From a virus, in IMG/VR virus record IMGVR_UViG_3300019927_000058, positions 64,001 through 106,233 of that record: 42,233 nt of DNA, one strand, 5' to 3'. The notes under the pieces are model-generated. The model searched no databases, was not told the DNA's origin, and saw only the letters and a program-made list of their open reading frames with translations. Shown here piece by piece: positions 1 through 42,233 of this stretch; the stretch's first letter is position 1; the number at the start of each line of letters is the position of its first letter. A program made the position numbers and the translations under genes.

Positions 1-1
1 T

Positions 2-289
2 TGGAAAGAGTGGAATCGGTATGTGTTTGCAGCAGGTGATGGCGAGAATTGGCAAGATGATTCCAAAGAGAATGTTGTTCCGCTGATGGAAGAAATTAGT
101 GCGAATCTCCATGCCTATGTTGAAGTTCAGCCGAAAGATCAGGCACTTGGAGCCTTGGGTAATAGTCACTTGGAAATAGTTGAAGGAGAAATTGGCGATA
201 GAGATAACGTCGCAACTTATTTAGTTGAGCAGGAAGAAGATGTAATGGACTGCATCTATGAACTACTATCAACGGAGGATTCGGAATGA
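2..289 (+). CDS. Hypothetical acidic protein, 5' partial
   Basis: The reading frame is open to the window edge and reads WKEWNRY before the first possible start, a GTG at 23, so the true start is probably outside the window. The visible 95 or so residues are acidic with no motif I recognise. Its TGA stop overlaps the ATG of the next gene (ATGA), so it belongs to the operon that follows. Confidence 0.7.
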   Translation, partial: WKEWNRYVFAAGDGENWQDDSKENVVPLMEEISANLHAYVEVQPKDQALGALGNSHLEIVEGEIGDRDNVATYLVEQEEDVMDCIYELLSTEDSE

Positions 290-450
290 GAGGTAGTCAG
301 CCCATATTTGTCTTCTGGCAACAATGCTCTCAGTGTAACTATGAGACTGCTGCTCATGGAAGAGTGAAATGTCCAGAATGCGAATGTAATATGACTTCGA
401 TTGCAATGGCTGGATCAGTTGTTGATGATAGAAAAAGAGGTGAAGAATAA
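286..450 (+). CDS. Small zinc-ribbon protein
   Basis: 54 residues with Cys14-x2-Cys17 and Cys29-x2-Cys32 (plus Cys34), the spacing of a single treble-clef or rubredoxin-like zinc ribbon. The start overlaps the previous stop and the stop overlaps the next ATG as TAATG, so translation is probably coupled. Such mini zinc ribbons are common in haloarchaea and their viruses; the role is unknown, with nucleic-acid or protein contacts likely. Confidence 0.75.
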   Translation: MRGSQPIFVFWQQCSQCNYETAAHGRVKCPECECNMTSIAMAGSVVDDRKRGEE

Positions 451-620
451 TGCCCATTGAAAGAATTGAAGATCCTAAGTGTGATGCTTGCACAGAACCA
501 GCTACCCACGTAAATGTAGGTTTTACTGGAATTGTCCTTGGAGTTGAGAAAGGATGGGCTTGTGATGAACATTCGACAGATATTGATTTGAAGCCGATAG
601 AAGAGGTGTTTGGTGAATGA
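450..620 (+). CDS. Small CxxC/CxxH metal-binding protein
   Basis: 56 residues with Cys11-x2-Cys14 and a distal Cys38-x2-His41, so a four-ligand zinc site is likely. It overlaps both neighbours by a few bases (TAATG upstream, ATGA downstream). No family is recognised; the cysteine pattern and tight operon packing are the evidence that it is real. Confidence 0.7.
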   Translation: MPIERIEDPKCDACTEPATHVNVGFTGIVLGVEKGWACDEHSTDIDLKPIEEVFGE

Positions 621-826
621 CTGATTCAAAGCTCCGAACACTGACCTTTGATGGAAAGATACAAAAGGAAATAGAGCAAGTTGAAATTAGAGCAAATACA
701 GCTAAACTGCAACTTGCAGAACCAATGGAAGTCACCGGGAAAACTGGTTTCGGAAAAGTAGATAAAATGCTTAAAGAAAATCAACTAGATGTTTGTATTG
801 AATCAATCGAGGTGGGTATTTACTAA
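617..826 (+). CDS. Hypothetical protein upstream of SpoVR
   Basis: 69 residues, mixed charge, no recognised motif. The ATG overlaps the preceding TGA and its stop overlaps the ATG of the SpoVR-like gene, so it is translated as part of that unit. Function unknown. Confidence 0.7.
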   Translation: MTDSKLRTLTFDGKIQKEIEQVEIRANTAKLQLAEPMEVTGKTGFGKVDKMLKENQLDVCIESIEVGIY

Positions 827-2664
827 TGACACGAGAACGTGAACATAAGAAGGAAGAAATTTCCCAAGACCTTGAAGAGTACCGCGACGAAATTCAGGAG
901 AAAGTTGATAATCTAGGACTCAATCCACGACCTGTTCGGTACTGGATCAATCATAATGATGAAGTGAATCAACTCGCTGCATACGGTGGCTTCATGGAAC
1001 GTTACCCACATTGGCGTTGGGGAATGAAGTACGACCGGCAACAGAAGGAAGGTGAGTATGGAGGTGGCAAAATCTTCGAGATGGTAATCAATGATGATCC
1101 GTGTCATGCATATCTTCAGATGAGCAACAAGCTGGTTGACCAGAAAGCAGTCATTGCTCACGTTGAAGCTCACTCAGATTTCTTTGCCAATAATGAGTGG
1201 TTCCAAGACTCTCCGAATGCAGTCGATATGCTTGCTCGTCATGCTGAAAAAATTGAGCAGTATATGGAAGACCCGGATATTGAAAGGGAAGAAGTTGAAC
1301 GGTGGATTGACCATATTCTTTGCTTAGAAGATAATATTGACCAATATTCTGAGTACATTTTCCGTCAGAATGTTGATGTTGATGTTGAAGATTCAGAGGA
1401 TACTGAACGTTCTCTGGGACAACTTGGTATTTCTAAGTCTATCAAGGACGAAGTGTTTAATGACGATGAAGAAGAACTGAAAGAAACTCCACATCCTGTT
1501 GATAATACTACTAAAGACATTCTTGGATTTTTGATTTCAGAAGGAAAGCAGTACGATGAAGATAGAGAAACCGCTGTTGAGTATGAAGAATGGCAGTTGG
1601 ATATTCTTGATATGCTCCGAGAAGAGGCATACTACTTCGCCCCTCAGAAGATGACTAAGACCATCAACGAGGGCCATGCCGCCTTTTGGGAGAGTATGGT
1701 TATGACTGATGAAGAGTATGCTGATGTAGATGAGATTATCGACTATGCAGACCAACATTCTCGTGTTATTCAGTCTCGTCAGTTTAACCCATATCGACTT
1801 GGAAAGAAACTCTGGGAGTATATTGAGAACAGTGTCAACCGACGCGAAGTTGTTGATAAACTTCTCCGAGTAGAAGATGTGACGCCTGATAATTTCCACC
1901 GAGAAATTGATTTTGATGCAGTCCATGAACAGTTGACACACCCGGATTCAGATGATATTGTGAAGCGTAATTACTCACTCTCTCGCCTTCACAATAAGGG
2001 CTTTATCCGCAATATCAATCTGGATGATCTACGTAAGATGAATCGCTACATTGTTGACCGTGACCGCTATGAGAGCGTTTCTGAAGCTCTTGAGGATGTT
2101 GATTATGAGCGTGGTTGGGACCGGATGAGAGAAGTCAGAGAGACGCACAACGACGTTATGTTTATCGATGAATTCATGACGCAGGAATTCGTTGATGAAG
2201 AAGATTATTTCACCTACGAATACCGTGTCCCACACGAACGACATGAGATTGCAAGTCGGGATGTAGAAGATGTGAAGAAGAAACTTCTACTACAGTTCAC
2301 TAACTTTGGCAAACCAACAGTTGAAGTTGCAGATGATAATTACAATAATTCTGGAGAGCTTCTTTTGATTCATCGATATAATGGCATCGTGATGGATATG
2401 AATAAATTGCAAGGTGTTATGGAGCGAATGTTTGAGCTATGGGGAAGACCTGTAAATATTGTTACTGTTGGTAAGTATGTGGCTGATGAAGAATTGGATT
2501 ATGCATACTCGGAAGATGTAGAACCCGAACCAATTGAGAAAGTAGTTAGGATTAAATACAACGGTAAAGAGTTTGAAGAATATGATGTTTCAGATGAGAA
2601 AATCAAAGAAGAAGTTCAAGCAGATGAGATAGATTATGAGACAGTTCCTAAAGAGTGGAAATAA
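826..2664 (+). CDS. SpoVR family protein
   Basis: 612 residues. The N-terminus carries the SpoVR hallmarks: a YWINHND-type motif followed by GGFMERYPHWRWG at residues 39-66, then an IAHVEAHSDFF segment near residue 110. The length is slightly above that of typical bacterial SpoVR/YcgB proteins. In bacteria the family takes part in cortex formation or stress responses, and many archaea carry it next to a PrkA-type kinase and a YeaH-type VWA protein. No PrkA homologue is visible here, although a VWA protein occurs 30 kb away. The biochemical role is unknown. It overlaps the previous gene by one base and is followed by zinc-ribbon genes. Identification rests on motif recall, without an alignment. 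Confidence 0.88.
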   Translation: MTREREHKKEEISQDLEEYRDEIQEKVDNLGLNPRPVRYWINHNDEVNQLAAYGGFMERYPHWRWGMKYDRQQKEGEYGGGKIFEMVINDDPCHAYLQMSNKLVDQKAVIAHVEAHSDFFANNEWFQDSPNAVDMLARHAEKIEQYMEDPDIEREEVERWIDHILCLEDNIDQYSEYIFRQNVDVDVEDSEDTERSLGQLGISKSIKDEVFNDDEEELKETPHPVDNTTKDILGFLISEGKQYDEDRETAVEYEEWQLDILDMLREEAYYFAPQKMTKTINEGHAAFWESMVMTDEEYADVDEIIDYADQHSRVIQSRQFNPYRLGKKLWEYIENSVNRREVVDKLLRVEDVTPDNFHREIDFDAVHEQLTHPDSDDIVKRNYSLSRLHNKGFIRNINLDDLRKMNRYIVDRDRYESVSEALEDVDYERGWDRMREVRETHNDVMFIDEFMTQEFVDEEDYFTYEYRVPHERHEIASRDVEDVKKKLLLQFTNFGKPTVEVADDNYNNSGELLLIHRYNGIVMDMNKLQGVMERMFELWGRPVNIVTVGKYVADEELDYAYSEDVEPEPIEKVVRIKYNGKEFEEYDVSDEKIKEEVQADEIDYETVPKEWK

Positions 2665-2666
2665 AT

Positions 2667-2843
2667 ATGACAATTGAAGAGGTTTGTCCTGAATGCGGGG
2701 GTAACTTGGAAATACAGGAAGTTTCAGATCATCGTGATTGGGTTTGCGTTGATTGCGGTAGTGTAATCAACAGCAAAAATCTGAAACTTGAAGAGCAAGC
2801 AAGTGCTGATTCGCAAGGCAACTATGAGGTGGAAGAGCTATGA
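2667..2843 (+). CDS. Zinc-ribbon protein
   Basis: The ATG lies 2 nt after the SpoVR stop; an in-frame GTG at 2655 is less likely. 58 residues with CPECGG and CVDCG motifs about 20 residues apart, a TFIIB-like zinc ribbon, then an acidic tail. Function unknown; it may help a partner contact nucleic acid. Confidence 0.75.
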   Translation: MTIEEVCPECGGNLEIQEVSDHRDWVCVDCGSVINSKNLKLEEQASADSQGNYEVEEL

Positions 2844-2971
2844 AACCTTGCGGAAAATATCATCCGTTGCCTTGTGGATTAGATATTGATTGTGAAGTAC
2901 CAATTCATTATTATAGTTCCAAAAAGCAAGATGAAGAAGTCTGGAAAGAGTATATAGGTGCTTTTGAATGA
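2840..2971 (+). CDS. Small Cys-containing hypothetical protein
   Basis: 43 residues with three cysteines (positions 4, 12, 18) and nearby histidines, possibly metal-binding. ATGA overlap with the zinc ribbon upstream and another ATGA with the gene downstream. No family recognised. Confidence 0.6.
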   Translation: MKPCGKYHPLPCGLDIDCEVPIHYYSSKKQDEEVWKEYIGAFE

Positions 2972-3093
2972 CCGTGCTTTACCTTTGCCCTGCATGTGAC
3001 CAAGGGTACGGAGAGCCAAGAGCAAGTCCAAATTGTCTGAGTGAATATTGTGGAGAGTCATTTGAAGAGGTTAAAGATAAGGTGGAATACTAA
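2968..3093 (+). CDS. Small zinc-binding protein
   Basis: 41 residues with Cys7-x2-Cys10 and a second Cys pair, Cys23 and Cys28. Overlaps the genes on both sides (ATGA and TAATG). Probably a degenerate zinc ribbon; role unknown. Confidence 0.65.
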   Translation: MTVLYLCPACDQGYGEPRASPNCLSEYCGESFEEVKDKVEY

Positions 3094-3425
3094 TGTCAAA
3101 AATATTTGTAGATTACGATGATACGTTAACAACAGGAGAAGGTGAACGATATTGGATAGACTCTTTGGATGACCACCCTGATTGGGGCATAATAGAATTA
3201 GTCAATGATTTATACAAAAAAGGAAATACTATTATCGTTTATACTGCTCGGAGAGAAGAAGTTCGAGAAGAAACCCAATACTTCTTAGATAAGTGGGGTG
3301 TTATGCATCACGCATTAGTGATGGAAAAGCCCGGTTTTGATTTACTTATTGATGATAGGTCTATTTCAGATCAGTCAGCTTTGAAAATGAGTGCTGAAGA
3401 AATTGAGGAATATATCAATGGTTAA
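3093..3425 (+). CDS. HAD-superfamily phosphatase-like protein
   Basis: 110 residues. The N-terminal FVDYDDTLT holds the DxDxT nucleophile motif (Asp7, Asp9). IIVYTARRE near residue 48 is HAD motif II, and LLIDDRS near residue 90 is the C-terminal Asp pair. The protein is short and apparently lacks a large cap, like small phage HAD phosphatases and polynucleotide-kinase phosphatase domains. A nucleotide or nucleic-acid 3'-phosphatase role is plausible but not shown by the sequence. The catalytic core looks intact. Confidence 0.85.
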   Translation: MSKIFVDYDDTLTTGEGERYWIDSLDDHPDWGIIELVNDLYKKGNTIIVYTARREEVREETQYFLDKWGVMHHALVMEKPGFDLLIDDRSISDQSALKMSAEEIEEYING

Positions 3426-3723
3426 CGAATTAGAAGAGTGGAAAGAGGCACTGCCAGAACGCAAAGAACATTTATCTATCACTTTACAACCATCCATTGA
3501 TAGGGCGAAAGGTACTGTTGATTGGACTGTAACTTTGCGTTCGGATAGACTGGAACCTGATGAAAAATACTGGGCTAATTGCTCCTTTACTTTTTCTTCA
3601 CAAGAATATGTAAGAACGGAAGGGGGGCCTTTGCAGATAGATTATGTTGTTAGTCAAATGGAGGCATCTTTAGAAGAAACAATTAGAAAATATATTATTA
3701 ATGAAGTTATAGACGATAAATAA
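3418..3723 (+). CDS. Hypothetical protein
   Basis: 101 residues from the ATG that overlaps the HAD stop. No motif recognised; the composition is soluble and acidic. Last gene of the first operon: an AT-rich gap with a new promoter follows. Confidence 0.7.
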   Translation: MVNELEEWKEALPERKEHLSITLQPSIDRAKGTVDWTVTLRSDRLEPDEKYWANCSFTFSSQEYVRTEGGPLQIDYVVSQMEASLEETIRKYIINEVIDDK

Positions 3724-3775
3724 TTTATATTCTTTTCAAATTAAGTTCGTCTATTATACACTTATAGCACAAGAG

Positions 3776-3783
3776 TTATAAAT
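3776..3783 (+). promoter_or_regulatory. TATA box for leaderless gene at 3808
   Basis: TTATAAAT ends 24 nt before the ATG, the spacing expected for an archaeal TATA box driving a leaderless transcript. Confidence 0.6.
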
Positions 3784-3807
3784 CTCCGTGTGTAACTTAC
3801 TCTTGCA

Positions 3808-3993
3808 ATGCAAGCAGAAAGAGGCGACTTAGAGGATAACCTAATCCCTAAGTACAAGTTCGAGTGGAATGACGGAACTGAACGAACGACTGATGATTTG
3901 CCAGAGCAAATTAAAGAAGCAATCGAAGTTCTTGCTGAACTTGGAAGACGTGATGATGAATGCACAGTGACTTTGGTGGGGTATTCAACTTAA
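3808..3993 (+). CDS. Small acidic hypothetical protein
   Basis: 61 residues with an amphipathic helix (about 33-48). The start fits a leaderless transcript from the TATA box at 3776. First gene of a short operon. No recognised domain. Confidence 0.7.
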   Translation: MQAERGDLEDNLIPKYKFEWNDGTERTTDDLPEQIKEAIEVLAELGRRDDECTVTLVGYST

Positions 3994-4000
3994 TCTAAAC

Positions 4001-4159
4001 ATGCCAGAAAGAATGAGAACAAATACAATTAGTGAGTACGATAGAGATGAAGCAGAAGAGTTAATGCAAGCAATCGAAGATTGTGGTTGGAAAGTTAAAG
4101 ATATTGAATTAGATAAGCATATTGGTCAAAAGAATCTTGATCTGGAGTTGGTAAAATGA
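4001..4159 (+). CDS. Small hypothetical protein
   Basis: 52 residues beginning MPERMRTNT; acidic, predicted mostly helical. The stop overlaps the next ATG (ATGA). No family recognised. Confidence 0.65.
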   Translation: MPERMRTNTISEYDRDEAEELMQAIEDCGWKVKDIELDKHIGQKNLDLELVK

Positions 4160-4449
4160 CTACTAAATCCAGCGGAAAAGGCCAGAGAATTGTGCGTGTA
4201 ACTCCTGAATTCTTTCAAGATATTTTTACTTATGGAGCTAGGTTTGAAACTAATCTCCCCGAAGATGCAAGGCTTTTAAATTTCCACAAAGCTCAAAATT
4301 CCCGATGGAATATCTGGATAAAATTTGAATCAGAAGAATGGGATGAATTGTCAGAAGGTGAAGAAATCCCGTTTTTAGATGTTCAAATTGAAAAAGAAGG
4401 CCGAGATAGAGAATACTTCTTAGACAAAGGAGAACTAAAGTATGACTGA
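4156..4449 (+). CDS. Hypothetical protein
   Basis: 97 residues; a basic N-terminus (TTKSSGKGQR) then an acidic, tryptophan-containing body. It overlaps its neighbours on both sides. No recognised domain. Confidence 0.7.
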   Translation: MTTKSSGKGQRIVRVTPEFFQDIFTYGARFETNLPEDARLLNFHKAQNSRWNIWIKFESEEWDELSEGEEIPFLDVQIEKEGRDREYFLDKGELKYD

Positions 4450-4648
4450 AGAAGAGTTTGAAAACAAAATAGAAATTGATGCTGAAGCAGTTGATCAGTC
4501 GTTAGAAAGCCTTGAGGCTGCAATGTCAAAGTTGGATGTGTATATGGATCATGATGAAGTTAGACCGAGTGTTATCATGACAACTAAATCCGTACAGAAT
4601 GCATACAAAGAACTTGTCAAAGCTCATCCAATGTATGAACTGGAATAA
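4442..4648 (+). CDS. Hypothetical helical protein
   Basis: 68 residues, largely helical with heptad-like Leu/Met spacing in the first half. Overlaps the previous gene by 8 nt and the next membrane protein by 14 nt. Function unknown. Confidence 0.65.
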   Translation: MTEEEFENKIEIDAEAVDQSLESLEAAMSKLDVYMDHDEVRPSVIMTTKSVQNAYKELVKAHPMYELE

Positions 4649-4940
4649 TAATACGTTCTGGTGGTCCTTTGCTTTCTTTTTCGGAGTGATGGATTTAGTA
4701 ACTACGTATATTGGTATGCAAATTCCTCAGATAGCTGAAGGAAATTTTCTTGTCAATCACTTTCACGGTATAGAGTTTTGGATAGTTATCATTCTTCTCA
4801 AAGTTTTTGCAATTGCATGGGCTTTTGGTCTTTATAGATACCTTGATTTGGATAACGCCTCTTGGATACCAGCTACTTTGGCAATCGTCTGGTTGATAGT
4901 TTCTCTGAATAATCTGATTCTCATTCTTACTGTTATTTAG
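4635..4940 (+). CDS. Membrane protein, three predicted TM helices
   Basis: 101 residues starting MNWNNNTFWW, with hydrophobic segments near residues 8-28, 44-64 and 76-98. The DLVTTYIG motif in helix 1 resembles small archaeal membrane proteins of the DUF5658 type, a tentative match. It probably sits in the host or virion membrane. Last gene of its operon. Confidence 0.7.
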   Translation: MNWNNNTFWWSFAFFFGVMDLVTTYIGMQIPQIAEGNFLVNHFHGIEFWIVIILLKVFAIAWAFGLYRYLDLDNASWIPATLAIVWLIVSLNNLILILTVI

Positions 4941-4945
4941 AGAAT

Positions 4946-4962
4946 CGAAACTCTTTTTATTA
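4946..4962 (+). promoter_or_regulatory. BRE/TATA promoter
   Basis: CGAAAC followed by TTTTTATTA, ending 22 nt before the ATG at 4985: a textbook haloarchaeal leaderless promoter. Confidence 0.7.
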
Positions 4963-4984
4963 CCATGTTCTAACGACTTTGTAG

Positions 4985-5398
4985 ATGTATCAGATTGAAC
5001 AAGGTCAAGTCTACGAAGAATCGCGTAACGGTGGAATTTACAAAGTCGTGTACGTGAACAAAGACGTTGTACTCTTGCAGTATAATGTCGATAGTCACCG
5101 GGTAGAAGAGAGAGATTATTTTGAGTCGTGTATCGATGAAGGATACTTTGATCCGCAAGAAGTCGTTCCCGAAATAGATGAGCAAGAAGTTTCTGAGAGC
5201 GACGAGAATGCTTCTGAAGAGATTTCTCATGAAGAAATTGATTGGCTCGGAGAAAAAGGGGAAGACTCTCTACGCCGGGCTGGTTTGAGTACAGCTAGTG
5301 ATATAGAGAGAGTCAGTAATGATCGTTTGCTTCAGTGTAATTCTGTTGGAGAAACAGCAGTAGAAAATATTAGAGACTGGGTTGAAGAAAATGTATGA
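4985..5398 (+). CDS. Protein with C-terminal helix-hairpin-helix
   Basis: 137 residues. The N-terminal half is beta-rich (MYQIEQGQVYEE..) and resembles small DUF-type regulatory folds. An acidic linker follows. The last 50 residues (IDWLGEKGEDSLRRAG ... SVGETAVENIRDWV) read as a double helix-hairpin-helix, as in DUF4332 or RNA polymerase alpha C-terminal-like modules that bind DNA non-specifically. The start is set by the strong promoter 22 nt upstream. Confidence 0.75.
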   Translation: MYQIEQGQVYEESRNGGIYKVVYVNKDVVLLQYNVDSHRVEERDYFESCIDEGYFDPQEVVPEIDEQEVSESDENASEEISHEEIDWLGEKGEDSLRRAGLSTASDIERVSNDRLLQCNSVGETAVENIRDWVEENV

Positions 5399-5642
5399 TG
5401 TTTCAATAGAACATTTGCCAAGTGAAAATGTCCGGCATGTAGATGTAGCAATACTTTACGGGCTTGGACAGAAAGATAGAGCGCATGAAATAGCTTTGGC
5501 GTTGAAACCCAAAGAAATTAAATGGTCTGAGGAAGAAGTAAAGGAATTTATAGAAGACAGTAGCAATTATGGGGGAGATCGGGAAACGGGAATTGACTCG
5601 GGAAAAGGTGGTGGTTGGTTTAGTAGATGGTTTCTGAGTTAA
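5391..5642 (+). CDS. Hypothetical protein
   Basis: 83 residues; the ATG lies inside the end of the HhH gene (8-nt overlap). The C-terminus is Gly/Trp-rich (GKGGGWFSRWFLS) and could be an amphipathic membrane-contact tail. No family recognised. Confidence 0.65.
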   Translation: MYDVSIEHLPSENVRHVDVAILYGLGQKDRAHEIALALKPKEIKWSEEEVKEFIEDSSNYGGDRETGIDSGKGGGWFSRWFLS

Positions 5643-5652
5643 TTCGCAAGTG

Positions 5653-5660
5653 TTTTTAAT
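5653..5660 (+). promoter_or_regulatory. TATA box for gene at 5687
   Basis: TTTTTAAT lies 26 nt before the ATG; leaderless or near-leaderless transcript expected. Confidence 0.55.
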
Positions 5661-5686
5661 ATCCGACTCTTTACTCTATTTGCAAC

Positions 5687-6196
5687 ATGCAAGACAAAGA
5701 CATTCAGCTTGGTCAGAAAGTTCAGGATAAGATCAGCGGTTTCACTGGAATTGTTACGAAAGCAGGAAATCATCTTACAGGATGTGAGCGGTATGGTGTT
5801 TATCCGGCTGGTGAAGAAGTTTCTGATCGACGTGGTGATGAAGAGTTTTTCTTCTCGGACCAGCTTGAAGTCGTAGAAGATGATACTGAATTCCGTGATG
5901 ATGGTGAAGATGGATATGTTAGTCATGAATATGAACTTGGACAGCGTGTTGAAGACCGTGTAACAGGCTTTGAAGGCGTCGTTACTGTAATTAATTATCG
6001 ACTCTGGAACTGCCCTTCAATCCATATTCAAAGCACTTCTGACGCGGATGAGGGTCTTTGGACTGATGTTCATCGTCTTCAAGATGCTGATGGGTATGAA
6101 TATGTTGGAGAGTTTAAAAATGGTGTTGAAGGAGATGATACTTCTTCGGCAACTGGTTCGGTAGAAGATTCAATGACTCGGAACGATAAAGCATAA
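5687..6196 (+). CDS. Tandem KOW/SH3-like repeat protein
   Basis: 169 residues with two similar modules. The first, near residues 7-60, begins LGQKVQDKISGFTGIVT; the second, near 82-130, begins LGQRVEDRVTGFEGVVT. Single modules of this DKxTGFxGxxT type are widespread in phages and plasmids as small beta-barrel proteins of unknown role. The module seems duplicated and fused here, then follows a Ser/Asp-rich tail. It has its own promoter. Confidence 0.75.
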   Translation: MQDKDIQLGQKVQDKISGFTGIVTKAGNHLTGCERYGVYPAGEEVSDRRGDEEFFFSDQLEVVEDDTEFRDDGEDGYVSHEYELGQRVEDRVTGFEGVVTVINYRLWNCPSIHIQSTSDADEGLWTDVHRLQDADGYEYVGEFKNGVEGDDTSSATGSVEDSMTRNDKA

Positions 6197-6204
6197 AGAA
6201 AACA

Positions 6205-6212
6205 CTTTTAAC
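6205..6212 (+). promoter_or_regulatory. TATA box for rtcB
   Basis: CTTTTAAC with an A-rich BRE upstream (AAAGAAAACA) ends 24 nt before the ATG at 6237. Confidence 0.6.
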
Positions 6213-6236
6213 GGTCGCGTTCTTCTTTTTATTTGT

Positions 6237-7649
6237 ATGAGCGAAGAAGGTATATTTGTAGAAGGAGAATATACGACAGCACAAGTACAGGGACGAGAAG
6301 ATATGTTCGATGAAGCGTTTTTTAATCAGGTTCAAGAGATTGTAGATCATGAAGCGTTTCAGAACGATATTGTAATTGCGCCTGACGGACACGCAGGGGC
6401 GGGAGCAGTTATTGGGTTTACCATGCCTCTCGGTGACAGGGTTACGCCAAATACAGTAGGCAGTGACATTGGATGCGGTGTGACAGCGGTTAACATTGAA
6501 GATGCTTTTGTAAACCGACCGGATGATGCTGAAGGGAGATGGGATAACACTGATGAAATCATTCGGAAAGCTGTTCCGATGGGCCTTGGACAGACTCATT
6601 CAGAACCAGAATATCATATTGTAGATGATTTCCCGTGGGAACGATGCCAAGAAATCCGTGCTTCGTTTGACTTTGAAAGAGAAGTTGAGTATGGAAAAGA
6701 ATATCTCATGGAATTGTCTGAGCGTGTCGGGCTTGATATTAATGATGTAATTGCATCGATGGGGACGCTTGGTTCTGGAAATCATTTTCTTGAAATTTCG
6801 CAATCAGAAGAGACAAGAGATTATTGGATAGTAGTTCACTCTGGTTCTCGTTGTGTTGGAGGTTCTGTTGCAGGTTATTGGCAATCAATGGCGACAGAAA
6901 GAGTTGAGAGTGAACACATCCTTGATACTATTGAAGACTGGATGTGGGAATATGTAAAGTTTGATGAAGATGATGACTTCCAAGAAATCCGTCAGTGGGT
7001 TTTCGGTGGAAAAGAAGAATCCTTCTATGATATGGAGAAAGTGAAGGAAGATTTTGATGATGAAGAAATCGAAGAAACAAGGCAGTCTTTGCTGACGATT
7101 ATGCCGGATGAGAAGCGGGAGACTGACCTTGATTATCTCGATGGTGAACTAAAGGAGCGATATATCACAGATATGATTTTCGCTCAACAATATGCTCGGG
7201 AAAACCGGATGGAGATGATTCGGAATGCTTGCAATGCTATCAATGTTGAGTTTTCTGAAGTAATTGATAGTATTCATAACTACATCGACTTTGAAGACCG
7301 TATTATTCGGAAAGGCGCGACAAAAGCATCCGAAGATCAGCGGCTTATAATTCCATTCAACATGGCTGAAGGTGCTGTTATTTGCCTTGGCAAAGGAAAA
7401 GCATCCTATAATTATTCAGCACCTCATGGAGCAGGTAGGCGCGGTTCTCGGACATGGGCTTACGATGAATTCGATGTTGAGATGTTTGAAGAAGAAATGG
7501 AAGGCGTGTATAACAAGAATGACAATGAAGAAATCCTCGATGAGATTCCTTCTGCATATAAAGACTCTGCTGATATTATGGATTTCTTAGAAGCAACAGC
7601 AGAGGTTGAAGAAAAACTGAACCCAATTCTTAACATGAAAGGTGAATAA
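6237..7649 (+). CDS. rtcB: RtcB family RNA ligase
   Basis: 470 residues, full length for the family. Visible hallmarks are PDGHAG (49-54), GSDIGCG (75-81, metal ligands Asp77 and Cys80), GTLGSGNHF and VHSGSR in the middle, and HGAGRRGS near residue 400, which contains the histidine that is guanylylated. RtcB joins 2',3'-cyclic-phosphate or 3'-phosphate ends to 5'-OH ends using GTP and Mn2+, in tRNA splicing and RNA repair. No tRNA gene or archease gene is visible in the window, so the viral substrate is unknown. Overlaps the next gene by one base. Confidence 0.95.
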   Translation: MSEEGIFVEGEYTTAQVQGREDMFDEAFFNQVQEIVDHEAFQNDIVIAPDGHAGAGAVIGFTMPLGDRVTPNTVGSDIGCGVTAVNIEDAFVNRPDDAEGRWDNTDEIIRKAVPMGLGQTHSEPEYHIVDDFPWERCQEIRASFDFEREVEYGKEYLMELSERVGLDINDVIASMGTLGSGNHFLEISQSEETRDYWIVVHSGSRCVGGSVAGYWQSMATERVESEHILDTIEDWMWEYVKFDEDDDFQEIRQWVFGGKEESFYDMEKVKEDFDDEEIEETRQSLLTIMPDEKRETDLDYLDGELKERYITDMIFAQQYARENRMEMIRNACNAINVEFSEVIDSIHNYIDFEDRIIRKGATKASEDQRLIIPFNMAEGAVICLGKGKASYNYSAPHGAGRRGSRTWAYDEFDVEMFEEEMEGVYNKNDNEEILDEIPSAYKDSADIMDFLEATAEVEEKLNPILNMKGE

Positions 7650-8011
7650 TGTTAGAACATAATTCTTTAAAGAAAGCGAGAAGACAAATGCATCAAGACT
7701 TCGTAGATGATGTTATAGAAGATTCGGAAGTCATTGAAGTAGATAAAATTAATCCAGATTCTTTAAGAACTGCATTTTGGCATCTCGATGGAAATGCATT
7801 TAGGTATGAAGAAGCATTTATTTTTACTAAAGATTTGGCTTACGAGCAAGTTCATGGTGTTCCGGTGAAGAAGGCAAATAATATTCCTGATGATACAGCA
7901 ATCGTTCTCCATCCTAAAGCAATTGCACCTTCTCCGCCTGAAGTGATGAAGCCTGCAATCATTATTCATCCTGAAGCAATTGTAACTATCAAAGAAAAAT
8001 CTGCTAAGTAA
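7649..8011 (+). CDS. Hypothetical protein downstream of rtcB
   Basis: 120 residues. A repeated motif, HPKAIAPSPPE and HPEAIVTI, lies near the C-terminus. It is coupled to rtcB by TAATG and could be a partner, but there is no sequence evidence for that beyond adjacency. Confidence 0.7.
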   Translation: MLEHNSLKKARRQMHQDFVDDVIEDSEVIEVDKINPDSLRTAFWHLDGNAFRYEEAFIFTKDLAYEQVHGVPVKKANNIPDDTAIVLHPKAIAPSPPEVMKPAIIIHPEAIVTIKEKSAK

Positions 8012-8022
8012 GATTAGAAAGA

Positions 8023-8031
8023 CTTTTATTT
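8023..8031 (+). promoter_or_regulatory. TATA box deciding a GTG start
   Basis: CTTTTATTT lies 20 nt before GTG 8052. This spacing supports a leaderless transcript beginning at or near the GTG rather than at an internal ATG. Confidence 0.55.
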
Positions 8032-8051
8032 TTCACCGAATAACTTGAACT

Positions 8052-8417
8052 GTGCAACTGGAAGAAATTACAGAACACGTTAAGACTGATCCTGAACTGT
8101 CGTCTGAAGAAAAAGAAATGAGTATTGGATTCAGCAAGCAAAGCGAGAAGGCTACGTTATTTACTGCGATTGCAAGTCAAGTCCGACGTGCGCTTACCCA
8201 CACAGATATAAATGTGACTGAGCTATACGTATATAATGAAAGCAATGAAACTCGTTTGAGAACTACGACTGAAGAGTTTAATGGTGAAGGAATTGTAGTA
8301 GGCTTGAAGGCAAAGTTACCTATCGAGTCTCTGAAAGTCAAATCAAATCCAAGAGGAACGCGGAGTTTTGGTCAAATTATTTCCAGTCAAAGTGAAGTCA
8401 ACATCGGTGATGAATAA
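8052..8417 (+). CDS. Hypothetical protein, GTG start
   Basis: 121 residues from the GTG placed by the upstream TATA box. The N-terminus is acidic and helical; the body is beta-rich. No family recognised. Monocistronic: a new promoter with a palindrome follows. Confidence 0.7.
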   Translation: MQLEEITEHVKTDPELSSEEKEMSIGFSKQSEKATLFTAIASQVRRALTHTDINVTELYVYNESNETRLRTTTEEFNGEGIVVGLKAKLPIESLKVKSNPRGTRSFGQIISSQSEVNIGDE

Positions 8418-8486
8418 AATTCTTTCTGAATGTCTATCCGATTCGGAAGAAGAGTCCAATTCTATCATCCTGTTCAAACTCCTTAA

Positions 8487-8520
8487 CGTAACTTTTTTAT
8501 TCGTTCTCTCATTATGAGAG
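8487..8520 (+). promoter_or_regulatory. Promoter with stem-loop H1
   Basis: CGTAAC then TTTTTTATT form a clear BRE/TATA pair. The perfect palindrome CTCTC-ATTAT-GAGAG (8506-8520) follows 6 nt later and ends 6 nt before the ATG at 8527. This is the only left-block promoter built like the central stem-loop promoters, and here the palindrome lies between the TATA box and the expected transcription start. Confidence 0.75.
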
Positions 8521-8526
8521 TTTGCA

Positions 8527-8751
8527 ATGGAACCTGAAGAACGAATTGAAATCATCCTTGGTGAGTTGGAACGGCTCCGATACGGATTTGAATTGCTTGA
8601 AGATGACTATCGGCAAGCAAAAATTGATGTAGCTGTTGATATGGTTGAGGAATGTGAAGAGATGATTGAGCAATGGGAAGACGTAGATGCATGGCCCGGA
8701 GAAGGAGAACTGAGCGACTTGGAATGGTACGAAGATCGGTTGGAACGATGA
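8527..8751 (+). CDS. Helical acidic protein
   Basis: 74 residues, almost entirely Glu/Asp/Leu-rich predicted helix, possibly coiled coil. First gene of a three-gene unit under stem-loop promoter H1. Function unknown. Confidence 0.7.
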   Translation: MEPEERIEIILGELERLRYGFELLEDDYRQAKIDVAVDMVEECEEMIEQWEDVDAWPGEGELSDLEWYEDRLER

Positions 8752-8939
8752 GTGAACACTACATTCATGTAAAAGCACTTCACGAAATGCATGGCGGATT
8801 CACAGTTAGTGAGATAGGTTCATCTGTTCAAATGGACCTTGATACTCACAGTGAAGTATCAATTTCTTTTACATGCGATTGTGGAGAAAAGTTTTATAAA
8901 CAAAAGAAAGCAGAAGAACATCTTAAAGAGGAAGCATAA
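8748..8939 (+). CDS. Small protein with C-terminal CDCG motif
   Basis: 63 residues from the ATG overlapping the previous TGA. It ends in a C-D-C-G motif followed by FYKQKKAEEHLKEEA, like the start of a C2H2-type finger with a late histidine (CxC..H). Metal binding is possible. Confidence 0.65.
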   Translation: MSEHYIHVKALHEMHGGFTVSEIGSSVQMDLDTHSEVSISFTCDCGEKFYKQKKAEEHLKEEA

Positions 8940-9085
8940 TGGCTAAAAAGTTACGTGTCGATAAGGCTCATGCCGGTTTTCAAATATATGATAAATTGGG
9001 AAGTGGTTACATAGAACTGACTCCGAAAAAAGCAGAGTTTATGAAAAACCGTTTGGAAGAAGATTTGGAAGAGAAGACCGAGTGA
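8939..9085 (+). CDS. Small hypothetical protein
   Basis: 48 residues, lysine-rich N-terminus and acidic helical C-terminus. The ATG overlaps the previous stop (TAATG). No family recognised. Confidence 0.65.
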   Translation: MAKKLRVDKAHAGFQIYDKLGSGYIELTPKKAEFMKNRLEEDLEEKTE

Positions 9086-9120
9086 TTTAAGTTTCTGGAT
9101 TCCGTTTCTTTTAACGCACT

Positions 9121-9453
9121 ATGGAGTTAGAAGAATACCAAGAAGGAGCAGCAGAGACAGCAATATTCCCAAACGAACTTCCTGAATTCATTGAGGTTGG
9201 CCAAGTCTATACTGTCCTTGGTGAAGCAGGAGAGACTGGAGAAGTTGCTGAGAAGCTAAAGAAAGCAATCAGAGAAGATGATGAGGCGTATATTGAAGAG
9301 ATGCGAGCGGAAATAGGAGACACGATATGGTATCTCTCGCAGGTATGTGAAGAGTTTGACTGGGAATTAGAAAACATAGCAGAAGAGAATCTTGAAAAGC
9401 TCTCAGACCGGAAAGAACGAGGGCAACTGACTGGAGAGGGAGATAATCGATAA
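9121..9453 (+). CDS. MazG-like NTP pyrophosphohydrolase
   Basis: 110 residues, the usual size of a single-domain MazG-like protein. The first helix pair contains GEAGETGEVAEKLKKAI (ExxE metal site) and the second AEIGDTIWYLSQV (ExxD metal site), the all-alpha NTP-PPase signature. Such enzymes hydrolyse non-canonical or signalling nucleotides to NMP and PPi. In viruses they may clean the dNTP pool or blunt (p)ppGpp-type alarm signals. The C-terminal SDRKERGQL is typical of phage MazG-like proteins. Confidence 0.88.
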   Translation: MELEEYQEGAAETAIFPNELPEFIEVGQVYTVLGEAGETGEVAEKLKKAIREDDEAYIEEMRAEIGDTIWYLSQVCEEFDWELENIAEENLEKLSDRKERGQLTGEGDNR

Positions 9454-9455
9454 TT

Positions 9456-9632
9456 ATGAGTGAAGGTGAAATCAGTGAGTATATGGACGGTATTGACCGG
9501 AAGTGGGTGTGTTCTACTTGTCATACTGAGTGTGATATTGACTGGTTGAAATGTCCTAACTGCGGAGACACGGCGTTCAAACCAGTACTCATCGACCAAT
9601 CGCAAGACACGGATACTAATCGATCTAAATAA
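9456..9632 (+). CDS. Zinc-ribbon protein
   Basis: 58 residues with Cys19-x2-Cys22 and Cys33-x2-Cys36 (CPNCG), a single zinc ribbon. Starts 2 nt after the MazG-like stop and ends overlapping the next ATG. Confidence 0.75.
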   Translation: MSEGEISEYMDGIDRKWVCSTCHTECDIDWLKCPNCGDTAFKPVLIDQSQDTDTNRSK

Positions 9633-9928
9633 TGCACAGTCCAGAATACGGAGGTACGAAGATCGAAGAACCGACTATAGAAGAAAAGCGTCAGATTTGG
9701 TCTGAAGTGAAGCGCCAACAAGAAGAAACTGGAAATGACCAATGGGTTACAGGTCCAAATGGAAGGAATGATGCAAAACTTCACTTTCTTGATGATGATG
9801 AAGTTCGTTGCATGAAGCATAAAGTTGATCGCCAAGAAAGTTGGGTGAGGAAAGAAGCCTACATCTTCCCGTTCGATTATCGAGATTTGTGCTTGGAATG
9901 TGTGAAAGACTGGAGGGAAGAAGAATGA
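9632..9928 (+). CDS. Hypothetical protein with paired Cys
   Basis: 98 residues, starts at the TAATG overlap. One Cys-x2-Lys-His motif (RCMKHK) mid-protein and a C-terminal CLECV pair could make one zinc site. No family recognised. Confidence 0.65.
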   Translation: MHSPEYGGTKIEEPTIEEKRQIWSEVKRQQEETGNDQWVTGPNGRNDAKLHFLDDDEVRCMKHKVDRQESWVRKEAYIFPFDYRDLCLECVKDWREEE

Positions 9929-10116
9929 ATGATGATACTACAGAATCGCATAGTATTTATATTGGTGACAAGATAGAACGAGCAGTAGAGATAATCGCAG
10001 AAGAATCGGATGAAACTACTCCATGGGAGTTACTTAACGACTTCGCAGATGACGAAGTTAATTACACTGTAAGATTGAGAGGCAATTATCTTAATGTTTC
10101 TGTAGACATAGACTGA
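9925..10116 (+). CDS. Small acidic hypothetical protein
   Basis: 63 residues from the ATG overlapping the previous stop. Strongly acidic with a beta-rich C-terminus. Unknown function. Confidence 0.65.
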   Translation: MNDDTTESHSIYIGDKIERAVEIIAEESDETTPWELLNDFADDEVNYTVRLRGNYLNVSVDID

Positions 10117-10127
10117 ATTTTACTTTG

Positions 10128-10313
10128 ATGGACTGGAGAAAATATTTTATTTATCATGGCCGATGGCAGCTTAGTACAGTAGTTATGTCGCTTCCAATCA
10201 CTTTCTTTAGCATATACTTTCCGCCGTATATTGCATTAGCTTTCGCACAAGTGATTGGAGCATGTGTATTTTGGTACGTGGACAAATGGATCTTTACAGA
10301 GGAAAAAGAATGA
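10128..10313 (+). CDS. Small membrane protein, two TM helices
   Basis: 61 residues. The ATG at 10128 is preferred over the TTG at 10125. Hydrophobic stretches near residues 15-33 and 34-52 with short polar ends. Overlaps the next gene (ATGA). Confidence 0.65.
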   Translation: MDWRKYFIYHGRWQLSTVVMSLPITFFSIYFPPYIALAFAQVIGACVFWYVDKWIFTEEKE

Positions 10314-10675
10314 CTGATAAACTAATCATTTCAGGCTCGCGGAGTATCAATAATCAAGAATTCATACTAGAATCAATCTATAAATCGTCGCTATATACAG
10401 GAGAAGAAGAAATTTTAGTTGGCGATGCAAAAGGTGTTGATAAAATAGTTCGTCTTTACTTCGATAACGTGACACTCTATCAGGCTGAATGGGGGAAATA
10501 CGGTGATTCAGCAGGTCCAATGAGAAACGGAGAGATGGTTGAAGACGGTGACAAATTAATTGCAATATGGGACGGTGAAAGCACTGGAACAGCGAACGCC
10601 ATTGGGCAAGCAAAAGATCAAGGACTTCCAGTAGATATAATTCACTGCGAAGAAAACAGCTTGTTTGACTATTGA
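10310..10675 (+). CDS. SLOG-type DUF2493-like protein
   Basis: 121 residues. The N-terminal LIISGSRS, then DAKGVDKIV, AEWGKYGDSAGPMRN and LIAIWDGESTGT follow the order of motifs in the DUF2493 branch of the SLOG Rossmann-like superfamily, thought to bind nucleotide or ADP-ribose-type ligands. Related proteins occur in many phages and mobile elements, and some SLOG members act as sensors in defence systems. Ligand and role here are unknown. Confidence 0.78.
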   Translation: MTDKLIISGSRSINNQEFILESIYKSSLYTGEEEILVGDAKGVDKIVRLYFDNVTLYQAEWGKYGDSAGPMRNGEMVEDGDKLIAIWDGESTGTANAIGQAKDQGLPVDIIHCEENSLFDY

Positions 10676-10679
10676 AAGA

Positions 10680-11081
10680 ATGAATAATATATTTCCCCAT
10701 GAAGCACCATATACCATAAAAAGTAAATTTGAAGAAGAGCATTTGGAAAGCTTATATAGAGATGCTATGTATCTTGATGAACACAGTCTTTCATTTGAAG
10801 TTGTAGTACCGGACTGGGGTTCCTTTAAAACTGCTATTCAACTGAGCAATCATAGTCTTGAAAGTCCAGAAACCGGAGATGATCATGGTTACAGATTATT
10901 CTTGGAAGATATTTATCAACCAATTGAAGTCCATCAAACAATTTTTGCTTCAGAATATGAATTGCGTGGTAAAGAAAACAACTATGGATTTAGGAAAATA
11001 GAGTGCAGAGAATGCGAGAGAAAAGAATTATTCTTCGATCAGAAAGCGAGGATGTACTACTGTCCAGCTTGCGAAAGTTAA
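10680..11081 (+). CDS. Hypothetical protein with C-terminal zinc ribbon
   Basis: 133 residues. The body is unrecognised; the last 30 residues contain C-R-E-C and C-P-A-C pairs about 19 residues apart, a zinc ribbon. The ATG is 4 nt after the previous stop. Confidence 0.7.
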   Translation: MNNIFPHEAPYTIKSKFEEEHLESLYRDAMYLDEHSLSFEVVVPDWGSFKTAIQLSNHSLESPETGDDHGYRLFLEDIYQPIEVHQTIFASEYELRGKENNYGFRKIECRECERKELFFDQKARMYYCPACES

Positions 11082-11086
11082 ATTAG

Positions 11087-11172
11087 GGGGTAAAACGGAA
11101 TGTTTATATCGGCAATAGAGAGCTTCTATCGGTAAAGTAGAATTTTGGAGGGGAGAATAGGCACTTTACCCC
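11087..11172 (+). ncRNA. Possible small structured RNA or 3' element
   Basis: GGGGTAAA (11087-11094) pairs perfectly with TTTACCCC (11165-11172) and encloses an internal ATAGA/TCTAT hairpin. It has tRNA-like length but no T-loop motif, so it is not a tRNA. It sits in the 157-nt gap after the previous stop and could be a processed 3' structure or a small RNA. Confidence 0.4.
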
Positions 11173-11238
11173 TGAAGAATAAGTTGAGAATAGTTCGTTT
11201 ACAAAAGACTAAAGTATATTCAAGACCGATAACTTACC

Positions 11239-11517
11239 ATGCCAAGAGAAGAACTTGAGGAAACTGCACAAGAATTACTCGGAACAACCTACGAAGCAGA
11301 AGAAGTTCCAAACTATCCCGGTCGTATCTTCTGGAGAGAAGCTGAATACGGGGAGAGTCATTTCTTTACTTCGTGGCCGTATGATCCTATAGAATACATC
11401 GAAGTTAGATTCAGAGAAGCACATCATACTGAAGACGGGGACTATACCATCTACGAAACCAGAGCCATAGACAACAGCACTCCAACAGACGCATACAGCG
11501 AATGGTTTAAAGAATAA
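11239..11517 (+). CDS. Hypothetical protein
   Basis: 92 residues, aromatic-rich centre (HFFTSWPYDP). No family recognised. Followed directly by the next ATG with no gap. Confidence 0.7.
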   Translation: MPREELEETAQELLGTTYEAEEVPNYPGRIFWREAEYGESHFFTSWPYDPIEYIEVRFREAHHTEDGDYTIYETRAIDNSTPTDAYSEWFKE

Positions 11518-11676
11518 ATGACTGAAAAGATAAGTGATATGCACTACGATTGGAAAAGGCAAGTGGTATGGGTAGAAGTAAATAAAGAAATATGGATAGA
11601 ACCAATTGAAACAATTAGAATAGATCGGAATGAACTGGAGAAAAAGACAATAGGGCGAGCGGCAAAGTCTGTTTAG
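11518..11676 (+). CDS. Small hypothetical protein
   Basis: 52 residues; Trp-rich beta segment (RQVVWVEVNKEIWIE) then a basic helix. Begins immediately after the preceding stop codon. Confidence 0.6.
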   Translation: MTEKISDMHYDWKRQVVWVEVNKEIWIEPIETIRIDRNELEKKTIGRAAKSV

Positions 11677-11722
11677 AGAATTTTGAGGCAAAATTGGTTT
11701 ACAAATAGCACTACTTAACAAA

Positions 11723-11732
11723 CTTTTTATTA
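11723..11732 (+). promoter_or_regulatory. TATA box for gene at 11753
   Basis: CTTTTTATTA ends 20 nt before the ATG, with an A/C-rich BRE-like AACAAA upstream. Confidence 0.6.
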
Positions 11733-11752
11733 TAGAAGATACTAATATTCGT

Positions 11753-11935
11753 ATGGTTTGGAATCCATACTATGCAAAAATAGGTTTCAATGGCGTTCAA
11801 GGGGGCGATATACACTGGGAAGGAGATTCTAACGGTTCAAATCAAGAGAATACAATGAAAATACACAATGAAGACATGGCAAAACAGATTATCGATGAAT
11901 TGAACGAAGCCATTGAACAAGGCGAATACAAATGA
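11753..11935 (+). CDS. Small hypothetical protein, last left-block gene
   Basis: 60 residues: a Gly/Asn-rich N-terminus (IGFNGVQGGDIHW) and a C-terminal helix. Leaderless promoter upstream. It is the last credible gene before the 3.5-kb non-coding block. Confidence 0.65.
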   Translation: MVWNPYYAKIGFNGVQGGDIHWEGDSNGSNQENTMKIHNEDMAKQIIDELNEAIEQGEYK

Positions 11936-12099
11936 GCAGATAAAAATCGAAATATCCATTTACAAATGTGTATGTGTGAAAATAGTAGGTGATTGCCATT
12001 TAAAATCATCCGACATGTTTGCTCGAAAGAATAAAATTTTTGACAACAGGTTCAAATCAAGCTGAACATTTCGACAGTTTTCGACTTAATTTTACAACT

Positions 12100-12330
12100 T
12101 TGTAAGCCAAACTTGCTATTCTTCTTTACTTTCTAAAGTCAAAGCGATCAACACATTTCTTTTTCTTTTTCATTTCTGAGAGAGAAAACAACTTTTTTCT
12201 TTTTATTTTTGCGCTCGGTATTTTAATTCTTTTTCTTTTCGCTCTCATTTCTTGAAAATTCTAATTCTCTCGCTCTCTCATATATTTTAGATTGTTATAT
12301 TCTCTATTGATCGCTTTTCTCTCAATGCTT
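12100..12330 (+). other. T/C-rich low-complexity tract
   Basis: Runs of TTTTTC, TTTCTTTTT and CGCTCTC-type repeats (for example the CTCTC clusters near 12240-12290) make the + strand strongly pyrimidine-rich. No gene is visible. It may be an unwinding or nucleosome-poor region, or the leader of a non-coding transcript; no function can be assigned. Confidence 0.5.
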
Positions 12331-12346
12331 AGAATATGCAAATATT

Positions 12347-12572
12347 GCTGTTAAATACTAAGGCTAATAGCTTAACAGCGTAAGGAATTATTTCTTAGTT
12401 AGTTAACGTATGGTAAGCTAATAGTCTCTCAGGGGTAACATGCTAAATACAGGTAGAATCTAATATCAGGCATACATCTAAACGTAATTATTTGTGTGTG
12501 TGATATTAGACTGAATGTAGCCCCCTACCCTTTTTTGAACATACGTCCAAAGAAAGCCGGGGTTATTGGACG
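12347..12572 (+). repeat. Cluster of perfect inverted repeats
   Basis: Three perfect inverted repeats lie in 226 nt: GCTGTTAA/TTAACAGC (12347-12379), TCTAATATC/GATATTAGA (12459-12510) and CGTCCAA/TTGGACG (12544-12572). There is no open frame. They could fold in RNA or serve as protein sites next to the putative origin. Confidence 0.6.
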
Positions 12573-12699
12573 GTTGTTTTTATTTCATAGCTAAAATTGG
12601 ACGGAAAAAGTCTTGTTCCCTGATATAGAGAATGTTTGGTTTAGGTTTTCAAATTCTGATTAAGTAGGCAAATTTTGCTGTTTTCTTTTTGGCCCTTAT

Positions 12700-13320
12700 A
12701 CTCATATATACAAATTAAGGCAAAGAGAGTTATATACTAGGGGATTGGGCTCTCTGAAATTCGTTTAATAAATTAACACCCCCTTATATCTCAATTTCCA
12801 CCTTATATCCCTTAATATCCAGTATCTCAACCTATCATACCTATAATATTCTCATTTGTTCTTATATCCATATTAATATTGTACCTTTCTCTCTGATCCC
12901 TATATTAATACATCCTATTATTGTTGTACAAGTCTTAATACTGTATTATGTGTTTGTATTGTCTCTCCTGTATATAAACAATATTAGGCTGTATAATTAC
13001 ACTTGTTGTTACCTTATATGCTATGTATGTGTTTAATGTTCTATTAGTGTTAGTGTCTATATGGGGTATTATATTAGGTTTAGTTGAATAGCCTTGTATG
13101 TGTTATATTGTATATTAGGTTGAATGGTTTTCCTTGTATGTGTATTAGTAGCCTTAGTTTTGTGTATGTATATGCATATGTGTATTATCATAGTGTTGGA
13201 TATTAGTAGGTGTATTAATAACCTTATATTTGTAGTTGTGTATAATAGGAGTATTAGGAATATTATTGCTAGTTTGAAACCACAAAGTATATGTATGTCT
13301 TCTAAAATCGCTCAGATTGC
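12700..13320 (+). other. Putative replication origin: AT-rich, C-to-G skew switch
   Basis: From about 12770 to 12940 the + strand has many C and few G; from about 12950 to 13260 the bias reverses sharply. The stretch is very A/T-rich and repeats short words, mainly CCTTATA (five copies between 12700 and 13230) and ATTAGG/GTATTAG (six or more between 12980 and 13260). A skew switch plus an AT-rich, iteron-like repeat set is typical of an origin. No initiator gene was recognised nearby. An ORF at 13124-13327 is rejected as a composition artefact. Confidence 0.45.
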
Positions 13321-15440
13321 TTTCTAAGCGGTTTCTCCCTAGGCGAGATACATAGTACTCAGATTGAAATCAGACTAATGGTATATAAGTCTTTGGGAAC
13401 CGCTTTCAATATAGTATATAAGTGTTACGGACAAATAACTGATTTTCGCATTTTTAGCGAATAAGTGCGAATTTCTGAGATTTTGATCTTGTTTTCTGTG
13501 AAAATCTAAAGGTGGGGGTTAACGAAAGCTAACTTTCGCTAATTCATATTAGTTTGTTCAATTGTATTTGCTTTAGTTCTTCTTAGCTTGATTTTTCAGG
13601 ATCAATATTATCCTATCTGACTTGTATTAGAAACAAGTTAGTTTGCTTCCCCAGTGAAATGTTTCATAGTAATATTTTGCCTTCAAATTATGGATAGCTC
13701 ATAATACTGTATTTCTAATGTGCCATAGTAATAAAATAGAGTGAGATTATTAGAATAGCAATTGCTCACTCATACACTCACTCGCGCATATCTGATATGG
13801 CAAAATTAGGCTATTCTCGTAGTATGTGGTATGCCAGAGTAAGTTTCTAAGAAGATTACGATACTTTCGACTTACCTAGCTAGAAACCTCTCAGAAACCA
13901 ATCTGAGAGCATATCTAAGATTATCGCATAGTGGTAATATTTGAGCTAGTGATTATTACTCCGCTTAATTGCATATGACTTTATTTCACGGTATTTGCCT
14001 GTAATATGGGGCAAACATATATAAGTGTAAACGCTAACCTGAAGTTAGTTTAGTTATTTTCCGGGATATATGCTGAAATAAGGTGCCAACCTAGTCACTT
14101 TTTGGATTAACGTAGTTAGCAAAATTAAGATATAGGGCAACATTGTAAGCGTCATGGTTAGCAGATTTAACAACCAATGCGATATGCACTTACGCACTTT
14201 ACAACCCTATATTACTATAATATTTCTTAAGCAAACCACCATACGGCGGTACATTACTTAATTCACTAACAAGTTCAAATAGCAGGGTTATTTTCTGAGT
14301 ATAAGCATATGAAATAGTGCATAAAATCCCTGTAATTTAGATAATCACTACATAGAGACTCTCTACTTACTGATTAGTAGTGCCAGAATTATTAAAATAG
14401 CTTTAAGTGCTATGACTCTCATACGTATGTGTATAACAAAATTCGAGAAGGAAAAACTGAGATTTGCTAAATCCCGCTGGAAACTCCCAGCTATGATATT
14501 CCCCTACCTGAAGTGTTGAGGTGGTACGGTTTTTTGCCACTGGGCGGGGAAAGTGGGCATAACTGACCCTATCCGGTAATTGCTAACTGAATCCATAAGT
14601 GAGAATTGTCGTTTTGTGGCCTTTGACATGGTTGTAATGGCTATATCCGGGTGTGACGGAAGAGTGAGCTAGTAACGAACTAGACAAATGCGGAAAGTAG
14701 CTTAGTAAGGTAAAATCTGGAAGTACACGGGCCTATGACTGGTTCTAAGAAGGTTGTGACGGACATTAACGGGATTGAACGGGTGAAACCTCAATATCCT
14801 GTATACGTAGCACACCACTACTGAAATGTTCCTAAGCGCGGTATAGAGACTCTCTCTATACGTAGCACACCACTTTCGGATATGTTCCTAAGCGCGGTAT
14901 ACCGTGATTCAATGCATGACCTAGTAAAGAACCTAAGACAGACAGAACCACCATAAGAAACCCTCAAAACCCTACGAACGGGAGAGAAGGTATCTTACGG
15001 TGCCATATCCGGAAAGTGGGTAAGAGCCATGTCCCTGATATACAGAGAAAACCGCTAAGACACTCTGTAAAGAGGGATTTACGAGCGATGACAACCCCTG
15101 ACTAATGCAGGTTAAGACATTACCGGATCGCTAGAGCGAATTGAAACCTAACCATTAGGCAATATGGACGTTATAGCCTCTAAGACTCCTAAAAACAAGG
15201 ACTTAGATGCAGGAAACTTTGGCACATATCACGGTGATATGTGAAAACCTGAAAATCGGTGCTAAGAAGACAAAAACGTACAATAAAGACCGCTAAGCGG
15301 TTTAGAACTTGAACTTTCCTTACGGAAAGGGAGGAATCCCTTAAAAAGTAAAGTGTGAAAACACAACCAAAGTTACCTATTGCCCTTATAAAGTGGTAAG
15401 GGGAATCAAGTTTCGGCTAAATTGGGTGAAATTCCCTGAT
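13320..15440 (+). ncRNA. Candidate giant structured non-coding RNA
   Basis: About 2.1 kb without a gene but with a short perfect helix roughly every 40-60 nt and nested long-range helices. Examples: 13326-33/13398-405 (AAGCGGTT/AACCGCTT), 13617-25/13633-41 (9 bp with one G.U), 13888-95/13902-09 (8 bp), 14130-37/14205-12 (ATATAGGG/CCCTATAT enclosing further stems), 14283-94/14323-32, 14499-504/14546-51, 14841-49/14853-61 (9 bp), 15041-47/15063-69, 15223-30/15236-43, and 15353-56/15361-64 closed by GAAA. G.U pairs and GAAA/GGAA loops make sense only as + strand RNA. It is less AT-rich than its flanks. It matches no rRNA, tRNA, RNase P or tmRNA signature I know. In scale it resembles the large phage and bacterial RNAs GOLLD, ROOL and OLE, but I see no homology. 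Ends are uncertain. Confidence 0.6.
14802..14901 (+). repeat. Two-copy 44-nt module inside the structured RNA
   Basis: TATACGTAGCACACCACT, 6-7 variable nt, then ATGTTCCTAAGCGCGGTATA, occurs at 14802-14845 and 14857-14901. The two copies are joined by a perfect 9-bp hairpin (GTATAGAGA/TCTCTATAC, loop CTC). Only the short centre differs, so the outer parts are conserved while the loop is free. This suggests a duplicated RNA subdomain or a paired protein site. Confidence 0.8.
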
Positions 15441-15443
15441 TTT

Positions 15444-15463
15444 CTTGTGGAATTGTCCACAAG
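15444..15463 (+). promoter_or_regulatory. Stem-loop H2
   Basis: CTTGTGG/CCACAAG, loop AATTGT, directly after TTTT; 9 nt to the ATG at 15473. Sits at the end of the structured-RNA region. Confidence 0.75.
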
Positions 15464-15472
15464 TGAACTATA

Positions 15473-15826
15473 ATGAACTTCGGAGCTAAAAACGACAAAG
15501 ACCGACAGTATAACACAATGCAAATGATCAAAGACTCAAACCCGGAAAAAGTCGAAAAAAGTACTTGGAATATGCTAAAACGACAATTTGATGAAGCATA
15601 TGAATGGTATGAAAACCGTGGAAATGCAGGAGATAACGTCCCTATTGACGAATTAGAAGCTTTGGGACATGCAATAGATTACATGAAAGTGAGTGATGTT
15701 ATTGAACACTCGTCAAATATTCTTAGTACCAAAATGCACCCAACAGCTAGGGACATTGTGGGGAATGTTGCAACACAAGCAATATACAACGTATGCGGTA
15801 AACGAGCGTACAAATACGAACAATAG
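15473..15826 (+). CDS. Hypothetical protein, first gene of central block
   Basis: 117 residues, positively and negatively charged, helical; contains WNMLKRQFDEAYEWYENRG. A candidate partner or processing factor for the RNA upstream only by position. Start set by stem-loop H2. No family recognised. Confidence 0.75.
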   Translation: MNFGAKNDKDRQYNTMQMIKDSNPEKVEKSTWNMLKRQFDEAYEWYENRGNAGDNVPIDELEALGHAIDYMKVSDVIEHSSNILSTKMHPTARDIVGNVATQAIYNVCGKRAYKYEQ

Positions 15827-15849
15827 AATAAAACAATCATTTAATTTCT

Positions 15850-15865
15850 GTATGGATAACCATAC
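15850..15865 (+). promoter_or_regulatory. Stem-loop H3, start codon inside
   Basis: GTATGG/CCATAC, loop ATAA. The only plausible in-frame start (ATG 15852) lies in the 5' arm. Confidence 0.7.
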
Positions 15866-15965
15866 ACACTATCACCGAAACGAAACGCCACAAGACTACT
15901 GTAAAAATTGTGATACCCTCCTAAATGGTGGGAAAAGTTGCCCAAATTGCGGTAATTGGCAATAA
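15852..15965 (+). CDS. Mini zinc-ribbon protein
   Basis: 37 residues: MDNHTHYH.. then Cys17-x2-Cys20 and Cys29-x2-Cys32 (CPNCG), a minimal zinc ribbon with a His-rich N-terminus. No ATG, GTG or TTG lies between the stem-loop and the first Cys, so translation must begin inside stem-loop H3, as also in the gene at 18719. Confidence 0.65.
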   Translation: MDNHTHYHRNETPQDYCKNCDTLLNGGKSCPNCGNWQ

Positions 15966-15992
15966 AAACTAAACAAACATTCAAAATTTTCC

Positions 15993-16005
15993 GAGGTGTT
16001 ACCTC
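15993..16005 (+). promoter_or_regulatory. Stem-loop H4
   Basis: GAGGT/ACCTC, loop GTT, after TTTTCC; 2 nt to the ATG at 16008. Confidence 0.65.
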
Positions 16006-16007
16006 AA

Positions 16008-16181
16008 ATGGTCAACAAACAACTAATAAATCACGTATTGTCAACAAATGAAGAAAAGTATAGTAATTGGGAATGTGACAATTATGGGCAATTGAAATGT
16101 CCTTGTGGTAATTGTATTGAAATTGATGGGAATTGTCCGAACGGTCATATTTCACCTGTAAGGCAAGAAGGTATGATTTAG
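16008..16181 (+). CDS. Small zinc-binding protein
   Basis: 57 residues with Cys22 and a CPCGNC cluster followed by CPNGH, a compact Cys-rich metal site. Its start is placed by stem-loop H4. Function unknown. Confidence 0.65.
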   Translation: MVNKQLINHVLSTNEEKYSNWECDNYGQLKCPCGNCIEIDGNCPNGHISPVRQEGMI

Positions 16182-16200
16182 TGAATAATCATTCAATTTT

Positions 16201-16220
16201 GATATGGATTATTCCATATC
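16201..16220 (+). promoter_or_regulatory. Stem-loop H5
   Basis: GATATGGA/TCCATATC, loop TTAT, after TTTT. It contains ATG 16204, which opens a 34-codon frame to 16308 in another phase; whether that is used is unclear. Confidence 0.65.
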
Positions 16221-16226
16221 CGTTAA

Positions 16227-16243
16227 CCAAATACGTAATTTGG
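16227..16243 (+). promoter_or_regulatory. Second stem-loop H6 close to H5
   Basis: CCAAAT/ATTTGG, loop ACGTA, 6 nt after H5; 18 nt to ATG 16262. It lacks the usual TTTT box of its own. Confidence 0.5.
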
Positions 16244-16261
16244 CTAAACAATTGTTCAATT

Positions 16262-16369
16262 ATGAACAACAATCAAAAAACTCCGCTAGGCAGCAAAGGC
16301 ATTGTTAACATTGAAGAAACAAGTAAAATCTTTTACACTGAACTAGCTGAAAAATACGATCAAAAATGA
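16262..16369 (+). CDS. Small hypothetical protein
   Basis: 35 residues (MNNNQKTPLGSKG..). Two alternating frames compete: this one and a 34-codon frame from ATG 16204 inside H5. I prefer this one because it overlaps the next gene by ATGA and reads as a balanced soluble peptide. Confidence 0.5.
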   Translation: MNNNQKTPLGSKGIVNIEETSKIFYTELAEKYDQK

Positions 16370-16455
16370 GTTACAAATACCCAATTCTTTGGGCAATTGC
16401 TGTATTTATTCCGTTTATATTTATGATGATTGTTTTATTTCTTCTTATGATTTAA
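16366..16455 (+). CDS. 29-residue single-TM peptide
   Basis: MSYKYP then an almost unbroken hydrophobic stretch of 23 residues: a one-helix membrane peptide. Coupled to the previous gene by ATGA. Such small TM peptides in viruses can act in membrane remodelling or host control, but the role here is unknown. Confidence 0.6.
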   Translation: MSYKYPILWAIAVFIPFIFMMIVLFLLMI

Positions 16456-16479
16456 TTTCTAAATCACTCAAATTTTCTA

Positions 16480-16495
16480 ATAGGTGTATACCTAT
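16480..16495 (+). promoter_or_regulatory. Stem-loop H7 overlapping start
   Basis: ATAGGT/ACCTAT, loop GTAT; the last two bases belong to the ATG at 16494. Confidence 0.65.
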
Positions 16496-16712
16496 GGCAA
16501 ATGATACAACCAAATACGAACGTATAGAAACAGAAAAACTAGACAAAATGAGTGAAAGACTTAGTATTAATATCGGTAAATGTGATCAAATGGCTAGTGG
16601 GGATATTAAAGATGAAAATTATAAACAAGCATACGAAAAATTGAGAGAAGAAATTGATATATTTTTAGATGAATTAAACGAAAATAAACAATTGAGTTTT
16701 GAAAGAGAATAA
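16494..16712 (+). CDS. Helical hypothetical protein
   Basis: 72 residues, nearly all predicted helix, Lys/Glu-rich with heptad-like repeats; may be a coiled coil. The start codon overlaps stem-loop H7. Confidence 0.7.
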   Translation: MANDTTKYERIETEKLDKMSERLSINIGKCDQMASGDIKDENYKQAYEKLREEIDIFLDELNENKQLSFERE

Positions 16713-16730
16713 AATACCCATATTATTTTC

Positions 16731-16744
16731 TAGGTGTTAACCTA
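16731..16744 (+). promoter_or_regulatory. Stem-loop H8 overlapping start
   Basis: TAGGT/ACCTA, loop GTTA; the last stem base is the A of ATG 16744. Confidence 0.65.
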
Positions 16745-16875
16745 TGAGAGAAGAAAATAAAATATGTCCAGTTTGTGCTAACAAATGTGGACATTTGTTA
16801 GTTGATAGTGATAAAAATGCATATCAATGTGACATATGTATGGGTATACATAATTTCACTGAAAGGTTAGGATAA
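16744..16875 (+). CDS. Mini zinc-ribbon protein
   Basis: 43 residues with Cys8-x2-Cys11, Cys15 and Cys29-x2-Cys32. Single zinc ribbon; the ATG is fused to stem-loop H8. Last gene before a 380-nt non-coding gap. Confidence 0.65.
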   Translation: MREENKICPVCANKCGHLLVDSDKNAYQCDICMGIHNFTERLG

Positions 16876-16877
16876 CC

Positions 16878-16897
16878 CCCCCTATTTTAAGTGGGGG
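16878..16897 (+). terminator. Possible terminator hairpin
   Basis: CCCCC/GGGGG stem with a 10-nt T/A-rich loop directly after the preceding stop. There is no clear downstream T-run, so assignment as a terminator is tentative. Confidence 0.35.
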
Positions 16898-16974
16898 CGG
16901 ATATATTGAAAACTGTTAGCTGAATTACAACTAAGATCCTGAAAAATATAAGGACATATTAACAACCTTATTTT

Positions 16975-16994
16975 GATATGGATATATCCATATC
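16975..16994 (+). promoter_or_regulatory. Orphan stem-loop H9
   Basis: GATATGGA/TCCATATC, loop TATA, a perfect 20-nt palindrome after CCTTATTTT. The usual promoter layout, but the internal ATG gives only a 13-codon frame (MDISISPN..). It may drive a non-coding transcript over the repeat region downstream. Confidence 0.6.
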
Positions 16995-17115
16995 TCCTAA
17001 TACTAAACTCAAAACCTAATACAAGTATAAGGTATCTCATGCAGTATTAGGTAATAAGGACATGAGTACACACCTTATACACACATATAAGGTTGTATTA
17101 GCATGTTAATACTCA
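16990..17115 (+). repeat. Inverted-repeat cluster with origin-like words
   Basis: ACCTAATAC/GTATTAGGT (17014-17022/17044-17052) and ACCTTATA/TATAAGGT (17072-17079/17086-17093) are perfect inverted repeats, followed by GTATTA/TAATAC. The same words (CCTTATA, GTATTAGG) are repeated in the AT-rich region 12700-13260, so one protein may recognise both sites. Confidence 0.6.
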
Positions 17116-17179
17116 AATAAAATACATGTCAAATTTCAAAAACAAATCAGAAAATAGCTGTAAAATCTGAAAAAGGTAA

Positions 17180-17210
17180 GGGGATTGGGTATATAATCTC
17201 GCATGGTTTT
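17180..17210 (+). promoter_or_regulatory. GGGGATT repeat element G1
   Basis: GGGGATT, 8 nt, then AATCTCGCATGGTTTT. Lies 35 nt before stem-loop H10. Confidence 0.7.
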
Positions 17211-17245
17211 ACGGTATAGGGGTTAAAATTGAAGAAATAATTTTC

Positions 17246-17259
17246 TAGGTGTAAACCTA
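17246..17259 (+). promoter_or_regulatory. Stem-loop H10 overlapping start
   Basis: TAGGT/ACCTA, loop GTAA; the last stem base is the A of ATG 17259. Confidence 0.65.
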
Positions 17260-17444
17260 TGACATACAAAACAATCAAAGGATTAGAAACTACTGAAAAA
17301 TACATAACTACTAAAGAAATTGTTGAAATTTCTTGTGAATCTTGTGGTTATGATAGAGGTATTTTGAGGTATTCAAGTTATGCTAGTACAGGTAGTGTTT
17401 TCTGTAATAATCCAAATTGCAAACATTTGATAGAAGAACTTTAA
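17259..17444 (+). CDS. Zinc-binding protein
   Basis: 61 residues with Cys-x2-Cys (CESCG, about 26-29) and C-N-x4-C (about 49-54): a zinc ribbon with a longer second knuckle. Start fused to stem-loop H10. Confidence 0.65.
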   Translation: MTYKTIKGLETTEKYITTKEIVEISCESCGYDRGILRYSSYASTGSVFCNNPNCKHLIEEL

Positions 17445-17462
17445 ACAATTTTCTAAATTTTG

Positions 17463-17481
17463 GTATGGGTTAATCCCATAC
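17463..17481 (+). promoter_or_regulatory. Stem-loop H11
   Basis: GTATGGG/CCCATAC, loop TTAAT, after TTTTG; 11 nt to ATG 17493. Confidence 0.7.
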
Positions 17482-17492
17482 ATGATTAACAA

Positions 17493-17834
17493 ATGAGTGA
17501 AAAACCAGACATTACACAAGAAGAGAGAGAAAAGTTTTGTAAAATGGCATATGAGTATGGTTATACGTATTTTGATCATACTTTTGCTGAATATGAAACT
17601 ATGGAAGATATTTCCGTTCTTTGTGATGAAACAAGTGGTAATTATTCCGAAAGTAAAATAATCCGTCATGTCGAGGAATATTACGGATTTGAAAGAGGTA
17701 AACATGATTGGGATATTTTCGGAATTTATGGTATTATCGAAGATATTGGAGTATGTTATGAAAAAGGTTGTAAAGACGCTTTAGATAATGAAGAATATAA
17801 CGTCGAAAGTATCAAACATATGTGGAATTACTGA
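17493..17834 (+). CDS. Hypothetical acidic protein
   Basis: 113 residues, Tyr-rich, with scattered Cys. No recognised family. Single gene behind stem-loop H11; ends in TGA. Confidence 0.7.
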   Translation: MSEKPDITQEEREKFCKMAYEYGYTYFDHTFAEYETMEDISVLCDETSGNYSESKIIRHVEEYYGFERGKHDWDIFGIYGIIEDIGVCYEKGCKDALDNEEYNVESIKHMWNY

Positions 17835-17857
17835 TTTAGATTATTCTCTTAAATTTT

Positions 17858-17875
17858 GGAAAGGTAAAACTTTCC
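17858..17875 (+). promoter_or_regulatory. Orphan stem-loop H12
   Basis: GGAAAG/CTTTCC, loop GTAAAA, after AAATTTT. No start codon or frame follows before the next stem-loop unit. Confidence 0.55.
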
Positions 17876-17905
17876 GCTATAAAAATTAAAAACTGTAGCA
17901 TAGTT

Positions 17906-17919
17906 ACCCCCTTGGGGGT
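17906..17919 (+). repeat. Perfect 14-bp GC palindrome
   Basis: ACCCCCTTGGGGGT, a perfect palindrome with a loop too small for RNA, so more likely a protein-binding site in DNA than a hairpin. Confidence 0.45.
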
Positions 17920-17928
17920 TAAATTTTA

Positions 17929-17948
17929 CCATAGGTATGTACCTATGG
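17929..17948 (+). promoter_or_regulatory. Stem-loop H13
   Basis: CCATAGGT/ACCTATGG, loop ATGT; 9 nt to ATG 17958. Confidence 0.75.
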
Positions 17949-17957
17949 GTGTTCAAA

Positions 17958-18101
17958 ATGAAAAGACCAAAATCGCTAATGCTTAATGATGAAGTAAAAG
18001 AATTGAAAGTAACTCAACAAACAGAAAATACGATTACTTTTTCTGATCAAAATACAGATATTACTTCAAATATGTGGTTTGATTTACAAAATGTGAGATA
18101 A
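17958..18101 (+). CDS. Small hypothetical protein
   Basis: 47 residues, basic N-terminus (MKRPKSL) then a Thr/Asn-rich body. Start placed 9 nt after stem-loop H13. The next unit has a nearly identical leader (CATAGG stem, GGTGTTCAAA spacer), suggesting a local duplication of the regulatory cassette. Confidence 0.6.
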   Translation: MKRPKSLMLNDEVKELKVTQQTENTITFSDQNTDITSNMWFDLQNVR

Positions 18102-18118
18102 GAAAATACAATATTTTA

Positions 18119-18137
18119 CCATAGGATAATCCTATGG
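18119..18137 (+). promoter_or_regulatory. Stem-loop H14
   Basis: CCATAGGA/TCCTATGG, loop TAA; 9 nt to ATG 18147. Confidence 0.75.
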
Positions 18138-18146
18138 GTGTTCAAA

Positions 18147-18398
18147 ATGAAACAAACACTAAAACAAGTCTTTGATAATGCAAAGTTTGTAAAATTCCAT
18201 CCTGAATTTGATAGTCGGTTAGCTGTATGGAATGGCGGGCATACTGTTAATTTTTACACTTTGCATTATGTGGAGGGCAATAAAGTAGAATTAGAAGAAT
18301 ATACCTGTATTAATGTTGGTTCTTTTGAAAACAATGAAGCAACATTAGAAGAGGTTAAAGACGGTATAGAAACTCAGTTTAACACTGAAGAATTTTAA
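18147..18398 (+). CDS. Hypothetical protein
   Basis: 83 residues, beta-rich middle (LAVWNGGHTVNFYTLHYVEG) and acidic C-terminal helix. No family recognised. The start at 18147 is 9 nt after H14; an in-frame ATG at 18138 touches the stem-loop and is less likely. Confidence 0.7.
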   Translation: MKQTLKQVFDNAKFVKFHPEFDSRLAVWNGGHTVNFYTLHYVEGNKVELEEYTCINVGSFENNEATLEEVKDGIETQFNTEEF

Positions 18399-18417
18399 AT
18401 AATATACTATATTTTGG

Positions 18418-18434
18418 TATGGGTTTAACCCATA
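18418..18434 (+). promoter_or_regulatory. Stem-loop H15
   Basis: TATGGG/CCCATA, loop TTTAA, after ATTTTGG, extended by a G.T(U) pair; 11 nt to ATG 18446. Confidence 0.7.
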
Positions 18435-18445
18435 TCTGTTTAATC

Positions 18446-18694
18446 ATGACAAAAACACAAACCCAAAAAGGAATTACCCAAATGTTTGAAGGTATGGAAA
18501 AAATTGCCATGAATGGTGGATATAAAGAAAGAGAAGAGCTATTGAATGCTCTTTATGAACTTTCATGGTTCGATAACTTTGGTTACGAATATTACCAGCA
18601 TAGGCTTACAATTGCACAAATGGCAATAGATGAAGGTATGAAGTATGAAGATATTCCTCAATTGTTGAGAGAAGAGCTAGGTATTGAAGAATAG
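18446..18694 (+). CDS. Hypothetical helical protein
   Basis: 82 residues, helical and acidic. An in-frame ATG at 18419 lies inside stem-loop H15; ATG 18446 fits the usual spacing and is preferred. Function unknown. Confidence 0.7.
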   Translation: MTKTQTQKGITQMFEGMEKIAMNGGYKEREELLNALYELSWFDNFGYEYYQHRLTIAQMAIDEGMKYEDIPQLLREELGIEE

Positions 18695-18716
18695 TTAGTC
18701 AAATACTCATATTTTG

Positions 18717-18732
18717 GTATGGATAACCATAC
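18717..18732 (+). promoter_or_regulatory. Stem-loop H16, start codon inside
   Basis: GTATGG/CCATAC, loop ATAA, identical to H3. ATG 18719 is in the 5' arm. Confidence 0.7.
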
Positions 18733-18976
18733 AATCCCAAAAGAAAGTATAGCAGAAAAACTATCTGTAAGGTACAATCCCGAAGCTATTGGGGAAATTG
18801 AAAAATACCCACCAAAGGGAGAATATTTTGTTACTTTGTACTTTGGAAATGATAGTTTTACAATGGCTAATTATTATAATGTAAAAATCGATGGGAAACT
18901 ATACGATTTTGAAATTTCAAATATTGCTAAAGCAATTGATGAAACTAATGTTACTGTAAAGATTAATGTACAGTAA
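18719..18976 (+). CDS. Hypothetical protein starting within stem-loop
   Basis: 85 residues, beginning MDNHTIPKES. No alternative start exists in the next 70 nt, so translation probably begins inside stem-loop H16. Central beta-rich segment (YFVTLYFGNDSFTM). Shares its first four residues with the gene at 15852 only because the stem-loops are identical. Confidence 0.65.
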   Translation: MDNHTIPKESIAEKLSVRYNPEAIGEIEKYPPKGEYFVTLYFGNDSFTMANYYNVKIDGKLYDFEISNIAKAIDETNVTVKINVQ

Positions 18977-18997
18977 TTAAACAAACGTTTATTTTGG

Positions 18998-19015
18998 TAT
19001 GGGATTATTCCCATA
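18998..19015 (+). promoter_or_regulatory. Stem-loop H17
   Basis: TATGGGA/TCCCATA, loop TTAT, extended by a G.U pair, after AAACGTTTATTTTGG (BRE/TATA-like); 12 nt to ATG 19028. Confidence 0.75.
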
Positions 19016-19027
19016 TCTGTTAAAACA

Positions 19028-19489
19028 ATGAGTGAACTAACACTTTCCGAAGCTAAAGAAAAGGTCAAGAATCAAGAAGAAAGCATTACCAAAATTATTG
19101 ATCCTAATGATTTAATTCATCAGGATGTAGAAAGTTGGGATAATGTGGATATTGATAAGCTAAAAGACGAATTGTATGGTTCTATTGGTGATGCTTGGAC
19201 ATACCCACATTCACACCCATATGCTTCAATGATCGAAAGTATAGCTGTTAACCAGTTTGTTGAAGATATGCAAAGAATTCCCTTTGAACACCTTAACCCT
19301 GAAATTTTCAAGGGTCCGGAGGATGCAAATGTTGAAGGGTACTGGTTGTATGATCAATCAAGAGAAGAGGTTAGAAATGTAGTGTATGAATGGAAAGACG
19401 ACATTGAGTTTTTCCATGAATATGAAGATAATGTGCGTATGGAAATTGATTCGGCAATTTTGGACGCTAGAATTGAAGACTTAGAATAA
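19028..19489 (+). CDS. Hypothetical acidic protein
   Basis: 153 residues, one of the longer proteins of this sub-block, acidic, mostly helical with a His/Pro/Tyr-rich patch (TYPHSHPYAS). No family recognised. Confidence 0.75.
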   Translation: MSELTLSEAKEKVKNQEESITKIIDPNDLIHQDVESWDNVDIDKLKDELYGSIGDAWTYPHSHPYASMIESIAVNQFVEDMQRIPFEHLNPEIFKGPEDANVEGYWLYDQSREEVRNVVYEWKDDIEFFHEYEDNVRMEIDSAILDARIEDLE

Positions 19490-19510
19490 ATCTCTATTCT
19501 TATTATTTTA

Positions 19511-19530
19511 GCATAGGTGTAAACCTATGC
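19511..19530 (+). promoter_or_regulatory. Stem-loop H18
   Basis: GCATAGGT/ACCTATGC, loop GTAA, after TTATTTTA; 9 nt to ATG 19540. Confidence 0.75.
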
Positions 19531-19539
19531 GTGTTAAAA

Positions 19540-19857
19540 ATGAAAGAACACATCGAAACCATTGATAATATGGACATTTCAGATAGTGAAAAGGTACAAA
19601 TGCACAAAAATGTAGTGCAAAATAAACGTGATTATCTGAATAATGTGGGTAATTTAATTAAAAATAAAATTAATGAAGATTTAGATCCTTACGTCGAACA
19701 TACACACCAAGGATTGAATCTTAGATTTACCCCAAGTAATCAACAAACAGTTAAAGAAATTAAAGCAATTGCCAAATATCACGGTCTTAATTTGGTATCT
19801 GAGAATAAAACAAACGTGAATAGTAAAATCACTTGGCTTAGGTTTACTGTAGAATAA
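19540..19857 (+). CDS. Hypothetical protein
   Basis: 105 residues; helical first half, then LRFTPSNQQTVKEIKAIAKYHGL and ITWLRFTVE, an alternating strand-helix-strand pattern as in small RNA-binding or ferredoxin-like folds. No firm family. Confidence 0.7.
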   Translation: MKEHIETIDNMDISDSEKVQMHKNVVQNKRDYLNNVGNLIKNKINEDLDPYVEHTHQGLNLRFTPSNQQTVKEIKAIAKYHGLNLVSENKTNVNSKITWLRFTVE

Positions 19858-19878
19858 TCAAATAAACGTCTTATTTTT

Positions 19879-19899
19879 GTATAGGGTTAAACCCTATAC
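19879..19899 (+). promoter_or_regulatory. Stem-loop H19
   Basis: GTATAGGG/CCCTATAC, loop TTAAA, after AAACGTCTTATTTTT; 8 nt to ATG 19908. Confidence 0.8.
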
Positions 19900-19907
19900 T
19901 GATTAAA

Positions 19908-20039
19908 ATGCAAAAACGAATTAACAAAAATATCAAGAATTACAGTATTAGTATCGGTTTTGAAACACATGCAGATAAAAATCACCTTACAAACAAAATA
20001 CAACTTTTCCATTTTGATTTTAACATTTACAAGGAATAA
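19908..20039 (+). CDS. Small basic protein
   Basis: 43 residues (MQKRINKNIK..), one of few basic proteins here; alternating polar/hydrophobic C-terminus (IQLFHFDFNIY). May bind nucleic acid. Single-gene unit. Confidence 0.6.
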   Translation: MQKRINKNIKNYSISIGFETHADKNHLTNKIQLFHFDFNIYKE

Positions 20040-20059
20040 TTAAGCGAATGTCTTATTTT

Positions 20060-20080
20060 GGTATGGCATTATGCCATACC
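20060..20080 (+). promoter_or_regulatory. Stem-loop H20
   Basis: GGTATGGC/GCCATACC, loop ATTAT, after GCGAATGTCTTATTTT; 9 nt to ATG 20090. One of the longest perfect stems. Confidence 0.8.
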
Positions 20081-20089
20081 TGATTAATA

Positions 20090-20356
20090 ATGAATCAAGA
20101 AAAACAAAACTTCATAGAAGCATTAGAAAATAACGAATATGCTGAATATTCACTAGATAATGAACATACGTTAATTACAGACATGGATAGTATGCCATAT
20201 GTTCATGTATCTAATGAAAATTATGAAAGTCATGAAAAAATTATAGAATTCTTGGAAAATCAGATATTGGATATATTCACTTGGGATAACTCGGAAATTT
20301 ACACACAACAAAATTCAACATTCATGGATTTTTACGGTATTAGAACAACTTATTAA
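20090..20356 (+). CDS. Paralogue family A, member 1
   Basis: 88 residues. The N-terminal pattern NFIEALENNEYAEYSL..ITDMDS..PYVHVSNENYESHEKI is shared with the proteins at 21926 and 27411: F-I-x-A-[VL]-[RE]-x-N/D-x-Y, then L-[VI/T]-L/V-I-T-D, then an acidic segment with PYV/PFL. Three diverged copies in 7 kb indicate a virus-specific family. Role unknown. Confidence 0.75.
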   Translation: MNQEKQNFIEALENNEYAEYSLDNEHTLITDMDSMPYVHVSNENYESHEKIIEFLENQILDIFTWDNSEIYTQQNSTFMDFYGIRTTY

Positions 20357-20375
20357 ATTAATTCTCAATATTTTA

Positions 20376-20394
20376 GGATAGGTTTAACCTATCC
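20376..20394 (+). promoter_or_regulatory. Stem-loop H21
   Basis: GGATAGG/CCTATCC, loop TTTAA, after ATATTTTA; 9 nt to ATG 20404. Confidence 0.8.
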
Positions 20395-20403
20395 GGTCTA
20401 ATA

Positions 20404-20658
20404 ATGAAAGAACCAAACAACACATACCAGACAGATAAACAAGTAGAAATTGAAAGACTTGAAGATAGTCACCCAAATAATTATCGTATTGTATGGGGTA
20501 ATCCCCTTACTGGTGAAAAAGAAAAAGAAATAGAGGTTAATTATTTGGATATTAATGATTATGGTATTGCAACGAGCGGTATGCAATTAGGACAACATAA
20601 TAAAAGTATTACAATTGAAGAATATAACACAAGTGCGAATATTATCTTAGAAGATTAA
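20404..20658 (+). CDS. Hypothetical protein
   Basis: 84 residues; beta-rich (YRIVWGNPLTGEKEKEIEV..). No family recognised. Monocistronic behind H21. Confidence 0.7.
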   Translation: MKEPNNTYQTDKQVEIERLEDSHPNNYRIVWGNPLTGEKEKEIEVNYLDINDYGIATSGMQLGQHNKSITIEEYNTSANIILED

Positions 20659-20676
20659 ACATTTCTCACTATTTTA

Positions 20677-20695
20677 CTATGGGTTAAACCCATAG
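20677..20695 (+). promoter_or_regulatory. Stem-loop H22
   Basis: CTATGGG/CCCATAG, loop TTAAA; 6 nt to ATG 20702. Confidence 0.75.
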
Positions 20696-20701
20696 GATAT
20701 A

Positions 20702-20806
20702 ATGATAACTCATAAACTCAAATGGTATTATCTTAAATATCGTTATGAAGAGACAGAAAAAAGTAAACAAACAGATAAATTTAACGCTGTAATTGTTGAT
20801 AAATGA
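20702..20806 (+). CDS. Small basic protein
   Basis: 34 residues (MITHKLKWYYLKYRYEE..), basic and aromatic. Its TGA overlaps the next ATG. First gene of a two-gene unit. Confidence 0.55.
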   Translation: MITHKLKWYYLKYRYEETEKSKQTDKFNAVIVDK

Positions 20807-20937
20807 GTATCGGAAAACAAAAAACTAAACCACCAAATACAGAAAAGTGTAATACTTGTGGAAAATCCATTGATTCTAAAACAAATGGATTATTTGAGTG
20901 TGAAAAATGCTATAATTGGCGGTATTCAGATATATAA
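20803..20937 (+). CDS. Mini zinc-ribbon protein
   Basis: 44 residues with Cys16-x2-Cys19 and Cys33-x2-Cys36. No stem-loop of its own, as expected for the second gene of an operon. Confidence 0.65.
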   Translation: MSIGKQKTKPPNTEKCNTCGKSIDSKTNGLFECEKCYNWRYSDI

Positions 20938-20956
20938 TTAGAAGAAATAATATTTT

Positions 20957-20972
20957 GTAGGTGTTAACCTAC
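20957..20972 (+). promoter_or_regulatory. Stem-loop H23
   Basis: GTAGGT/ACCTAC, loop GTTA, after ATATTTT; 2 nt to ATG 20975. Confidence 0.7.
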
Positions 20973-20974
20973 TT

Positions 20975-21184
20975 ATGCCAATTGAACTAATAAAAATTGA
21001 AGGTAAAAAACCAGAAAAAACACACAAATACCCCTTAGAATGTGAAATTTTTGACGGTGAAAATTGGGGTACTATTTTTGATAGAGGTTACACTAAACCA
21101 AATGAAAAACCAGTATATGCATATATTTGTGATGATAATATTCAAAGAAGTATTATTGAAGAAAATATAGTTTCCTTTGAGTAA
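20975..21184 (+). CDS. Small hypothetical protein
   Basis: 69 residues, beta-rich, no cysteine pair. Starts 2 nt after H23. No family recognised. Confidence 0.65.
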   Translation: MPIELIKIEGKKPEKTHKYPLECEIFDGENWGTIFDRGYTKPNEKPVYAYICDDNIQRSIIEENIVSFE

Positions 21185-21203
21185 ATTATAAAATTCAATT
21201 TTT

Positions 21204-21220
21204 GTAGGGTATAACCCTAC
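21204..21220 (+). promoter_or_regulatory. Stem-loop H24
   Basis: GTAGGG/CCCTAC, loop TATAA, after TTTTT; 11 nt to ATG 21232. Confidence 0.7.
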
Positions 21221-21231
21221 TGATTAATAAA

Positions 21232-21360
21232 ATGATGACATACATTTACGCTAATGTAAATGGTAAAACAACTTTCGATTATGATACTTTTCAAGAATGG
21301 AAAGAAAAAGGAATAGAATGTTACGAATATAAAAAAGTAAACGAATATAATAGAGAATAA
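21232..21360 (+). CDS. Small hypothetical protein
   Basis: 42 residues (MMTYIYANVNGK..), with a TFDYDTFQEWKEKGIECYEY helix-like end. A second ATG follows at once (21235). No family recognised. Confidence 0.55.
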   Translation: MMTYIYANVNGKTTFDYDTFQEWKEKGIECYEYKKVNEYNRE

Positions 21361-21379
21361 CTAAATATTTTTTTATTTT

Positions 21380-21399
21380 GGTATGGAATAAATCATACC
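21380..21399 (+). promoter_or_regulatory. Orphan stem-loop H25
   Basis: GGTATG/CATACC, loop GAATAAAT, after TTTTATTTT. The internal ATG meets a stop after two codons and no frame follows. Confidence 0.6.
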
Positions 21400-21473
21400 T
21401 ATAAAGCATATCTTTAATTATAATTACCAAATTACAAGTAAGTTTCAAAAGTAAAACACATATCAGCTATTTT

Positions 21474-21491
21474 GTATGGTACTAACCATAC
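21474..21491 (+). promoter_or_regulatory. Orphan stem-loop H26
   Basis: GTATGG/CCATAC, loop TACTAA, after CTATTTT. The internal ATG gives a nine-codon frame only; no gene follows for 430 nt. Confidence 0.6.
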
Positions 21492-21604
21492 TTACTAATT
21501 CTTAAAACACCTAAACAAACAAGGCCAAAAATTAAACATACATACAACTATGGTACGTAAAAGTTTACAAATACGTAAGATAACTATGCAATCCAAATAT
21601 AGGT

Positions 21605-21743
21605 ACTTAAGCTTTTCCATAGTTTGAGGTTAATCTATGGTATAAAGGTTGGGGTATATGCAACCCCCCATATATCACTTAAGTCTTTCCATAGTTTCGG
21701 GTAAATCTATCACTTAAGTCTTTCCATAGTTCGGAGTAAACAT
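21605..21743 (+). repeat. Three degenerate copies of a CCATAG cassette
   Basis: ACTTAAG-TCTTTCCATAGTT plus a G/T/A-rich loop occurs at 21605-21640, 21676-21710 and 21711-21743, the last two in tandem. Copy 1 still closes as CCATAG/CTATGG; the others have lost the pairing arm. They look like decayed, geneless relatives of the promoter stem-loops. The rest of the gap 21361-21900 has no gene. Confidence 0.6.
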
Positions 21744-21834
21744 ACCAGTTAAAAGTTGGGGTTAGAATTACAGAAATCTGTCAGAAAATAAGGCAAATTT
21801 TCAAAAATCAAGTGAAAATTTAAAATACCCCCTA

Positions 21835-21864
21835 GGGATAGAGCGATATAACCCGCATGGTTTT
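21835..21864 (+). promoter_or_regulatory. Diverged GGGGATT element G2
   Basis: GGGATAG, 8 nt, AACCCGCATGGTTTT: one base shorter than the other copies. Followed by a run of ten G (21868-21877). Confidence 0.55.
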
Positions 21865-21900
21865 GCAGGGGGGGGGGGTTGGTTACAGAGAAAAATTTTA

Positions 21901-21917
21901 CGGGGAAATATTCCCCG
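21901..21917 (+). promoter_or_regulatory. Stem-loop H27
   Basis: CGGGGAA/TTCCCCG, loop ATA, after ATTTTA; 8 nt to ATG 21926. Confidence 0.75.
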
Positions 21918-21925
21918 GAATTAAA

Positions 21926-22252
21926 ATGAGTGATGAAAACACTAACTCAGAAAGCCAAGAATCACAAGAAAAAGAACGTGAAAACTTCATTCAAGCAGTA
22001 AGAAATGATGAATATGCAGAATATGAATTGAAAGAAGATCTAGTAGTTATCACAGATTGGGAAGGTTACGGTTCGTTTTGGCCGTATGTTGTTGATTCGG
22101 AAGATCAATACAACGAAGAGCAAGTTTCAAACGCTCTTACTGAACAAGATGTTTTTGAGTTTGAAGAAATTGAAAAAGATGAAGATCAAGGTTTCCCGTG
22201 TTTCCATATCCACAGTCCTGAATTCTTGCATTGGGAAGACGAAGACGAATAG
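21926..22252 (+). CDS. Paralogue family A, member 2
   Basis: 108 residues. After a Ser/Glu-rich leader, ENFIQAVRNDEYAEYELKED and VVITDWEG align with the proteins at 20090 and 27411. The in-frame start at 21857 precedes the promoter stem-loop and is rejected in favour of ATG 21926. Function unknown. Confidence 0.75.
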   Translation: MSDENTNSESQESQEKERENFIQAVRNDEYAEYELKEDLVVITDWEGYGSFWPYVVDSEDQYNEEQVSNALTEQDVFEFEEIEKDEDQGFPCFHIHSPEFLHWEDEDE

Positions 22253-22277
22253 AATCTAAAATAATTCTCAAAATTTT

Positions 22278-22293
22278 CCAAGGTGTTCCTTGG
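22278..22293 (+). promoter_or_regulatory. Stem-loop H28
   Basis: CCAAGG/CCTTGG, loop TGTT, after ATTTT; 2 nt to ATG 22296. First of four nearby CCAAG-type stems. Confidence 0.7.
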
Positions 22294-22295
22294 TT

Positions 22296-22535
22296 ATGTC
22301 AGAATATACTTTCAAAAGTAAAAATAGCAGTGGCATTGAAAGCGAAATGGAAGTTACCCGAGAAGATGTAAGAGCTATCAAAGAAATGTGTGAAAGCACA
22401 ATGAGAGAAAGGGGAGATGATGAAGATATTGAAATTCCAGAATGGAAATATCCCCTTGGTGGTTCCAAATGGACAGATTTGATGGAACTTCGACAAAAAT
22501 GTAAGAAATTCCTTCGGGAAAATCAAACAGGGTAA
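22296..22535 (+). CDS. Hypothetical protein
   Basis: 79 residues; acidic middle then WTDLMELRQKCKKFLREN, a basic amphipathic helix. No family recognised. Confidence 0.7.
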   Translation: MSEYTFKSKNSSGIESEMEVTREDVRAIKEMCESTMRERGDDEDIEIPEWKYPLGGSKWTDLMELRQKCKKFLRENQTG

Positions 22536-22558
22536 GGAGTAGGGGGTTAAAATTTTTA

Positions 22559-22579
22559 CTCCGGTTAACCATACCGGGG
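22559..22579 (+). promoter_or_regulatory. Stem-loop H29 with G.U pair
   Basis: CTCCGGT/ACCGGGG, loop TAACCAT, one U.G pair; 7 nt to ATG 22587. Confidence 0.65.
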
Positions 22580-22586
22580 GTAAAAA

Positions 22587-22856
22587 ATGAGAGAAGATAA
22601 AGAAAAAATACGGGATTTGTTAACGGAAGATGAAAAATTCCATGTAGAATTAACGGAAGACCAAATCGCAATTACCTGTGTTTCTTTACAAGAAGAGATT
22701 GAAGATTTCAGAGAAATTTTGAATAATTATGAAATGCTACATGAAAATGAAAAATTACTGTCGAAAGAAAAACTAGAGAGAATGATTACAAACAGAAAGA
22801 TCATCATAGAAAATCTTACAAATACTCACTACCCGACATTTGAAAAATTGATGTAG
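22587..22856 (+). CDS. Helical hypothetical protein
   Basis: 89 residues, almost all charged helix with regular Leu/Ile spacing (ILNNYEMLHENEKLLSKEKL), probably coiled coil. Unknown function. Confidence 0.7.
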   Translation: MREDKEKIRDLLTEDEKFHVELTEDQIAITCVSLQEEIEDFREILNNYEMLHENEKLLSKEKLERMITNRKIIIENLTNTHYPTFEKLM

Positions 22857-22875
22857 TGAGAACTTCAATATTTTA

Positions 22876-22890
22876 CAGGGATTATCCCTG
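22876..22890 (+). promoter_or_regulatory. Stem-loop H30
   Basis: CAGGGA/TCCCTG, loop TTA, after ATATTTTA; 9 nt to ATG 22900. Confidence 0.75.
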
Positions 22891-22899
22891 AATACAACA

Positions 22900-23385
22900 A
22901 TGGCACAAATCAAAGTCGAAACTACAGTAAACCGACAGTATGAGTCAGAAAGTGAAAGTGTCGAAGTTTTCGGCAGAGAAGAAAAAGATGTTGTCCTTAC
23001 CAGAGAAATTGAAGATGTTGAAGAAATGGTATGGGCAATCGAAGCAACGACACACGAAGTTATTTATCACCTTTGGGAAGATGTAAAAGACGACGAAGAA
23101 TTTGAAGATTACGGTTGGAAAGGATACCCCAAGGGAGATGTGACAATTTCTGATTCTTATGATTGTTCTTGGCACGATGTTGTAGAATTTATTGCAGAAA
23201 GAGATGATGTTGAAAACCCCGCCGGGATCTACTTAGATTTGAGATTCAAAAGTCATACCCCCGATGCAGAAAATCTTGATGCATTATTCAAAGACTTTCT
23301 TGAATATTGTGCAGAAAAAGGAATTGATACCAACTATTACACACACGGGAAGAAATCTGGAAAAGATCGAAGGGATTACCTCTAA
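22900..23385 (+). CDS. Hypothetical acidic protein
   Basis: 161 residues; beta-rich N-terminus, acidic core with WHDVVEFIAERDDV, and a basic C-terminal tail (GKKSGKDRRDYL). No family recognised. One of the larger proteins of the block. Confidence 0.75.
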   Translation: MAQIKVETTVNRQYESESESVEVFGREEKDVVLTREIEDVEEMVWAIEATTHEVIYHLWEDVKDDEEFEDYGWKGYPKGDVTISDSYDCSWHDVVEFIAERDDVENPAGIYLDLRFKSHTPDAENLDALFKDFLEYCAEKGIDTNYYTHGKKSGKDRRDYL

Positions 23386-23407
23386 ATAAATTCTTCTTTT
23401 TATTTTC

Positions 23408-23421
23408 CAAGGGCAACCTTG
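23408..23421 (+). promoter_or_regulatory. Stem-loop H31 with GCAA loop
   Basis: CAAGG/CCTTG around a GCAA tetraloop, after TTTATTTTC; 9 nt to ATG 23431. Confidence 0.65.
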
Positions 23422-23430
23422 TTGATAATA

Positions 23431-23595
23431 ATGGAAGACAAAAACGGCAATTACGAAAGTGTAAACTTTGAAAACATGAATGACAAAACGCTTGCCGCCG
23501 CTTGCCATTTGCTTGTTGAGGGTCGGCAGTATGAAAATATCGAAGACGACAAAGACCTAGCATTGAAAGAAGTTTCACGAAGATTGGGCGAATAA
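23431..23595 (+). CDS. Small helical protein
   Basis: 54 residues with MNDKTLAAACHLLVEGRQYENIEDDKDLALKE-type helices (split here as two short runs), resembling a small helical bundle. No family recognised. Confidence 0.6.
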   Translation: MEDKNGNYESVNFENMNDKTLAAACHLLVEGRQYENIEDDKDLALKEVSRRLGE

Positions 23596-23617
23596 AGTAG
23601 AAATAATAAAATTCTTT

Positions 23618-23634
23618 CCAAGGGTTATCCTTGG
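23618..23634 (+). promoter_or_regulatory. Stem-loop H32
   Basis: CCAAGG/CCTTGG, loop GTTAT; 15 nt to ATG 23650, the longest spacer seen for a clear assignment. Confidence 0.7.
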
Positions 23635-23649
23635 GGATTAATCAATACA

Positions 23650-23877
23650 ATGGCATACCGATACTGTCCGGGTTGTGAAAAGTGGTTACAGACATACGAA
23701 TATACCCTTGATGAAACCGGAGAATTGGTTTGTCCAGAACATCAAGCAGTTCATGGATACATTGGCCCTTACGGTAATTACACTGAAAGAGACTTTCGGA
23801 AAGATAATAAAGAGAGTATGTATGATGACTTTGATGAAATGCTTCAATCAGCATACGATCAAATGATTATAGAATAG
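23650..23877 (+). CDS. Zinc-binding protein
   Basis: 75 residues; CPGC (6-9) and CPEH (28-31) make a Cys3His-type ribbon at the N-terminus, followed by an acidic helix. Unknown function. Confidence 0.7.
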   Translation: MAYRYCPGCEKWLQTYEYTLDETGELVCPEHQAVHGYIGPYGNYTERDFRKDNKESMYDDFDEMLQSAYDQMIIE

Positions 23878-23895
23878 AACTCTCTTCTATATTTT

Positions 23896-23911
23896 CCAAG
23901 TATAAACTTGG
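23896..23911 (+). promoter_or_regulatory. Stem-loop H33
   Basis: CCAAGT/ACTTGG, loop ATAA, after ATATTTT; 7 nt to ATG 23919. Compared with H28 and H32, both arms changed together (G to T and C to A). Confidence 0.75.
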
Positions 23912-23918
23912 GATAACA

Positions 23919-24146
23919 ATGACATTCGAAAACTTTCAACAATTCAGAAATTGGTGTAAAGATAACCAAGAAATCTCAGTTAGAGATTACAATGATGAAA
24001 ATCAAGGAGTAATCATTGAAAATCTTCATGATACTAATGGTATGATTGTATGTGAATTGATGGTATCTGCATATGACAGTGGGTTTAGGTTTGGACCCAT
24101 GCATTCTGATATGGATGGCGGATCAATCGTTATAGTTGAAGAATAA
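23919..24146 (+). CDS. Hypothetical protein
   Basis: 75 residues, mixed alpha/beta, with two Cys far apart. The C-terminus is beta-rich (GGSIVIVEE). No family recognised. Confidence 0.7.
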   Translation: MTFENFQQFRNWCKDNQEISVRDYNDENQGVIIENLHDTNGMIVCELMVSAYDSGFRFGPMHSDMDGGSIVIVEE

Positions 24147-24150
24147 CGTA

Positions 24151-24181
24151 GGGGATTAACCTCTAAACCTCGCATGATTTT
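24151..24181 (+). promoter_or_regulatory. GGGGATT repeat element G3
   Basis: GGGGATT, 8 nt, AACCTCGCATGATTTT. Starts 4 nt after a stop and runs straight into stem-loop H34 (2-nt gap), taking the place of the usual TATTTT box. Confidence 0.75.
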
Positions 24182-24183
24182 GG

Positions 24184-24199
24184 CAGGGTACTATCCCTG
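24184..24199 (+). promoter_or_regulatory. Stem-loop H34
   Basis: CAGGG/CCCTG, loop TACTAT; 11 nt to ATG 24211. Confidence 0.7.
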
Positions 24200-24210
24200 T
24201 GTAATTAACA

Positions 24211-24483
24211 ATGACAGAAAACAAAGCACCCGAAATGTGGGAATGGGGTATTGGTGAAAAAGGAGGTACTTACTATGACTATTGGGCTTATCACAAAGAT
24301 GATGAATATGAAGTTCATGTTTGGTGGGATAGAGGAAATAGCCATTCGGTTGAAATTATTCCGATTAAAGGTTATGATGAAAACGATGATCCTATTTACG
24401 GATATGCAAAAGAAACTTGTGAATTCCCCACCGAAGATGAAGCAATTGAATATGCGTGTGAATTGATGGAAAAATACGCATAG
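24211..24483 (+). CDS. Hypothetical Trp/Tyr-rich protein
   Basis: 90 residues, aromatic-rich (WEWGIGEKGGTYYDYWAYH) with a C-terminal EDEAIEYACELMEKY helix. No family recognised. Confidence 0.7.
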   Translation: MTENKAPEMWEWGIGEKGGTYYDYWAYHKDDEYEVHVWWDRGNSHSVEIIPIKGYDENDDPIYGYAKETCEFPTEDEAIEYACELMEKYA

Positions 24484-24488
24484 GGTAC

Positions 24489-24519
24489 GGGGATTGAATG
24501 AATAACCTCGCATCATTTT
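24489..24519 (+). promoter_or_regulatory. GGGGATT repeat element G4
   Basis: GGGGATT, 8 nt, AACCTCGCATCATTTT, abutting stem-loop H35 directly. Confidence 0.75.
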
Positions 24520-24537
24520 GGATGGAATAGTCCATCC
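24520..24537 (+). promoter_or_regulatory. Stem-loop H35
   Basis: GGATGGA/TCCATCC, loop ATAG. ATG 24538 touches it; ATG 24547 is 9 nt away, the usual spacing. Confidence 0.75.
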
Positions 24538-24546
24538 ATGGTAAAA

Positions 24547-24972
24547 ATGGATACACTAAACTGCGATATCCGACATGTCGTACAGGGACTTAAGACACTC
24601 AAAGAATCGGAAAATTATGACACTCTTCAAGTATGGGATTCGGAAGCTGTTATGCGTGGAATTGATAGAGAAGAGATGAAAGAACGAAATCTTTTCGGAA
24701 TCTCTGAACCTGTCGTAATTATTGAAAAAGAAGTAACAGACTGCTATAAATTCAAATTCCATGAAAGTCAAGTAGAAAATGAATTCGTTTGGGATGGACA
24801 TTCACGCATGACAACTAAACCCAAACAACTTGGTGGAAATTTGAAAATGGTAGTCATGGAAATAGAAGATGAGTATGGGGATATTCTTTGGGATTTTGCT
24901 GAAATGTCTGCCGGGTCCATTGGACATGAAGGTTTCTGCGATTTCGAGTTTGAATTTGAAATGATTATTTAA
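24547..24972 (+). CDS. Hypothetical protein
   Basis: 141 residues from the ATG 9 nt after H35 (a start three codons earlier at 24538 is also possible). Acidic and beta-rich; ends FCDFEFEFEMII. No family recognised. Confidence 0.7.
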   Translation: MDTLNCDIRHVVQGLKTLKESENYDTLQVWDSEAVMRGIDREEMKERNLFGISEPVVIIEKEVTDCYKFKFHESQVENEFVWDGHSRMTTKPKQLGGNLKMVVMEIEDEYGDILWDFAEMSAGSIGHEGFCDFEFEFEMII

Positions 24973-24990
24973 TAAATATTTCTTATATTT

Positions 24991-25009
24991 TGCATGGGTA
25001 AACCATGCA
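24991..25009 (+). promoter_or_regulatory. Stem-loop H36
   Basis: TGCATGG/CCATGCA, loop GTAAA, after TATATTT; 8 nt to ATG 25018. Confidence 0.75.
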
Positions 25010-25017
25010 TGATTAAA

Positions 25018-25410
25018 ATGAGTGCTGAATACCACAATCAGATTGGAGAAGTACCAGTTGGAAAGCTATACGAAAGTGTTACTATCGAAGGAGGAACTAT
25101 TAATAAAGGAGATGTTGTTGTGTGGAGTGATCCAGACTGTGCTTATCATAGCGAAGAGGTAATGACGAGTCTCTTTGTAGGATTCGTTGAGAAGGTGTAT
25201 GAGCGCGATGAGCCAGAGCTAGGGGTAACAACCCCATTGGGTCGGCTTGAAGTGGATAACAATATGAAGGCTATCAGCGGGGAAGAAATTCGACGTGACC
25301 TTGATGGTTCCAGTATGAAATTCGTGGATAGGTTCTTGAACAGTGAGTATGAAAAATATATGAATGTTCAATGGACTCGGAATGGCGACTTCAAAGTGAG
25401 TGGAGAATAG
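25018..25410 (+). CDS. Hypothetical protein
   Basis: 130 residues. The segment GGTINKGDVVVW followed by LFVGFVEKVYER looks like a small beta-barrel (SH3-like) core. No firm family. Codon choice is less AT-rich than its neighbours, possibly a later arrival. Confidence 0.7.
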   Translation: MSAEYHNQIGEVPVGKLYESVTIEGGTINKGDVVVWSDPDCAYHSEEVMTSLFVGFVEKVYERDEPELGVTTPLGRLEVDNNMKAISGEEIRRDLDGSSMKFVDRFLNSEYEKYMNVQWTRNGDFKVSGE

Positions 25411-25428
25411 ATTATAATCAATTCTTTT

Positions 25429-25446
25429 CTGTGGATTTATCCACAG
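25429..25446 (+). promoter_or_regulatory. Stem-loop H37
   Basis: CTGTGGA/TCCACAG, loop TTTA, after TTCTTTT; 7 nt to ATG 25454. Confidence 0.75.
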
Positions 25447-25453
25447 TGATACA

Positions 25454-25669
25454 ATGACTTTCAGAACATTCTACGAAATCGTTAGAAAAGAAAACGAAAA
25501 CATCAAAAACGTTGAGCATTTCGAGAAAAGCAAACCCGGATTCCTACGAATAGAGTATTATCCAAACGTCAATGCAATTACGAATGATATTATTAATATC
25601 AATCCAGAAGCAAAACACATCCCAATGAGTGATGTTAAAGATATTGAAGAAAACGAGGTGAGATTCTAA
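25454..25669 (+). CDS. Small hypothetical protein
   Basis: 71 residues, balanced charge, mixed alpha/beta. First gene of a two-gene unit. No family recognised. Confidence 0.7.
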   Translation: MTFRTFYEIVRKENENIKNVEHFEKSKPGFLRIEYYPNVNAITNDIININPEAKHIPMSDVKDIEENEVRF

Positions 25670-25670
25670 A

Positions 25671-25823
25671 ATGGCAAGTTATTATGTCATTGAACATAAT
25701 GAAAGAGGTATAGCACAAGATGCAACAGGACCATATACCGAAGATACTGCTTACGAATTAGCAGAGAAGAGGGATTGTATGGTTACTGTAGCAAAATCTC
25801 AAGCTACATTCAAAACACAATAA
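25671..25823 (+). CDS. Small hypothetical protein
   Basis: 50 residues (MASYYVIEHNERGIAQDATGP..) starting 1 nt after the previous stop. GAGGTG lies 10 nt upstream and could act as a Shine-Dalgarno site, which internal operon genes would need. No stem-loop, as expected. Confidence 0.65.
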   Translation: MASYYVIEHNERGIAQDATGPYTEDTAYELAEKRDCMVTVAKSQATFKTQ

Positions 25824-25844
25824 ACTCAAACTCCTTTTATTTTA

Positions 25845-25863
25845 GAGCAGGTTTATCCTGCTC
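25845..25863 (+). promoter_or_regulatory. Stem-loop H38
   Basis: GAGCAGG/CCTGCTC, loop TTTAT, after CCTTTTATTTTA; 10 nt to ATG 25874. Confidence 0.8.
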
Positions 25864-25873
25864 GTGAATAATC

Positions 25874-25993
25874 ATGAACACTGCTACTCGAAACCAAGTT
25901 GACGAGATTATTGATAAAGAATCGCACCAAGGAGATACCTTTGCAAAAGTCCGTATGGGGAATCAAGTTGATTGGGTCCAGCTAGAAGATTAA
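25874..25993 (+). CDS. Mini hypothetical protein
   Basis: 39 residues with a helical first half and a short beta end. Supported mainly by its stem-loop promoter and clean stop. Confidence 0.6.
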   Translation: MNTATRNQVDEIIDKESHQGDTFAKVRMGNQVDWVQLED

Positions 25994-26018
25994 CATAACA
26001 ACCATTTCATTTATTTTA

Positions 26019-26037
26019 GGACAGGTACATCCTGTCC
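26019..26037 (+). promoter_or_regulatory. Stem-loop H39
   Basis: GGACAGG/CCTGTCC, loop TACAT, after TTTATTTTA; 11 nt to ATG 26049. Confidence 0.8.
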
Positions 26038-26048
26038 GTGAATTAACA

Positions 26049-26252
26049 ATGACACGAATTGGTGAATTCCGATACACTGGAAACGGTAAGACTCTTGAAC
26101 AAAACGAAGAATACACTGTCTACGAAGCAGATGGAGTGGTTGAAGCATACTCGGAAGGAGAAAGTGAACCAGTCGAAATGAAGAAAGCTACGTTCTTCTC
26201 TCTTCAAGCTGGCAATCTTGAACAAATTGAAGGAGAAACGCCAATGCGGTAA
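26049..26252 (+). CDS. Small beta-rich protein
   Basis: 67 residues: FRYTGNGKTLEQNEEYTVYEAD and later segments suggest an SH3-like barrel. No family recognised. Confidence 0.65.
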   Translation: MTRIGEFRYTGNGKTLEQNEEYTVYEADGVVEAYSEGESEPVEMKKATFFSLQAGNLEQIEGETPMR

Positions 26253-26282
26253 TCTATTTTTAAATAGCCTATTCTATATTTT

Positions 26283-26302
26283 CTTGTGGTTGATTCCACA
26301 AG
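26283..26302 (+). promoter_or_regulatory. Stem-loop H40
   Basis: CTTGTGG/CCACAAG, loop TTGATT, same stem as H2; 9 nt to ATG 26312. Confidence 0.8.
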
Positions 26303-26311
26303 TGACTACAA

Positions 26312-26575
26312 ATGACTGAAGAAACTACTGAAGTAACAGTTTCGGAAGATAAATTCAACGGAACTTCAACAATGATTGTCGAAAAAGTAGAAAATAAAAA
26401 AGTAGCAGAATCGTTTGCTCGTAGATTTTGGAAAGAAGAATATGATACTAGACCAAGCCGGATAGTTGTTGAAAAGCAAAAGTCTGCATTGACACACGAC
26501 AGATATATTGTTATGGTTGCAGATCATAGTAGTGGTTCACTCAAAGATTCTAAAACTTACGAGGTGGAAGAATGA
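26312..26575 (+). CDS. Hypothetical protein
   Basis: 87 residues, Thr/Glu-rich N-terminus and a basic middle (SFARRFWKEEYDTRPSRIVV). Its TGA overlaps the next ATG. No family recognised. Confidence 0.7.
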   Translation: MTEETTEVTVSEDKFNGTSTMIVEKVENKKVAESFARRFWKEEYDTRPSRIVVEKQKSALTHDRYIVMVADHSSGSLKDSKTYEVEE

Positions 26576-26808
26576 CACAAATCAGTGAACTTAATCGCGG
26601 AGAAACTATCAAGTTAAAAGTTGAAGATGAATTCGCTGTTTGGTGTACTGTTTTGCTAGCGAACGAAGATAATGAAGCAATCGTGCAACAGGAATACGAT
26701 AGCTACAAAGGATATTATATTCGTGGAAAACCAAACAGCAAAGTCGATATATTCCAAGAAAAGCAAGATAGAACAGAATTTATAGGCCAAGGGAGTATCG
26801 AAACGTAA
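26572..26808 (+). CDS. Hypothetical protein
   Basis: 78 residues, beta-rich (GETIKLKVEDEFAVWCTVLL), second gene of its unit and lacking a stem-loop. No family recognised. Confidence 0.7.
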   Translation: MTQISELNRGETIKLKVEDEFAVWCTVLLANEDNEAIVQQEYDSYKGYYIRGKPNSKVDIFQEKQDRTEFIGQGSIET

Positions 26809-26847
26809 AGCAAAAAGTACAATCCTTTAAATGTCTTTGAACATTTT

Positions 26848-26864
26848 GGTTGCATAATGCAACC
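26848..26864 (+). promoter_or_regulatory. Stem-loop H41
   Basis: GGTTGC/GCAACC, loop ATAAT, after ACATTTT; 7 nt to ATG 26872, the start of a frame broken by two TGA codons. Confidence 0.7.
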
Positions 26865-26871
26865 TGATAAA

Positions 26872-26976
26872 ATGAAAACACAGAAACTCAATTGTCCTAA
26901 GTGTGATAATACAAAATTCTGAAAACACATGACAAAAAGCTGACTATGCACAGAATGTGGATACAAAGCATCATAA
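26872..26976 (+). pseudogene. Zinc-ribbon gene with two in-frame TGA codons
   Basis: 35 codons: MKTQKLNCPKCDNTKF-TGA-KHMTKS-TGA-LCTECGYKAS. Reading each TGA (26920, 26941) as Trp restores a complete CxxC..CxxC zinc ribbon in one frame, with correct start, stop and stem-loop promoter. Either two TGG codons mutated to TGA and the gene is dead, or UGA is read through here. Other genes in the block use TGA as a stop, so there is no general recoding. Confidence 0.6.
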
Positions 26977-26982
26977 AAGCAA

Positions 26983-27013
26983 GGGGATTAAACACATAAT
27001 CTCGCATGGTTTT
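26983..27013 (+). promoter_or_regulatory. GGGGATT repeat element G5
   Basis: GGGGATT, 8 nt, AATCTCGCATGGTTTT, starting 6 nt after the broken zinc-ribbon gene and 19 nt before stem-loop H42. Confidence 0.75.
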
Positions 27014-27032
27014 GACACCACGGTATCATTTT

Positions 27033-27053
27033 CTTGTCGGGTCAACCGACAAG
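27033..27053 (+). promoter_or_regulatory. Stem-loop H42
   Basis: CTTGTCGG/CCGACAAG, loop GTCAA, after CATTTT; 6 nt to ATG 27060. Confidence 0.8.
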
Positions 27054-27059
27054 GATATA

Positions 27060-27353
27060 ATGAATCAGGCAAACTTCAATAAGATAGGCGAAATTGTAAG
27101 GGACTTTGAAGAAAACGCCGGTACTCGATTCCTCAATGTCAAAGAAGCATTTTGGAATAGAGGGGCAGACGGTGAAGAAATTGTTTATGAAGTTCATGTA
27201 GTAATTGAAGAAAGTAAAGAAATTACTGCCAGAGTTAATACTTACTGCTATCCTGCGGCAGACTTCGGACGTGAGCGTGGATTGTATCTATATGATACTG
27301 TAGTTAATTGGAATGATGAGACAGTCACTCTCCGATTCCGCTTTGAAGAGTAA
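27060..27353 (+). CDS. Hypothetical protein
   Basis: 97 residues: an N-terminal helix, then beta strands (YEVHVVIEESKEITARVNTY, TVTLRFRFEE). No family recognised. ATG 27060 chosen over 27006, which precedes the stem-loop. Confidence 0.7.
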   Translation: MNQANFNKIGEIVRDFEENAGTRFLNVKEAFWNRGADGEEIVYEVHVVIEESKEITARVNTYCYPAADFGRERGLYLYDTVVNWNDETVTLRFRFEE

Positions 27354-27382
27354 CAAGTAACCAAAACCCTTTTATTTATTTT

Positions 27383-27401
27383 CCCACTTATTGTTAGTGG
27401 G
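27383..27401 (+). promoter_or_regulatory. Stem-loop H43
   Basis: CCCACT/AGTGGG, loop TATTGTT, after CCTTTTATTTATTTT; 9 nt to ATG 27411. Confidence 0.75.
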
Positions 27402-27410
27402 GCTATAACC

Positions 27411-27737
27411 ATGAGCCAAGAAGAAACTGAATTACCGAAAGAAGAGCTTGCCTTCATCCGAGCAGTGAGGGCCAACAACTACGAGCATCTTCATCTTCAA
27501 GATGATCTGGTATTGATTACAGACATTGAAGGAGATGAAGAGTTTGAACCATTTCTTTCTGTTGAAAATGATGATTATGATGAAGAATTCATTGGCGAGA
27601 AACTAGAAGAGTTAGATTGGTTGGATTGGGAAAATATTGAGATAGTTGAAGAGACAGGGATCAACTTTGATTTCTGTGATATTTTCGATGCAAAACTAAA
27701 TGACCCTGTGGTTCCTAATGCGGACGGGGAAGAATAA
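27411..27737 (+). CDS. Paralogue family A, member 3
   Basis: 108 residues. AFIRAVRANNYEHLHLQDDLVL then ITDIEG and EPFLSVENDDYDEEFIGEKL match the proteins at 20090 and 21926. Strongly acidic C-terminus. Function unknown; its copy number suggests a useful virus-specific role. Confidence 0.75.
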   Translation: MSQEETELPKEELAFIRAVRANNYEHLHLQDDLVLITDIEGDEEFEPFLSVENDDYDEEFIGEKLEELDWLDWENIEIVEETGINFDFCDIFDAKLNDPVVPNADGEE

Positions 27738-27741
27738 AGCC

Positions 27742-28086
27742 ATGGGGGTATCGAAATACTCACCGTCACTCGAAATTCCAAGAGATATTGAGAATGAATA
27801 CCGGACCACTAATCACTTCATGGAGAGGTTGAAGTACAGGACTGATCCAGAGCCAAGCAAAGAAATTGTCTTTGAGACAATGGAAAATGGTCAGTTCAAA
27901 ACAACACACATCTCCGATAGATTCATCTGTGAACAAGAGATAGATGAAATAACGTGGTGGATAATTGTAGAGATGAACGATGAGGCATTCGTAAAGGATA
28001 ATAAATACCATGCTTTAGTTAGCGTGTACGCGCCGAATCAACATCCAGAGAAACACAAAACAGTCTTTGAGGCTGATATACAATGA
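27742..28086 (+). CDS. Hypothetical protein
   Basis: 114 residues. HFMERLKYRTDP.. then ETMENGQFKTT and a Trp-rich strand (ITWWIIVEM) recall toxin-like BrnT/RelE-size folds, but no catalytic set is evident. Starts 4 nt after the previous stop; the TGA overlaps the next ATG. Confidence 0.65.
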   Translation: MGVSKYSPSLEIPRDIENEYRTTNHFMERLKYRTDPEPSKEIVFETMENGQFKTTHISDRFICEQEIDEITWWIIVEMNDEAFVKDNKYHALVSVYAPNQHPEKHKTVFEADIQ

Positions 28087-28298
28087 CATTCAAAAATAGT
28101 AAACTAAACACGACGGACGACCGAACATGGACATTCAACATCGATGAAATTGATGCATTCCGCCTTGATGCTCCAGCAAAAGCAAAGAAGGCTGTAGCAG
28201 AATCAGTTGATGATACTGATTATAGGAGCCTACGAGCAAAGTTAGTCAATAGTGGTCAATTCGGAGATACATATGTAACCGTAGTTGAGGTGCTATAA
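28083..28298 (+). CDS. Small hypothetical protein
   Basis: 71 residues with an Ala-rich helix (DAPAKAKKAVAESV). Coupled to the gene upstream. No family recognised. Confidence 0.65.
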   Translation: MTFKNSKLNTTDDRTWTFNIDEIDAFRLDAPAKAKKAVAESVDDTDYRSLRAKLVNSGQFGDTYVTVVEVL

Positions 28299-28301
28299 AT
28301 A

Positions 28302-28580
28302 ATGACTAACGACGAACTCACCGAAAATTTTGATAACATCCGCGCAGTGTGGTGTTCCAAATGCAAATTATGGTACGGGCCTATGGATGGTTGTCTCGAA
28401 CACGAAGATGCAATTAACGTGGGATTAATTCCAATACAAGAACTGGAAGAGTTAGAAAAAGAATGGAATGAAGCGGCGGAAGTAATTAAAACAGACGAAA
28501 CAATAGATGCTCCGGGTTATGAAAGAGCATTGAGCAAGGCAAATAGTGAACTTCGTGAGTTGATTGAAAAATATGAGTGA
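28302..28580 (+). CDS. Hypothetical protein with CxxC-C motif
   Basis: 92 residues: WCSKCKLWYGPMDGC..H at 17-33 may bind zinc; then a long acidic helix. Overlaps the next gene by 8 nt. Confidence 0.7.
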   Translation: MTNDELTENFDNIRAVWCSKCKLWYGPMDGCLEHEDAINVGLIPIQELEELEKEWNEAAEVIKTDETIDAPGYERALSKANSELRELIEKYE

Positions 28581-28848
28581 ATCAACAATCGAAAGCGCCA
28601 ACCGGGAACGCGAAGATATGAACGCTGATTGGATGGAATGGCTTGAGTACGTGCTTGAGACAGATCCAGAAGTTTTGAACGAGAATGGATTGCGGAATAT
28701 TGCACGACTCTTGGCAAAACAAAAACAACAGAATGATGAACTACAAAATTTGATTAAGAGGTGGCGTAATCCGCCCAGTGATGTTCCTGATGTAGCAGTT
28801 GAGTTAGTTGAAGTATGCGCTGATGATTTAGAAGAAGTGATAGAATAA
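28573..28848 (+). CDS. Helical hypothetical protein
   Basis: 91 residues, helical with a Lys/Gln-rich middle (LLAKQKQQNDELQNLIKRW). No family recognised. Last gene of its operon. Confidence 0.7.
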   Translation: MSESTIESANREREDMNADWMEWLEYVLETDPEVLNENGLRNIARLLAKQKQQNDELQNLIKRWRNPPSDVPDVAVELVEVCADDLEEVIE

Positions 28849-28864
28849 TGAACAAACTATATTT

Positions 28865-28884
28865 CACGGGGCCTACCCCCGGTG
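28865..28884 (+). promoter_or_regulatory. Stem-loop H44, bulged
   Basis: CAC-GGGG/CCCC-(G)-GTG, loop CCTAC, with a one-base bulge; 7 nt to ATG 28892. Confidence 0.65.
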
Positions 28885-28891
28885 AACAATA

Positions 28892-29188
28892 ATGACATGC
28901 ACGCAATGCAATCAGGATGCAATGTACGACCAGAGGAATGGGAAGCGATGTGCCAACTGTGGTCATGTCGAACAACCTACTCTTGGTCTAATCGATGAAC
29001 GACCAACTAAACCCTATGATGCTGTCTGTGGGGAGGTTATTGAAGAATGGCGAGAACATGATAACCAAGAGCCAAAAGGAGTTAAAAATCTCTGTAACGA
29101 TGGTAGCTGTTGTTCGTTTAATCCTACAACAATGAGACAATTAGAAGACGGAACATGGATTGCAGTATGTACTACACATGACAAATAA
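28892..29188 (+). CDS. Zinc-ribbon protein
   Basis: 98 residues with CTQC (3-6), CANC (20-23) and later cysteines near 68, 73 and 74, so one or two zinc sites. Function unknown. Confidence 0.7.
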   Translation: MTCTQCNQDAMYDQRNGKRCANCGHVEQPTLGLIDERPTKPYDAVCGEVIEEWREHDNQEPKGVKNLCNDGSCCSFNPTTMRQLEDGTWIAVCTTHDK

Positions 29189-29294
29189 ATGTAAGCAGTG
29201 TGGTGGACCGATAGAGAACGATAATGAAGAATTCTGTCAGTTGAAGTGCAGAGTAAAATGGTATAAAAATCAAAATAAAAGTGAGACAGCATGA
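29178..29294 (+). CDS. Mini zinc-binding protein
   Basis: 38 residues with Cys5-x2-Cys8 and Cys20-x3-Cys24, resembling MYM/FCS-type fingers (EFCQLKCR). Overlaps the previous gene by 11 nt and the next by ATGA. Confidence 0.6.
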   Translation: MTNKCKQCGGPIENDNEEFCQLKCRVKWYKNQNKSETA

Positions 29295-29470
29295 CAAAAC
29301 CTACTCCTGAATACGATATTGGCGACCGAGTTGGCATTCCACATATCAATACATACGGCGAAGTATCTGAGCGATGGTGGAGTGATAATAATAAGAGTTG
29401 GATCTATCGAGTCTATCGCAGTGGAGATGGGGGAGTGAAAATCTACCAAGAAAAGAATCTGAATCAATAG
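29291..29470 (+). CDS. Small SH3-like protein
   Basis: 59 residues: YDIGDRVGIPHINTYGEVSE then WIYRVYRSGDGG, the strand pattern of a small KOW/SH3-like barrel. Role unknown. Confidence 0.65.
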   Translation: MTKPTPEYDIGDRVGIPHINTYGEVSERWWSDNNKSWIYRVYRSGDGGVKIYQEKNLNQ

Positions 29471-29492
29471 CTGAGAAAACGTTTTATATTTT

Positions 29493-29508
29493 GGGCTGGT
29501 AACAGTTC
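29493..29508 (+). promoter_or_regulatory. Stem-loop H45 with two G.U pairs
   Basis: GGGCTG/CAGTTC, loop GTAA, after CGTTTTATATTTT. It pairs only if two G.U pairs are allowed, which favours RNA folding; 8 nt to ATG 29517. Confidence 0.6.
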
Positions 29509-29516
29509 ATAACACC

Positions 29517-30047
29517 ATGCCAAAGAAAACTAAGAAGGAATACGAGACTGTAGAGAAAGAAATCAAGTATACTGAGTGTGACGTACCGGGTTGTTTTCAC
29601 ACAGATGAAGAGAAAGAACTAATCGAGTTGGCAGTAAATCCAAGATATACAGTAACAACAGAGGAAAGACCTACTATTGTTGCCGAATTCGATGATTATA
29701 TGGAAGCGGACAAGTGGGTTTATAGTGAAGAGAAAAAGTTGAGAGACAGTAAGATTTCTCACGGGTTCGATGATGAAATATCATACCACGGTGGTTATAC
29801 TACAATGAAACAAGCAACGGAAGCAAGGTCTGATGCTTCATTCTTTGTCTGTCAAGATTGTTTAAAGAATCACTTCGATGCAGTCCCCGATAGATATAAT
29901 CCAGAACAGGTAAGTGAGATCGATTCAAAGAAAGGACGGCTTGTTATCACACAAGAAATCAACCCTATACTGCCACTTCCAACATGGCTCTTAATAGGAA
30001 TGATAATTATCAATATGCTAATCCTCTATACAATCGCAATATTTTGA
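29517..30047 (+). CDS. Zinc-binding protein with C-terminal membrane anchor
   Basis: 176 residues: a charged N-terminal helix, a CDVPGCFH motif (21-28), a CQDC pair (112-115) with downstream His, and a C-terminal hydrophobic helix of about 22 residues. The layout suggests a tail-anchored cytoplasmic zinc domain at the membrane. No family recognised. Confidence 0.7.
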   Translation: MPKKTKKEYETVEKEIKYTECDVPGCFHTDEEKELIELAVNPRYTVTTEERPTIVAEFDDYMEADKWVYSEEKKLRDSKISHGFDDEISYHGGYTTMKQATEARSDASFFVCQDCLKNHFDAVPDRYNPEQVSEIDSKKGRLVITQEINPILPLPTWLLIGMIIINMLILYTIAIF

Positions 30048-30056
30048 AAACAGATA

Positions 30057-30087
30057 GGGGATTGTTCATTATATCTCGCATGGTTTA
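30057..30087 (+). promoter_or_regulatory. GGGGATT repeat element G6
   Basis: GGGGATT, 8 nt, TATCTCGCATGGTTTA, just after a stop and 49 nt before stem-loop H46. Confidence 0.7.
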
Positions 30088-30136
30088 GAAAAGAGATACC
30101 AAAAAATACTTAACCCCACGATAAGAATGATATTTT

Positions 30137-30155
30137 CACAGGCGCAATGCCTGTG
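30137..30155 (+). promoter_or_regulatory. Stem-loop H46
   Basis: CACAGGC/GCCTGTG, loop GCAAT, after ATATTTT; 10 nt to ATG 30166. Confidence 0.8.
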
Positions 30156-30165
30156 TGGATACAAT

Positions 30166-31242
30166 ATGAGTCAAAATAACGTTCAAGTTGGAACGAAAGA
30201 ACTAGGGGCTATCGCTGATGAAGATGATAACCCAGACGAGGTTATCGGATTCCTCTCGTTCAGCACAACGGGAGAACTGAATGTACCGCGTGGGTGGCTT
30301 CTTGAGCAGTGGGAAGAATACGAACTGCCCAACCGACTTCTCCCCACCGAAACAACGAATTGGCAGGCGTACAGACGGACTCTCCAGTATCTCAAGGAAC
30401 AGACGGAGTACCTAAAATACTCTGTCTACAACGATCATTACGAGCAAGAGTTTGACTGTGAGTTAGAAATCAAGAAAAGCAATGAAATGGGAAGCAATGT
30501 GTTTCTCGTCTATGCAAATACATTCCTTCCAGAAGAAATTTCAGGTGAACAAGGCGGAACGTGGAATGAAGAACGTGTGGGTATGTTCGACTTCTACCGC
30601 CCGGAAAATAGCGATGCAGACGGACGACTATTCACCAATCGAGAAGTGGATGAAGATAATGCACACTTCGATCAAGTAACTGCTCTCTTCAAGGAAGCAC
30701 GGGAAGTAGAAAAAGAGATGCGGCAGAGTCACAATTTCAGTGATCTTAACAATATCCTTGAAAAATATCGGAACGTGATTGCTGATGCAGTTGAGATTCG
30801 ACGTTCGGTTTATTTCGTTCCCGTCATGTATGAAGAAACTCTGGAAGGACTAATGACTGTATGGGGGAAGATGAACCAGTTCAAGGAAGGAGGTGAACCG
30901 ATTCGTATTGACCGGACTCCAGTTGTGGATATGAAGGAACAGCGAGAACTTGTTGCTTCGCGTGTTCGTGATAAACTGGAAGAGATGGTCGATGATATTG
31001 TCAGTGAAGTTGTTGGTGAGTTTGAAGATAATGCTGATAAAACAGCAGATGAAGCTGCTAATGAAATCATGGACCAGTTGGCCGATGGAGAGTCTGTTGA
31101 ATCAACCTACAATCAACTTCTTGGTCTTCGGCTTTCGATTAAGGAAATGCTTGAAGATCAGCGAGAAGAATTGCAAGAAGAGTCTGAGGAAATTATTGAA
31201 AATATCCTCAATCAGCAGAAGTTTGATGAACTAGAACAATGA
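30166..31242 (+). CDS. Conserved-type protein of the AAA/VWA cluster (DUF6744-like?)
   Basis: 358 residues. Two parts: a mixed N-terminal half with RRSVYFVPVMYEETLEG near residue 220, and a long charged C-terminal helix region (about 250-350), probably coiled coil. Large phages and haloviruses with a CobS/MoxR-like ATPase often encode a similar protein nearby, and the fold recalls DUF6744, but I cannot confirm this. ATG 30166, 10 nt after H46, is preferred over 30127. Confidence 0.7.
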   Translation: MSQNNVQVGTKELGAIADEDDNPDEVIGFLSFSTTGELNVPRGWLLEQWEEYELPNRLLPTETTNWQAYRRTLQYLKEQTEYLKYSVYNDHYEQEFDCELEIKKSNEMGSNVFLVYANTFLPEEISGEQGGTWNEERVGMFDFYRPENSDADGRLFTNREVDEDNAHFDQVTALFKEAREVEKEMRQSHNFSDLNNILEKYRNVIADAVEIRRSVYFVPVMYEETLEGLMTVWGKMNQFKEGGEPIRIDRTPVVDMKEQRELVASRVRDKLEEMVDDIVSEVVGEFEDNADKTADEAANEIMDQLADGESVESTYNQLLGLRLSIKEMLEDQREELQEESEEIIENILNQQKFDELEQ

Positions 31243-31436
31243 ACAATTTAACACAAATAGACTTAGGGGGCTATGAGGGAAGTTTTAGTTGTCCAAATTG
31301 TGGTAATTCAATCAATATAAAACAAGGGAATAACAGTGACATTTTTGAATGTCGCAAATATAAAATAGGCCCGGATGAATGGTTGGGCTGTGGTAAAGAA
31401 TGGGAAGTGTATGCCAAAGAAGTTACTGATAAATAA
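31239..31436 (+). CDS. Zinc-ribbon protein
   Basis: 65 residues with CPNCG (18-22) and C38 ... C51: a zinc ribbon of DNA/RNA-binding type. ATGA overlap upstream. Confidence 0.7.
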   Translation: MNNLTQIDLGGYEGSFSCPNCGNSINIKQGNNSDIFECRKYKIGPDEWLGCGKEWEVYAKEVTDK

Positions 31437-31438
31437 CA

Positions 31439-31636
31439 ATGAAAATGAGTAAAACCTGTCAGAACTGTGGTAATGCTGTTTCAAATAACTTCGCTCGCGT
31501 GTGTGGAGATAATGATGGAAATGTATACCATTGTATGAATTGTATTCCAAATGAAGAAGGAGGCAGAGAACTTCTACGACGTGGAGCAGCAGCGTATGAA
31601 GACCTTGAAGTAGCGAAGGCACGGATTGAACTGTAA
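31439..31636 (+). CDS. Zinc-ribbon protein, DUF7563-like
   Basis: 65 residues: CQNCGNAVSNNFARVCGDNDGNVYHC..C closely recalls the haloarchaeal DUF7563 family (a CxxCG knuckle, then VS/T..FARVFGDN, then CxxC), here followed by an acidic helix. Either ATG (31439 or 31445) could start it. Supports a haloarchaeal origin. Function unknown. Confidence 0.72.
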   Translation: MKMSKTCQNCGNAVSNNFARVCGDNDGNVYHCMNCIPNEEGGRELLRRGAAAYEDLEVAKARIEL

Positions 31637-31651
31637 GTAAAGAAAAACGAA

Positions 31652-31684
31652 AGCCTTTTATTTTGGCAAAGAGTATTCTTTGCC
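31652..31684 (+). promoter_or_regulatory. Canonical promoter with stem-loop H47
   Basis: CGAAAGC-CTTTTATTTT is a textbook BRE/TATA, followed at once by GGCAAAGA/TCTTTGCC, loop GTAT (31665-31684), and 10 nt to ATG 31695. Shows that the T-rich box before the stem-loops can be a true TATA box. Confidence 0.8.
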
Positions 31685-31694
31685 GGATGCAATA

Positions 31695-32774
31695 ATGACG
31701 GACAATGGATACAATGTTCAGGAGATTGACATGGAATCGGGCGAACCAACTGGAGAGAAGCCGACTGTTTCACTCGGAGGATATGAAATAGAACTGCATC
31801 TTCCCAAATTGGAAGACAATGACCATCCTCAGGTTCCCGAAGTAAACAACGATTACATTGCACGGGAAATCAACGGACGGACAGACCTTGAAGTAGTTTC
31901 GTTCGCAATGAATGACCCAGACTTTTTTGCAATGCTTGAAGGCGAAGCCGCTACAGGGAAAAACTTCAGCATTGAAACTATTTGTGCTGAAGCAAATTGG
32001 CCTCGGGTACGTGTGAACTTCAGTATCAGTAGCTCATATGAAAGTCTTGTTGGTCGTTTTGCTCCGGTTGATTCGACTGACATGGAAGATGATACATTCA
32101 ACCGAGCAGAGGTTATCGAAAGTGTTGGAAATCGACTATCTAACACTCAAAGTAAAGTTTCAAGTCCATACGAAATTGCAGAAAACGCTATCCCCGAAGC
32201 AAGTACGTTCCAATGGGTTGATGGGCTTCTCACAAAGGCTGTGAAGAATGGTTGGATGTTTGTAGCAGATGAGATTAATGCGGCTGATGCAGACGCTCTC
32301 ATGCCTCTCAATGGCCTCACAGAAGATAAGAATAGTCGGTATCTAACTATCGAAGAGAAAAGTGAAGTTGTTGAACCACATGATAGATTTCGATTCGTAG
32401 CTACTCGTAATCCTGTTGGGTATGCAGGAACCGGAGATATGAATAGCGCACTGGAATCTCGTGCATATATCATTGAATACGATTACCATGAAGAAGGTGC
32501 GCTCAGTGAAATCATGACAAACCGGACAAACATCGTTGAGAATGAAAGCGAAAGTGCGCTTGGTTCCCTTATTGATCTTGTTCAGGCAATCCGACAACAG
32601 GAACAACAAGGAACCCAGTATGTCACAAAAATTAGCACCCGTGACCTAATCAAGATCGGTAAACTCACTGAAATCATGCCAATCCGAGAAGCCACGAAAA
32701 CAGTCATTCTCGGAATCGCTGATCCCACAGATGAAACTGCTATCCGGGACGAAATCAAGGCTACTAACTTCTAA
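31695..32774 (+). CDS. MoxR/CobS-like AAA+ ATPase
   Basis: 359 residues. Walker A GEAATGKN (83-90), Walker B FVADEIN near 190, then a sensor-1/arginine-finger region ATRNPVGYAG..ALESRAY. This is the MoxR-type AAA+ pattern, closest in flavour to CobS, the small ATPase of cobaltochelatase. In viruses such proteins are paired with a CobT-like VWA protein, as here with the gene at 32950, probably forming a chaperone-like remodelling machine. Start set by stem-loop H47. Confidence 0.88.
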   Translation: MTDNGYNVQEIDMESGEPTGEKPTVSLGGYEIELHLPKLEDNDHPQVPEVNNDYIAREINGRTDLEVVSFAMNDPDFFAMLEGEAATGKNFSIETICAEANWPRVRVNFSISSSYESLVGRFAPVDSTDMEDDTFNRAEVIESVGNRLSNTQSKVSSPYEIAENAIPEASTFQWVDGLLTKAVKNGWMFVADEINAADADALMPLNGLTEDKNSRYLTIEEKSEVVEPHDRFRFVATRNPVGYAGTGDMNSALESRAYIIEYDYHEEGALSEIMTNRTNIVENESESALGSLIDLVQAIRQQEQQGTQYVTKISTRDLIKIGKLTEIMPIREATKTVILGIADPTDETAIRDEIKATNF

Positions 32775-32776
32775 TC

Positions 32777-32947
32777 ATGATAGAAGTGAATAACCACAAA
32801 GCACTCGATGAAGAGGGAAAAGAAAGAGTCAAGAAAGCTATAGCAGAAGAATTAAATGAAGAAGGAGTGGATGCTGATAGAGTTAATCTATTAGAAATCG
32901 AGATAATTAGGAGTGGAACTATCAATGCTAAATTAGCACATAAATAA
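32777..32947 (+). CDS. Small helical protein between AAA and VWA genes
   Basis: 56 residues, highly charged helix then EIEIIRSGTINAKLAHK. Begins 2 nt after the ATPase stop and ends 2 nt before the VWA gene. Could be a small adaptor, inferred from position only. Confidence 0.65.
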   Translation: MIEVNNHKALDEEGKERVKKAIAEELNEEGVDADRVNLLEIEIIRSGTINAKLAHK

Positions 32948-32949
32948 TC

Positions 32950-34836
32950 ATGCAACGGATAACATCTAATTCAGAAATCGAAGAAGTAATGCGAAGTATT
33001 GGCGTGGGCGAAGGAGAGGAACTGAGAGAGTCAGAGAAGCGAAGAAGGAATCTTGAACGGTTTGCACAGCTTCGGTCAAGAAATCCCAATGCGACCGTCT
33101 CTCTAGCTGATACGCACACTGCATTCGTACAAGCAGATGATGAAGACTCTGGTGAATTCCTCGATATTACAATCACAACCAGAGAATTCCCACAAGAAAG
33201 ATATGAAATCCCCGAAGAATATCACCATTATCTCATTCAAAAGGGAATGACTATTCATGAAGCAGCACACGTTATGTATTCTTCCTACCCTGCATTGAAA
33301 AATTATATTGACAAAGTAGAAGATGAAGAAGATGGAGTCCATGCTCAGATGTTTCAGAATATCTATAATGCACTGGAAGATGGAGCGATTGAGCATTTCG
33401 CACAAAACGACTACCGTGTAAAAGAAGAACTATTTCATCTACGTGCAACTATTCATGAAGCTAATTACATGGGCCAAGAAGTAGACTTAGGCGAACAAAA
33501 ACAATACCACTACCCTTTCTACTATGCGATAATGGCTGCTCTCATCAATATCGGAGTCTACGATAACGGAGAGCTTCGGAAACTTCTCGATGAAGATAAT
33601 GACCAACACAAAATAGCAGCACGGGGAGGGGATTACGACAGAGAAATGTTAGTTGAAATCCTCCCTGAAATCCGAAGTTCTATTGAGGATATACAAGATG
33701 AAAGAGATGCAGAAAAGCGAGCAGAATTATCTTATGATCTGTGGGAGTATCTAAAGAAATACATTGACCGGAGTACCACACCCGGTAAGAATGAAATGCA
33801 GAGGCAGATGGATAATCGTGATGCGAATTCATATGGAGAAGGCGTTCCTGAAAATGTCAGTAGTGGACATGGAGAACAGCAAAAAACACCATCAACCCAA
33901 GGAGATAGTGATGAAATCTCGCATGAAAATGAAACTCTTGGAGATGAGCGGAAAGAAATTCAAGAAGAAATCAAAAAAGGCGGTTCCGATGACATTGAAG
34001 AAAATGCTAAAGAAAATGTCATTCAAGAGTCTAAAGATGAAAGCGGTGATTGGTCGGACGTGATTGAAGAAATAATCGATTCACTTGGGGCTGGTGAAGG
34101 AACAGACGAGATATTTATTCCTGATGATAAAGAAGTGGATTCTGCACGCAAACGGGAATCTCAGAGATACGGAAAAAGATGTGCAAAGATATTCCGAACA
34201 CGTCTCCAAAAACTTCAGAAAGATAAAGAACTTCGCGGTAAACGCCGGGGAGACTTTGATACTCGGAGACTCATGCAAGCCGATAGAGGCTCACCGAAGG
34301 TATTCAAGCAAACTAAAGAAGGAGAAAATAAAGACTACTCTTGCATGATTGTATGCGACCGTTCAGGTTCAATGAGTAGTCGAATGGAAGATGTAGAACT
34401 TGCCGCTGGTGCTGTTGCATATGGACTTGAAGAAGTTGGTGTCGATACGTCTATCCTTGATACATATAATTCAAAAACCTCTCTTGCAAAACCATTCGGT
34501 TCTTCAGTAGAAGACTTTGAAAAGAAACTCTTCGCTGGACGTATTGGTGGTGGCACTCCACTTCAACATACTGTCTCTTTCGCCCGTCAACGAATGGAAC
34601 GTGGAGAGGGCCAATACCCCTTCATGATCGTTATTACGGATGGGGGGGTTTCCAGCCGGGGTCTTGATAAATTCAAAGAAGAAATTCGGGATGCTAACTT
34701 TCCGGTGATGGGTCTGTATCTCACGAATCATAAACAAGAAGAACAGTTGGAGCTTTATGACAGGGCAAAAACTGTCTCATCCGATGGCGATGTTGCAAGT
34801 AAGCTCATCAATCTTATTCAAACAATTATATTCTAA
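32950..34836 (+). CDS. CobT-like VWA-domain protein with HEAAH motif
   Basis: 628 residues. An N-terminal region carries HEAAH (103-107), a zinc-metallopeptidase-like HExxH signature; a long acidic low-complexity stretch follows (about 290-380). The C-terminal VWA domain has a MIDAS: DRSGS, GGGTPL and ITDGG. The order matches CobT-like proteins of tailed phages and haloviruses, which partner with the MoxR/CobS-like ATPase upstream. Whether the HEAAH site is catalytic is open. Confidence 0.88.
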   Translation: MQRITSNSEIEEVMRSIGVGEGEELRESEKRRRNLERFAQLRSRNPNATVSLADTHTAFVQADDEDSGEFLDITITTREFPQERYEIPEEYHHYLIQKGMTIHEAAHVMYSSYPALKNYIDKVEDEEDGVHAQMFQNIYNALEDGAIEHFAQNDYRVKEELFHLRATIHEANYMGQEVDLGEQKQYHYPFYYAIMAALINIGVYDNGELRKLLDEDNDQHKIAARGGDYDREMLVEILPEIRSSIEDIQDERDAEKRAELSYDLWEYLKKYIDRSTTPGKNEMQRQMDNRDANSYGEGVPENVSSGHGEQQKTPSTQGDSDEISHENETLGDERKEIQEEIKKGGSDDIEENAKENVIQESKDESGDWSDVIEEIIDSLGAGEGTDEIFIPDDKEVDSARKRESQRYGKRCAKIFRTRLQKLQKDKELRGKRRGDFDTRRLMQADRGSPKVFKQTKEGENKDYSCMIVCDRSGSMSSRMEDVELAAGAVAYGLEEVGVDTSILDTYNSKTSLAKPFGSSVEDFEKKLFAGRIGGGTPLQHTVSFARQRMERGEGQYPFMIVITDGGVSSRGLDKFKEEIRDANFPVMGLYLTNHKQEEQLELYDRAKTVSSDGDVASKLINLIQTIIF

Positions 34837-34837
34837 T

Positions 34838-35248
34838 ATGAATAACAGAATAGAAATCAAGATGGATGCTTCTCATAGTCCGGGGGAAGGTGTTGGTATG
34901 GGATACGTATGCAAAGTAAACGATGAAGAATATACAGGACGGGGTTATATTGATGAATCATGCACATCTACTGAAGCAGAAATGCTATCAACTGCTTGGT
35001 CTATTCATCATCTAACTCAAAGATTAAATGTCAATCCTTCCGATTATTTAATCGCAGTTAAAACAGATTGCGAAAGTACGGTAAATAAATTCGACAGTGG
35101 ATACGATTGTAAGCAAATGAGGTTTATTAGACACTATGAAAATCTATATGATAAAATGTTAATGTTCTGGATTCCAAGAGAGACAAATGAAGAAGCAGAT
35201 GCATTGGCGAAGTTGATGCTCAGGAAAGGAAAAGAAAGTAATGACTGA
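34838..35248 (+). CDS. RNase H-like (RNase HI) protein
   Basis: 136 residues. The catalytic carboxylates of the RNase H fold can be placed: Asp10 (KMDAS), Glu48 (TEAEM), Asp77 (KTDCES) and Asp121 (EEADALAKL). Single-domain type I size. It would cleave the RNA strand of RNA-DNA hybrids, for primer or R-loop removal in viral replication. Starts 1 nt after the VWA stop; overlaps the next gene. Confidence 0.88.
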   Translation: MNNRIEIKMDASHSPGEGVGMGYVCKVNDEEYTGRGYIDESCTSTEAEMLSTAWSIHHLTQRLNVNPSDYLIAVKTDCESTVNKFDSGYDCKQMRFIRHYENLYDKMLMFWIPRETNEEADALAKLMLRKGKESND

Positions 35249-35630
35249 TTATCACTCTAATCTTGAAATAAATTCTTCTACGACTATCGATGAGTTGGTA
35301 GAATATACAGAAAAACAAGCAGCTAATCCGTTCAAATATAATGGAACAACTGTGTATAACTTTTCAACTCACGAAGTTGATGAAGATGCTATGAAGAGTT
35401 GCATTGACTCCAAGTTCAATAGGGATCTATACCAGATACCTATGCAAATTTTGACGGGGCAAGCCTTTGTTCAGTCCATTCTCCCCCAAAGAGTACGAGA
35501 AGCTGAAATTCTTCTATATCGTCAAGATGAAGAAGATTATTATGCGTACAAGAACTTTGTTAGAGATGCACCAAGCGAATATCAAGAGAAAGTGAAGCAA
35601 GAAATAGCGGATATAATTAGAAAACAATGA
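35241..35630 (+). CDS. Hypothetical protein
   Basis: 129 residues, helical C-terminus, no motif recognised. Overlaps RNase H by 8 nt and the next gene by ATGA. Confidence 0.7.
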   Translation: MTDYHSNLEINSSTTIDELVEYTEKQAANPFKYNGTTVYNFSTHEVDEDAMKSCIDSKFNRDLYQIPMQILTGQAFVQSILPQRVREAEILLYRQDEEDYYAYKNFVRDAPSEYQEKVKQEIADIIRKQ

Positions 35631-35809
35631 ATGAAGAAAAATTACGTGTTGAAATATGGCCATGCTCCGGTAGATATAAAAGAAGATTTATCTGTCCAGA
35701 ATGCGAAGACTCGTATCTACCTCTTGACCAATATACAGAATGTGATAATTGCGGCGCACACTTAGAACTATACGTCAAAACAGTCGCTCCATCGATTGCC
35801 AATGAATAG
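35627..35809 (+). CDS. Zinc-ribbon protein
   Basis: 60 residues with C-P-E-C (23-26) and C-D-N-C-G (39-43). Basic N-terminus (SGRYKRRF). Nucleic-acid contact likely but unproven. Confidence 0.7.
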   Translation: MNEEKLRVEIWPCSGRYKRRFICPECEDSYLPLDQYTECDNCGAHLELYVKTVAPSIANE

Positions 35810-35903
35810 TAAATACGAGTGTTCATCTTGTCCCAAATCATTTTTATGTGTAGAGAGCAGACTAATTCATGAACGCGAGGTTCACGGTAAACATGGATAT
35901 TAA
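35802..35903 (+). CDS. C2H2 zinc-finger mini-protein
   Basis: 33 residues: Y-E-C-x2-C-x3-F-x8-H-x4-H, a complete single C2H2 finger with almost nothing else. Overlaps its neighbours on both sides. Probably a DNA- or RNA-binding peptide. Confidence 0.65.
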   Translation: MNSKYECSSCPKSFLCVESRLIHEREVHGKHGY

Positions 35904-36327
35904 ACAAGGTAAATTTGAACGGATGTATTATCGGTCTGCTGGCCCACAGTTGACCGTAGATGTTTTGTGTGTTGAATTTGATTGTGAAGGAACTACATAT
36001 ACCCACCGTCTTCCAAATGCAGGATGGGGGTACGATGTTCCTTCACTACAATTCATGGGATATTGTGGAATATCACCAAACGATTTTGAAGGAGGTTTTT
36101 TTGAACCAGAGAACGATCTTTATCTTCCCTGTGTTATTAAACACGGAGAAGGATTCCTTACTAACAATCTCCTCAAACAAGGAGCGGAGCAACTTGAAAA
36201 GGCTGATTGGTTTAACCCAAACGGTTCTGTCTGGAATGGCCATGGTAATAGTGCTATTGGTGGAAATTCAGCCGAACCGGGAACAGGGAACCAAGGTGCT
36301 GTTGAGATGGAAGAATCTGAAGCATGA
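35869..36327 (+). CDS. Hypothetical protein
   Basis: 152 residues from ATG 35869; an in-frame ATG at 35893 (MDIKQGKF) would reduce the overlap with the finger gene to 11 nt and may be the true start. Beta-rich body, Gly/Asn-rich tail (NGHGNSAIGGNSAEPGTGN). No family recognised. Confidence 0.65.
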   Translation: MNARFTVNMDIKQGKFERMYYRSAGPQLTVDVLCVEFDCEGTTYTHRLPNAGWGYDVPSLQFMGYCGISPNDFEGGFFEPENDLYLPCVIKHGEGFLTNNLLKQGAEQLEKADWFNPNGSVWNGHGNSAIGGNSAEPGTGNQGAVEMEESEA

Positions 36328-36512
36328 ATAGTGAAATAGCATTTGTACTGTATGCATTAAATAATATATTTCTTGGAGCAATAGCTTTTAGCACTTTCGG
36401 AGTTGAGTTGACTACCATTGGTAAAATAATCATAGCAATATTATCAACAATTGCTATTTTTGGTGGTCCGATAGTTTTAGATAAAATAAACAAATGTCAC
36501 TGTCAATCTTAG
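36324..36512 (+). CDS. Small membrane protein, two TM helices
   Basis: 62 residues: hydrophobic segments 5-25 and 31-53 and a short C-terminal tail with a C-x-C (CHC). ATGA overlap upstream. Confidence 0.65.
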   Translation: MNSEIAFVLYALNNIFLGAIAFSTFGVELTTIGKIIIAILSTIAIFGGPIVLDKINKCHCQS

Positions 36513-36874
36513 AATCGAGGCTCCTTGAGAGGCTTCCTGAGAGCTATCATGACGCCGTAGAAGAAGAGTTTTGTCGTTACGAGATGGAATCATCTCGTCT
36601 TTCAGAAGAAGCCGATGAGCATGGTCAAGCGACTCTCACAGACCGAGAAATACAACGTGCAGTCACTACCAATCAGAATGGAGACTATGGACATACAGTG
36701 ATAGAACTTCAAGTGATTAAGGGAGTTGCAATGAGTCACGGAATCAATGATTGGTTGAGTTACGTTGATCCTGAACTTACATATGAGGAAAATATGGATA
36801 TTATTGAAACTGAAACCAATCCGACAATGAAAACCAACAGAGCAAAGGAGAAAAGTGAGAAACGATGGATGTAG
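36494..36874 (+). CDS. Hypothetical protein
   Basis: 126 residues, acidic, helical; no recognised family. Overlaps the membrane-protein gene by 19 nt and the next gene by 10 nt. Confidence 0.65.
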   Translation: MSLSILESRLLERLPESYHDAVEEEFCRYEMESSRLSEEADEHGQATLTDREIQRAVTTNQNGDYGHTVIELQVIKGVAMSHGINDWLSYVDPELTYEENMDIIETETNPTMKTNRAKEKSEKRWM

Positions 36875-37200
36875 ATATTCTTGACAAAGAAATCATCATT
36901 TACTTGCACAGAAACGATTTAAGAAGATTGAAAAGTCAAAAACGAATTAATAAAAACGTAGTCACAAGTTTGAAAAAAGAATCTACAGAAGTTACTCTTG
37001 ATTATGATGTTTCGAGAAATTTCAGTGACAATGATGAAGTTTATGATGATATTATTGATGCACTCGAAGAAGTAGATTCAATGCTTTGGGAATTAGCAGG
37101 TGGATTTAGTTCTTTTGAATCGATCAAAGATAACTATAATTGGGAAAAGGCAATGAAAACTTACGAGTATTACGATAACATCAGAAATCAATACAAATAA
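36865..37200 (+). CDS. Hypothetical protein
   Basis: 111 residues; basic segment (RNDLRRLKSQKRINKN) then an acidic helical half. No family recognised. End of operon; a leaderless promoter follows. Confidence 0.65.
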   Translation: MDVDILDKEIIIYLHRNDLRRLKSQKRINKNVVTSLKKESTEVTLDYDVSRNFSDNDEVYDDIIDALEEVDSMLWELAGGFSSFESIKDNYNWEKAMKTYEYYDNIRNQYK

Positions 37201-37204
37201 CCAA

Positions 37205-37213
37205 GTATTTTAA
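37205..37213 (+). promoter_or_regulatory. TATA box for gene at 37238
   Basis: GTATTTTAA ends 24 nt before the ATG; no stem-loop is present, unlike central-block promoters. Confidence 0.6.
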
Positions 37214-37237
37214 TAGCATCCAGACAAAGTATTTTGC

Positions 37238-37534
37238 ATGGGTCTATTCACAAGTGACTCAAGCGATGAAGGTTGTACAGCACATCATTATGGTGAAGCA
37301 TACGTAGATTGGGACCGATCAGAAGTAAAAGAAACGATTACAAACAACGAAACATATGTACTTGAAATCATCCCAGATAAAGTCCAGTCATGTCAACATG
37401 AAGGATGCAATGAAATGAAAAGATACTCCGGTGAAAGATTTACTGTTCCCCTTTCTGCTCTTTCTAAATTTAATAAACGTGAAAGAGTAGAACAGATAGA
37501 AGAATTAATTAAAGAACACGACGAAGAAGAATAA
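37238..37534 (+). CDS. Hypothetical protein with CxxxxC motif
   Basis: 98 residues; one C-Q-H-E-G-C motif mid-protein with His13-14 and Cys13-type residues could form a metal site. Acidic helical end. Monocistronic. Confidence 0.65.
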   Translation: MGLFTSDSSDEGCTAHHYGEAYVDWDRSEVKETITNNETYVLEIIPDKVQSCQHEGCNEMKRYSGERFTVPLSALSKFNKRERVEQIEELIKEHDEEE

Positions 37535-37549
37535 CGAAACTCTTTTGTC
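37535..37549 (+). promoter_or_regulatory. BRE/TATA promoter
   Basis: CGAAAC then TCTTTTGTC, 23 nt before ATG 37573; leaderless. Confidence 0.6.
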
Positions 37550-37572
37550 CTCGGCTGTTTTACGTTAACTGT

Positions 37573-37761
37573 ATGCGAGACGAAGATGTTATTCAGCGAG
37601 AGATGGAGAGTGCGAAAGATACTGCTGATGAACTTGATGACGGTGATCCATTGGAAGCACTCGTTGCTCAGACAGTCTACAAGACGCTTCAGTGGGTCGA
37701 TGGTGAAGGCGAAGAAGAACTTGATGAAGAATTACTAAAGATGTATGACGATGAAGATTGA
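37573..37761 (+). CDS. Very acidic small protein
   Basis: 62 residues, more than a third Asp/Glu, helical. Overlaps the HTH gene that follows. Unknown function; might mimic DNA charge, but nothing else supports that. Confidence 0.65.
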   Translation: MRDEDVIQREMESAKDTADELDDGDPLEALVAQTVYKTLQWVDGEGEEELDEELLKMYDDED

Positions 37762-38221
37762 ACTAAACGATAATACAGTCCGTTTGACGGAAAGTGGTAT
37801 AATCAAAACCGAAATCAGCGATAGTTATCCTACTATTACTGATGAATTCTACCCGATGTGCGGGAATACTATTCAAACACAGATTGACAACATTATTGTT
37901 CAGCCCAACACATACAAAAAGAGAGTGTTCGATTTCAAAGATAAAGAGTATCTAAAAAGAGAAATTCAGGATAAAAATAGAACAATTTATAATATCGCTA
38001 AAGACTTCAATACGAACGAATCAACAATTCGTCCTTATGTAAAAAAGCATAATATTGAGAATCCATTGAAGGATAAAGAGCAATTAGAAGAGCTTTGGGA
38101 AGAACATGGTTCCATTTCAGACATTGCAAAAGATGTTAATGCAGAAACTTACGAAGTGAAGATTGCTCTGGAACAAAAGAACATCATCGACCCATACGGA
38201 AACAACAAAGCATATTCATGA
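37745..38221 (+). CDS. Helix-turn-helix DNA-binding protein
   Basis: 158 residues with two HTH-like units: RTIYNIAKDFNTNESTIRPYV (about 94-114) and GSISDIAKDVNAETYEVKIAL (about 126-146). Likely a DNA-binding regulator or recombination helper. Starts inside the previous gene; overlaps the HNH gene by 4 nt. Confidence 0.72.
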   Translation: MTMKIELNDNTVRLTESGIIKTEISDSYPTITDEFYPMCGNTIQTQIDNIIVQPNTYKKRVFDFKDKEYLKREIQDKNRTIYNIAKDFNTNESTIRPYVKKHNIENPLKDKEQLEELWEEHGSISDIAKDVNAETYEVKIALEQKNIIDPYGNNKAYS

Positions 38222-38862
38222 ACGTTGAAATCATTGAAGCGACTAACAATCCATGTCCTACTTGTGGAAAAGGTTTTGATACAGAACAAGGTAAGAAAAC
38301 ACATCATGCACACCAACATGGAGTGTCCATTGCTAAAGAAGAGAAAGAATGTGAAGAATGTGGAGAAGTTTTTGAAAGTTATTCATATAGAAATAGGAAA
38401 TTTTGCAGCCGTAAATGCCTTGGAAAGTATACAACAGGAGAAGGAGCAGATAATCAAAACTGGAAACCTGATATAGTCCTTTCTTGTGAGATGTGCGGGG
38501 AGGATTTTGAAGTTCCTCCTAAAAGACAAGAAGAAGCGAGGTTTTGCAGTTATAATTGTGCAAACGAGTGGAAATCAAAAGAATACAAAGGCGAAAATCA
38601 TCATCGATGGAAAGATAGCGTTGACAGGCTCTACTACGGTCGCAAGTGGGAAGACATAAGAGAGAACGTCATTGAGAGAGATAACAGTAAATGTCAAGCT
38701 TGTGGTTCAGGAGATGATATTAGTATTCATCATATTACTCCTTTCAGAGATTTTGACGATATAGAAAAAGCTAATAGTATGGAGAATCTTATATCCCTTT
38801 GCAGAAGTTGTCACACGAGAGTTGAGTTTGATAAAATAGAATGCCCGGAGGTAAATACATGA
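38218..38862 (+). CDS. HNH endonuclease with zinc fingers
   Basis: 214 residues. Zinc knuckles at the N-terminus (CPTCGKGF..H..H, then CEECGEVF, then CEMCG), a GENHHRWK linker typical of homing-type proteins, and a C-terminal HNH core: CQACG..SIHHITPF..NLISLCRSCH. Probably a site-specific nicking or cutting enzyme, perhaps a free-standing homing endonuclease. It ends inside the thyX start region. Confidence 0.85.
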   Translation: MNVEIIEATNNPCPTCGKGFDTEQGKKTHHAHQHGVSIAKEEKECEECGEVFESYSYRNRKFCSRKCLGKYTTGEGADNQNWKPDIVLSCEMCGEDFEVPPKRQEEARFCSYNCANEWKSKEYKGENHHRWKDSVDRLYYGRKWEDIRENVIERDNSKCQACGSGDDISIHHITPFRDFDDIEKANSMENLISLCRSCHTRVEFDKIECPEVNT

Positions 38863-39584
38863 ATATTGAAATTCTTGAAAGCACACCAAATCCCGACGAA
38901 TTAATGTGCCGTGCAGCTAGATCAGATTATGGGGCAAACGCAACAGCAGACTTTGATGAGGTAATGGAACCCGTTGATGGGAACACAATTGAAGAGAAGA
39001 AAGAAAATCTTATTTCTAAACTATTCGATAGGGGGCACTTTGGAATTGCAGAGCATCCAACTCTAACTGTCTCTATCCGTGGAGTTAGTCGCGCACTCAT
39101 GGCTCAACTAACACGCCATAGAAACGCCTCATTCGATATTATGAGTATGAGGTACGTAGAAGTTGATGATCCTGATGTGTACGAATTCCCCGGAATAGAT
39201 GATTCAGAGCCAACGGGAAGAGGTGCAGAATTCCATGATTTCTACAAAAACGAACCTGATGATACTATTCCAGAATACCGAAGAGATGCATATGAAAATG
39301 CAATAGAAAATTCTTATAATGAATATCAAGCACTGCTTGAAATGGGAGTAGCACCAGAACACGCTCGCATGGTTCTCCCTATTGGAAGTAAAGTAAATAT
39401 TGTAATGACAATCAATGTCCGTTCTCTTCTCCATATCGCAGATATGAGAGCAGCGGCGGATGCTCAAAAAGAAATCCGAGATATGACAGAAGAACTTCTT
39501 GATGTTGCAGAAGAATGGTGTCCTGTTGCTCTCAATGTATATAATGAAGAATTGAAGAACCGGAAAAATAGACTATCACCATGA
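38859..39584 (+). CDS. thyX: Flavin-dependent thymidylate synthase ThyX
   Basis: 241 residues from ATG 38859. GGAGGT at 38847-38852 gives a Shine-Dalgarno site 6 nt upstream, which decides this start over the ATG at 38841. The ThyX signature RHRx7S is present (Arg86-Ser96), followed by MRY. The enzyme makes dTMP from dUMP with FAD, NADPH and methylene-tetrahydrofolate. It fits viral dNTP supply together with the RNR at the right edge. Confidence 0.95.
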   Translation: MNIEILESTPNPDELMCRAARSDYGANATADFDEVMEPVDGNTIEEKKENLISKLFDRGHFGIAEHPTLTVSIRGVSRALMAQLTRHRNASFDIMSMRYVEVDDPDVYEFPGIDDSEPTGRGAEFHDFYKNEPDDTIPEYRRDAYENAIENSYNEYQALLEMGVAPEHARMVLPIGSKVNIVMTINVRSLLHIADMRAAADAQKEIRDMTEELLDVAEEWCPVALNVYNEELKNRKNRLSP

Positions 39585-39736
39585 AAAACAGTCAACTCTT
39601 ATTCTTTTTTATCATTGCTATGGCAACATATGATTGGTTAGGAAATGTATCAGAAATTGAGCTTTGGGGAGTGATGATTGTTCTTGCAATATCGACAATC
39701 TTATTCCAACTTGAAGATATGGAGGAAGAATTATGA
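39581..39736 (+). CDS. Small membrane protein
   Basis: 51 residues with hydrophobic segments 5-16 and 28-43. ATGA overlaps on both sides. Function unknown. Confidence 0.65.
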   Translation: MKNSQLLFFFIIAMATYDWLGNVSEIELWGVMIVLAISTILFQLEDMEEEL

Positions 39737-40077
39737 CTAAGAATCCAGAACAAAAAACGAATGACGCTTCCATTCTTTTGAATCTCCCCGAAGAAGACAG
39801 GGATGAATTTCAGAATAATACTGATAACCAATCAGAAACTCTCCGAAGGCTTCTCCGTGCATACAATCAAGCAGAAGGAAAATACGAAGTTGGGGATGAT
39901 CTGGAGTACATCAATGTTCTTGTTCTGAAAACATATAGGAATGCTATCGAACAGAATATTCAAGTTCTCGAAAATCAAGTTGACAAAATCGATGAAGAAT
40001 TAGAAAAGTTTGAGAAAGAAGAGGAAGATAATGTTATGATTGAAATTGACTTGGATATAGCAACAAAGAATCTATGA
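39733..40077 (+). CDS. Ribbon-helix-helix-like protein with coiled coil
   Basis: 114 residues. ILLNLPEEDRDEFQNN..QSETLRRLLRAYNQ (14-46) reads like a ribbon-helix-helix DNA-binding unit, then a long helix with heptads (NQVDKIDEELEKFEKE). Could regulate the surrounding operon; tentative. Coupled to the nuclease gene by ATGA. Confidence 0.65.
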   Translation: MTKNPEQKTNDASILLNLPEEDRDEFQNNTDNQSETLRRLLRAYNQAEGKYEVGDDLEYINVLVLKTYRNAIEQNIQVLENQVDKIDEELEKFEKEEEDNVMIEIDLDIATKNL

Positions 40078-40787
40078 GCAAAAAAGAACAGGTTGAGGTT
40101 ATCATTGATTCCAATGAAGCCTCTCAGAAACCAAAATTGGTTGAAGTATTAGCTCTGCACGAAGATATTGCAGATTACGAAATTAAACCATTGGATGAAG
40201 GAGACTTCATCATCGACAACTGCATCTTTGAACGAAAAACTCCTTCGGACTTTGCAAGTAGCCTTCAGGAAGGTAGGCTTCGGGATCAAGTAGAACGGAT
40301 GGCTGACCATGAAGAAATTCCCTTTATCCTCATCGAAGGAGACATGGAGGATTTCAATAACTTAGAACACACAGATATTCCACCCAAGTCACTCCGAGGT
40401 ATGGATGCCTCTATCGAACTTCGTAACAATATTTCTGTAAAATACTGCTCAACAATAGAACTTCTCGCTGATGAAGCAGTACGATTATCCCGTAAAGAAA
40501 AAGAAGAGGTATCAGTTACTCAAGCACGTCAGACGGATGCTGTGAAAGAAACTACGTTCCTTGAGCGTGTTTTCCTCGCCATTGAGGGCATTGGACCAAA
40601 GACAGCAGAAAGCTTATCTCAGCAATTTGAAAGCCTCTCAGATGCTATTGAATCCGAAGCAGATGACTTTGAATCTGTTGAAGGCATTGGGCCGGAGACT
40701 TCCGAGAAAATAATCTCATCGCTACATAGTCAAAGTCATTTACCTGAAAAAGATGAAGAGCAGGAGAGCAAGGTCTACAATATCTAA
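40074..40787 (+). CDS. ERCC4/XPF-type nuclease with HhH
   Basis: 237 residues. Catalytic motif set of the ERCC4 domain: IDSNE (11-15), GDF (43-45) and ERKTPSDF (53-60, the ERKxxxD site). The C-terminal third has two GIGP-type HhH hairpins (IEGIGPKTAE, VEGIGPETSE), as in XPF/Hef/Mus81. It likely cuts branched or flap DNA during viral replication or repair. The helicase domain of Hef is absent. Its stop overlaps the convergent - strand gene. Confidence 0.9.
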   Translation: MSKKEQVEVIIDSNEASQKPKLVEVLALHEDIADYEIKPLDEGDFIIDNCIFERKTPSDFASSLQEGRLRDQVERMADHEEIPFILIEGDMEDFNNLEHTDIPPKSLRGMDASIELRNNISVKYCSTIELLADEAVRLSRKEKEEVSVTQARQTDAVKETTFLERVFLAIEGIGPKTAESLSQQFESLSDAIESEADDFESVEGIGPETSEKIISSLHSQSHLPEKDEEQESKVYNI

Positions 40788-40924
40788 TGTGAACGATACC
40801 ATTCTCCGGTACAAGAATTGCACTCATACACAGTAAATTGCTTATCATTTTCCTCAACAACGTCTTGAGGTTTTCCTAACGAATCAGTACATTCAGGACA
40901 CCGGGCGCTATCGGTAATCTTCAT
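40784..40924 (-). CDS. Zinc-ribbon protein
   Basis: 46 residues: CPEC (9-12) and C-N-S-C (34-37). Last gene of the - strand operon, convergent with and overlapping the ERCC4 gene by 4 nt. Confidence 0.65.
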   Translation of the reverse strand: MKITDSARCPECTDSLGKPQDVVEENDKQFTVYECNSCTGEWYRSH

Positions 40925-40954
40925 TGATTATCAAATAATTATAACAGTTGTTTC

Positions 40955-41206
40955 TTATTCTCCGCGTTCGTCTAACGAAAATTCGTAGTCCATATCAATA
41001 GTTAACTCAAGACCAAGTTCTTCATACACAGGGGAATTATTAATCTTCTTCAGATGCTCATCGATCCTTTCACCGAATTCTTCGGTCATGGAATCTACAT
41101 CTTTAGCACACTCATCAACCATTTCTTCAAGCTCTGAAATGCTTTCTTTTGATATATCAATTCCGTCGATTTCGCTTAATTCAATTTCAATTTGTTCTTC
41201 AGTCAT
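40955..41206 (-). CDS. Acidic helical protein
   Basis: 83 residues from ATG 41206 (a TTG four codons upstream is less likely). Glu/Asp-rich, helical, no family recognised. Starts 2 nt after the upstream gene's stop. Confidence 0.65.
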   Translation of the reverse strand: MTEEQIEIELSEIDGIDISKESISELEEMVDECAKDVDSMTEEFGERIDEHLKKINNSPVYEELGLELTIDMDYEFSLDERGE

Positions 41207-41208
41207 AA

Positions 41209-41553
41209 TCAGCACCAATCGCCTCTAACGAACCAATATCCATCAATCTTCCAAGTCATTTGATCATTGCTATTCGGAGTATAATTATTTTCTTCGCACC
41301 ACTGTACTACCATATCAATAAATTCATCAGAATCTAAAACTTCACCATATTCATTTTTAATGATTTTGCCTCTAACATATTCCTTAAATTCATCAAAGTT
41401 TCTATATGGATGATTCGGTTCATCAGTATCAATATTATGTGTCCAATCATGCCATTTAAACTGAAACACCCAACCACCCGATCTTTTTCCTAAGAAAAGT
41501 CCTTTGTAATAAGCTTCTTCTTCTGAAGTAACAGCGTAATAATTGGTACTCAT
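41209..41553 (-). CDS. Phage-type protein of the MSTNYY family
   Basis: 114 residues: MSTNYYAVT.. then GLFLGKRSGGWVFQFKWH, matching the small phage family that starts M[AS]TNYY and carries an H/L-I-G-K-S-[AS]-GW-x-F motif. Some members have an N-terminal zinc knuckle; here it is absent. Function unknown, but its presence supports a viral origin. Confidence 0.75.
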   Translation of the reverse strand: MSTNYYAVTSEEEAYYKGLFLGKRSGGWVFQFKWHDWTHNIDTDEPNHPYRNFDEFKEYVRGKIIKNEYGEVLDSDEFIDMVVQWCEENNYTPNSNDQMTWKIDGYWFVRGDWC

Positions 41554-41837
41554 GATTTAATAGTCGTTTCAACAGCAGCTTCACCACCAGTATCTATCAA
41601 TTCCGATACTTCTTCAGCGACAACGAAAGAAACTTCATGGATTCCATCTGTTCTGATAAGGAAATAACCATAATCTATTTCATCAAAATCATCGATCCAA
41701 CAGGTTACTGGTTGAATTGTATCAAAACCCCGGCTTTCTTTCTGATACTCTTCTGCTTCTTCACGGGTTTCAAAAGTCGGTCCTACATCCCAGTGATTTT
41801 CTGGTCCACCAGCAATTAATGTCCATGCACGAGACAT
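41550..41837 (-). CDS. Hypothetical protein
   Basis: 95 residues: WTLIAGGPENHWDVGPTFETREEAEEYQKE reads as a strand then helix typical of small mobile-element proteins with no known role. First gene of the - strand unit; ATGA overlap with the next. Confidence 0.7.
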   Translation of the reverse strand: MSRAWTLIAGGPENHWDVGPTFETREEAEEYQKESRGFDTIQPVTCWIDDFDEIDYGYFLIRTDGIHEVSFVVAEEVSELIDTGGEAAVETTIKS

Positions 41838-41860
41838 GGAATATATTTATTCTCTACAAA

Positions 41861-41867
41861 CTAAAAG
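41861..41867 (-). promoter_or_regulatory. TATA box for - strand unit
   Basis: On the - strand CTTTTAG lies about 23 nt before ATG 41837, the leaderless spacing. Confidence 0.5.
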
Positions 41868-41880
41868 CTATTGCTTCACA

Positions 41881-42021
41881 TCAACGTTTCGACCATCCAC
41901 ATGTCGAATTGGGGCATTCTTCACAACCTTCTTTATAAACAAGCATCTGACCACAATCAGGACATTCTCGGCCTGTTTTTTCTTGTTCAAAATTCTCTGG
42001 TACAACGGTTGTATGATTCAT
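41881..42021 (-). CDS. Free-standing RNR-type zinc ribbon
   Basis: 46 residues: TGRECPDCGQMLVYKEGCEECP..C matches the C-terminal zinc ribbon found on many B12-dependent reductases and archaeal RNRs (CPxCG..L..xEGCxxC). Here it is a separate gene 14 nt behind the RNR gene. It may help RNR re-reduction or act on its own. Confidence 0.75.
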   Translation of the reverse strand: MNHTTVVPENFEQEKTGRECPDCGQMLVYKEGCEECPNSTCGWSKR

Positions 42022-42035
42022 AATTAACTTAACGT

Positions 42036-42233
42036 TTATCCTTCACAAGCAGCACACTGTAGAATCTCCTGACTGAATTTCTGTGCAGCATTAACACTTT
42101 TCTGATAATACAGACTCTTGACACCACTTTCCCATGCTTCAATATACAATTGGTTAATATCCTTAATACTTACTTTGTCGGGATCAATTGAAAGATTGAG
42201 GCTTTGAGACTGGTCAATATATTGTTGTCTCTG
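42036..42233 (-). CDS. nrdA: Ribonucleotide reductase large subunit, C-terminal part
   Basis: The last 65 residues of the protein, cut by the window edge. YIDQSQSLNL then LYIEAWESGVKSLYYQKS is the class I alpha-subunit C-terminal signature, and the protein ends CAACEG, the redox-active cysteine pair that thioredoxin-type partners re-reduce. Makes dNDPs; together with ThyX it feeds viral DNA synthesis. Confidence 0.9.
   Translation of the reverse strand, partial: QRQQYIDQSQSLNLSIDPDKVSIKDINQLYIEAWESGVKSLYYQKSVNAAQKFSQEILQCAACEG

Follow-up and report, generated by a model that had tools for sequence, protein, structure and literature searches.

Sequence-variable, perfect inverted repeats adjoin TATA-like boxes at gene starts in a block of small viral genes

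In one block of about 50 small genes (15400..31750, + strand), nearly every transcription unit of this virus starts with the same element, in which a TATA-like box ending in a T-run is followed directly by a perfect inverted repeat. The arms of the repeat vary between copies yet remain complementary. These inverted repeats are real and far above chance, and there is about an even chance that the element acts as a DNA promoter module with the repeat placed between the TATA box and the start site. We analysed a window of 42,233 nucleotides, which is part of a 106-kb genome (IMG/VR record IMGVR_UViG_3300019927_000058), and coordinates are window positions unless called genome positions. The virus comes from a salt lake and is of archaeal host type.

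A perfect hairpin with 5 bp or more lies 0-4 nt behind 41 of the 100 T-runs on the + strand of the block (15400-31750). Dinucleotide shuffles, a control put forward in the original prediction, gave 1.1 T-runs with a hairpin (shuffle maximum 4 in 100), which rules out a chance product of A/T-rich sequence. T-run hairpins occurred only at chance level on the opposite strand and were no commoner than chance in the remaining 90 kb of the 106-kb genome. We catalogued 44 elements as perfect stems (Table 1), in line with the approximately 45 predicted. The stems have 5-9 bp, which corrects the predicted 5-8 bp, and the whole inverted repeat spans 13-21 nt. Strict pairing inside the stems is partly a selection effect, because elements were listed as perfect stems. 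Their frequency at gene starts is free of such selection: in our reading of the gene layout, the element precedes 38 of the approximately 40 genes that have a gap of at least 20 nt before them and none of the 11 tightly coupled, operon-internal genes (Fisher test, 6e-9, with slightly conservative counts). Hence, later genes in operons lack the element, as predicted, and nearly every transcription unit has one, with the qualification that four hairpins (16975, 17858, 21380 and 21474) have no ORF of at least 25 aa behind them. Near copies resemble each other more than far copies (p = 0.0004). An outlying copy had been proposed at 8506; its stem is present but its membership is doubtful, and a more convincing outlier is found beyond the window, at genome position 58541.

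Table 1. Inverted-repeat elements, all on the + strand (left arm-loop-right arm; window positions).
Position	Inverted repeat	Gene	Remarks
8506..8520	CTCTCA-tta-TGAGAG	8527	doubtful outlier; stem ~7 nt from T-run
15444..15463	CTTGTGGA-attg-TCCACAAG	15473	
15849..15866	TGTATGG-ataa-CCATACA	15852	37 aa; ATG within stem
15993..16005	GAGGT-gtt-ACCTC	16008	close-ATG class, AGGTG
16201..16220	GATATGGA-ttat-TCCATATC	16262	two more hairpins before gene
16480..16495	ATAGGT-gtat-ACCTAT	16494	close-ATG class
16731..16744	TAGGT-gtta-ACCTA	16744	close-ATG class
16975..16994	GATATGGA-tata-TCCATATC		no ORF behind
17246..17259	TAGGT-gtaa-ACCTA	17259	close-ATG class
17463..17481	GTATGGG-ttaat-CCCATAC	17493	
17858..17875	GGAAAG-gtaaaa-CTTTCC		no ORF behind
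17929..17948	CCATAGGT-atgt-ACCTATGG	17958	
18119..18137	CCATAGGA-taa-TCCTATGG	18147	
18418..18434	TATGGGT-tta-ACCCATA	18446	stem extends via G-T
18717..18732	GTATGG-ataa-CCATAC	18719	ATG within stem
18998..19015	TATGGGA-ttat-TCCCATA	19028	stem extends via G-T
19511..19530	GCATAGGT-gtaa-ACCTATGC	19540	
19879..19899	GTATAGGGT-taa-ACCCTATAC	19908	
20060..20080	GGTATGGCA-tta-TGCCATACC	20090	adjoined by BRE+TATA CGAATGTCTTATTTT
20376..20394	GGATAGGT-tta-ACCTATCC	20404	
20677..20695	CTATGGGT-taa-ACCCATAG	20702	
20957..20972	GTAGGT-gtta-ACCTAC	20975	close-ATG class
21204..21220	GTAGGGT-ata-ACCCTAC	21232	
21380..21399	GGTATG-gaataaat-CATACC		no ORF behind
21474..21491	GTATGGT-acta-ACCATAC		no ORF behind
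21901..21917	CGGGGAA-ata-TTCCCCG	21926	
22278..22293	CCAAGG-tgtt-CCTTGG	22296	close-ATG class
22561..22577	CCGGT-taaccat-ACCGG	22587	stem extends via T-G
22876..22890	CAGGGA-tta-TCCCTG	22900	
23408..23421	CAAGG-gcaa-CCTTG	23431	
23618..23634	CCAAGG-gttat-CCTTGG	23650	
23896..23911	CCAAGT-ataa-ACTTGG	23919	
24184..24199	CAGGG-tactat-CCCTG	24211	
24519..24538	TGGATGGA-atag-TCCATCCA	24547 (or 24538)	
24991..25009	TGCATGG-gtaaa-CCATGCA	25018	
25429..25446	CTGTGGA-ttta-TCCACAG	25454	
25845..25863	GAGCAGG-tttat-CCTGCTC	25874	two doubly changed base pairs vs 26019
26019..26037	GGACAGG-tacat-CCTGTCC	26049	
26283..26302	CTTGTGG-ttgatt-CCACAAG	26312	
26848..26864	GGTTGCA-taa-TGCAACC		very short ORF behind, nothing longer
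27033..27053	CTTGTCGG-gtcaa-CCGACAAG	27060	
27383..27401	CCCACT-tattgtt-AGTGGG	27411	BRE+TATA CAAAACCCTTTTATT upstream
28867..28881	CGGGG-cctac-CCCCG	28892	
29492..29509	GGGCTG-gtaa-CAGTTC	29517	imperfect; two G-T pairs
30137..30155	CACAGGC-gcaat-GCCTGTG	30166	
31665..31684	GGCAAAGA-gtat-TCTTTGCC	31695 (CobS-like AAA+)	adjoined by BRE+TATA CGAAAGCCTTTTATT

The 44 elements have 41 distinct left arms. At positions 4-7 from the loop, the four pair types are nearly equal in frequency (pair entropy 1.8-1.97 bits) and all pairs are Watson-Crick, whereas shuffling the right arms leads one to expect 26-32%. Both arms therefore change together, as had been claimed. Closer to the loop there is a core, with G-C at position 2 in 38/44 elements and at position 3 in 29/44. 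G-U pairs, originally cited in support of an RNA, do exist, but they are too few for strong support (approximately 5 vs 299 Watson-Crick pairs), and internal ones are limited to elements 18418 and 18998, 22561 and the imperfect copy at 29492-29509. MAFFT alignments of mixed geometries were out of register and were left out, and pair counts were made on eight same-length elements. In these eight, which were chosen as perfect, 16 cells were doubly changed and none was one-sided, and the covariation score was 0.898 (0.251 when shuffled and at most 0.184 when slid). This covariation is between copies inside one genome only, because the searches yielded no relative with the block. Folded as DNA, the elements reach -5.8 kcal/mol vs -0.7 for shuffled sequence. 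That the arms vary yet stay complementary suggests control via paired structure, not via a fixed sequence.

The spacing between box and repeat is narrow. In the 39 elements with an ORF behind, the stem starts 0.7 ± 0.9 nt from the end of the T-run, the dyad is centred at 9.6 ± 1.05 nt, the hairpin ends at 18.5 ± 1.9 nt and the commonest distance to the ATG is 29 nt, which agrees with the predicted layout of T/A-rich box, 0-4 nt, stem and ATG. The box, TATTTT, adjoins the stem (A at -5 in 86%, T at -4 to -1 in 93-100%). The best BRE+TATA matches concentrate at the T-run, and canonical, strong ones stand against the stem at 20060, 25845, 27383 and 31665. Mapped starts in HF2 place the TATA box at -26 to -19 (PMC8707807); this spacing and the position of the stem end put the predicted start at about the end of the stem. 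In hairpin-free promoters of the same virus, the distance from TATA end to ATG is mostly 22-25 nt, as in near-leaderless haloarchaeal genes. The long-class genes have no ATG less than 23 nt from the box, and all 31 lack a Shine-Dalgarno 4-mer in the stretch from stem to ATG; such a 4-mer occurs in 4 of the 11 operon-internal genes. The long-class ATG tracks the stem end with a slope of 0.83, a trend that speaks against a DNA module but that simple indels would also give; as a spacing test it fits DNA and RNA action alike. Leaders of 5-11 nt, as implied here, are rare in Haloferax (PMC4983044), which also counts against a DNA module.

In six genes, no more than 14-18 nt separate the box from the ATG. 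In each of them, left arm and loop together contain AGGTG, 7-11 nt before the ATG, against one of the 38 other elements. The motif is Shine-Dalgarno-like and would matter only if the stem were transcribed; the six genes may have it in common through shared descent. In genes 15852 and 18719, the only plausible ATG sits within the stem, confirming the two in-stem start codons noted before.

We propose that the module is ordered as a weak BRE, the TATA box and then directly the inverted repeat, which would fill the TATA-to-start interval from about -20 to -1. It would act on DNA, where TBP, TFB and RNA polymerase bind and melt the promoter, and may serve as the switch by which small genes are controlled together as a regulon. 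The conserved core pairs at positions 2 and 3, together with the pairing of the free arms, suggest that a dyad or hairpin built on a minimal GG...CC core is read, not one fixed operator sequence. More tentatively, a regulon of approximately 40 promoters might be recognised through pairing of the DNA, as a hairpin with this core that is extruded or read as a dyad, instead of by sequence. Copies would arise by local duplication and diverge later via paired changes. Among the virus proteins scanned with Pfam, which cover those of the left arm in part, none was identified as a regulator, TBP, TFB or RNA polymerase. The same scan gave only weak zinc-ribbon matches.

The original prediction weighed a DNA palindrome against a 5' RNA hairpin. 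The evidence favours the palindrome between TATA and start, because the TATTTT box adjoins the stem and the stem ends near the predicted start; the BRE+TATA matches improve this fit, while the AGGTG stems and the in-stem ATGs argue to the contrary. The latter two are consistent with a hairpin in the mRNA leader that would steer translation start or mRNA stability and, in the close-ATG class, hide AGGTG. The few internal pairing exceptions are G-U, folding as RNA gives -9.6 kcal/mol vs -1.6 when shuffled, and read-through RNA, known from HF2 (PMC8707807), would include the stems anyway. Yet the adjoining box leaves no space for a start upstream of the stem, G-U is nearly absent although RNA helices tolerate it, and Rfam gave no family match for the elements, making an RNA hairpin rather unlikely. 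As to the main role, an intrinsic terminator of the upstream gene was rejected: the T-run comes before the stem, and elements 15444 and 21901 sit behind long non-coding stretches.

A narrower form of the DNA promoter module, possible but doubtful, is a sequence-specific operator where a dimeric regulator reads GG...CC half-sites and the outer symmetry is inherited or maintained by a mutation process. The G-C core and the sequence-conserved dyad of HGTV-1 speak for such an operator. Archaeal repressor sites usually lie between TATA and start. However, positions 4-7 lack a consensus yet pair in every case, although a dimer that reads bases has no need of such pairing, and no DNA-binding regulator was recognised in the virus proteins scanned. 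It is improbable that replication template switching, perfecting imperfect palindromes with little need for selection, maintains the repeats, although it could work jointly with selection. Such switching yields perfect arms and paired multi-base changes (PMC8794818). In the elements, the arms are perfectly Watson-Crick, neighbours differ by paired changes of several bases and one-sided changes are nearly absent. Template switching leaves unexplained the conserved core and why the elements are confined to a single block, a single strand and the interval between TATA and start. A recombination module, with promoter stem-loops repeated for gene shuffling, is very unlikely. Such a role was suggested for HGTV-1 by comparison with T4 PeSLs (PMC3950731), and here many small genes without known relatives each have their own module, but copies this diverse in sequence would serve homologous recombination poorly and no relative was found that would display shuffling.

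Promoter elements are normally read by sequence. A large family with free but paired arms in the archaeal TATA-to-start interval would make structure-read promoters testable beyond phage N4. Its 44 copies in one genome also form a natural mutational series and are relevant to the evolutionary upkeep of perfect palindromes. If pairing is what is recognised, an archaeal virus using host-type TATA promoters would have pairing-read promoters, and free arms would permit 44 of them in 16 kb without homologous repeats.

Megablast and tblastn in phages, protein and DNA-pattern scans of viral contigs and a genome scan found no relative carrying the block. Sequence searches returned only distant Druskaviridae-type relatives, all without the element, and the matches from one viral-contig scan were unrelated contigs. 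Among known systems, the ESAS of Cluster K mycobacteriophages are also inverted repeats, located directly before many non-structural genes, but they are 17-bp, sequence-conserved within a genome and have arms without covariation (PMC3203893); our elements have no consensus arm and do not show the 17-bp consensus with a 13-bp SAS at the start codon. The intergenic repeats of HF2 are proven promoters, and one of them, IR4.5, includes an inverted repeat of 9 bp close to the start region (PMC8707807). Unlike our elements, they are few, sequence-conserved and without a general hairpin; the elements do not match the class I/II type (58- or 29-bp conserved repeats), and our search model finds nothing in HF2. 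The early promoters of the N4 virion RNA polymerase have a short inverted repeat upstream of the start, with a conserved core and stem bases that are otherwise free if paired (PMC4496689). Our elements also have a core and variable paired positions, and they would lie upstream of the start as predicted here. However, N4 has three such promoters and a giant virion RNA polymerase (approximately 3500 aa), whereas there are 44 here with a TATA box, and no N4-type polymerase was found in the genome, where the longest ORF found encodes a 1365-aa tape measure protein.

The closest likeness is to the halovirus HGTV-1, contrary to the original claim that archaeal viruses offer no precedent. According to PMC3950731, citing Sencilo et al. 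2013, a TATA-like box and inverted repeat precede most ORFs of one arm of its genome, and these motifs were likened to T4 PeSLs. The latter, here compared by secondary citation, are likewise early-promoter and stem-loop modules repeated in small-gene regions, but are described as promoter-terminator composites for gene shuffling. HGTV-1 shares with our virus the many short genes with their own promoters and the box and repeat before most ORFs of a region. Our search model has no match in HGTV-1, whose repeat follows one TATA box at a distance of 7-8 nt and precedes a second instead of adjoining the box. This HGTV-1 repeat is conserved in sequence (CTCCTCGT-ggc-ACGAGGAG) and often imperfect. 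What is new with respect to the HGTV-1 kind is that the repeats described here are sequence-variable and perfect.

The central block (15400-31750, plus strand) carries a strong and genuine family of promoter elements, in which a TATA-like T-run is followed by a perfect inverted repeat. On this strand of the block, a perfectly paired hairpin (5 bp or longer) starts 0-4 nt behind 41 of 100 T-runs, against a mean of 1.13 (maximum 4) in dinucleotide shuffles put through the same test. On the opposite strand, in the remainder of the window and in the other 64 kb of the record, hairpins occur behind T-runs at chance level only. The family of about 45 copies noted originally is confirmed: our catalogue holds 44. 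Measured from the T-run end, the stem starts at 0.7 ± 0.9 nt, the dyad centre lies at 9.6 ± 1.05 nt and the hairpin ends at 18.5 ± 1.9 nt. By our reading of the gene layout, the element precedes 38 of about 40 genes with an upstream gap of at least 20 nt and 0 of 11 that overlap or almost touch the preceding gene, in line with the original remark that second and third genes of operons lack it.

Features in and near the block (window coordinates unless marked)
Feature	Position	Remarks
Second repeat, AGGGGATT-N8-10-ATCTCGCATGGTTTT	17178, 21834, 24150, 24488, 26982, 30056	Six copies at gene-group starts, ahead of hairpin promoters
Degenerate CTTAAG-TCTTTCCATAG...CTATGG copies	21605-21762	Three, in a non-coding gap of roughly 500 nt
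Region ahead of the block	11935-15470	About 3.5 kb almost without ORFs; base skew changed
Long perfect hairpins in that region	e.g. 14841-14861, 15223-15243	
Hairpin promoters with no ORF of at least 25 aa downstream	16975, 17858, 21380, 21474	Decayed genes or small RNAs
Three successive hairpins (arms GATATGGA, CCAAAT, TTGTTCA)	16201-16269	Ahead of 35-aa gene 16262
Outlying copy, CCGTGTGT-ctcta-ACACACGG behind CGTAAGTCTTTTAA	58541-58561 of the whole genome record, outside the window	Precedes a 686-aa gene
Paralogous small block genes	20090, 21926, 27411	37-40% identity to the first

The outlying copy is a clear family member, and the degenerate copies look like decayed promoters. The second repeat had no match in viral contigs, nor the paralogous genes in phages.

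Position 2 from the loop is G-C in 38 of the 44 elements and position 3 in 29. At positions 4 to 7 all four pair types occur, with an entropy of 1.8-1.97 bits out of a maximum of 2. With right arms swapped between elements, 26-32% would be expected to pair at positions 4 to 7; all do, partly due to our choosing perfect stems, a selection that discards few gene starts because nearly all gapped starts carry the element. That both arms change together, as originally noted, is seen in eight elements of equal geometry (16 two-sided changed cells, no one-sided; covariation score 0.898, versus 0.251 ± 0.071 after shuffling and no more than 0.184 when the partners are slid), these and all our pairing comparisons being between copies within one genome, not orthologues. 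For example, elements 25845 and 26019 have similar flanks and the arms GAGCAGG...CCTGCTC versus GGACAGG...CCTGTCC. Similarity is greater between neighbouring copies than between those farther apart (p = 0.0004, and 0.0002 for the outer positions), hence the copies likely arose by local duplication followed by paired divergence.

The stem had been read either as a DNA palindrome or as a 5' RNA hairpin, and the former is probably correct. Hairpin-free promoters of this virus resemble CGTAACTCTTTTATT. In most of them the ATG follows the TATA box at 22-25 nt, the spacing anticipated for leaderless or near-leaderless haloarchaeal genes (PMC4983044). The best matches to this pattern among hairpin promoters (31665, 27383, 25845, 20060) adjoin the stem. 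Relative to the mapped starts of halovirus HF2, the TATA box spans -26 to -19 (PMC8707807); with this spacing, the predicted start would fall near the stem end, leaving the stem outside the mRNA. A Shine-Dalgarno sequence follows the stem in 0 of 31 hairpin genes with the ATG at least 23 nt from the box, whereas 4 of 11 operon-internal genes, which lack the stem, have one. G-U pairs, once cited in favour of the RNA hairpin, are very rare. Yet in all six genes whose ATG lies 14-18 nt behind the box (versus 1 of 38 others), the stem contains AGGTG, plausibly spaced for a Shine-Dalgarno sequence, and two genes have their ATG inside the stem. On balance, action on DNA is judged about twice as likely as action on RNA, although the two spacing classes may differ in this respect.

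The best-supported model is a promoter switch filling the TATA-to-start interval. A dimeric protein might read the GG...CC core; alternatively, pairing itself could be read, as in phage N4, whose promoters tolerate free stem bases provided they pair (PMC4496689). Template switching could help keep the arms perfect (PMC8794818). No regulator was recognised among the virus proteins scanned, most of which have no assigned function. Several small proteins of the virus give hits to a TFIIB-type zinc ribbon (PF08271, best 2.1e-6). A further hit is to an archaeal Holliday junction resolvase (PF01870, 1e-23), which could act on cruciforms.

The window corresponds to positions 64001-106233 of an IMG/VR virus record 106,233 bases long. 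The virus encodes tape measure, portal and large terminase, as well as RtcB, SpoVR-like, CobS-like, CobT-like, thymidylate synthase and ERCC4 proteins. For its CobT-like and DUF6744 proteins, the only matches, at about 30% identity, are to the Haloarcula siphoviruses (Druskaviridae) HVTV-1, HVTV-2, HCTV-1, HCTV-5 and HCTV-16. Given this protein set and these matches, it is most likely a tailed haloarchaeal virus, distant from every isolate. Its G+C content (roughly 30-42%) is far lower than that of these siphoviruses (57-59%), and the sequence collections searched held no relative nearer than Druskaviridae-type viruses.

A covariance model of the element, used for the proposed halovirus search, finds 15 sites in its own genome (E ≤ 0.1) but matches nowhere in 15 other halovirus records; since these are G+C-richer and the T-run is part of the model, the result indicates absence of this version only, not of all hairpin promoters. 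The claim that no such archaeal virus regulon had been described does not hold, as a TATA-plus-inverted-repeat motif is already known before many ORFs of halovirus HGTV-1 (PMC3950731). The 25 candidate copies examined there share a conserved repeat, CTCCTCGT-ggc-ACGAGGAG, which is often imperfect. It follows one TATA box at 7-8 nt and directly precedes another, whereas here the stem adjoins the TATA box. What is new is the variable but perfect arms, the copy number and the position against the TATA box.
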